This document shows positions 1 through 32,673 of a DNA stretch of 32,673 nucleotides, piece after piece. Source of the DNA: a virus; IMG/VR virus record IMGVR_UViG_3300042330_000329, positions 1-32,673 of that record, one strand, 5' to 3'. The notes below the pieces were generated by a model. The model was not told where the DNA came from. It made no database searches and was given only the letters and a program-made list of their open reading frames with translations. A program made the position numbers and the translations under genes. Positions within the stretch are counted from its first letter, which is position 1, and each line of letters opens with the position of its first letter.

Positions 1-127
1 AGCGAAAAAAGACAGAGCCTCAGGAATTGCAGGAATAGCACCTCACGACATTTAATAATTAAGATATGAAAGCGATAATTAGAGCCGTAGATATAGCAAA
101 ATATACACCAATAGGTGGCAATGTTGA
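1..127. repeat. Terminal direct repeat, left copy
   Basis: These 127 bases are identical to bases 32547-32673. The repeat cuts through coding sequence (the portal 3' end and the first 62 bases of the next gene), so it reads as an assembly overlap of a circular molecule. 127 is a common maximum k-mer size in short-read assembly. The unique circle is 32,546 bp. Confidence 0.93.
2..55 (+). CDS. Portal protein, C-terminal fragment (circle junction)
   Basis: This open stretch encodes the last 17 residues and the stop codon of the portal gene that lies whole at 30781-32601. It is partial only because the circular genome was opened here. Confidence 0.9.
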   Translation, partial: AKKDRASGIAGIAPHDI

Positions 128-599
128 CATTGATAAATTTCTCCCTTGCGTTTTGGATGCGCAAATCACAGACCTTGAGCCGTTATTAGGGCAAGCGTTA
201 TATGATAAGATTGCTACAGACTACGAAAACGACGATTTAACGGGTTTATATTTGACTTTGTACGATGACTATATCAAACCCTTTTTAATCCACGCAAGCG
301 CAAAGAATTACTTTCTTATCGGTGCTTACCAAATCAACAACGGGGGTATAACTAAACACACTTCGGAAAATAGTGAGGGCATTACTAAAAGCGAAATCGA
401 CTATTTATATACAAACCAACGTAGCAAATGCGAGGTTTATGCGGGTCGTATGAAAAAATGGTTAGTAAGAAATCGAATCCCTGAGTATTACGCCTTTAAC
501 GAGGTCGTAGGCAAAAGACCCGTTAATTATGGAAGTTGGTATTTTGGCGGGGCATCAAGTTGCGGAAATGAACAAATCGACACGTATGGGCAAGACTAA
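66..599 (+). CDS. Putative head-tail connector protein
   Basis: The product has 177 residues and no membrane segment. The N-terminal half resembles small head-tail connector (gp6-like) proteins of Bacteroidota siphoviruses: an opening with a leucine-rich helix (DAQITDLEPLLGQALYDKI, about residues 31-49) followed by further helices. On the circle it starts 10 bases after the portal stop, where connector genes are expected. It would join the portal ring to the tail. Similarity is judged by eye and by position, so the family call is moderate. The ATG follows an A/T-rich leader without a Shine-Dalgarno sequence, as is normal for this phylum. Confidence 0.6.
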   Translation: MKAIIRAVDIAKYTPIGGNVDIDKFLPCVLDAQITDLEPLLGQALYDKIATDYENDDLTGLYLTLYDDYIKPFLIHASAKNYFLIGAYQINNGGITKHTSENSEGITKSEIDYLYTNQRSKCEVYAGRMKKWLVRNRIPEYYAFNEVVGKRPVNYGSWYFGGASSCGNEQIDTYGQD

Positions 600-687
600 G
601 AAACCAACTAAACCGAGATTGGTTAACGAAAAAAAATTACAAATATTTTTAGCAAAATTCAAAAAAGATGGCAATAGAAACGATTAA
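568..687 (+). CDS. Small basic protein, unknown
   Basis: A 39-residue frame overlaps the 3' end of the connector gene and the 5' end of the fibre gene. An in-frame ATG at 586 would give 33 residues. The product is rich in lysine and arginine (for example MGKTKKPTKPR from the second Met) and ends in KFKKDGNRND. It fills the only gap between its neighbours. No function is recognised, and it could be a chance frame. Confidence 0.4.
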   Translation: MNKSTRMGKTKKPTKPRLVNEKKLQIFLAKFKKDGNRND

Positions 688-1963
688 CATCGGTACAAGT
701 CCAAATGATGGAACGGGAGACCCGTTAAGAGTAGCGTTTGATAAAATAAACGATAATTTTTTAAATGTTACAACTGATGGCGGTGACGAAATAACTGTTT
801 TAAATCCCACTACTGCAACCGATACAACTTTAAACACGGCTTTAGCAGATTTGGCAAGTGGTGGCTCTACTCCAACACTTCAAGAGGTGACGGATGAGGG
901 GAACGAAACTACAAACGCTATTAAAGTAGCCAACCTTGGTCTGTTTGACCCAGCAGAGGAGGATTATGGTAAGGCTGAATTAAATGGAAATCTTTTTAAT
1001 TTTGAACTTGTAGGGGGCTTAAGTGTTTTAAATGTTGATGGAAATGGTGTATTGTCTGTTAAAAGTCCTTTAGAAACTACATTTCAATATAATGTAGAGC
1101 AATCAGACCTAACCGATAATAGAAATTTTAAAGTACCTAATCAAAGTGGTTTTTTTAAAGTAGAAGAAATAAAGACATCAAACTTTACATCGGTAATTAA
1201 TGGTGGTTACACAGCAAACGGCACACTAACAGTAACAGACCCAACACCCGTAACTAACAAAGGATTTACAGTCCACGTTATAGGCGGAAGCGTTACAATA
1301 GGCGGAGTAGCTTACGCTTCAGGTGCTTTAGTTTATCGTTACTATGATGGTAGTGTTTGGATAAGTACTAATATGAATAATGCTATCACAATCGATGCAA
1401 CACCAACAGATGGAAGTAGCAATGCGGTAAGTAGTAATGGGGTTTTCGATGCTTTGGCTTTAAAACAAGATAAAAGCAAAAGTGAAACGTTTGTTTTATC
1501 AAAAGCAAATGGAACTTTTGGAAGTCATACGGGTACAACTGCTGAAACTGTTTTATTTTCTGCCGATATAAGTGCGGGTGAATTTACTGCGGGTGATTTT
1601 ATGAAAGTGATGTTAGATATCACAAAAGTAGGTACTGCGGGAACTGCAAGCGTAAGGCTTAGAGCGGGTACAACGGGTACAACTTCTGATGCTTTAATAG
1701 GCACTTTATTTTTGCTATCAGGAACTTTGGATGCGGGATTTATAAGAGAGCGTTTTCAATTTTTAAGTGGTAATTTATTGAGTGGGATTCAGAACAATTA
1801 TACAGCTAATCAGACTGATATAGTTATTAATTCAGTAGTTAAACAATCTACATCTTTGACGCCTTCAAACGCTTGGAAAATTACAGTTTCAGTTGCTTTG
1901 GCGAACTCTGCTGATACTGTTTCTTGTTTGGGTTATAGAGTTTCAAAAATTAAAACAATATAA
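668..1963 (+). CDS. Putative tail fibre / receptor-binding protein
   Basis: The product has 431 residues. It opens with the phage fibre signature INIGTSPNDGTGDPLR followed by AFDKINDNF (about residues 5-31), seen at the N-terminus of many fibre and baseplate-attached proteins. The middle is rich in Gly, Thr, Asn and Val, as in beta-helical fibres. Residues near 250-267 contain DGSSNAVSSNGVFDAL, a motif common in fibre shafts. The C-terminal 160 residues are probably the receptor-binding tip. The gene lies just upstream of a fibre-associated small gene and the lysis genes. Fibre is fairly safe; the receptor is unknown. Confidence 0.72.
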   Translation: MAIETINIGTSPNDGTGDPLRVAFDKINDNFLNVTTDGGDEITVLNPTTATDTTLNTALADLASGGSTPTLQEVTDEGNETTNAIKVANLGLFDPAEEDYGKAELNGNLFNFELVGGLSVLNVDGNGVLSVKSPLETTFQYNVEQSDLTDNRNFKVPNQSGFFKVEEIKTSNFTSVINGGYTANGTLTVTDPTPVTNKGFTVHVIGGSVTIGGVAYASGALVYRYYDGSVWISTNMNNAITIDATPTDGSSNAVSSNGVFDALALKQDKSKSETFVLSKANGTFGSHTGTTAETVLFSADISAGEFTAGDFMKVMLDITKVGTAGTASVRLRAGTTGTTSDALIGTLFLLSGTLDAGFIRERFQFLSGNLLSGIQNNYTANQTDIVINSVVKQSTSLTPSNAWKITVSVALANSADTVSCLGYRVSKIKTI

Positions 1964-1964
1964 T

Positions 1965-2390
1965 ATGTATAATCAAATCGATAATAACGGATATTATTTA
2001 GGTGTTTCAAAAGAAACCAATGAAGGAATGGAATTTTATACCGAAGTTCCAATAGTAGGTGATTTTATCAAATTTAAGTTTGATGGTAACGCTTGGGTTG
2101 AGGGTGCAACTCAAGAAGAAATTGCAGAATATCAAAAGTCTTTAGTTTCGCAAATCATCACTCGCAGACAGTTTAAAATTGCTTTGGCGGTGTTAGGCAA
2201 AAATGAGAATGATATTTTAAACGGAATCAATCAACTTTCAGAGCCAACAAGAACTATTGCTTTGATAAGTTATACCGAAGCCGGAACGTTTGAAAGAAGC
2301 AATCCCGAATTGATATTCGTTGGTAAAACATTTCTGCAAATGACAGATGAGCAAATCGATAATATATTCATAGTTGGAAGTCAATATTAA
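1965..2390 (+). CDS. Putative tail fibre-associated / assembly protein
   Basis: The product has 141 residues from the ATG one base past the fibre stop; a longer frame would run back into the fibre gene. The N-terminal part (YNQIDNNGYYLG, then GNAWVEGATQEEIAE) looks like fibre-assembly proteins that describe a property and then a helical tail. The C-terminal half has the QIITRRQFKIALAVLG type helix and an MTDEQIDNIFIVG end, frequent in proteins encoded next to phage fibres. It is probably a fibre chaperone or distal fibre component. The assignment rests on position and general resemblance. Confidence 0.5.
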   Translation: MYNQIDNNGYYLGVSKETNEGMEFYTEVPIVGDFIKFKFDGNAWVEGATQEEIAEYQKSLVSQIITRRQFKIALAVLGKNENDILNGINQLSEPTRTIALISYTEAGTFERSNPELIFVGKTFLQMTDEQIDNIFIVGSQY

Positions 2391-2397
2391 GTTAAGT

Positions 2398-2742
2398 ATG
2401 GGGATAGTTTTATTCTTAGTTGCGGTTGCGTTATTCATTCCACTTACGTTTATAAATTTCTTTTGTGTGCTATACAAGTACAAAATTAAATGGTCAACTA
2501 TAAATGGATTTTTTAGAGAAACTGCAATAGATATAGACCGATTTGGTAACAGAAATTTCAGAACATTATTGAATCTAACATTACAAAACAATGGTTATAA
2601 ATTCGGAAACATTAACGAAACGATTTCAAGTGCTTTAGGAAAAAACAAAAGAGATAATACATTAACAAAAGCGGGTTTACTTCTTTGCTACATTTTAGAC
2701 AGTTTAGACGAAAACCATTGCATAAATTCAATATCAGAATGA
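2398..2742 (+). CDS. Small membrane protein of the lysis region
   Basis: The product has 114 residues from the ATG at 2398. One strong hydrophobic segment covers about residues 2-27. A conserved-looking soluble part follows, with IDRFGN, FGNINETISSALGKN and a LDENHC end, a combination found in small phage proteins encoded near endolysins. It may be a holin partner or membrane accessory; I cannot assign a function. Its stop overlaps the next start as ATGA, so the two genes are probably translationally coupled. Confidence 0.6.
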   Translation: MGIVLFLVAVALFIPLTFINFFCVLYKYKIKWSTINGFFRETAIDIDRFGNRNFRTLLNLTLQNNGYKFGNINETISSALGKNKRDNTLTKAGLLLCYILDSLDENHCINSISE

Positions 2743-3005
2743 CAAAAAGAGAAAAAAGAGATGCATTACACGTAATATTAGGCATCTTAATAATGTTTAC
2801 TATCGGTTTTACCACTGATTTCAACAACTATACAACAGAGGGTAAATATATCGGTGTGCCTTTATTATCTATATTCTTAGGATTGTTTGTTGGTTTTTGT
2901 TGGGAGTTATACCACTGGGTTAAAATCGGGGCTTATATGGATTCAAACGATATTATACGAACTGCAATAGGGTTTTTAATTGGTGGAATGTTAGCCACTT
3001 TATAG
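2739..3005 (+). CDS. Putative holin-like membrane protein
   Basis: The product has 88 residues from the ATG that overlaps the preceding stop. It has a charged start (MTKREKRD) and two or three hydrophobic segments, at about residues 9-24, 37-58 and 69-88, the last at the extreme C-terminus. Size, topology and position two genes before the endolysin fit a holin, which would make inner-membrane lesions that release the endolysin. Holins share little sequence, so this is a topological and contextual call. Confidence 0.5.
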   Translation: MTKREKRDALHVILGILIMFTIGFTTDFNNYTTEGKYIGVPLLSIFLGLFVGFCWELYHWVKIGAYMDSNDIIRTAIGFLIGGMLATL

Positions 3006-3014
3006 TTTTTTTAT

Positions 3015-3425
3015 ATGAATTTTTTGTTAGAAAATTGGATAGCCTTATTAGGGTTTGTTTCAGCACCTTTAGCGTGGGTATTCGGTGGCAAACAAGCTAA
3101 AAAAGTAGAGATTAAAAAAGCGAATGGCGATGCAGTTTCTACAATGCAATCAGTTTACGACCAATTCTTATCAGACTACAAAGATAGAATGAGCGAATTG
3201 ATGGGCGAATTAAACGTTTTAAAAGGTGCTAATATAGAACTTCAAAGGCAGTTTAATGAAATCCAATTACAGTATGCTAAAGAAACAGAACGTTCACAAA
3301 ATTGGGAAAAACTACATAGGGAATTAATGACAAAATATGCAGTTTTAGAAAGAGATTATGAGCAATTAAAAATAGACCACGATAAGTTAAAGATTGATTT
3401 CAATAAATATAAAAAAGCAAACTAA
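3015..3425 (+). CDS. Membrane-anchored coiled-coil protein (holin or i-spanin-like)
   Basis: The product has 136 residues. An N-terminal hydrophobic segment (about residues 4-24) is followed by a long charged helix from about residue 30 to the end, with heptad-like spacing of Leu and Ile, predicted as a coiled coil. This is the architecture of Rz-type inner-membrane spanins and of some lysis-region proteins in Bacteroidota phages. Its last base is the first base of the endolysin ATG. It could pair with the lipoprotein at 6500-6964. Function is inferred from topology and context. Confidence 0.5.
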   Translation: MNFLLENWIALLGFVSAPLAWVFGGKQAKKVEIKKANGDAVSTMQSVYDQFLSDYKDRMSELMGELNVLKGANIELQRQFNEIQLQYAKETERSQNWEKLHRELMTKYAVLERDYEQLKIDHDKLKIDFNKYKKAN

Positions 3426-3874
3426 TGAAAATTGATAAAAAAGGATTGTCTTTAATTGCAGAATTTGAGGGTTTAAGTTTAAAGCCTTACAAATGTAGTG
3501 CGAATGTGCCTACTATCGGGTATGGTTCTACTTACTATGAAAATGGCACAAGGGTTCAAATGAGCGATTTACCAATAACTAAACAACGTGCGGAGCAATT
3601 ACTACAACACACCGCTGATAGGTTTGCTTCAAAAGTATTTAATTTGATTAAAAAGCCAGTTACTCAAAATCAGTTTAATGCTTTGGTTAGCTTCGCCTTT
3701 AATGTCGGTTCTGGGGCATTAGCTTCCTCTACTCTACTAAAGTTAGTTAACATCAATCCAAATGATGCTATGATTGCTAAAGAGTTTCTAAAGTGGAATA
3801 AGGTTAACAAAGTACCAGTGAAAGGTTTAACCAATAGACGAATAAAAGAATCAGCTTTGTACTTTACAAAGTAA
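3425..3874 (+). CDS. Endolysin, GH24 lysozyme
   Basis: The product has 149 residues, the usual length for phage lysozymes of glycoside hydrolase family 24, which cleave the MurNAc-GlcNAc bond of peptidoglycan. The catalytic pattern E-x8-C/D-x5-T is present as Glu15, Cys24 and Thr30, with the family's TIGYGST segment after it. Further family features are ITKQRAEQLL, QFNALVSFAFNVG and the end GLTNRRIKE. There is no signal peptide or anchor, so export should need a holin. It completes the 2398-3874 lysis group. Confidence 0.9.
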   Translation: MKIDKKGLSLIAEFEGLSLKPYKCSANVPTIGYGSTYYENGTRVQMSDLPITKQRAEQLLQHTADRFASKVFNLIKKPVTQNQFNALVSFAFNVGSGALASSTLLKLVNINPNDAMIAKEFLKWNKVNKVPVKGLTNRRIKESALYFTK

Positions 3875-4020
3875 TGTTTGCTATTATACGCAAAAGGGTA
3901 TAATTTGTATAGAATAACAAACATTTTATACCGATAGGGTGCAATGTGATAAAAATAAGCGCATTTCTTATCATATCGGGTATAATAAGCGCAATTCATT
4001 ATAACAAACACACAACACTT
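3873..4020. repeat. Non-coding repeat cluster (inverted and direct repeats)
   Basis: No gene is supported between 3875 and 4140. An inverted repeat pairs AATGTTTGCTATT (3873-3885) with AATAACAAACATT (about 3913-3925) at 12 of 13 positions. TGATAA near 3947 pairs with TTATCA near 3968. AATAAGCGCA occurs at 3954 and 3984, 30 bp apart. GGGTATAAT occurs twice. AATGTTTGCTAT and AAAAGGGTATA (3892-3902) both recur near 12208-12308, by the replication gene. It could be an origin, a packaging or protein-binding site, or an untranslated structured RNA. Confidence 0.7.
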
Positions 4021-4083
4021 AAATATAAAATCTCAACTTGTTTAGGTGGGTTTATTATTTATACTCATTCTAAATTATTAAAT

Positions 4084-4119
4084 AAGTATCTTTTAACTAT
4101 ACTATTATTACTACTTTTG
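4084..4119 (+). promoter_or_regulatory. Promoter with palindromic upstream site, metallophosphoesterase operon
   Basis: TACTTTTG at 4112-4119 fits the Bacteroidota -7 consensus TAnnTTTG. Just upstream, 4084-4103 carries a 20-bp near-palindrome that matches 13272-13291 at 19 of 20 positions and is related to sites at 17473 and 27724. The start point would fall near 4125, which supports the ATG at 4141. Confidence 0.55.
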
Positions 4120-4140
4120 ATTAAACCAATTCATAAACTT

Positions 4141-5346
4141 ATGAGGATAAGACTTAAACCGCACGAAGCAATAGCTTTAGGATTTGAAGTAATAGCTAAA
4201 GAAAATTATTCAGTAGGATATCCAAAATATCGATTAAACGACAGCCAAATATTACAGTTAGATAAAATTAGAGATTTCCACAATTCTAATTTTAAAGAGA
4301 TTAAAAGAACTTTAAATAAAGACGGTAAAGTAATATCGAAAATCGAAAAGTTAGTCCCTGATACTTTAATCGACATTCCTGACAATCACATAATAAAAAG
4401 GGTTTCAACAAATGTAAGCACCAAACAGCAATGGGTAATTACAGAACCAATAAAGGGAGTAAACGTTGAAAAGGAAATTGATTTCTTATCAATCTTTAAA
4501 GATAAAATTACACCGATAAGTATTCAAAGTAAAAAAGAGTTTACCGATGTATTATTTGATAGAGCCGTTTACACCGATGTTCATATTGGGATGGATGTTA
4601 ACAAAGATGGTTATTCTCTTTACGATGGTGTTTGGAATGAAACAGAAATCTTTAATCGTTTAGAAATATTTGTCAATCAAATTGTAAAAAGCCAAAAGTC
4701 AAACTCTTTATTCTTAAATGATTTAGGCGACTTTATGGATGGCTTTGACGGGTTTACTACACGTGGCGGTCACGCTTTGCCTCAGAATATGGATAATCAA
4801 AAGGCGTTTGATATTGGGTTAAAGTTTAAAATCGCTATGATTGACGAACTATTCAAGTATTACAGTCATATTAAAGTCGTAAACATTTGCAACGATAACC
4901 ACGCTGGAAGTTTTGGCTATATTGTTAATAGTGCTTTTAAGACTTACATAGAGTTGAAATACCCTGATAACATCGAAGTAATTAACCAACGCAAGTTTAT
5001 AGACCATTACATAGTAGATAATCGCTGTTTTATCCTAACTCACGGGAAAGATGACAAGAGCCTTAAATTCGGCTTTAAACCGCAAATCGATGCGCAACAA
5101 ATTGAAAAGATTAAAAACTACATAGACGAGTATAAACTTTATGGTTATGACATCGAATTTAGTAAAGGAGATAGCCACCAATTAATATTTGACTTAACAA
5201 GTTCAACGGCTTTTGAATATCAAAACTTCGGAGCGTTTAGTCCGCCATCGGACTGGGTTAAAACAAATTTTAAGAACACTAAAAGTAGTTTTACTGTTAT
5301 GAACTACTACGAAAAGCAAAAGACAATTAACAACTATATTTTTTAA
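4141..5346 (+). CDS. Calcineurin-like metallophosphoesterase
   Basis: The product has 401 residues from the ATG at 4141. A longer frame to 3946 is rejected because it would read through the repeats and promoter. The five metal-binding blocks of the metallophosphoesterase superfamily appear in order: D146-x-H148 (TDVHIG), G196-D197 (NDLGDFMD), N253-H254 (NDNHAG), H301 (LTHGK) and the final block as G343-D-S-H346 in place of the usual GHxH. It should bind two metal ions and hydrolyse phosphoesters, perhaps nucleic acid; the substrate is unknown. Residues 1-140 are a separate N-terminal region without a recognised motif. It heads the operon that runs to 6964. Confidence 0.75.
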   Translation: MRIRLKPHEAIALGFEVIAKENYSVGYPKYRLNDSQILQLDKIRDFHNSNFKEIKRTLNKDGKVISKIEKLVPDTLIDIPDNHIIKRVSTNVSTKQQWVITEPIKGVNVEKEIDFLSIFKDKITPISIQSKKEFTDVLFDRAVYTDVHIGMDVNKDGYSLYDGVWNETEIFNRLEIFVNQIVKSQKSNSLFLNDLGDFMDGFDGFTTRGGHALPQNMDNQKAFDIGLKFKIAMIDELFKYYSHIKVVNICNDNHAGSFGYIVNSAFKTYIELKYPDNIEVINQRKFIDHYIVDNRCFILTHGKDDKSLKFGFKPQIDAQQIEKIKNYIDEYKLYGYDIEFSKGDSHQLIFDLTSSTAFEYQNFGAFSPPSDWVKTNFKNTKSSFTVMNYYEKQKTINNYIF

Positions 5347-5349
5347 CCT

Positions 5350-5631
5350 ATGTACTTAGACGAAGAGATTTTCAATAGCGAATTTAACGAACGCTTAGCA
5401 AAGGAACGAGCGCAAAATTATATGAGGCTAAAGAATGGCTATAAAGAGCCACAAGACAAACACGTTCAATCGGTCATTAACAAATTTGCTGAACGTTCCG
5501 AAATAGGGTTAAAAAAATACGGCACTACTTTAGAACGTAACGACTTGAAATTAATTGATTGGTTGACCAATTTACAAGAGGAATTGATGGATGCGACTTT
5601 ATACTGCGAAAAACTTAAAGAAATATTATGA
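5350..5631 (+). CDS. MazG-like / nucleotide pyrophosphohydrolase-like protein
   Basis: The product has 93 residues. The second half has the layout of phage MazG-like all-alpha NTP pyrophosphohydrolase proteins: FAERSEIGLKKYGTTL (about 46-61), DWL at 70-72 and EELMDATLY at 77-85, where the E-E-x-x-D helix normally binds magnesium. Such enzymes hydrolyse nucleoside triphosphates to monophosphates. The protein is short and other acidic metal ligands are not obvious, so activity is uncertain. It starts 3 bases after the metallophosphoesterase stop and overlaps the next gene by 4 bases. Confidence 0.58.
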   Translation: MYLDEEIFNSEFNERLAKERAQNYMRLKNGYKEPQDKHVQSVINKFAERSEIGLKKYGTTLERNDLKLIDWLTNLQEELMDATLYCEKLKEIL

Positions 5632-5855
5632 CACTAAAACAAAATTTTGACGAAGTATTTATTGAAAATTGTTTAAGTGATTACGCAACAGAATGTGAAA
5701 AAATAACAGATGATTTTGCTATTGGATTTGCAGAGTGGTTAGTTTCTAATTGCTATTGTGAAGATGACCATTGGTGGTTAATAAAGGTTAGTGGAGATGT
5801 TATAAAAAGCTCAAAAGAACTATTAGAAATCTATAAAAAAGAAAAAGGATTATGA
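5628..5855 (+). CDS. Hypothetical protein
   Basis: A 75-residue acidic protein without a signal or membrane segment. It has FAEWLVSNC followed by DDHWW and ends in a lysine-rich helix. Its ATG overlaps the upstream stop by 4 bases and its stop overlaps the next start, so it belongs to a coupled operon. Not recognised. Confidence 0.6.
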   Translation: MTLKQNFDEVFIENCLSDYATECEKITDDFAIGFAEWLVSNCYCEDDHWWLIKVSGDVIKSSKELLEIYKKEKGL

Positions 5856-5938
5856 AAAAGTTAATATATACACTATGGTTTTTCTTTATTGTATTTGGAT
5901 GTTTATTCTTAATATCTTTTTTAGCTTTTAAAAATTAA
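5852..5938 (+). CDS. Single-span membrane micropeptide
   Basis: A 28-residue frame beginning MKKLIYTLW, with a hydrophobic core (about residues 5-25) and the end KN. Its ATG overlaps the stop of the previous gene as ATGA, which favours real translation. It could be a lysis or membrane accessory peptide. Function unknown. Confidence 0.5.
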   Translation: MKKLIYTLWFFFIVFGCLFLISFLAFKN

Positions 5939-5955
5939 TATAAATAAAAAGGATT

Positions 5956-6171
5956 ATGACACGAAAAGAAAAAGCAGAGGAATTAGTTTGGCAATATTCA
6001 AGAGCATTACAAATTTGGGATTTAGAAAATAGTTTAATAGCTATAAAATGCGCTCTAATAGCAGTTGATGAGATATTAAACTTAATGATTAAAGAGTTTA
6101 AATGGGATGTAAAACATAATGGTAATATTGAATATTGGAAAGAAGTTAAACAAGAAATTGAAAACCTATGA
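5956..6171 (+). CDS. Hypothetical small helical protein
   Basis: The product has 71 residues. MTRKEKAEELV, CALIAVDEILNL and YWKEVKQEIENL resemble a small helical protein often seen in flavobacterial phages and prophages, whose function I do not know. The start follows AAAAAGGATT, an A-rich leader. The stop overlaps the following ATG as ATGA. Confidence 0.65.
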   Translation: MTRKEKAEELVWQYSRALQIWDLENSLIAIKCALIAVDEILNLMIKEFKWDVKHNGNIEYWKEVKQEIENL

Positions 6172-6341
6172 TGACAACCGAAGCAAAATTAGAAGAGATA
6201 AAAAGAAAAATGAAACGGCAACTTGAAAAAGGTCAAAACTGCGAAAAGACAAACGACATTTATCGACAATTACTAAAAGATAGTAAGTATTACGAAAACC
6301 GATTTAAACCAAAAGGATATGGCAGATATAACAATGTGTAA
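6168..6341 (+). CDS. Hypothetical small basic protein
   Basis: A 57-residue frame starting at tandem ATG codons (6168 and 6171), the first overlapping the previous stop. It is helical and lysine-rich, with YRQLLKDSKYYENRFKPKG near the C-terminus. It overlaps the next gene by 23 bases. It closes what would otherwise be a 150-base gap in a tightly packed operon. Confidence 0.55.
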   Translation: MMTTEAKLEEIKRKMKRQLEKGQNCEKTNDIYRQLLKDSKYYENRFKPKGYGRYNNV

Positions 6342-6510
6342 GGGCGAATATTGCGAGTTAAGAGAAACTTGCAAACGATATACATCACAACCAAGTGAAT
6401 ATAGACAAGCGTATTTTAGTAAGCAACCAAACGTAGATAGTTACTATTGTGATATGTATTGGGGTTTAGACAATAAAACAATTAAAGAACATTTAAAAGA
6501 TGAAAAATAA
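6319..6510 (+). CDS. Small cysteine-containing protein, possibly zinc-binding
   Basis: The product has 63 residues, with Cys at positions 7, 12, 18 and 44 (MCKGEYCELRETC, then YYCDMYW) and the conserved-looking RYTSQPSEYRQAYF between them. This resembles a small protein common in Bacteroidota phages. Four cysteines could bind one zinc ion, which is inference. It overlaps the spanin-like gene by 11 bases. Confidence 0.6.
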   Translation: MADITMCKGEYCELRETCKRYTSQPSEYRQAYFSKQPNVDSYYCDMYWGLDNKTIKEHLKDEK

Positions 6511-6964
6511 AGTTATAATCTTGTCACTAATTTTGTCAATATTTGCGACAAGTTGCTCAACCCGAAAAGTAAATAAAACCGAAGTAAAAGAAACAACCGA
6601 AGTAAAGGCAATCGATACGACAAAAACCGTTACCAATACTCAAAAGTTTGAAAGGTCAGTCGATACTTCAACAGTAAGCGAGTTAGAAATAGTACCGATT
6701 GATATTACTAAGCCAATGATTGTAAATGGCAAAAGTTACACAAACGCTATTTTAAAGCGTAAAGTAACCAAAGTTAATAAAGTAGTCGAGTTAACAGAGA
6801 AAGTTGCTCAAATCAAACAAAATGGCGTAAATAAGGCTATTAAGACGGAAAGAGCCATCAAAGAAAAACAAACCGAGCGAGAAAGTGGGTTTAGTTGGTG
6901 GTGGTTACTACTCCTAATTCCGATTTATGTGATTTATAGAGAATTTAAAAACCCACTTAGTTAG
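6500..6964 (+). CDS. Putative unimolecular spanin (lipoprotein with C-terminal membrane span)
   Basis: The product has 154 residues. An N-terminal lipoprotein signal (MKNKVIILSLILSIFATSC) places the lipid-bearing Cys at position 19. A Thr/Lys/Val-rich periplasmic stretch follows (20-128), then a strong hydrophobic segment at about 132-147 (WWWLLLLIPIYVIY) and a short charged tail. An outer-membrane lipid anchor plus a C-terminal inner-membrane span is the topology of u-spanins such as T1 gp11, which fuse the two membranes at lysis. The lipobox has Ala at -3, acceptable but not ideal. It is 2.6 kb from the endolysin but last in the rightward block. An o-spanin partner for the 3015 gene is the alternative. 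Confidence 0.58.
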   Translation: MKNKVIILSLILSIFATSCSTRKVNKTEVKETTEVKAIDTTKTVTNTQKFERSVDTSTVSELEIVPIDITKPMIVNGKSYTNAILKRKVTKVNKVVELTEKVAQIKQNGVNKAIKTERAIKEKQTERESGFSWWWLLLLIPIYVIYREFKNPLS

Positions 6965-6979
6965 TGGGTTTCTTTTTTA
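6949..6979. terminator. Bidirectional intrinsic terminator
   Basis: AAACCCACT (6949-6957) pairs perfectly with AGTGGGTTT (6963-6971) around a 5-base loop. A T-run follows on the plus strand (CTTTTTT) and an A-run precedes (giving T's on the minus strand). It sits exactly where the rightward and leftward operons converge. Confidence 0.85.
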
Positions 6980-7066
6980 TTCATTTTTTGATATTAAGTA
7001 ATACCACAACCAAATTACTTTCGGTCTTATAAACTCGTAGGCTAACCATATAAGTAAGTATTTCAT
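6977..7066 (-). CDS. Small membrane-associated peptide
   Basis: A 29-residue frame beginning MKYLLIWLAYEF, rich in Trp, Leu and Tyr. Its start overlaps the stop of the upstream gene as ATGA and its stop lies in the terminator. It would be the last gene of the long leftward operon. Function unknown. Confidence 0.45.
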   Translation of the reverse strand: MKYLLIWLAYEFIRPKVIWLWYYLISKNE

Positions 7067-7257
7067 AATTTAAGTAGGTTTATTTTATTAAATTTATCTC
7101 TCATTACAATATATCCAAGTGCTTCGTAAAGTTTTAGATAACGGTAAACCGTTCTATTACTTACACTCAAATACCTTTCTATTGTTTGTATATTTCTCGG
7201 CTTGTCCTGAAGGTACTCCATAAGCTTTATGCACCTATACATTTTGTGTTGGTTCAT
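7063..7257 (-). CDS. Small HTH DNA-binding protein
   Basis: The product has 64 residues, almost all a helix-turn-helix of the winged type. NIQTIERYLSVSNRTVYRYL (about 22-41) gives the turn and recognition helix, and LGYIVMRDKF follows as a wing-like strand pair. An alternative Met at residue 6 is possible. It is likely a small transcription regulator made late in the leftward operon. Its target is unknown. Confidence 0.65.
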   Translation of the reverse strand: MNQHKMYRCIKLMEYLQDKPRNIQTIERYLSVSNRTVYRYLKLYEALGYIVMRDKFNKINLLKL

Positions 7258-7259
7258 AA

Positions 7260-7694
7260 TTAATATTCTAATTTTAGTTGAAATGTTCCAGAGTATCCTT
7301 TTTTTCTACATTGTTCAATAAATTTATTTGGTGTTTCTGCATTTAATCTCATATCATCAAATATAAGTTTATCAACATTTTTATAATAAAAAACTAAAAA
7401 TCGCTTATACACATTTCTAAAATAAAATGTTATATATTCTTCAATTTCCTTATCTGTAATTTTTCTTGTAGATATTATTTCCCAATTATTTTCAACCCCT
7501 GTCCTTCTGCCTAAATTTGGCATTAAATCAAAAACTACTGCAATTTGCTTTTTCATTGCACTTTCTTTATTATAAAAACCATATTTAACTACATAGTTTT
7601 TCTTTTTAATTTGAGACTTTAAAAACTTAATTTCATCAATAGTATATGGTTCTGGTTTATTCCAAAGATTATATTCTTTTTTATATTGATCCAT
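7260..7694 (-). CDS. Hypothetical protein
   Basis: A 144-residue soluble protein, rich in Lys, Tyr and Phe, without a motif I recognise. It has YTIDEIKFLKSQIKKKNYVV near the start and an aromatic core (ITFYFRNVYKRFLVFYYKN, about 88-106). It is followed after 2 bases by the HTH gene and preceded by another unknown. Its base composition is more A/T-rich than the neighbouring helicase gene, as for the next two upstream genes. Confidence 0.6.
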   Translation of the reverse strand: MDQYKKEYNLWNKPEPYTIDEIKFLKSQIKKKNYVVKYGFYNKESAMKKQIAVVFDLMPNLGRRTGVENNWEIISTRKITDKEIEEYITFYFRNVYKRFLVFYYKNVDKLIFDDMRLNAETPNKFIEQCRKKGYSGTFQLKLEY

Positions 7695-7696
7695 AG

Positions 7697-8050
7697 TTAA
7701 TAAAGGATAAATGTTGAGTTATCTAATTCAATAGTAATATTGTTGTCTAAGAAGTCTAAAACAATTCCTTTAAATTCATAGACTTTGCCTGATTCATCCA
7801 GCATCAAAAACTTAATATCATTTTTTATGTTTCTTTTTATTTTTGGTAATAATTGTAAGTCGAAAAGGTTATTTAGTTTATCGGCTAATCTTTTACCATT
7901 TACAGAAGTCTTAAATTCATCAGTAAAAATTTGCTGTTTATCTTTAGCAGTTTTTATACACTCGTCCCAAAAGGAAAATATCTCTTGTTCTTTGTAATTA
8001 AGTTGCACTAAAGTGCTATTGATTTCTGTAATTCTTTCGTGTATATTCAT
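7697..8050 (-). CDS. Hypothetical protein
   Basis: The product has 117 residues with no signal or membrane segment. The first half is helical (NIHERITEINSTLVQLNYKE), and the end looks beta-rich (KVYEFKGIVLDFLDNNITIE). It lies 2 bases from both flanking genes in the leftward operon. Not recognised. Confidence 0.6.
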   Translation of the reverse strand: MNIHERITEINSTLVQLNYKEQEIFSFWDECIKTAKDKQQIFTDEFKTSVNGKRLADKLNNLFDLQLLPKIKRNIKNDIKFLMLDESGKVYEFKGIVLDFLDNNITIELDNSTFILY

Positions 8051-8052
8051 AA

Positions 8053-8250
8053 TTAAAAAAGTGTTAATTGTTTTATTTCTTTATTATCCCTTATTCTAAA
8101 AATATATTCATTTCTTTTGGTAAGCGATTCTTTTAAGGATTCGTTCCAGTACTCAATCGGATAGTTTTTATTTCTGATTTGATGTATATACATTGTAATT
8201 TGCCAATGAATAACATTATAGTAATAGTCTTTTAATGTTTCTGTTTTCAT
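8053..8250 (-). CDS. Hypothetical protein
   Basis: A 65-residue basic, Tyr-rich protein (MKTETLKDYYYNVIHWQITM at the N-terminus). Its ATG overlaps the stop of the upstream gene by 4 bases, which suggests coupled translation. No domain recognised. Confidence 0.6.
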   Translation of the reverse strand: MKTETLKDYYYNVIHWQITMYIHQIRNKNYPIEYWNESLKESLTKRNEYIFRIRDNKEIKQLTLF

Positions 8251-8444
8251 AATAAATAAGGTTCTATTTTAGCATCGACTATGGTTTCAAATTTCTGAGT
8301 GTCAAACCAAAAGATGGTATAAAAATATCCGTTCTCGGTTTTCTCACATCCCGAAAGCCTAAACTCTCGATTGCTTTTACTCTTGAAAGTCCTCACCGTA
8401 GGCGCTCCATACGTGGACTGTAAATCCTTGCTTTTCGATTTCAT
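8247..8444 (-). CDS. Hypothetical protein
   Basis: The product has 65 residues. A basic N-terminus (MKSKSKDL) is followed by what looks like a small beta-rich fold (FRLSGCEKTENGYFYTIFWF). The first 68 bases overlap the end of the VRR-NUC gene in another frame, and no later Met is available, so either the overlap is real or the start is a non-ATG codon further in. Function unknown. Confidence 0.5.
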   Translation of the reverse strand: MKSKSKDLQSTYGAPTVRTFKSKSNREFRLSGCEKTENGYFYTIFWFDTQKFETIVDAKIEPYLL

Positions 8445-8637
8445 CTTTTCTGTATTTTTGAATTACTGATAATTTACCTTTTGGTTGCTTTACTTCGATA
8501 AACATTGTTTCGCCATTTCTAAAACAAACTAAATCAGGTATGCCGTTGCAATTTGTCTTTATTAGCTTAACGCAAAGCCATCCCTCTTTTTGTAATTGTG
8601 TTATTATTTTGGATTGGATTTTGCTTTCTAATGCCAT
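8377..8637 (-). CDS. VRR-NUC domain nuclease
   Basis: At 86 residues it is the length of a stand-alone VRR-NUC domain of the PD-(D/E)xK superfamily. Catalytic features are visible: Glu4 in the first helix, NGIPD with Asp35, E48-V-K50 on the next strand, and Gln60 in LSVIQ. These enzymes cut DNA, often branched DNA, with metal ions. It is encoded right after, and overlapping by 71 bases, the SF2 helicase, a common phage replication pairing. It would process replication or recombination intermediates. Confidence 0.82.
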   Translation of the reverse strand: MALESKIQSKIITQLQKEGWLCVKLIKTNCNGIPDLVCFRNGETMFIEVKQPKGKLSVIQKYRKDEIEKQGFTVHVWSAYGEDFQE

Positions 8638-9850
8638 AATCTCGTTTAAAAATTTCGTTAGTGTAATCTTTCTTTTTGCACACCGAAGCGTAAATCTTTG
8701 CCTCTATCCCACCCTCTGAGAATATCCAATAAACATCGTTTGACTTTCTATCCATTGTTGTAAGTCTATCACGGCTTTGCCAATAGCTAACAGACGAGAA
8801 GTCTATATTGTAATAAACCAAATACTTTGCTTTGGCTAAACTGATTCCTTCACGCCCCGAAACAATTTGCAATGCGATGCTTTTATCGGTAGTGTTAAAC
8901 TCATTTAAGTCGTTGCAAACGCTACTTTTTAAAATTGACTTAATAGCGTTGTATTCCTCAACAAACTTGTAAAAGATTGCTATTTTTTGTCCTTTGAATT
9001 TCTCAGCTATAAACATCGCTTTTGAGTAATCGATTACTTTACTACTGCCATCCTCAAATTTACACGTGCCACTATAAAGCTGGTGCAATTTCTGTTGTAG
9101 TTTTACACTTGTATCGGCTAAAATCGTTTGACCTTCTTTGTTAGTCACCACTAAATCAGTTTTTAACTTCTCGGCTATCTTATGAGTGATAGGGTCTAAA
9201 TCACAATACAATACATTCTCAAAGACTTGAGTTTCAAAACCCGCCTCGACTTGCGTAAAGGTTAGAATGTAATAACGTATCAAATGCCAAAAGTCTTTTT
9301 TACGGGCGTTTGAGTAGTCATTTACTTTGGCATAGCCTAAATGCTTTATCTCGATGTCAACATACTGGTTCGCCCATTTGTAAAAGTTGGCGTATTGCTT
9401 AAAAGGCGAATGATTACTTACCCAAAATTGGTGATACCATTGCGAATGACTTTCTGCCGTTGGGGTTCCTGATAAGAATATAATAGGCAAATCGCCAAAC
9501 ATTTTTTTAAATAACTTAGCCGTTGCGTTTGGTTTTGGGTACGCTCCAAATCGATGGTGTTCGTCGTGTATCACTAAATCAAAATCGCCTTGAACTTTAT
9601 GCATACTTTCATCGTTTGCAATAGTTAATTTAAAACTAAAACCTACATTGTCGTAATCACTTTGCACACTTGAAAACGCTCTGATTTTAGTCAGGAATAA
9701 AACATTTTTAGCACCGTAATTTTCAGCAGTTTGCAAAGCGGTTAATGTTTTACCCGTTCTTACTTCCATCGCTAAGTAAACAATCATTTTACGCTTTAGC
9801 GTTTCTGTTGCATCGTTGGCTAATCTTATTTGGTATTTTCTTAATTCCAT
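8567..9850 (-). CDS. SF2 (SNF2-like) DNA helicase
   Basis: The product has 427 residues with two RecA-like lobes. Motifs: Q-motif-like RKYQ (4-7), Walker A RTGKT (31-35), DEHH (96-99) as the DEAH box, SGTPT (127-131), motif V around SGREGIS (331-337) and motif VI QSRDR (358-362). This is the phage form of SNF2-type ATP-dependent DNA translocases found beside VRR-NUC nucleases. It probably remodels forks or recombination intermediates. The last 71 bases overlap the nuclease gene. It follows the primase-helicase gene after 3 bases. Confidence 0.85.
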   Translation of the reverse strand: MELRKYQIRLANDATETLKRKMIVYLAMEVRTGKTLTALQTAENYGAKNVLFLTKIRAFSSVQSDYDNVGFSFKLTIANDESMHKVQGDFDLVIHDEHHRFGAYPKPNATAKLFKKMFGDLPIIFLSGTPTAESHSQWYHQFWVSNHSPFKQYANFYKWANQYVDIEIKHLGYAKVNDYSNARKKDFWHLIRYYILTFTQVEAGFETQVFENVLYCDLDPITHKIAEKLKTDLVVTNKEGQTILADTSVKLQQKLHQLYSGTCKFEDGSSKVIDYSKAMFIAEKFKGQKIAIFYKFVEEYNAIKSILKSSVCNDLNEFNTTDKSIALQIVSGREGISLAKAKYLVYYNIDFSSVSYWQSRDRLTTMDRKSNDVYWIFSEGGIEAKIYASVCKKKDYTNEIFKRDYGIRKQNPIQNNNTITKRGMALR

Positions 9851-9853
9851 AAC

Positions 9854-12190
9854 TTAAAAATCTACTTCGTTATATTCTGCTAACTCTCCAGTCTTAATTG
9901 TAAACCATTGCATCCCGTTGCTGTTTCCGTTTAAATACTCAACATCGATAAACTTGCAATACTTCTGCACCCAAATATTAAACTTCTTGCGGGTTAAAAA
10001 CTTTTGGAAATCTTTGTACTCATTCACGAAATTGTTAAATGCAAATTGTTTGTCTACTCTTTCGTTTCTTAAACAGTTTTCAGGTTCGTGAATCCACTCG
10101 TAAAACTCCATACAAGTCTCAGCAATAAACTTTCGCATCTTAATATTTTTGGCGTTTTGTTTAACCAATCCGTTGCTTAAAAATTTCTGTAAACAATTAA
10201 CCATATAATTGTCGAACTTTTGAAAGTCAATCAAATCCCAGTCATCAAACAGTTGTCTGCCGAACTCATCCTCTGGAGTTAGTTTACTGCCGTAGTATTG
10301 CGCTATCTCGACTTCAAATCGTCGTCTGTCGTGGCTGTTTCCTTCTCCCTTAATTGCATAGTTAGTAGAGATTATAAGTTTAGGGCTGTCGTGTACATTT
10401 AGTTTAATTGCATCTTTATTTTTACGCTCCAAAGTCAAACCCTCAGTTACCAAACTAAATTTCTCCTCAAATGAAAATCCTTTAGCTACATCGTCAAATA
10501 CTAAAATCTTTGTATCGAGTGATACGGTTTGATAGGCGAATGACTTTTTACCATCGAATAACTTACCATCGATTATACTTGTTTTTCTTATTTGGCTTAC
10601 TCCTTGAACAAATACACCTTTACCAGTTCCGCCTTCAGGGTTTTCGCTGATTACTTCATCATTAAGAATAACGGCTTTGTTGTTGCTTCTATTTTTGTAA
10701 GTTGAAAGCAAATAGCCTAAAACACACTCCACCGCAAAGGGTTCGTTATTTGATATATTGTTAATGAATTTTTGATAATCATTATCAAAGTCCTCAATCT
10801 CTACAAAGTCACGGTCTAATATGTGGTCGTTCCAAATGTAATAGCCGACATCGATAAAGTCTATCAATTTAAAATCGTCTTTGGTAACTTCTAAAACTCC
10901 GTTTTGATAAGGTATGTAAGATTTAAACTTTGTATCCGATAAAATTGATAAGTCAATACTTTCCAACATTAAAAGATACTGCTCACTAAATAAATTTTGA
11001 TACCCAGCGCAATAGTTCCAAACTGTAAACTCTCTTTTTTCCATCAAATAGTCAAGAACAAAATCCTTTATTACTTCGACTGACGTTGTTTTAACTTTAT
11101 TGCTTTGTATAAATACCCAACTCGGTTTTTGACTGTCGTTTGGATAATGCTTTTTAAAGCCGTTACGCTCTAAAAATAACTTATACTTTAAAGGCTCTAT
11201 TTTTACATTTCCTTTTTTATCAATAGTCCAAAAATCGTCGTGGGTTTCTTCTTCCTTTAGTTCGTTGTAAACATCCTCCGCTATGTTATGCTTTTTAATA
11301 ACCTCTTCTTTGCCGTTCTTTAAGTCAATCTTAATGGCTTTAATTTTATTATAGTCCTCAAAAAATTTACTATTGAACTGTCTTAAACGATATGCGCTTT
11401 TAATAGTGGTCTTTGCTTCACGTTCTGAAAAGTCACCGATTATAACGTTATTTAAGATATATCCTTCGGCTGTGCCTTCACTTATACCATATTCACAAAA
11501 AGCACCCGCTAAATCAAATATAAATGCGTTTCTTTCACCCTCTCTAAAGTCTTTGCTCCAGTTGAAAGCCATTATCTTTTCGATAATCTTATCCTCGTCG
11601 CTAATTGGCACTAAAGGGGCTTTCTCTTTTATCTCAAATCCTTCATCTATTATATTGGCTTCAAAAGTGGTTGCATCCCAATTAACATAAATGTTTGGGT
11701 CATAGCTTTCAAAACAAACTCGGTCAACGTTGCAGTTAGATATATCGAAATAATCAAAATCAAATTCCTTTTGAAAAGCCTTAAATATTTTAGGGTGTGT
11801 TTCTTTTGTTGCGGTTGGTATCTTAACTACGCCTTTAATTCCATTTCCTGAGGGCGAAATAAATAGCAATAAAAAATGGGGGTTTTCTTTTAGCAGTCTT
11901 AAGTGTTCAAACATTACATCGTCATTCTCATACTTATCAAAATCCACTACCATCAAACCCGAATGTTTTGTCAAAGATTTTGAGTTACGCTCTGAAAACT
12001 CACCCGCAAATAATATTGAAGGTAATTCAGTTTTAAGGGCGTTTCTCAACTCTTTAGTCTCTGATGTACGGATGCGATTAATTAAGTCCTTAGAAGTACC
12101 TTGTTGTATCCTTTTGATTATTTTTTCAATAGGAACTATAAAGGGAACATCCTGAGATTTAAATAAATCTTTAAAAACTGATACGTTCAT
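9854..12190 (-). CDS. Replicative primase-helicase (BT4734-like N-terminus, SF3/D5-type helicase)
   Basis: The product has 778 residues. Residues about 40-170 resemble the BT4734/VirE-N-type domain common in Bacteroidota (VVDFDKYE at 81-88, SPSGNGIKG at 112-120, NVDRVCFESYDP at 154-165). Residues about 480-680 are an SF3-like AAA+ helicase: Walker A EGGTGKG (519-525), Walker B KILVFDDV (561-568), sensor KLIISTN (604-610) and arginine-finger region HDRRR (620-624). It should load on the origin, unwind and probably prime phage DNA. It is the largest early gene and starts 18 bases from an inverted repeat proposed as the origin. Confidence 0.85.
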   Translation of the reverse strand: MNVSVFKDLFKSQDVPFIVPIEKIIKRIQQGTSKDLINRIRTSETKELRNALKTELPSILFAGEFSERNSKSLTKHSGLMVVDFDKYENDDVMFEHLRLLKENPHFLLLFISPSGNGIKGVVKIPTATKETHPKIFKAFQKEFDFDYFDISNCNVDRVCFESYDPNIYVNWDATTFEANIIDEGFEIKEKAPLVPISDEDKIIEKIMAFNWSKDFREGERNAFIFDLAGAFCEYGISEGTAEGYILNNVIIGDFSEREAKTTIKSAYRLRQFNSKFFEDYNKIKAIKIDLKNGKEEVIKKHNIAEDVYNELKEEETHDDFWTIDKKGNVKIEPLKYKLFLERNGFKKHYPNDSQKPSWVFIQSNKVKTTSVEVIKDFVLDYLMEKREFTVWNYCAGYQNLFSEQYLLMLESIDLSILSDTKFKSYIPYQNGVLEVTKDDFKLIDFIDVGYYIWNDHILDRDFVEIEDFDNDYQKFINNISNNEPFAVECVLGYLLSTYKNRSNNKAVILNDEVISENPEGGTGKGVFVQGVSQIRKTSIIDGKLFDGKKSFAYQTVSLDTKILVFDDVAKGFSFEEKFSLVTEGLTLERKNKDAIKLNVHDSPKLIISTNYAIKGEGNSHDRRRFEVEIAQYYGSKLTPEDEFGRQLFDDWDLIDFQKFDNYMVNCLQKFLSNGLVKQNAKNIKMRKFIAETCMEFYEWIHEPENCLRNERVDKQFAFNNFVNEYKDFQKFLTRKKFNIWVQKYCKFIDVEYLNGNSNGMQWFTIKTGELAEYNEVDF

Positions 12191-12207
12191 AATTTTGTTG
12201 TTTTAAA

Positions 12208-12308
12208 AACATAGCAAACATTTAATCGCTTTCCTATACCCTTTTATAAATAATGAATTTCATTTTAGGGGGTGGGGGTCTTTTTTATGAAAAAATGTTT
12301 GCTATGTT
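12208..12308. other. Candidate replication origin: 16-bp inverted repeat
   Basis: AACATAGCAAACATTT (12208-12223) and its perfect reverse complement (12293-12308) flank 69 bases that hold TATACCCTTTT (12235-12245), an A/T-rich stretch and a G-run pair (about 12269-12279). It lies between the primase-helicase and the probable SSB gene. A 12-bp word of the arm and the 11-bp word TATACCCTTTT recur in the 3873-3902 repeat cluster. An origin is inferred; an operator for the helicase gene is the other possibility. Confidence 0.5.
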
Positions 12309-12346
12309 GACTTTATTAGTATTAATAAGGCTTCAAAGGGTAATAA

Positions 12347-13021
12347 TTAGAAATCTAAATCTTCACTCTCTTCAAAAACGTTGACTGATTCCTCTACTAA
12401 AACTGGTTTTAAGTAGCTTTTTAGATAACCTTCTAAAGTATCAAAACAATTATCGGCTAAAATTGCCTCGTCACTTGTTAGGGATTTCTCAAATCCAAAG
12501 TCAGGTGTAAAGAATTTAACAGCTCCTTTTTTACCTTCAATAGCTTTTGATACTATTACCCACTCGTCCGATAAACGGTTTCTAACCTTTTGGGTAAATT
12601 CGCCCCACTTTTGAACTGCTGAGCCTTTTAGTTGTAAGTTGGCTAAAGTGCCATCCTCTAACATTATGTAAATAGACTTTACATAGTGTCCTCCAGCTGA
12701 CTGCACTTTCTCTTTAATGTCTTTATAAAGACCTTTAGCAATTTCATTCCCTTTGAATGGTTTAACAGTCATAGGTTCCTTAGAAATGTACTTAACCTCG
12801 TTTGAGAAAATACCGCTTTCGGTTGCATCGTTCCATCCTTTTATAGTGTGGAGTTCATCCAGTACTAAGAATTTAAAAGGTAATGGTACTTGTACTTTCT
12901 TTTGAGCCTCTTTGTCGTAGTACTCAAAACCTTTGTCGTTTGATTTCCAATCTAAAAACTTTGTTGCTGGGTTAGATTGTGGTTGTGCGAATGCACTTCT
13001 GCGGTTTGATGTTGTTTCCAT
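12347..13021 (-). CDS. Putative single-stranded DNA-binding protein
   Basis: The product has 224 residues. A flexible, polar N-terminus (1-20) precedes a mixed alpha/beta core. The C-terminus is strongly acidic and ends in Phe (EESVNVFEESEDLDF), the hallmark tail by which SSB and T7 gp2.5-type proteins contact replication partners. It is the first large gene upstream of the primase-helicase. I see no clear OB-fold signature by eye, so this rests on the tail, size and context. Confidence 0.5.
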   Translation of the reverse strand: METTSNRRSAFAQPQSNPATKFLDWKSNDKGFEYYDKEAQKKVQVPLPFKFLVLDELHTIKGWNDATESGIFSNEVKYISKEPMTVKPFKGNEIAKGLYKDIKEKVQSAGGHYVKSIYIMLEDGTLANLQLKGSAVQKWGEFTQKVRNRLSDEWVIVSKAIEGKKGAVKFFTPDFGFEKSLTSDEAILADNCFDTLEGYLKSYLKPVLVEESVNVFEESEDLDF

Positions 13022-13031
13022 CTTTTTATAT

Positions 13032-13142
13032 TTATTTCTGATTCGGAATTAAGATGCCCGAACCTTGCATCGGTAATACTATTTCGTAGTCAACTACTTC
13101 TATTTCGTTGACTCTCATTTCAAAGAATAAATCTTTACTCAT
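13032..13142 (-). CDS. Small hypothetical protein
   Basis: A 36-residue acidic frame (MSKDLFFEMRVNEIEVVDYE, then LPMQGSGILIPNQK). It ends 10 bases before the SSB-like gene and starts 16 bases after a minus-strand terminator-like stem. The codon use looks natural. A leader peptide or small gene of the SSB operon is possible. Confidence 0.5.
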   Translation of the reverse strand: MSKDLFFEMRVNEIEVVDYEIVLPMQGSGILIPNQK

Positions 13143-13152
13143 AATAATAGGG

Positions 13153-13207
13153 GTTAAAAAAGCCTATTGATTTGTCGGTATCCACTCCAACTCATTCAAT
13201 AGGCTTT
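13153..13207 (-). terminator. Terminator-like stem, leftward
   Basis: AAAGCCTATTGA (13159-13170) pairs perfectly with TCAATAGGCTTT (13196-13207), a 12-bp stem with a 25-base loop. On the minus strand the stem is followed by GGCTTTTTTAAC. It would stop leftward RNA before the SSB-like gene unless antitermination or attenuation applies. Confidence 0.65.
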
Positions 13208-13252
13208 AGGTTTATAACTAACCTCAAAATCTTATTGTAGGTGGATAATCTA
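13153..13252 (-). ncRNA. Candidate leader or small RNA (about 100 nt)
   Basis: A minus-strand promoter (TATATTTG, 13266-13259) would start RNA near 13252, and a strong stem followed by six T's would end it near 13153. No gene fits in between. It is either a free small RNA or an attenuator leader of the SSB-like/replication genes. This is inferred from promoter and terminator patterns only. Confidence 0.35.
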
Positions 13253-13258
13253 CATCAA

Positions 13259-13293
13259 CAAATATACAAAAAAGTATCTTATAACTATACTTT
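13259..13293 (-). promoter_or_regulatory. Leftward promoter with palindromic site
   Basis: On the minus strand TATATTTG (13266-13259) is a perfect TAnnTTTG -7 element. Four bases upstream lies AAAGTAT-N9-ATACTTT (13293-13271), nearly the same as at 17472-17494 and 4084-4103. It would drive the RNA at 13252-13153 and perhaps the replication genes. Confidence 0.6.
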
Positions 13294-13301
13294 ATTTTTA
13301 T

Positions 13302-13571
13302 CTAAATAAAATTTAACTTACTTTCGAGAATAGTCCAAGTTGTATGAACGTATATAATCTCTGGGATAACATCCTCTTTTCGCTTTGCGTAATCTAACAC
13401 TCGGTCAATGTCAATTCGATTTAGTCTATATTCGAAATTACCATTGTGAGTAATAGGGTATATCTTTAGCTTTTGGCATCGGTAACGCAAATTTTCTTTA
13501 CTGATTCCGTAAACTTTAGAAACTTCTTTTAAGTTGTAAGTCCAAAACTCATTTGGTTTCATTGCTTTCAT
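13302..13571 (-). CDS. MerR/excisionase-like HTH protein
   Basis: The product has 89 residues. TYNLKEVSKVYGISKENLRY (about 11-30) is a MerR/Xis-type helix-turn-helix. A wing-like THNGNFEYRLNRIDIDRVL follows (40-58), and helix D forms the end. Small proteins of this fold act as excisionases or early regulators. It is the last gene of the early leftward group and 2.6 kb from the integrase, so excisionase is possible but unproved. Two in-frame starts exist (MKAM and MKPN). Confidence 0.6.
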   Translation of the reverse strand: MKAMKPNEFWTYNLKEVSKVYGISKENLRYRCQKLKIYPITHNGNFEYRLNRIDIDRVLDYAKRKEDVIPEIIYVHTTWTILESKLNFI

Positions 13572-13573
13572 AA

Positions 13574-13753
13574 TTAAATTACTTCTAAATCTCTAACTGA
13601 GTAGCTGTTGGTAAATCCGCCCCAGTCTACTATAACTCTGCTTGATGATTCGTAAGCCTTAACCACTCCGATAGTGTCTTTTGGATTGTGTCTGTCATCC
13701 TCTTTATAGTAAAGCGATGTTTCGCTTAATTTTACTTGTGTTCCTTTTATCAT
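13574..13753 (-). CDS. Small hypothetical protein, SH3-like
   Basis: The 59-residue product starts MIKGTQVKLSETSLYYKEDD and includes DTIGVVKAYESSSRVIVDWG, a short beta-strand pattern like small SH3/KOW-type barrels. It lies 2 bases before the HTH gene. A nucleic-acid or ribosome contact is only a guess. Confidence 0.55.
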   Translation of the reverse strand: MIKGTQVKLSETSLYYKEDDRHNPKDTIGVVKAYESSSRVIVDWGGFTNSYSVRDLEVI

Positions 13754-13759
13754 TTTGTT

Positions 13760-13933
13760 TTAGTTTATGTAGTCCATTAAATATTCATATTTCAAATCGC
13801 TATCGTTAAAAGCGTTTATTTGATCCTCAGTCATCTCGATTCCATCGCAATCACCACTTACCAAATAAGCATCGCAGTAATCAGGATAGTCGTTATGGTC
13901 TATATCGTCGAATTCTAAGTTGGTGTATTTCAT
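13760..13933 (-). CDS. Small highly acidic protein
   Basis: The product has 57 residues with about 17 Asp or Glu and very few basic residues (FDDIDHNDYPDYCDAYLV, then DCDGIEMTEDQ). Its ATG overlaps the stop of the previous gene (TAATG). Strong acidity in an early phage gene is seen in DNA mimics that block restriction or other DNA-binding enzymes. No family is recognised, so that role is speculation. Confidence 0.55.
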   Translation of the reverse strand: MKYTNLEFDDIDHNDYPDYCDAYLVSGDCDGIEMTEDQINAFNDSDLKYEYLMDYIN

Positions 13934-14139
13934 TAGAATAAGTTATTAAGTTGTTGTAAAGGGTTTTGAAACATATCATCGAGTACGTTTGGTTTAACTT
14001 CCTCGAAGTTGGCTACTTCCCAATCGTTAACGATGTCTTGGAATAAGTCTTTAGCTTGTTTTAGTTCGTTTTCTAAATAAGCGTTTCTAAGTTCCAACGC
14101 TTGTATTCTTTCGTTTTGAAATTTGATTAAATCGTACAT
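13933..14139 (-). CDS. Small coiled-coil protein
   Basis: A 68-residue, mostly helical protein. Residues 3-38 (starting MYDLIKFQNERIQALELRNA) have heptad-like leucines. It overlaps both the upstream membrane peptide gene (13 bases) and the downstream acidic protein gene. It may form an oligomer; function unknown. Confidence 0.55.
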   Translation of the reverse strand: MYDLIKFQNERIQALELRNAYLENELKQAKDLFQDIVNDWEVANFEEVKPNVLDDMFQNPLQQLNNLF

Positions 14140-14252
14140 ATTTTTAGTATTAAAAAGGTTAGTGTAAAAGCGATTGTTAATGCGATTGCCATTTCTTTGG
14201 CAGTGTTTAAAATGAATTTCAGTTCTTTTCGGTCTTGGTCTGTTAGTTTCAT
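14127..14252 (-). CDS. Small membrane protein
   Basis: A 41-residue frame. The charged start MKLTDQDRKELKFIL is followed by one membrane span (about 20-37, MAIALTIAFTLTFLILKI). The start overlaps the previous stop as ATGA. Membrane peptides in early phage operons can act in exclusion; nothing here proves it. Confidence 0.5.
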   Translation of the reverse strand: MKLTDQDRKELKFILNTAKEMAIALTIAFTLTFLILKICTI

Positions 14253-14392
14253 ATCTGCCAAATGTGTATTAAGTATTTAACTATTTTCTCAGGGATGTGG
14301 TCAAAGCTTGTGTAGTGTTCAACGCCCTCAGCTTTGTTGTCTCGGTTGAAAAAATCTTCAACTCGTTTGCGGGTTTCAGGTGTTAGTGTCAT
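14249..14392 (-). CDS. Small hypothetical protein
   Basis: A 47-residue frame (MTLTPETRKRVEDFFNRDNK at the start, ending HIWQI). ATGA overlaps occur at both ends, to 14389-14718 upstream and 14127-14252 downstream, which supports translation in a coupled operon. Function unknown. Confidence 0.55.
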   Translation of the reverse strand: MTLTPETRKRVEDFFNRDNKAEGVEHYTSFDHIPEKIVKYLIHIWQI

Positions 14393-14718
14393 AGCGTTGG
14401 AGAGGTTAAGTCATAAAGCATTTGCTTAGTGATAGATTTGACTTCGTAAAAGTGGATGCCGTTGTAATCCATATTTACTTTAAAGGTTCTGTTTTGAAAA
14501 TCTTTGTAAAATAAAAGGGTAAACTTTGTAGCAAAATCCTCGATGTTATTCGACATTGAAAACGCCCCTACTTTGTCGCCCATATTGTAGCGCATTGGCT
14601 TACCTATTTTAAGACCTAATTCCGCTATCTTATTAAATGACAGTGATTGTCTTTGCTCATCTATAAGAACGTTAATTCTCGTAGCCTTATTTCCTTTAAT
14701 TTTAATGTTTGTAGTCAT
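14389..14718 (-). CDS. Hypothetical protein
   Basis: The product has 109 residues, with a basic N-terminus (MTTNIKIKGNKATRINVLID), mixed alpha/beta content and no membrane segment. It is the largest gene of the early small-gene group. It overlaps both neighbours by 4 bases. Not recognised. Confidence 0.6.
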   Translation of the reverse strand: MTTNIKIKGNKATRINVLIDEQRQSLSFNKIAELGLKIGKPMRYNMGDKVGAFSMSNNIEDFATKFTLLFYKDFQNRTFKVNMDYNGIHFYEVKSITKQMLYDLTSPTL

Positions 14719-14843
14719 CTTAATAGTTTTTTATAGTTGTTAATCTCTTCTCTTTTGGTAAGTTTCTTTTCTTTGGTTTGCTCTTTGCTTTCGATAATCT
14801 CGATTGCTTTTTTTAAAGCCTCTACTATTTTAGTTTGCATCAT
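14715..14843 (-). CDS. Small lysine-rich helical protein
   Basis: A 42-residue frame with tandem ATG starts (14843 or 14840). It is Lys/Glu-rich and probably one long helix (IVEALKKAIEIIESKEQTKE). It overlaps the upstream gene by 14 bases and the next by an ATGA. Confidence 0.45.
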   Translation of the reverse strand: MMQTKIVEALKKAIEIIESKEQTKEKKLTKREEINNYKKLLR

Positions 14844-15069
14844 CGTTTTGCTCGTTTAAGGTTCGACTGATAATTTTTAAAACTGTGTTTTGGTGTTCTT
14901 TTGGAATGCTCCAACCTCTGTAGTTACTAAACCAAGTGTTGCGGATTGTTCCGAATGTGGTGGGGACTTCATTCGCTATTTTGTTTATTAAAGCGGTTTT
15001 GTCTTTTACGCTTACAAATAGCATCTTAATTGTTTCGATTTGCGGTTGTTCTTTCTTTGTTACTGGCAT
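14830..15069 (-). CDS. First gene of the leftward early operon, putative DNA-binding
   Basis: The product has 79 residues. TALINKIANEVPTTFGTIRN (about 25-44) could form a helix-turn-helix, and the following WFSNYRGWSIP is aromatic. As the first gene after the repressor-controlled leftward promoter it could be a Cro-like or early regulator. No firm family match by eye. Confidence 0.55.
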   Translation of the reverse strand: MPVTKKEQPQIETIKMLFVSVKDKTALINKIANEVPTTFGTIRNTWFSNYRGWSIPKEHQNTVLKIISRTLNEQNDDAN

Positions 15070-15148
15070 ACTTTTCTGTTTATCGAGGTTTTATATCTTT
15101 TAATCGTATTTCTAACAACTTTTTTTAATCTCAATACTTATATATTAT

Positions 15149-15156
15149 TATATTTG
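15149..15156 (+). promoter_or_regulatory. Candidate rightward promoter of the repressor gene
   Basis: TATATTTG is a perfect TAnnTTTG -7 element, followed by a GTT microsatellite (about 15156-15172). RNA would start near 15162, giving a leader of about 107 bases that crosses the leftward promoter and both operator repeats. No good -33 TTTG is seen. Confidence 0.4.
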
Positions 15157-15183
15157 TGTTGTTGTTGTTGTTGTAATACTTAG

Positions 15184-15213
15184 CAAAGATAGTGCAATAT
15201 TTCACTTTACAAA
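15184..15213 (-). promoter_or_regulatory. Leftward early promoter
   Basis: On the minus strand TTTG (15213-15210) and TATCTTTG (15191-15184) are separated by 18 bases, matching the Bacteroidota -33/-7 pattern. The operator-like repeat at 15192-15205 fills the spacer exactly. It would drive the leftward small-gene operon that starts at 15069. Confidence 0.65.
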
Positions 15214-15239
15214 ATAAATATACGAAATATTTCACTTTA
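15192..15239. promoter_or_regulatory. Two operator-like repeats
   Basis: AATATTTCACTTTA occurs at 15196-15209 and 15226-15239, 30 bp apart (about three helical turns). The first copy lies in the palindrome GTGCAATATTTCAC (15192-15205). The second, ACGAAATATTTCAC (15222-15235), is less symmetric. They lie between the divergent early genes and the XRE repressor gene, so they are probably repressor sites. Confidence 0.65.
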
Positions 15240-15268
15240 TTTTAAAAATAATTTATAATTAATTGATA

Positions 15269-15625
15269 ATGAACGGCATAGAATTAAGAGAAAATCGTAT
15301 AAAACACGGCTTAACGCAGGAAAAGTTAGCCGAGTTAATCGGTGTATCTAAGAGAACCGTGATAAATTATGAACAAGGCGAAGTGATACCAGCGACAAAA
15401 AGTGAAATATTGCATCGGGTATTTAGTGGAAGTCAAACGGTAGAGTTAAAAGAAAAAGACGACGAACTCACCAGTCTTATAATAGACAAACTATTTAAGA
15501 GCGATAAATTCAAAGAAAAGTTAATGGATTACATTAAAGATAATATGTCCATATTAGGTGAAGAGGAAGCAATAAAATACGAGGCTTATTTAATGGACTT
15601 TATTAAACAGCAGAAAGGCAACTAA
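15269..15625 (+). CDS. XRE-family repressor (CI-like)
   Basis: The product has 118 residues from the ATG at 15269; a TTG two codons earlier is less likely. Residues about 3-55 are an HTH_XRE domain: ELRENRIKHGLTQEKLAELI, then GVSKRTVINYEQGEVIPAT with the typical turn and recognition helix. Residues 65-118 form a charged helical tail, probably for dimerisation. It is divergent from the leftward early operon with operator repeats between, the classic position of a lysogeny repressor. A site-like word also lies in its own coding sequence (15401-15414). Confidence 0.8.
   Translation: MNGIELRENRIKHGLTQEKLAELIGVSKRTVINYEQGEVIPATKSEILHRVFSGSQTVELKEKDDELTSLIIDKLFKSDKFKEKLMDYIKDNMSILGEEEAIKYEAYLMDFIKQQKGN
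15401..15414. promoter_or_regulatory. Third operator-like site inside the repressor gene
   Basis: AGTGAAATATTGCA is the exact reverse complement of 15193-15206 (TGCAATATTTCACT). A 14-bp exact inverted match about 200 bp away and inside the repressor gene suggests an auxiliary operator for looping or autoregulation. Confidence 0.5.
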
Positions 15626-15748
15626 TAATAAGTTAAGGTTTTGTTTGTTTTGATAATCTTTAAGTAAACGTTCAAGCATCTCTAAAGGGATTTTCTTTTC
15701 GTCGTAAAGGCGTTTAATCATCATAAGGTACTGAAGTCGGGCAAACAT
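15590..15748 (-). CDS. Small hypothetical protein, antisense to the repressor 3' end
   Basis: A 52-residue frame (MFARLQYLMMIKRLYDEKK, then IPLEMLERLLKDYQNK), helical and basic with a hydrophobic end. It overlaps the last 36 bases of the repressor gene on the other strand. A minus-strand TACCTTTG (15780-15773) lies 25 bases upstream. It might modulate the lysogeny switch as a protein or as antisense RNA. Confidence 0.42.
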   Translation of the reverse strand: MFARLQYLMMIKRLYDEKKIPLEMLERLLKDYQNKQNLNLLLVAFLLFNKVH

Positions 15749-15772
15749 AACTGATCATTTTAAAAAATCGAC

Positions 15773-15780
15773 CAAAGGTA
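15773..15780 (-). promoter_or_regulatory. Candidate leftward promoter
   Basis: TACCTTTG on the minus strand fits TAnnTTTG and would start RNA near 15766, just before the 52-residue frame at 15748. No clear -33 element is seen. Confidence 0.35.
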
Positions 15781-15812
15781 AAAAACTATCGTTAAAAGTA
15801 AATGTTAAAATT

Positions 15813-16097
15813 ATGAAAAATATTACAGACAAAGTTTTTGATGTTATCGAGATATTAAAAGCACGTGGCGACGTTAGATTTTATGCGGATGTTTATAGGG
15901 TTATGGATATGCAAAAGGGCAACTTTAATCAGGTTAAAATGCGCAGTTATGATTTTACAGTTAAACAGCTTGTTTTATTCATAAACCACTATAAAATAAA
16001 CGCTAATTACCTATTCAAAAACGACCCAAATTTGTTTGACACAAATAATACACAAATAGTAAAAAAAACTGAGTATTCTATTTTCTCAAATAACTAA
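15813..16097 (+). CDS. Repressor-like regulator, small
   Basis: The product has 94 residues. The segment VKQLVLFINHYKINANYLFKN (about 50-70) resembles the region after the HTH in many Bacteroidota XRE proteins, where FI..Y.IN..WLF is typical. The helices before it (EILKARGDVRFYADVYRVM) could form a degenerate HTH. It lies between the repressor and integrase genes. The 3' end contains the left attP arm repeat, which constrains its last codons. A role in immunity or integration control is inferred. Confidence 0.55.
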   Translation: MKNITDKVFDVIEILKARGDVRFYADVYRVMDMQKGNFNQVKMRSYDFTVKQLVLFINHYKINANYLFKNDPNLFDTNNTQIVKKTEYSIFSNN

Positions 16098-16228
16098 CAA
16101 TCAATTAATTAACTTTTTGAAAACATAGTGCAGAGTTTCCCTCTTTCTCCGCAACAAATCGGGAAACGTACTAAAAATACGGCTTCCCGATTTTTTCGTT
16201 AAATGCAGTACACAAATAATACACAAAT
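16039..16228. other. attP: Phage attachment site (attP) region with arm repeats
   Basis: ACACAAATAATACACAAAT occurs exactly at 16039-16057 and 16210-16228; each copy holds two ACACAAAT words 11 bp apart, as expected for integrase arm-type sites. Between them, 16133-16153 ends in CCCTCTTTCTCCGCA. This reads like the 3' end of a tRNA-Ser gene: T-stem strand CCCTC, acceptor strand TTTCTCC and discriminator G. A terminator stem follows. The integrase gene starts at 16203. The crossover and target tRNA are inferred. Confidence 0.65.
16157..16196 (+). terminator. Intrinsic terminator beside the attP core
   Basis: AATCGGGAA (16157-16165) pairs with TTCCCGATT (16184-16192), followed by a T-run. It lies directly after the tRNA-like core, so it may have been taken over together with the tRNA 3' end. 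It also insulates the integrase gene. Confidence 0.8.
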
Positions 16229-17381
16229 GAAGCCTATTTTTTCAATCCCAAAAGTGTCAAAAACTACCTCAAATTGGTATGTACATTTTCGATACGAGGG
16301 AAAACAATTTAGGTATAAAATGAATCTTAACAAAATAGAGGACTTAGAAGAGAGAGCCGTTCAATTCACTTTGCTATCTCGTGCGATTTATGAGAAGTTA
16401 AAAGAGGGTTGGAATCCGAACTTGAAAGAGTTGGCAGAAACCAAAGCCGACTATACTTTTTTAGAGGCGTTAGACTTTGCTATTAGTAAAAAGAAACCTA
16501 ACATATCAAAGAAAACCGCTTTAGGTTACGAGGGTACGATTAAATTTATAAAAACCGCTACCAAACAACTCCGATTAATCAACTTACCGATTACAGAAGT
16601 CAAACGGGTTCACATTAAAACAATAATGGAAAAGGCTCAAAGTAATCGCTGTTGGTCTAATAACGCTTATAATAAGCATTTAAACCAACTTAAAGCGGTT
16701 ATGAGCGAACTTATCCAATATGATATAATCGAAAGCAACCCAGCGCACAATATTAAAAATCTAAGAATTGAGGAAAGTATCGCACACGCACCCGCTACAG
16801 ATGAGCAAATGAAAACGATTAAAAAAGAGTTACTTGAAAACCACTATAACTTTTATATTTTTATTCTATTGATTTATAGTATAGGAGTTAGACCTGTTGA
16901 GATACTAAGCATTAAATTGGATATGATTGACCTCGATGCTGATTTGATAGTCTTACCTCCAAACATAACCAAAGGGCGTAAGAAATACCGAACGCTCCCA
17001 ATTACCAAACAGTTAAAAGAGTTTTTACAAAGTTTGCAATTTGAAAACTTACCAAAGTCTTATTATTTATTTGGTTCGTTTAGACAGCAAGGGAAGGGGA
17101 ACGTTGGCGCAAGTGTTGATTTTATCCCCGCACCTACTCCGCTTAAAAGAGATACAGCAACTAAACGTTGGAATAAAATTGTAAAGGTTGGTTTAGGGAT
17201 TAACGTTACTATGTATTCGATGAAGAAATACGGAGCAAATAAGAAAGCCGAAGCTGGAATTTCTATTGATGCGATACAAGGTACTTTCGGGCATAGCAAA
17301 AAAGAAACTACTTTGATATACCTGACTAAGCAAAACGAAATTAACCGTAAAGAGATAATGGATAAGTCGCCTGATTTATAA
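16203..17381 (+). CDS. int: Tyrosine integrase
   Basis: The product has 392 residues. An N-terminal arm-binding domain of the Bacteroidota type (WYVHFRYEGKQFRYKMNL, about 25-42) is followed by a SAM-like core-binding domain (about 85-185) and the catalytic domain (about 200-385). Active-site residues: Arg230 (GVRPVEIL), Lys257 (ITKGRKKY), His364 (FGHSKKETT) and nucleophile Tyr373 (LIYL). The HxxR box reads Y338-S-M-K341, so the second Arg is Lys, a replacement seen in related Bacteroidota integrases. It integrates and excises phage DNA at the attP just upstream. A second Met at residue 9 is possible, and the start overlaps an arm repeat. Confidence 0.9.
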   Translation: MQYTNNTQMKPIFSIPKVSKTTSNWYVHFRYEGKQFRYKMNLNKIEDLEERAVQFTLLSRAIYEKLKEGWNPNLKELAETKADYTFLEALDFAISKKKPNISKKTALGYEGTIKFIKTATKQLRLINLPITEVKRVHIKTIMEKAQSNRCWSNNAYNKHLNQLKAVMSELIQYDIIESNPAHNIKNLRIEESIAHAPATDEQMKTIKKELLENHYNFYIFILLIYSIGVRPVEILSIKLDMIDLDADLIVLPPNITKGRKKYRTLPITKQLKEFLQSLQFENLPKSYYLFGSFRQQGKGNVGASVDFIPAPTPLKRDTATKRWNKIVKVGLGINVTMYSMKKYGANKKAEAGISIDAIQGTFGHSKKETTLIYLTKQNEINRKEIMDKSPDL

Positions 17382-17387
17382 ACCAAA

Positions 17388-17416
17388 AATCCCCTAACAA
17401 ATCAATGTAGGGGATT
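17388..17416. terminator. Terminator-like stem after the integrase
   Basis: AATCCCCTA (17388-17396) pairs perfectly with TAGGGGATT (17408-17416). T's follow only on the minus strand, so it may work mainly against leftward RNA, but the stem is strong in both directions. Confidence 0.6.
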
Positions 17417-17471
17417 AATGAACTAACCAAAAAAACATTATGAAAAACCAAAGATAAAAAATATTTTGATA

Positions 17472-17507
17472 AAAGTATAGTTTATAGATACTTTTTTTGT
17501 AGCTTTG
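17472..17507 (+). promoter_or_regulatory. Promoter with palindromic site, sigma/terminase block
   Basis: AAAGTAT-N9-ATACTTT (17472-17494) lies 5 bases before TAGCTTTG (17500-17507), a perfect -7 element. The start would be very close to the ATG at 17512, so the mRNA may be leaderless. The palindrome is nearly identical to the one at 13271-13293 on the other strand. Confidence 0.65.
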
Positions 17508-17511
17508 TTTT

Positions 17512-17730
17512 ATGGAAGTAGCAAAACTATTAATGTACGGCTTAACTGATGAGGATGGATACTTTGTTGACTTCTATTTTGACATTAACCAAGCGCAAGG
17601 AGTTTTCGTAAATGAGGATGGATATATCGGGTTAGTGTTAAGCGGTCAAATATACGAGTTGGAATATAGCCAAAGCTTATTTGATAATATAAAGGCAGTA
17701 CTTAGTTTAAAAACTTTAGGATTTAATTAG
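17512..17730 (+). CDS. Hypothetical protein, first gene of the rightward late block
   Basis: A 72-residue acidic, beta-rich looking protein with a GYFVDFYFDIN segment and repeats of the pattern DEDGY/NEDGYI (about 14 and 38). No domain recognised. It abuts the sigma-factor gene with no gap. Confidence 0.6.
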   Translation: MEVAKLLMYGLTDEDGYFVDFYFDINQAQGVFVNEDGYIGLVLSGQIYELEYSQSLFDNIKAVLSLKTLGFN

Positions 17731-18195
17731 ATGTTAGAGCAATTAGCAAAAATGGATAAGTACTGGCGTAAGATGGCTTTGCAGATTTGCGGAGACAGAA
17801 TGACTGCCGACGATTTGGTTCAAGATATGTATCTAAAGTTTGCCGACTACAAAAACGAAATGAATGAGTACTATGTTTTTTTTGCTTTGCGTTCGATTCA
17901 TATTAACAACCTAAAGAAGCGTAAGATTGAAACGGTATCGAATGAGATTGAAAACCTATCTTTAAAAGAGGATGACTATTGCGAGGAAACAGATTTTTTA
18001 AAGGAACTGATATTAAAAGAGGTTAACGATTTGCCTTATCTCGAAAGAGAAATGCTGAAAGTAACTCAGATAATAAGCCAAAGAGAATTGGCAAGGCAAA
18101 CAGACATTCCTTTTGAAACGATAAACAAGACTATTAAAAAGACTAAACAACAATTAAAAGAGATATGGCAAGACCAAAAAAAATCAAAGGCTTAG
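17731..18195 (+). CDS. Phage sigma-70-family factor (ECF-like)
   Basis: The product has 154 residues, the size of small ECF-type sigma factors. Region 2: ADDLVQDMYLKF (26-37) is the core-RNA-polymerase helix, then ALRSIHINNLKKRK. Region 4: LPYLEREMLK (101-110) and ISQRELARQTDIPFETINKT (115-134) as the helix-turn-helix. It should redirect host RNA polymerase to phage promoters, or act as a late transcription activator. It lies just upstream of the terminase genes. Repeated elements before structural genes are candidate targets. Confidence 0.75.
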   Translation: MLEQLAKMDKYWRKMALQICGDRMTADDLVQDMYLKFADYKNEMNEYYVFFALRSIHINNLKKRKIETVSNEIENLSLKEDDYCEETDFLKELILKEVNDLPYLEREMLKVTQIISQRELARQTDIPFETINKTIKKTKQQLKEIWQDQKKSKA

Positions 18196-18500
18196 GCGAT
18201 GTAATAGCAACTATTACCGATGCGGTAGGAATTGAACCTTGCGAGGGTTGTAAACAAAGACAAGAGAAGTTAAACAAACTTTTACCTTTCGGTACTAAAG
18301 ACTTAACAGATTATCAAAAAGAATATCTAAACGAGTTTTTCAGTCAAGAGCATAACGAACTTACACCAACTCAGCAAAAGGAATTGATTGGCATATATTT
18401 TGAGGTGTACCAAATCAAACCTTTTACACCTTGCACTGGTTGTAGTGGCGTTTGGAAATCAATTATTAAAAAACTAAAAAAACTAAATTATGAAGACTAA
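18165..18500 (+). CDS. Two-CxxC protein near the terminase genes
   Basis: The product has 111 residues. It begins MARPKKIKGLGDVI and holds two CxxC motifs, CEGC (26-29) and CTGC (90-93), which together could bind zinc. RQEKLNKLLPF follows the first. Proteins with this opening occur near structural genes in Bacteroidota phages; their role is not known to me. It overlaps the sigma gene by 31 bases and the next gene by 11. Confidence 0.6.
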   Translation: MARPKKIKGLGDVIATITDAVGIEPCEGCKQRQEKLNKLLPFGTKDLTDYQKEYLNEFFSQEHNELTPTQQKELIGIYFEVYQIKPFTPCTGCSGVWKSIIKKLKKLNYED

Positions 18501-18762
18501 ATTATTATTTATTGCTTTGGCGTTCGGGTTAATGTCAAGCACGTGTTCAAGTGAAGACCAACCGCAAGAGGAAAACCTTTGCGAGTGTCAAAAGGTATAT
18601 TATGACTATGGAGTTATAGGAATGGGTCAAGGCGGTGTAGTTCCAATTTGGGGTTATACGCAAGTCGGAGAAGAGCAAGCTACTCAAATGGATTGCGATT
18701 TAAATACTGGCGAGTATATGCAAATTGATACTAATAGTTACTATAGAATTGAGTGTGAGTAA
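18490..18762 (+). CDS. Secreted protein or lipoprotein, possible moron
   Basis: The product has 90 residues. The signal sequence MKTKLLFIALAFGLMSSTC ends in Cys19, followed by the polar acidic SSEDQPQEE, like a Bacteroidota lipoprotein with surface-export signal. The -1 Thr is atypical for a lipobox, so lipidation is uncertain. Four more cysteines (31, 33, 69, 89) could form disulfides. Placed between sigma/CxxC and terminase genes, it is not needed for assembly; superinfection exclusion by a prophage is a plausible role. Confidence 0.55.
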   Translation: MKTKLLFIALAFGLMSSTCSSEDQPQEENLCECQKVYYDYGVIGMGQGGVVPIWGYTQVGEEQATQMDCDLNTGEYMQIDTNSYYRIECE

Positions 18763-18787
18763 AATCAAATATTGAATTGTATTGATT

Positions 18788-19075
18788 ATGGATAAAAGAA
18801 AGTTAAACGGTGGCAATAGCACAAAGGCAATAGGAGTTGACAAGCGTAAGAACGAATATAAAAACGCATTGGATTCCGCTTCGGGTGTTGACGATGTTGT
18901 TAATGTTATTCTAAAGGTAAAGGATAAAGCATTAGAGGGCGATTTAAACGCTTGTAAATTGTTTTTGGAGTACTACTTAGGCAAACCAACTCAAACCATA
19001 AACCAAAGCACAGATTTGAATATTAACGATTTTAATTTGAAAGAGGTTATTAAGTTTGATAATACTAAACAGTAA
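18788..19075 (+). CDS. Putative small terminase subunit
   Basis: The product has 95 residues from the ATG at 18788. MDKRKLNGGNSTKAIGVDKR is the typical Bacteroidota opening with a basic patch. DLNACKLFLEYYLGKPTQ (about 56-73) matches the HTH-linked region of short phage terminase small subunits, which recognise phage DNA for packaging. The gene directly precedes and overlaps the large subunit by 20 bases. Confidence 0.7.
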   Translation: MDKRKLNGGNSTKAIGVDKRKNEYKNALDSASGVDDVVNVILKVKDKALEGDLNACKLFLEYYLGKPTQTINQSTDLNINDFNLKEVIKFDNTKQ

Positions 19076-20258
19076 ATACAAAGCAATATTTGAAAACGAT
19101 ACTCGCTACTTTATAATTACGGGCGGGCGTGGTTCTTCAAAGTCTTTCGGGGTTGGTACTTTTGCCAACCTCTTGTCGTTTGAGCAAGGTCATAAAATAC
19201 TATTCACAAGGCAGACGATGACAAGTGCGCACCTTTCAATCATACCCGAATTTCAAGAGAAAATTGATTTGATGGAGTTAAACCCATTCTTTGAGGTTAC
19301 AAAGTCCGAGATTAAAAACGTACAAAGCAAATCCGAGATTATCTTTCGTGGTATCAAAACCAGTAGCGGAGACCAAACCGCAAACTTAAAATCGTTGCAA
19401 GGGGTTACAACGTGGATATTAGACGAGGCGGAAGAGTTGACCGAAGAAACGACCTTTGATAAAATCAATTTATCGATACGGCAAAAGGGAAAACAAAACC
19501 GCATTATATTAATTTTAAATCCCGCAACTAAGGAGCATTGGATTTACAAAAGGTTCTTTGAAGAGAAAGGCGTTCAAGAGGGGTTTAACGGTATTAAAGA
19601 CGATGTGACATACATTCATACTACTTATATGGATAACATCGACAACTTAGATATTTCATTTATAAACGAGGTTAAACGAATAGAGTTAACAAACCCCGAA
19701 AAATATAAACACCAAATCTTAGGCGGTTGGTTAAACAAAGCTGAGGGAGTTGTTTTCTCTAATTGGCGCATCGATAACTTTCAAGAGTTTAATACTTCGA
19801 TATACGGTCAGGATTTTGGGTTTAGCGTTGACCCTACTACATTGGTGCAAGTTTCAGTTGACAAAACAAATAAAAGAATCTACGCAAAGGAATTGCTTTA
19901 TAAAGTCGGACTAACTACAACCGATATTTACAGAGAAAATAATCGTTATTGCGGTAATAGAAATCTAATAATAGCAGATAGTGCCGAGCCGAGATTGATA
20001 AGCGAATTAAAGGCACGTGGATTGAATATAAAAGGGATTGACAAACCAAAGATTATAGACCGTATAGCCTTAGTTAATGACTACGAATTGATAGTTGAAC
20101 CTGATAGCACCAACTTAATCAAAGAACTTAACAACTACGTTTGGCACGATAAGAAGAGCGAAACGCCTATCGACGATTATAACCACTTACTCGATGCTTT
20201 AGGCTATGCCGTTTGGAATTACATAGGCAGACCGAATAGAGGTTACGACATTCGATAA
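19056..20258 (+). CDS. terL: Large terminase subunit (PBSX-like)
   Basis: The product has 400 residues. ATPase domain: Walker A GGRGSSKS (23-30), adenine/coupling TRQT near 51, Walker B WILDEAEE (120-127), motif III-like ILNPA near 153. RNase-H-like nuclease domain: Asp253 (GQDFGF), Asp308 (IADSAE) and Asp374/380 (DDYNHLLDALGY). It pumps and cuts DNA into proheads. The only fitting start is TTG at 19056 inside the small-subunit gene, since the next Met (residue 54) would delete Walker A. Confidence 0.9.
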   Translation: MIILNSKYKAIFENDTRYFIITGGRGSSKSFGVGTFANLLSFEQGHKILFTRQTMTSAHLSIIPEFQEKIDLMELNPFFEVTKSEIKNVQSKSEIIFRGIKTSSGDQTANLKSLQGVTTWILDEAEELTEETTFDKINLSIRQKGKQNRIILILNPATKEHWIYKRFFEEKGVQEGFNGIKDDVTYIHTTYMDNIDNLDISFINEVKRIELTNPEKYKHQILGGWLNKAEGVVFSNWRIDNFQEFNTSIYGQDFGFSVDPTTLVQVSVDKTNKRIYAKELLYKVGLTTTDIYRENNRYCGNRNLIIADSAEPRLISELKARGLNIKGIDKPKIIDRIALVNDYELIVEPDSTNLIKELNNYVWHDKKSETPIDDYNHLLDALGYAVWNYIGRPNRGYDIR

Positions 20259-20260
20259 AA

Positions 20261-20291
20261 CAAAACGCTTTTTTGTTGTTATTAAGGTATG
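20261..20291 (+). promoter_or_regulatory. Conserved start-site element, copy 1
   Basis: This 31-bp block ends in the ATG of the 20289 gene and matches 30454-30484 at 28 of 31 positions, including TTTTTTGTTGTTATTA. A diverged third copy precedes 27779. It may be a promoter for the phage sigma factor with leaderless mRNA, or a translation signal. Confidence 0.6.
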
Positions 20292-20882
20292 CAGATAAAC
20301 ATACCAACTTCGTTAAAAGATATTAAATTAAGTCAATTCGTTGCTTTTGAAAAGAGCGATAAGACCGACGACGATTATATCATTCACCTTTGCGACTTTG
20401 CAAACCCTAAACTTATCCCAGTCAAAGAATATAATGAGATTATAAGCCTATTAAAAGAGGTAATGCAATCCGATGTAGAGTCTTCAAAGATATTCAAACA
20501 CGAGGGTATCGAGTTTGGCTTCATTCCGAATTTAGATTTGATTAGTGCTAACGAGTTTATGCATATCGATGAGTTTATAAAGTCACCCGATAACTATCAC
20601 AAAGCATTAGCGGTATTATACAGACCCGTAACCAAGCGAAAAAAGAATTGGTTTAAACGAGGTGCGCACGATTTGTATGATATACTCCCATACAACGAAA
20701 ACAAAACGTTTGAGGAGTTGATGAGGGATATTAGTTGCGTTTACTATTTAGGGGCGATGGTTTTTTTTTACAAATTAGGGAACGACTTATTAAAATATAT
20801 GCAGGACTATTCAATACTGTTGGAGAACAAAATAAAAAAGAAACACACTTCAACGAAAAGTGGGGATGGTATGTTAGCGTAA
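20289..20882 (+). CDS. Short (unshifted) chaperone-like protein
   Basis: The zero-frame product has 197 residues. Acidic N-terminal part (MQINIPTSLKDIKLSQFVAF), a middle with FGFIPNLDLISANEFMHIDE, and a 13-residue unique tail after the slip site. It would be the abundant form in a G/GT-like system. It starts directly at the conserved 31-bp element. Confidence 0.7.
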   Translation: MQINIPTSLKDIKLSQFVAFEKSDKTDDDYIIHLCDFANPKLIPVKEYNEIISLLKEVMQSDVESSKIFKHEGIEFGFIPNLDLISANEFMHIDEFIKSPDNYHKALAVLYRPVTKRKKNWFKRGAHDLYDILPYNENKTFEELMRDISCVYYLGAMVFFYKLGNDLLKYMQDYSILLENKIKKKHTSTKSGDGMLA

Positions 20883-21022
20883 GGGCGTTGGCTGAATTAA
20901 ATAAAGTCGAAGAGGAGAAAGTTTTAGAGTATTCGATTTACAAATTCTACAGACTGTTAGAGTTCGAGAAAGACCGAGCAGAGGTTACAAAAGAAATGAT
21001 TAAAAACGCAAGTAAGAAATGA
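20289..21022 (+). CDS. Putative tail assembly chaperone, -1 frameshift product
   Basis: Two overlapping frames form one gene. The zero frame (20289-20882) gives 197 residues. A -1 shift at A-AAA-AAG (20834-20840) joins residue 184 to the second frame, giving about 244 residues that end in KEMIKNASKK. The joined part (KWGWYVSVRALAELNK, then YRLLEFEKDRAEVTKEM) looks like the natural continuation. Tail-chaperone G/GT pairs of siphoviruses use the same -1 strategy, and the region is flanked by tail genes. The chaperone role is inferred; the frameshift signal is visible. A sequencing error at the homopolymers is the alternative. Confidence 0.7.
20834..20862 (+). promoter_or_regulatory. -1 programmed frameshift signal
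   Basis: Slippery heptamer AAAAAAG (20834-20840) is in the classical frame A-AAA-AAG. After a 5-base spacer a small stem forms: CACTT (20846-20850) with AAGTG (20858-20862), loop of 7. The second frame continues in -1 for 60 codons. A run of nine T's at 20761-20769 is a second possible slip site. Confidence 0.7.
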
Positions 21023-21474
21023 GAGAGTTTTATAAAGTAGTTGACTATCTAAAGACCACGTTAAGCAACGATGTAAACGTGCATACAATTACACACGGTT
21101 TACGGTCTATGATGGATATTGATAAAAAGAATATTTTCCCATTGGTTCATTTGCAGGTAACGAGTTCGACGGTTAGCAATTCGATGGCGACTTTTATTTT
21201 TGAGGTTGCAGTAGTTGACTTGCGTAATATATCAAAACAGCAGGTTAGCAATAAGTTTTTAGGGAACGATAACGAACTCGACAACCTTAACACCTGCCAC
21301 GCTGTTTTAAATAGACTGGTTAGCATATTACAAAACCAAAATAATAACGATGCTATTCAGTTGGTAAACACTCCAACGTTACAACCTATCATATTTGAGG
21401 ATAGCAATTTGTTGGATGGATGGAGAACCGATTTAGAATTAATAATCCCTAATAACGAAATAGTTGTCTGCTAA
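21019..21474 (+). CDS. Putative tail completion / minor tail protein
   Basis: The product has 151 residues (MREFYKVVDYLKTTLSNDVN start). PLVHLQVTSST and FIFEVAVVDLRNIS (about 41-72) suggest a beta-rich core, and DGWRTDLELIIPN closes the fold, as in small tail-completion proteins of Bacteroidota siphoviruses. It sits between the chaperone-like and gp10-like genes. Its start overlaps the chaperone's -1 frame stop by 4 bases. Confidence 0.55.
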   Translation: MREFYKVVDYLKTTLSNDVNVHTITHGLRSMMDIDKKNIFPLVHLQVTSSTVSNSMATFIFEVAVVDLRNISKQQVSNKFLGNDNELDNLNTCHAVLNRLVSILQNQNNNDAIQLVNTPTLQPIIFEDSNLLDGWRTDLELIIPNNEIVVC

Positions 21475-21985
21475 ACAAGAACAAACCGAGAAAGCATTAG
21501 AGGCGTTTTTAAAGTACACGGTTAGCCAAGCGAAAGCAAATCTAACCCGTCGAAAAAAGAATAGCACACGTGCGCTTTATGATAGTTTAGATTATGAATA
21601 CAACGTAAGCAAAAACAGTTTTAGCGCAAGCATTACGGCTTTAGATTATGGAGAGTTTCAAGACTTAGGGGTTAGCGGTAAGAAAAAGAAATATAATACA
21701 CCTTATTCGTATAAGGATAAGATGCCACCCGCAAAAGCATTTGATAAGTGGATAGTTAGAAAAGGGATTGCACCGAGAAATGAACAAGGGCAATTTCAAA
21801 CCCGAAAAGGAATAGCGTTCGCAATCGCTCGAAGTGTATTTATAAATGGTATCAAACCGAGCAGGTTTTTGAGCGACCCTTTCGAAAAAGGATTTAAAAG
21901 ATTACCCGACGAAATAATTGAAGCGTTTGGTTTGGATGTAGAAACGTTTTTAAAACAAATAATAAACAATGGCAAAACGAGTTAA
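21464..21985 (+). CDS. HK97 gp10-like tail component
   Basis: The product has 173 residues. ALYDSLDYEYNVSKNSFSAS, ALDYGEFQDLGVSG (about 59-72) and KAFDKWIVRKGIA are typical of gp10-type head-tail joining proteins. GIKPSRFLSDPFEKGF near 130 also fits. It starts with TTG, 11 bases inside the preceding gene; no ATG is near. Confidence 0.65.
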   Translation: MSAKQEQTEKALEAFLKYTVSQAKANLTRRKKNSTRALYDSLDYEYNVSKNSFSASITALDYGEFQDLGVSGKKKKYNTPYSYKDKMPPAKAFDKWIVRKGIAPRNEQGQFQTRKGIAFAIARSVFINGIKPSRFLSDPFEKGFKRLPDEIIEAFGLDVETFLKQIINNGKTS

Positions 21986-23363
21986 GATAACATTTTTAAG
22001 CAATCCAACACCAGTAGTAAATTTGGTAATTACCGTTGCTTACGTTCCATTTTCGGTAACGATACCCGTATTAATCGGAACTACTGTAACAATCGGAGCA
22101 ACCAAAGAAGATACGGCTTCAAACCTTTTTGATTATTATGATACTTTTGCTTTGCCAAGTTGGTTAAGCGGTTTTACAACAATTAGTTTAGCTTCAAATG
22201 TTATTTATTTTGACTTTGACCCTGAGGTTGATGCTAACCTTTCGTTTCCTACTTTGCTTTCAACTCAATCGAGTATTACAATAGAAGAGGTAGAGATTCC
22301 AGCCGTTAGTGATTTTGAAATCGGTTTAGTACGTTCGACATTATCTTTACGAGTTATCCCGAATGTAAACTTTGACACGACTACTTTAGATTTGTATAAT
22401 TGGAGCGGAGATATTGCTAACATACCGAGCGACCCAAGTTATTCATTATCAAAGGCGGTTGTTCAATTAGGGCAAACAACTGTCAACTTTGATGTAAACG
22501 AATTAGCCAAAACGGGATTAACACCTACAATCGCCAACTATACTTTGAGTGGTTTACAGTCAATACCATTTAGTCAAAGTTGTTGGAGTTATTACGATGC
22601 AAAGTGTTACGATGGCGACGATTTAGTTTACAGTATTGACGGTCTTTATCTTTGTCTTTATGGCTATGGGTACTTTCAGGACTTATACAATCCGCAACCA
22701 ACATCAAACGTTTTAATTGACGGCAATAGTCACACCCATTTAAGGGGGTACGATAATAGAATCCACTTCCTAACAAGAGGCTTAACTTCGGTTGATGTAA
22801 ACGAGGTAAGCGTTACGGTAAGCGTTGACACGGACTTTAATTATAATAATGTAGTTTCGATTAACTTAAACGATTATGATGCAACAGACGACCTTATAAC
22901 AGTTAGTTTTTATTATGAAGACGAAACAAGGCAAGTCGTTTTTAGAGTTAAAGAAGAGTGTAAATATGAAGTAGTAAATTGTGTATTTATAAACAAGTAC
23001 GGCTTACCTCAATCGCTATTCTTTACCAAAGCACAAAAGAGAAGCGACGAAATAGAAACCTCAGAGTATAGGGGTTTGATTTCAGACTTTGGAGTTTTCA
23101 ATACTTCAAGTCACACCTATAAAACTTTCAACTCAAACGGTCGAACGAAAGTAAGTTGCAATACTGACTACTTAAACGAAAGCGAAAACGAAACGTTTAG
23201 GCAAATGATGTTAAGCGAGAGTGTTTGGCTTATTGAGGGCGATGTAATTAACCCCGTGAACATCGATAAAAAATCAATCGAATACAAAACAAGTTTAGTT
23301 GACAAGTTAATCCAGTACTCAATCGATTTTAAATATTCATTTGATATAATCAATCAATGCTAA
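21969..23363 (+). CDS. Tail structural protein
   Basis: A 464-residue, beta-rich protein. The C-terminal part holds LNESENETFRQMMLSESVWL, GDVINPVNIDKKS and KTSLVDKLIQYSIDFKYSFD, a signature block in Bacteroidota tail proteins next to the tape measure. Residues 1-115 look like a separate Ig-like domain, Thr/Val rich. No signal peptide is likely despite hydrophobic stretches. Overlaps of 17 bases upstream and 7 bases downstream show one tail operon. Probably distal tail or baseplate. Confidence 0.6.
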   Translation: MAKRVKITFLSNPTPVVNLVITVAYVPFSVTIPVLIGTTVTIGATKEDTASNLFDYYDTFALPSWLSGFTTISLASNVIYFDFDPEVDANLSFPTLLSTQSSITIEEVEIPAVSDFEIGLVRSTLSLRVIPNVNFDTTTLDLYNWSGDIANIPSDPSYSLSKAVVQLGQTTVNFDVNELAKTGLTPTIANYTLSGLQSIPFSQSCWSYYDAKCYDGDDLVYSIDGLYLCLYGYGYFQDLYNPQPTSNVLIDGNSHTHLRGYDNRIHFLTRGLTSVDVNEVSVTVSVDTDFNYNNVVSINLNDYDATDDLITVSFYYEDETRQVVFRVKEECKYEVVNCVFINKYGLPQSLFFTKAQKRSDEIETSEYRGLISDFGVFNTSSHTYKTFNSNGRTKVSCNTDYLNESENETFRQMMLSESVWLIEGDVINPVNIDKKSIEYKTSLVDKLIQYSIDFKYSFDIINQC

Positions 23364-25720
23364 AAGTTTCAATATACGTAGAGGGAAAACAACTCGAACT
23401 ATTCAAAGACGAGCAAATCGAAATCAATTCGACAGTACAAAATATTGCAGATATATCAAAAACGTTTAGCGATTTTAGTCAGTCTTTTACTGTACCTGCA
23501 TCAAATATCAATAACGATATATTCCAACACTATTATAACACCGATATTGACGGCACATTTAACCCAAATATTAGAGTGTTAGGCTATATTGAACTCGGTT
23601 CTTTGCCTTATCGATACGGACTTATCCAGTTAGAGGATGTAAAAATTAAGAATCAAAAGCCTTACGCCTATACGATTAGGTTTTTTAGTTCAACTTTAAG
23701 CCTTTCGGACTTGTTTAAAGAGGATGAGTTAAGCGTTTTAGACCTTTCAGCGTACGACCACGACTTTGACACCTCTATTTTTAACGCTACATTCAACGAA
23801 ACTATAGCGGGGGGCGATGTTTATTACCCTTTAATTACTTCTTTACGTAATTATGTTATTGGTAACGGCACAAATTTAGACATTACACATACCGCAGGAG
23901 CGATTAAATACTTTGAATTAAAGCCTGCGCTTAGATTAAATAGGATTTTCGATGCTATTTCGACACGTTACGGGGTTACATTTAGGCAGGACTTTTTAAA
24001 CAGAGCCGTATTTGATAACCTTTTTATGTGGTTGCATAGAGATGCGGGGCAAATTCAAGCGTTTGGCGATGAAACGAGGGTTAATATTACAAGCGCAGGA
24101 ACGTTAGGCGATATTTCGGTAACGGTAAACACTACAGACGATAGTATAGAATACACCAACACAAGCGCAAACAAATACAAAGTTTTATTTGAAGTAAGAC
24201 CCGAAACGGGTTTTGAGGATGTAACCTATAAAGCACGTATTTACGACAATGGAATCGAGCGCACAATCGGAGAGGGAACTGGCGACCAAACATTTATTTT
24301 TGAGGGCATAGATTCGCAAACATATTTAAACACTTTCACGGTGCAAGCGGTTGGAGATTTCCAATTTACAACACGGATTTTAGTAAGGTTAAAAATAATA
24401 GGTCTTGGAAGTGTAGATAAAGCAACTACAACACCAGTACAAACGCTATCGGGATTTGCTAACATTTCTACTTTAATGCCAAAAATGAAAGTTAGGGATT
24501 TTATAGTTTCAATTATCAAAATGTTTAATTTGGTTTTAGTACCGATTAACTCAACAACGTTCACATTAATTCCTTTAGACGATTGGTATGCGCAAGGCAG
24601 ATTGATAGATATAAGCGACTTTATAGAAACAGACGAGGTAACTGTAAAAAGACCGAAACTATTTAAGCAAATCGATTTTAAACACCAAAACACGGGTCAA
24701 ATATTAGGCGAGCAATTCAGAGAGAATAACGGGGGTATTGGTTACGGAGATTTGCGCTCGACTTACGACATCGACGGTACAGAATTAAAAGTTGAAACCC
24801 AGTTTGAGAATTTAGTCTTTGAGAGATTGACCGATATATCAAACGGTGATTTGACTAATATACAAGTTGGAAAATCAATCGACAAAACGTTAGAGCCTTA
24901 CATCGGAAAGCCTTTTATTTTTTATCGTTGCGGTTATCAGTTTTACGACCCACCAATAAAAGCGCACGACTTTGGAGATATTGATTACACGTGGTTAACA
25001 TCAACGGAAAACGATTTGTTCGTAAGCCAAGTAAGTAACACGGTAAACTACTCAAGCGATGTAAGTACGTTTTTGTATTCAGAAATTACTCGAAACTTAT
25101 TTAGTAATTATTGGAGTGATTATATTTCGGACTTGTACTCTTTAAAGCGTAGGATTTCAAACTATAGTGCCTACTTACCGATTGGGGTTTTGATTAATCT
25201 AAACCTAAACGATAGGATAAAAATAGGCGGTTACGCTTATATTATTAATTCTATGAAAATAAATTTGGTTAGTGGCAAAGTTGACTTCGAGTTATTGAAT
25301 TATATCGGAGTTCCTTTCACTTCGGTAAACGATGTCGTTATGCTTACAGCTGACACAGTTGATTATTTTGCCGATACGACTTACTTAACTGCGGATTTGA
25401 TTTCGTTGTACTCCCCTGCTTATTCGGGCGTGGCAAACGGTATTGAATATAGTAACTTACAAGTTACGCCAAGCGCACAAAATTACGATTGCAAAATAAC
25501 GGCAAACCAAAACTACTTAGCAGTTAAAACCAATACGGGCGACGGTACAAGTTGGATAACGTTAGAGAATGCAACGGGAACGCAAACCAACTACTTAAAA
25601 ATTAAAGTCGATAAATACACCGCAGGGATAACAGATGAAACGTTAAGCCGTTCGATGGATATCGATGTGACAATCGGGGGAGATACATTTACAATAACAG
25701 TAACACAGGGACAACAGTAA
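23357..25720 (+). CDS. Large tail protein with C-terminal BACON-like domain
   Basis: The product has 787 residues. The N-terminal part (KTFSDFSQSFTVPASNINND, about 35-54) is the recognisable core of a tail protein widespread in Bacteroidota siphoviruses. The middle is beta-rich (about 230-620). The final 100 residues (NGIEYSNLQVTPSAQNYDCK through GGDTFTITVTQ) resemble a BACON domain, with its closing strand ending in VTQ; such domains may bind glycans, and are also seen in crAss-like phage tails. It probably forms the distal tail and contacts the cell surface. Confidence 0.65.
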   Translation: MLKVSIYVEGKQLELFKDEQIEINSTVQNIADISKTFSDFSQSFTVPASNINNDIFQHYYNTDIDGTFNPNIRVLGYIELGSLPYRYGLIQLEDVKIKNQKPYAYTIRFFSSTLSLSDLFKEDELSVLDLSAYDHDFDTSIFNATFNETIAGGDVYYPLITSLRNYVIGNGTNLDITHTAGAIKYFELKPALRLNRIFDAISTRYGVTFRQDFLNRAVFDNLFMWLHRDAGQIQAFGDETRVNITSAGTLGDISVTVNTTDDSIEYTNTSANKYKVLFEVRPETGFEDVTYKARIYDNGIERTIGEGTGDQTFIFEGIDSQTYLNTFTVQAVGDFQFTTRILVRLKIIGLGSVDKATTTPVQTLSGFANISTLMPKMKVRDFIVSIIKMFNLVLVPINSTTFTLIPLDDWYAQGRLIDISDFIETDEVTVKRPKLFKQIDFKHQNTGQILGEQFRENNGGIGYGDLRSTYDIDGTELKVETQFENLVFERLTDISNGDLTNIQVGKSIDKTLEPYIGKPFIFYRCGYQFYDPPIKAHDFGDIDYTWLTSTENDLFVSQVSNTVNYSSDVSTFLYSEITRNLFSNYWSDYISDLYSLKRRISNYSAYLPIGVLINLNLNDRIKIGGYAYIINSMKINLVSGKVDFELLNYIGVPFTSVNDVVMLTADTVDYFADTTYLTADLISLYSPAYSGVANGIEYSNLQVTPSAQNYDCKITANQNYLAVKTNTGDGTSWITLENATGTQTNYLKIKVDKYTAGITDETLSRSMDIDVTIGGDTFTITVTQGQQ

Positions 25721-25866
25721 TGATAACACAAATAATAGAACTATTGCAGTCAATGGAATTTAAAAAAGGAACGGACAATATCGAGTTTGCCAAAGGTGCT
25801 TATCGTTATCCACGTTCAATAAAAGAAACATTTAAAATAAGTAAAAGATGGCTATCAAGAAAATAA
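25720..25866 (+). CDS. Small hypothetical protein in the tail operon
   Basis: A 48-residue basic protein (MITQIIELLQSMEFKKGTDN start; ending KISKRWLSRK). Its ATG overlaps the previous stop as TAATG and its end overlaps the tape-measure start by 19 bases. It fills the gap between the two large tail genes. Function unknown. Confidence 0.5.
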   Translation: MITQIIELLQSMEFKKGTDNIEFAKGAYRYPRSIKETFKISKRWLSRK

Positions 25867-27722
25867 TTGAAATCGATGTTGAAGCGGTGCAAGCGATGGG
25901 CGGACTTGATGCTCTTCAAAACTCACTCGCAGAAACGGAAAAAAGTAGCGTTTCATTAAAGGCAGAATTAAGAAAGCTGAAAGAACAATTAGCGCAACTT
26001 CCTGAGGGTTCTGAGGAGTATAATAAAATTGCACAAAAAGCGGGAGAGGTTAGCGATAAGATAGGCGATATTAACACCCGAATCAAAAATTTAGGTAGCG
26101 ATACAAAAAACATCGATGCAGTCGTACAAGGTACGCAAGCCTTATCGGGAGCGTTTTCGGTCGCCACTTCCGCAAGTGCTTTATTGGGCGAAGAGAATAA
26201 AGACTTGCAGGAAACAATGTTAAAAGTCGAAAGCGCAATCGGTTTGACTGTAGGTATTCAATCAATCGCAAACGCTTTGCAAGCCGAAAGTGCTTTAGCT
26301 ATCGGACTGTCAACGGTTGCTACTAAAATACAAACGGGTGCGCAAATAGTTTACGCTACTGTAGTAGGTACAACAACTGGAGCGTTAAAAGCTTTAAGGG
26401 TTGCGTTATTGTCTACGGGGGTTGGTGCGCTTGTGGTGGCTTTGGGTTTCTTAGTGGCTAAAATGAGCGAAAGCACAGAGGCAACCGAAGACCAAGAGAA
26501 AGCCTTAGCAGATTTAACAGAAACCCAAAAACGATTTAACGAAAGTTTAAAGGCTGAAATTGACGGTATTCAAAACTCTACACAATTAAGATTATTAAGA
26601 GCAAAGATTGCAGGTAAAAGCGAAAAAGATTTAAGGGAAATTGAAAAAGAGGGCGAAGCGGAAAGAGCCAGCTCATTTAGAAATGAAATAACCCGAATTG
26701 ATAAACTTTTACAAAATAGAAAATTATCGGATGCCGAGTTTAAACTATTAACAGAGCAAAGAAATAAATTAGCCGATGAATCTTTAAAATTTGCGCAAGA
26801 CAGAGACATTAAACAATTAGAGTTTGAAGCTGATTTAGCCGACAAAAGAAGAGATGCGCAAAGCAAAGCAAGAGATGAAGCAAATGCAGAGGCTAAAAAA
26901 TTAGCAGACGAAAGAAAGGCGATAGAGAAAAAAGAACTCGAAGAAAAAATAGCGTTTGAAAATGCGAAAGGGCGTTCGGCAGAGCAGGCTTTCGATGCTT
27001 TGTTAAAAGTTGAAGCCGATGCAAAGGAAAAAAATAGACTTGCGGGTCTTACCGAGTTAGAACAAACGCAACAAAAATACGATGCTTTAATTGAGCAGGC
27101 GAGATTGGCAAACGTTTCAACTGTAGAGTTAGAAATTGAAAAAGCCAACGCTGTAAATGAAATCAATTTAGCGCAACAGAAAATCGAAGAGGATGGCAGA
27201 CTTGCACAGAAAGAAGCCGACGAAAAAGCCTTAGCCGATAAGAAAATATTAAAAGAGCAGGAGTTAGCATTAGCGGGCGAAACATTTGGTAAGGTCGCTA
27301 TGTTATTAGGTAAAAACAGTAAGATAGGAAAAGCGTTTGCAGTAGGTCAAGCGTTAATAAATACCTATCAGGGTATAACTGCCGAGTTAGCGACTAAACC
27401 CGTTACACCTTACGAGATAGGTTTAAAGGTTGCGAACATAGCATTTGTAGCATCAACGGGTTTCAAAGCGGTTAAGAATATCTTATCAACTAACCCGATG
27501 TCAAGCGGTGGCGGTGGTTCAGCTTCAAGCGGTGGTGCAAGCGGTGGTGGCGGAAGTAGCGCACCACAATTCAATTTAGTGGGTCAGTCATCAACAAACC
27601 AATTAACGACAACAATCGCAGGACAACAAAATAGACCAGTTCAAACATTCGTTGTCGGTAGTCAAGTTACAAGTCAACAAGCATTAGACCGTAACGCAGT
27701 AGCAAATTCGGTGTTTGGGTAA
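25848..27722 (+). CDS. Tail tape measure protein
   Basis: The product has 624 residues. A long charged helical part with coiled-coil heptads (about 25-85 and 215-470) flanks hydrophobic segments (about 170-205, VALLSTGVGALVVALGFLVA). KAFAVGQALINTYQGITAEL near 500 is a family feature, and the C-terminus is Gly/Ser-rich (about 550-572), then Gln/Thr-rich. Tape measures set tail length; at 1.5 angstrom per residue this gives about 90 nm, supporting a siphovirus. Confidence 0.85.
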   Translation: MAIKKIIEIDVEAVQAMGGLDALQNSLAETEKSSVSLKAELRKLKEQLAQLPEGSEEYNKIAQKAGEVSDKIGDINTRIKNLGSDTKNIDAVVQGTQALSGAFSVATSASALLGEENKDLQETMLKVESAIGLTVGIQSIANALQAESALAIGLSTVATKIQTGAQIVYATVVGTTTGALKALRVALLSTGVGALVVALGFLVAKMSESTEATEDQEKALADLTETQKRFNESLKAEIDGIQNSTQLRLLRAKIAGKSEKDLREIEKEGEAERASSFRNEITRIDKLLQNRKLSDAEFKLLTEQRNKLADESLKFAQDRDIKQLEFEADLADKRRDAQSKARDEANAEAKKLADERKAIEKKELEEKIAFENAKGRSAEQAFDALLKVEADAKEKNRLAGLTELEQTQQKYDALIEQARLANVSTVELEIEKANAVNEINLAQQKIEEDGRLAQKEADEKALADKKILKEQELALAGETFGKVAMLLGKNSKIGKAFAVGQALINTYQGITAELATKPVTPYEIGLKVANIAFVASTGFKAVKNILSTNPMSSGGGGSASSGGASGGGGSSAPQFNLVGQSSTNQLTTTIAGQQNRPVQTFVVGSQVTSQQALDRNAVANSVFG

Positions 27723-27723
27723 A

Positions 27724-27743
27724 AAGTATAGTTTAACTATATT
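27724..27743 (+). promoter_or_regulatory. Palindromic site before the capsid block
   Basis: AAGTATAGTTTAACTATATT is 17 of 20 identical to 4084-4103 and shares its first 12 bases with 17473-17484. Its core TATAGTTTAACTATA is a perfect palindrome around one base. TATATTTA (27739-27746) resembles a -7 element. Confidence 0.5.
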
Positions 27744-27750
27744 TATACGA

Positions 27751-27781
27751 CAAAAAAATAAATAATTGTTATTAGTATATG
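27751..27781 (+). promoter_or_regulatory. Conserved start-site element, copy 3 (diverged)
   Basis: Ends in the ATG of the protease gene. TTGTTATTAGTATATG (27766-27781) aligns without gaps to the ends of the 20261 and 30454 copies. The upstream half is A-rich and less similar. Confidence 0.45.
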
Positions 27782-28891
27782 AAAGTGTATGAATTGTTTT
27801 TAAATGATGAGTTAAAAGACGGCATAAACGCAATATCGGTCGTTGGCGAGCCTGCTATGGAGAGTCAGTTTGTTGCTCTTAAAAAGCAAAAACAAGCTTT
27901 TGCAAAGGTCGACGATAAGAAACGTATTTTGATGGGTATCATAATGAAACCTAACAAAAAGATTTACCGATATGACGAGGATAGTAAAGAAGAGTTTGAG
28001 GTTTTCTTTTCAGAGCAAACAGTTAGAAGAGCAAGCGAGTTGTATTTCAAAAACAACAAACAAAGAAACTTTAACGTTGAGCATAACGCTGACGATGTAC
28101 TCGAAGCGTACTTAGTTGAAAGTTGGATTGTTGAGGACACGGAAAAGGATAAGTCAGCGGTTTACAATTTAGGCGCAGAGGTTGGCGATTGGGTTGGCAC
28201 TATGAAATTTGAAAACGATGCCGAATATCAAAAGGCATTAGAGAACGGAACGGGTTTCAGTCTTGAGGGCGTTTTTAGTGAAAAAGTAATTTTAAACAAG
28301 GTTAATAATATGGATTTTAAACAAATGAAAGACGAAATAGTAAACGAGTTAAAAGGCTTGTTTTCTAAATCAGTCAAATTAGGTACAGCCAAACTTTTAG
28401 AGGGCGGTGCTACATTGGAATTTGAGGGCGATGTCCCTACGGTTGGCGGTGCTATTTCTTTAGTAACACCTGACGGTAACATTCCTGCGCCAGTTGGTGA
28501 GCATACTTTAGAGGATGGCAAATTGATTGTAATTACTGAGTCGGGTATTATCGCAGAGGTAAAGGAAAAAGAAGTTGAAGAAGAAATCGAGGTTGAAGTT
28601 GAGCAAGCTGTAGAAGTTGCGCCAACGGTAGCGATGGATTCAACGGGCGAATTGAAAGATATGATTTCATCAATCTTAGTAAAATTTGGCGAAGAATTGA
28701 AAGCGGATTTTGCAAACCAAATCGAGGCTAAATTCTCAGAAAGTAAAAAAGAAGTTGAGGCTTTGAAAGTTGAATTAAGCGAGCAACCTGCGGTAACAAA
28801 AACCAAAGTCGCTCCAGTAGAAAAAGAAGTTAAAATGGCTACAACGTTAAGAGGGCGTTTGGCTGAATCATTAAATAATTTAAAACAATAA
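27779..28891 (+). CDS. Prohead protease-scaffold fusion (XkdF-like)
   Basis: The product has 370 residues. Residues about 45-170 match the XkdF-like phage serine protease: VFFSEQTVRRASELYFKNN, His102 in NVEHNADDV, and Ser161 in GFSLEG as likely catalytic residues. Residues about 178-370 are a Glu/Lys-rich scaffold with coiled-coil segments (EEEIEVEVEQAVEVAP and others), ending in ATTLRGRLAESLNNLKQ. It would shape and mature the prohead. An internal ATG at 28310 (residue 178) may give free scaffold. It precedes the capsid gene by 6 bases. Confidence 0.8.
   Translation: MKVYELFLNDELKDGINAISVVGEPAMESQFVALKKQKQAFAKVDDKKRILMGIIMKPNKKIYRYDEDSKEEFEVFFSEQTVRRASELYFKNNKQRNFNVEHNADDVLEAYLVESWIVEDTEKDKSAVYNLGAEVGDWVGTMKFENDAEYQKALENGTGFSLEGVFSEKVILNKVNNMDFKQMKDEIVNELKGLFSKSVKLGTAKLLEGGATLEFEGDVPTVGGAISLVTPDGNIPAPVGEHTLEDGKLIVITESGIIAEVKEKEVEEEIEVEVEQAVEVAPTVAMDSTGELKDMISSILVKFGEELKADFANQIEAKFSESKKEVEALKVELSEQPAVTKTKVAPVEKEVKMATTLRGRLAESLNNLKQ
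28310..28891 (+). CDS. Possible nested scaffold protein (internal start)
   Basis: An in-frame ATG at 28310 after AGGTTAATAAT begins MDFKQMKDEIVNELKGLFSK exactly where the protease domain ends. This would yield a 193-residue scaffold alone, as lambda Nu3 inside C. No strong ribosome-binding sequence is expected in this phylum, so use is unproved. Confidence 0.4.
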   Translation: MDFKQMKDEIVNELKGLFSKSVKLGTAKLLEGGATLEFEGDVPTVGGAISLVTPDGNIPAPVGEHTLEDGKLIVITESGIIAEVKEKEVEEEIEVEVEQAVEVAPTVAMDSTGELKDMISSILVKFGEELKADFANQIEAKFSESKKEVEALKVELSEQPAVTKTKVAPVEKEVKMATTLRGRLAESLNNLKQ

Positions 28892-28897
28892 TAAAAA

Positions 28898-29809
28898 ATG
28901 GCTACATCAGTAACAGTAAACAGTAACTATAACGGTACAGTTGCAGGCGAAATAGTAGGAAAAGCGTTCAAAGAAGCGGATACTATCGCAAAAGGTTTGG
29001 TAACAGTATTACCAAATATTCCCGTAAAAACATCAATCCGTAAAATTGACTACGGTAATGGTCGTCAAGACTTCTCTTGTGGGTTCACTCCTGCGGGTTC
29101 GGTAACTTTAGCCGAAGTGGTTTTAGAGCCAAAGAAAATCAAAAACGAGGCTGAAATTTGTAAAGAGGATTTTCGTAATGTATGGGATACTGCATCTATG
29201 GGATTCTCAGCACACAACGACAATATGCCAGTTGACGAAGAGCAAGCTTTATTAGTTGAAATCTTAGCCGATACCGCACAAGCTACGGATGCTAACATTT
29301 GGACTGGAGATGCTACAAACGACGGAGAGTTTGACGGGTTTATTCCTTTATTCTTAGCAGATGCTACAGTAATCGATATTACCGCTACAACTATCACAGC
29401 TTCAAACGTAGTTGCTGAAATGCAAAAAGTTGCTACTGCCGTGCCTATCGCATTGAGAAGAAAAACTGATTTAGTTTTCGCTATTTCTCCTGATGTTGCA
29501 CAATTTTACAACAACGCTTTGATTACTGCGGGTGTTAACAACGGTTTAGGCGGTCAAGGTAACGACCTTTATTTAGGTATGTATAAATTGGAAATCGTTA
29601 ACGGTTTACCTGCTAACACAATGACAATCTACCAAAAGAAAAACTTGTATTTTGGAACTGGTTTATTGTCTGACCACAACGAGGTAAGAGTTAAAGATAT
29701 GGACGAAACCGATTTAAGCGGTACAGTACGTTACAAAATGGTTTACACAGCAGGTGTACAATATGTAAGAGGTAACGAGGTTGTTTTATACACTACTTAC
29801 ACAGTATAA
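28898..29809 (+). CDS. Major capsid protein
   Basis: A 303-residue protein with the size and feel of HK97-fold capsids from Bacteroidota phages. Features: EADTIAKGLVTVLPNIPVKT at the N-terminus, KIKNEAEICKEDFRNVW (about 81-97), TDANIWTGDATNDGEFDGFI (about 131-150), SPDVAQFYNNAL, and the beta-rich end VRYKMVYTAGVQYVRGNEVV. It follows the protease-scaffold and precedes a terminator, as expected for a strongly expressed gene. Confidence 0.82.
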   Translation: MATSVTVNSNYNGTVAGEIVGKAFKEADTIAKGLVTVLPNIPVKTSIRKIDYGNGRQDFSCGFTPAGSVTLAEVVLEPKKIKNEAEICKEDFRNVWDTASMGFSAHNDNMPVDEEQALLVEILADTAQATDANIWTGDATNDGEFDGFIPLFLADATVIDITATTITASNVVAEMQKVATAVPIALRRKTDLVFAISPDVAQFYNNALITAGVNNGLGGQGNDLYLGMYKLEIVNGLPANTMTIYQKKNLYFGTGLLSDHNEVRVKDMDETDLSGTVRYKMVYTAGVQYVRGNEVVLYTTYTV

Positions 29810-29819
29810 TTATTAACAT

Positions 29820-29846
29820 AACCGCCTCTTATTTGGGGCGGTTTTT
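29820..29846 (+). terminator. Intrinsic terminator after the capsid gene
   Basis: ACCGCC (29821-29826) pairs with GGCGGT (29837-29842), followed by TTTT. It isolates the capsid gene from the next gene, which starts 17 bases after it. Confidence 0.8.
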
Positions 29847-29862
29847 AAAACATATATAAATT

Positions 29863-30396
29863 ATGGCTTGTGATTTTATTATAAATGGGCGTTTGCTCGA
29901 ATGTAAGAACTTTACGGGCGGTTTAAGAAACGCATATTTTGCCCCGTGGCAGGATTACGGTTTCACAGTTACCGCTTCGGAACTTACAAGTATTGGAACG
30001 CTTGCAGAGGTATTCCAATTTGAATTAAAAAATACGGGAAATGTACCGACAGAAACTGAAACAGCTTCAAGAGATAACGGTACTATTTTCTACGATGCGA
30101 CAATCGAACTTGTTTTAACTGGTTTGAGCGCACCGCTTGTGAACCAAGCAAAACTTTTAAGCCGTGATAGAATGGTTGTATTCTTAGAGGATAACAACGG
30201 ATTGGTTCATTGCTTTGGTATTGAAAACGGTGTTGATAAAACTACGGGAACGAGAGAAATCGCAGGAGATTTAGGCGGATTCTACGGACTTAAAATGACT
30301 TTACAAAGTCTTGAGCCTGATACCGCACCTATCTTATCGGGTTCGGCAAAGACATCGCTTTTGGCTATCGTTTCACCTGATTACGTGAATGCATAA
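29863..30396 (+). CDS. Putative major tail (tube) protein
   Basis: A 177-residue protein with FIINGRLLECKNFTGGLRNA, FQFELKNTGNVPTETETAS and LSRDRMVVFLEDNNG segments and a beta-rich composition, like tail-tube-type proteins of Bacteroidota phages. It lies alone between two terminators, as often for an abundant structural protein. Head decoration is the alternative. Confidence 0.6.
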   Translation: MACDFIINGRLLECKNFTGGLRNAYFAPWQDYGFTVTASELTSIGTLAEVFQFELKNTGNVPTETETASRDNGTIFYDATIELVLTGLSAPLVNQAKLLSRDRMVVFLEDNNGLVHCFGIENGVDKTTGTREIAGDLGGFYGLKMTLQSLEPDTAPILSGSAKTSLLAIVSPDYVNA

Positions 30397-30417
30397 TAAT
30401 TAAAAGAAAGGAGCATT

Positions 30418-30448
30418 AAACCCGTCTAACAAGGCGGGTTTTTTGTTT
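30418..30448 (+). terminator. Intrinsic terminator
   Basis: AAACCCGTC (30418-30426) pairs with GGCGGGTTT (30433-30441, one T-G pair), loop TAACAA, then a T-rich tract. It ends the putative tail-tube transcript. Confidence 0.85.
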
Positions 30449-30453
30449 TAATA

Positions 30454-30484
30454 CAAAACGATTTTTTGTTGTTATTATAGTATG
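30454..30484 (+). promoter_or_regulatory. Conserved start-site element, copy 2
   Basis: Matches 20261-20291 at 28 of 31 positions and ends exactly in the ATG of the 30482 gene. As it follows a terminator at once, it probably includes the promoter for 30482-32601 and beyond. Confidence 0.6.
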
Positions 30485-30784
30485 ACAATATTAAGACCTG
30501 CAAACACCACGCAAACTATAACGATAATCCCTCGCTACAATGCAGACGATTTGACTGTCACTTTATTAAACGAAGAAACCCAAGTAAATAACGAATTTAT
30601 AGAGGTGGCTACAACTTACGCAAACGGTTATTTAACGTTCAGTTTTAACCTTACTTGTAAAGAGGCTGAGAGTTTTAATTTAGAGGTTAAGGATGGCGAT
30701 ATTGTTTTATTCAGAGGCAAGGCGTTTGCTACTGATATAGTCGATTTAGAGAATTATAAATTAAGTAACGGAAATATATTATGA
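30482..30784 (+). CDS. Hypothetical protein, Ig-like
   Basis: A 100-residue beta-rich protein (TITIIPRYNADDLTVTLLNE, then GYLTFSFNLTCKEAESFNLE). Small Ig-like proteins like this can decorate virions. Its stop overlaps the portal start by 4 bases. No family recognised. Confidence 0.6.
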   Translation: MTILRPANTTQTITIIPRYNADDLTVTLLNEETQVNNEFIEVATTYANGYLTFSFNLTCKEAESFNLEVKDGDIVLFRGKAFATDIVDLENYKLSNGNIL

Positions 30785-32601
30785 GCGATGTAAGAATAGT
30801 AAATTTATCGTCACATCAAAGCCCAGTTTTCAAACCTACAAAAGAGAAAAATTGGATGCTAAACGGAAAGAATAACGAGGGTTATACTTATGTGATTGAC
30901 CGATACAAATATAGTCCTACTAACTCGGCTATTATAGACAACTACGCAAACTTTATCAACGGTAAAGGATTGACTTCTAAATACAATATTGAGCAAGCAG
31001 GAGAGTGGGCAAAAATAATGACTATTTTACCAAAGGATGAAGTTAGAAAAATTTGTCAAGACTTTGCAATTTTTGAAGAGGCAAGTATTGAAATAATTTT
31101 AGGCAAATCAGGGAATGATATTGCAAGTATTTCACACTTACCAAAAGAAAAAGTTATGCCAAGCGTGGTGAGTGACGACGGAGAAATAAACTCTTATTGG
31201 TATTCTTATGATTGGAGCGATATTAGAAAATATCCACCCGAAGAAATCCCCGCTTTTTATGTAGGTACGAAAGATAAAAGAAGCGTTTATATAATTAAAA
31301 AATATAGTATCTCGGATTTCTATTTCACAAGACCGAGTTATTATAGCGGGTTAAACTATGCCGAACTCGAAGAGGAAATTTCTATCTATTGCGTTAACCA
31401 TATTAAAAACGGATTGAGTGCGGGTCACATTATCAATTTTAACGATGGCGAGGCAGACCCTGAGGTTAAAGATGCGATAGAGCGTAATATTGACCGCAAA
31501 TTAGCGGGTGCTACAAATAGTGGCAAACGTATATTATCATTCAACAGCAATAAGGAAAACGCTACTACAGTAGAGGCTATCGAGATAAGCGATGCACACC
31601 AACAATATCAATTTTTAAGTGAAGAGGCAAGGCGACAATTAATGGTAGCGCACAAAGTTACATCGCCAATACTATTTGGGATTAAAGACAACACGGGATT
31701 TGGCAATAATGCCGACGAAATGGAGGTTTCATTTACTGAATTAATGTTAAATGTTATCACGCCAAAGCAAGAGGTTATTCTAAACGCTTTAATGTACGTT
31801 TTAAGACAGAATAAAATAACTTTAAACTTAGAGTTTATCCCGTTAAGAGGTTCGGCTATAGGCACTGAATTGGATGCAAACGCAAATAGTTACAACGGAG
31901 CGCAAATTTCCTCAGCTATCGACATCGTAGCCAAAGTAAAAGAGGGCATTCTATCAAAAGAGCAAGCTATTGTTTTCTTAATTCAATTTTTACAGTTACC
32001 GAAAGAGGTTGCGCAGGCTATGTTTAGCACTCAGCAAGCACCTATTCAACAATTATCAAAGCAAAATAACGAGGTTAAAGTAGGGCATCAATTAATTGAT
32101 TTGGGCGAGGAAGAAGATTTAACCGATTACGAGTTAATCGATTGTAAACCCGTTGACTATGACGAAGAGGAAAAACTAACATACAAATTCGCAAGTACGG
32201 GAACGGCAAACCCAAACCGTAAAAGTATTTACGATAACGACTTTTATATTTTCCGCTATAGATACGCAGGTAATCCAAACCCCGAAAGAGAGTTTTGTAA
32301 AAATATGATGCGTGCTAACAAAATCTACAGACGAGAGGACATCGAAGCTATGGGAGAGGTGACAGTTAACGCAGGTTTTGGAATGCATCCAACACCCGAT
32401 AAGCCTTATTCTATTTGGAAATTTAAGGGCGGTGGCTTATTAAGTGCCGAATATACTGGCGGAACTTGCAAACACTATTGGGAAAAATTAACGTACAAAA
32501 GAAAGGATGTTAAGATTGACCCTAAATCGCCTATCGCTATTGATGAAGCGAAAAAAGACAGAGCCTCAGGAATTGCAGGAATAGCACCTCACGACATTTA
32601 A
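30781..32601 (+). CDS. Portal protein with C-terminal head-protein extension
   Basis: The product has 606 residues. Residues 1-430 have portal features: YVIDRYKYSPTNSAIIDNYA near the N-terminus, PPEEIPAFYVG, a long helix and GLSAGHIINFNDGEADPEVK, and the LMVAHKVTSPILFGI block. Residues about 465-606 carry FRYRYAGNPNPEREFCKNMM, GFGMHPTPDKPYSIWKFKGG and TCKHYWEKLTY, a block often found in head morphogenesis-type extensions. The portal dodecamer admits DNA and joins the tail. It follows rather than precedes the tape measure, unlike the usual siphovirus order. Confidence 0.78.
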   Translation: MSDVRIVNLSSHQSPVFKPTKEKNWMLNGKNNEGYTYVIDRYKYSPTNSAIIDNYANFINGKGLTSKYNIEQAGEWAKIMTILPKDEVRKICQDFAIFEEASIEIILGKSGNDIASISHLPKEKVMPSVVSDDGEINSYWYSYDWSDIRKYPPEEIPAFYVGTKDKRSVYIIKKYSISDFYFTRPSYYSGLNYAELEEEISIYCVNHIKNGLSAGHIINFNDGEADPEVKDAIERNIDRKLAGATNSGKRILSFNSNKENATTVEAIEISDAHQQYQFLSEEARRQLMVAHKVTSPILFGIKDNTGFGNNADEMEVSFTELMLNVITPKQEVILNALMYVLRQNKITLNLEFIPLRGSAIGTELDANANSYNGAQISSAIDIVAKVKEGILSKEQAIVFLIQFLQLPKEVAQAMFSTQQAPIQQLSKQNNEVKVGHQLIDLGEEEDLTDYELIDCKPVDYDEEEKLTYKFASTGTANPNRKSIYDNDFYIFRYRYAGNPNPEREFCKNMMRANKIYRREDIEAMGEVTVNAGFGMHPTPDKPYSIWKFKGGGLLSAEYTGGTCKHYWEKLTYKRKDVKIDPKSPIAIDEAKKDRASGIAGIAPHDI

Positions 32602-32673
32602 TAATTAAGATATGAAAGCGATAATTAGAGCCGTAGATATAGCAAAATATACACCAATAGGTGGCAATGTTGA
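32547..32673. repeat. Terminal direct repeat, right copy
   Basis: Identical to 1-127. Removing one copy closes the circle and restores both the portal gene end and the following gene. Confidence 0.93.
32612..32673 (+). CDS. Head-tail connector, N-terminal fragment (circle junction)
   Basis: The first 20 codons of the gene that lies whole at 66-599, cut by the contig end. The same ATG lies 10 bases after the portal stop. Confidence 0.9.
   Translation, partial: MKAIIRAVDIAKYTPIGGNV

Follow-up and report, generated by a model that had tools for sequence, protein, structure and literature searches.

The window analysed here (the whole stretch of DNA, 32.7 kb, 35% GC) belongs to a temperate-looking phage of flavobacterial type. 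It carries four copies of one 21-bp palindrome, AAGTATnGTTnnnnnATACTT, and no other part of the window has anything like it. The palindromes, together with the small gene adjacent to the second of them, are as follows:

4084..4104, no strand: site 1, palindrome AAGTATCTTTTAACTATACTA, preceding the phosphoesterase-like accessory block
13272..13292, no strand: site 2, palindrome AAGTATCTTATAACTATACTT, flanked by gene 13302 and the replication block, which both run leftward
17473..17493, no strand: site 3, palindrome AAGTATAGTTTATAGATACTT, between the integrase gene and the 17512/sigma/terminase block
27724..27744, no strand: site 4, palindrome AAGTATAGTTTAACTATATTT, past the stop of the tape-measure gene and ahead of the protease/capsid block
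13302..13571, minus strand: gene for an 89-aa, probably MerR-like winged helix-turn-helix (HTH) protein with a C-terminal ESKLN tail, a candidate binder of the sites

The original prediction located all four sites and their mutual identities correctly, apart from the length of the unit, which is 21 bp and not 20. The arms AAGTAT-N9-ATACTT, with at most one mismatch, occur at four sites in the window versus 0.3 expected from dinucleotide shuffles; the earlier 20-bp pattern, allowing up to three mismatches, is not above chance in the window (14 found, 13.9 expected). In a matrix scan of the window the four sites score 24–26 bits, versus 9 for the strongest position elsewhere, although the matrix was derived from these sites and their relatives, and the scores therefore describe the gap and are not an independent test. 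The prediction had regarded equally good matches inside genes as evidence against it; with a runner-up of 9 bits, there are none. Site 1 is contained in a GTG-started ORF (3946-5346), but the homologue in the related phage G021 starts at an ATG matching 4141. The true start of this gene is very probably ATG 4141, which makes site 1 intergenic.

When phage records were queried with the terminase region, the only relatives found were the Nonlabens phages P12024L and P12024S, with about 70% nucleotide identity to the window across the terminase. G003 (IMGVR_UViG_3300020043_004190) is the same phage kind as the window, circularly permuted (opened at another point), and in G002 (IMGVR_UViG_3300008266_000532) other genes replace the immunity and integrase region. 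Conservation in relatives, whose absence would have counted against the prediction, is found: all four sites are at homologous places in G003, which has two extra copies beside site 1 (9331 and 9719), and sites 1, 2 and 3 are present in G002 despite the replaced region. The counterparts of site 1 are at 9806 in G003 and 2678 in G002, and those of site 2 at 17595 and 10252, respectively. In G025–G034 a palindrome with AAGTATTG..CAATACTT arms (AAGTATTGTTATTCAATACTT or a close variant) lies right after the lysozyme stop, that is, in the place of site 1. G001, G002, G003 and the fragment L148 all retain site 3, which in L148 precedes a late module that is unrelated; G021 has it too, but with AAGTAG arms. 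Site 4 is identical in G003, and the corresponding junction of G022 is without the palindrome, a clean gap of ~20 bp. Arms of the AAGTAG…CTACTT type are found in G021, G022, G028, G035 and L320, with at least two such sites each in G021 and G035. The arm type is coherent within each genome, and the dyad symmetry is maintained: the centre varies, but the arms are conserved at non-homologous places and across relatives.

In flavobacterial sigma-A promoters TAnnTTTG occupies -12 to -5 (PMC9723704), and from this placement the transcript starts were predicted. A -7 element had been proposed after each of the four sites; it is borne out at sites 1, 2 and 3, while site 4 has no convincing box:

4112..4119, plus strand: -7 box of site 1, TACTTTTG, 7 nt past the palindrome; predicted start about 4124, gene start ATG 4141
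13259..13266, minus strand: -7 box of site 2, TATATTTG, 5 nt past the palindrome; predicted start about 13254
17500..17507, plus strand: -7 box of site 3, TAGCTTTG (TAAGTTTG in G001), 6 nt past the palindrome
27761-27768: best -7 candidate of site 4, AATAATTG, 16 nt past the palindrome, with 4/6 fixed bases matched
15184..15191, minus strand: -7 box of the early leftward promoter, TATCTTTG, with TTTTG 18 nt upstream (canonical -33/-7)

The predicted start at site 3 coincides with ATG 17512, i.e., the mRNA would be leaderless. No TAnnTTTG follows site 4, which breaks the spacing rule of sites 1-3 and is at most possibly a promoter. At these three sites the palindrome ends 5–7 nt ahead of TAnnTTTG and one arm covers the -33 position. 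A TTG at 17–22 nt is absent from the palindromic promoters of the window (sites 1-3), G003, G002, G021, G022 and G035. In contrast, the early leftward promoters have TTG at 18 nt (window) or 19 nt (G003, G021, G022 and G035). In G005 the site-3 position lacks a palindrome, and its -33 is canonical (TTTTG-N20-TACTTTTG). The contrast between palindromic promoters without a -33 box and canonical early promoters fits a dependence on an activator. A missing -33, however, is by itself no proof of activation, because most ordinary -7 boxes are without a clear TTG (it is present at 17–21 nt in 27/126 ordinary promoters).

The spacing was also derived without reference to the motif. From 33 phage sequences, all 21-mers were collected whose 6-bp inverted arms match perfectly and that lie 0–30 nt before TAnnTTTG, and the spacing peaks at 5–7 nt (40 of the 71, two palindrome families pooled). 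The second family, TATTTAGA…TAAATA, occurs in relatives with equal geometry. TAnnTTTG follows at 5–7 or 15–16 nt in 26 of the 33 exact-arm AAGTA palindromes, versus 1.1% of random positions; many of these palindromes are homologous between phages, hence not independent, and counted as distinct sequences 11/17 have a phased -7 box. Since the TTG of ordinary promoters in these phages peaks at 19 nt ahead of the -7 box, a spacing of 5–7 places the left arm on -33 and a spacing of 15–16 the right arm. Promoter-linked copies are present in more than ten further phages, at 5–7 nt or one helical turn more (15–16). In G002 the site 2 counterpart has the opposite orientation and stands 10 bp more distant from the same -7 box, and the palindrome at 9230 in G035 is shifted by 10 bp with helical phase kept. 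The two extra copies of G003 are without a phased -7 box. Over the whole viral collection the exact motif was found in 70 stretches, with a phased -7 box only in phages closely related to that of the window; matches without one look like chance occurrences.

Support for a single trans-acting regulator comes from synteny, from arms conserved around a drifting centre, from the constant phase relative to the -7 box and from an arm type that is uniform per genome. That part of the original prediction, a shared operator through which one regulator could serve all the blocks, holds up, although most of the binders it proposed do not (see below). It is very likely, judging from these sequence patterns, that the palindromes are bound by a phage-encoded dimeric protein.

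The bound protein probably activates rather than represses. Activation is favoured because a lytic cycle requires the blocks concerned at its later stages, because the early promoter has the canonical form and because a shift by one turn leaves the phase intact. A distinct though lesser chance is that the same operators are bound by a phage repressor that obstructs RNA polymerase at -33, either a Cro-like timing repressor or an immunity remnant. Repressor operators commonly lie on -33, so the position is a normal one for such a protein. Moreover, the G025-type promoter looks complete unaided, with a TTG in the left arm at exactly 19 nt before the -7 box, and an XRE gene (15263) is present in both the window and G003. 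Against repression, sites with perfect arms are kept in G002, G021, G022 and G035, phages without the integrase and XRE genes of the window; the reading as a lysogeny operator was set aside on this ground, and prophage induction is not needed. Furthermore, the blocks are those required for the lytic cycle, and the 10-bp shifts (site 2 of G002, 9230 of G035) keep a helical phase that simple blocking does not need.

That a regulator of the host binds the sites, placing the phage blocks under a host signal, is improbable. The second palindrome family of the relatives, which has the same geometry and resembles the Riemerella Fur box, speaks for it. However, 60 Flavobacteriaceae genomes contain roughly one AAGTAT palindrome each, close to the mirrored control, and no host regulon was seen in these genomes. 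The host's own genus may not be represented among them, so a genus-specific regulator keeps some probability. The Fur box of Flavobacteriales is ATTTAGAATTATTCTAAAT (PMC5609570). It is a palindrome of about equal length, and the similar box in related phages is equally distant from the -7 box, but its sequence is different and the AAGTAT sites do not match it. The Fur-like boxes of the relatives share the geometry described here; Fur is usually a repressor, which counts against activation.

There is very little likelihood that the palindromes act between blocks as weak terminators of transcription. T runs do follow some copies that lie between genes of the same direction, and hairpins are possible at site 4 (-5.5 kcal/mol) and in the G025 type (-7 kcal/mol). 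This reading was nevertheless rejected by RNA folding of sites 1-3, which gives -0.8 to -3.5 kcal/mol, no better than shuffles; site 4 folds but without a T run, a separate GC-rich hairpin lies between the integrase gene and site 3, and termination needs neither a common sequence nor a fixed distance to a -7 box. Least credible of all is recognition of the sites as promoter elements by the phage sigma-like protein 17731, one of the binders first suggested, for although it matches phage sigma-factor families and its gene sits in the block behind site 3, it is undetected in the site-bearing G035 and G025–G034 and present in G005 and G020, where no sites were found, the -7 box is the one used by host sigma-A, and both orientations of the palindrome occur.

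Of the four HTH proteins proposed as binders, only 13302 survives, and it remains a candidate. HTH 7063 is undetected in the site-bearing G021 and G022 and present in at least seven phages without sites, and for HTH 14830 and 15813 homologues turned up in G003 and the fragment L148 alone. Each of 17731, 7063, 14830, 15263 and 15813 is undetected in some site-bearing phages.

Gene 13302 closes the early leftward operon, the one with the canonical -33/-7 promoter, and lies 9 bp from site 2. Its match to HTH_17 (E = 0.04) is below the cut-off, but a 38%-identical homologue reaches 8e-6. In the structure model the core has a pLDDT of 85–89 and the C-terminal part is poor; PDB matches are mostly MerR-like (BmrR, GlnR/TnrA), every E being 0.02 or more. 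Profile comparison shows the 13302 and G025 types to be homologous (92%, E = 5e-7). No relatives of 13302 were found in phage records, nor was its family found in bacterial genomes, where a query with a helicase gave only two MAG hits, both without the motif.

Tailed HTH genes are present in 15 of the 16 site-bearing phages versus 5 of the 14 others. This association is weak, because the phages are related and the lysozyme gene beside site 1 (15/16 versus 3/14) associates as well or better; in an unbiased association of gene content, no unique gene emerged. In G029 a site is present and a tailed HTH was not found, and G005, G023, G024, G040 and G042 have the tail and no such palindrome. The arm change T6 to G was considered as a read-out of the tailed HTH and rejected, since L185 and L189 have nearly identical HTH proteins and different arms (AAGTAT versus AAGTAG). 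With these results, the chance that the binder is 13302 or its relatives appears slightly better than even.

The overall model, in which one early phage protein, 13302, would activate the later blocks through the palindromes, is put forward tentatively, at a little under even chances. The early leftward operon would first be transcribed by host RNA polymerase with sigma-A from its canonical -33/-7 promoter. Its last product, the 13302 protein, would then bind the 21-bp palindromes as a dimer, at promoters that have a sigma-A -7 box and no -33 box and on which the palindrome centres near -28 to -30 (-38/-39 in some relatives). The bound protein would stand in for the -33 contact and switch on replication from site 2, the late sigma/terminase block from site 3 and the accessory genes after the lysozyme gene from site 1, with the capsid block (site 4) possibly also a target.

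In the middle promoters of phage T4, an activator (MotA) site near -30 replaces the -35 element and the host -10 is kept (sigma appropriation). The window likewise has a phage site in place of a -35-type element and retains a host -10-type box, and in the proposed model, too, an early gene product would turn on later genes. The resemblance to the MotA type would be one of geometry only: the site here is a 21-bp palindrome, in contrast to the short asymmetric box of T4, the -33/-7 promoter is of flavobacterial type, and the candidate is probably MerR-like. The winged-helix core of the 13302 model appears similar to that of MerR-family activators (BmrR, GlnR/TnrA), which also have palindromic operators of 21–22 bp near the core promoter. 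However, the operators of classical MerR proteins lie between an intact -35 and -10, whereas here the palindrome is on -33, and 13302 is without a ligand domain and has the ESKLN tail at its end. Many genome-wide copies of one site for one phage protein are also characteristic of dispersed phage repressor sites, namely the phage P1 C1 operators and the mycobacteriophage stoperators (PMC9283540). Those systems maintain immunity, whereas the present sites persist in phages without integrase and repressor genes; moreover, stoperators are asymmetric and the window sites palindromic.

A wider proposal, more speculative and rather unlikely as it stands, is that small MerR-like phage proteins with an ESKxN tail are activators in flavobacterial phages, the HTH sitting on the -33 palindrome and the tail contacting host RNA polymerase, with palindromes that differ by phage (AAGTAT, AAGTAG and perhaps TATTTAGA) in one geometry.

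Flavobacterial hosts use unusual -7/-33 promoters, and no account of how their phages time gene blocks, or of such a palindrome system, was found in the open-access literature. The present analysis offers a testable cascade, in which a single candidate activator would link the canonical early promoter to specified target promoters whose starts are predicted. The geometry rule (a palindrome 5–7 or 15–16 nt before TAnnTTTG) also revealed a second operator family that had not been sought, and it could help to annotate regulons in other Bacteroidota phages.

The site-3 promoter (window 17500-17514), which accompanies the palindrome ahead of the sigma/terminase block, has its predicted start exactly on an ATG, so that a leaderless mRNA is predicted. 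The predicted start falls likewise on the ATG in three related phages (G001, G002 and G003), and also at the site-3 promoter of the phage fragment L148 (5526-5540), where the downstream gene is non-homologous.

A second family of palindromes, resembling TATTTAGAATnATTCTAAATA, lies 6-7 nt upstream of the −7 box TAnnTTTG at the late structural operons of relatives. With up to three mismatches allowed, 33 matches were counted in 33 phage sequences, versus 4 for the mirrored motif used as control. The palindrome is similar to the Fur box of Riemerella, which has been demonstrated by EMSA (PMC5609570). Copies include:

Late operons of G024, G027, G029, G030, G033 and G034: TATTTAGAATnATTCTAAATA-like palindrome before TAnnTTTG
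Window 4057-4075: TATTTAGAATnATTCTAAATA-like copy, 3 mismatches, directly upstream of site 1
G003 9778: TATTTAGAATnATTCTAAATA-like copy, 1 mismatch
G002 2650: TATTTAGAATnATTCTAAATA-like copy, 1 mismatch

Genes resembling HNH endonucleases occur as insertions within the replication block of two relatives, each preceded by its own AAGTAG-type palindrome and −7 box (oriented coordinates):

G035 3863
G035 5733
G022 5236

Small HTH proteins that differ in their N-terminal parts have in common a C-terminal tail, ESK[LIM]N, a putative docking peptide:

Window 13302-13571
G025 12666-12908
G035 9250-9450
G005 5-271
G040 23214-23420

In G029 (IMGVR_UViG_3300032324_000422; 10299-12086, oriented), a 595-aa UvrA-like ORF occupies the place of the relatives' tailed HTH gene and its neighbour; the contig may be chimeric, or the ORF may have been inserted.

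A structured leader separates site 2 from gene 12347:

Window 13150-13256, minus strand: leader RNA with two hairpins, one formed by GTAG…CTAC and one that resembles a terminator, with a T run

Comparison across relatives reveals changes on both sides of the pairing within these hairpins. The two loops, with pairing read by eye throughout, are mutually complementary in the window (TATCCAC/GTGGATA), and both partners are changed in G022 (CATCCAC/GTGGATG) and in G021 (CTTCCAC/GTGGAAG). This complementarity, together with the two-sided loop changes, suggests that the site-2 leader is a putative kissing-loop attenuator.
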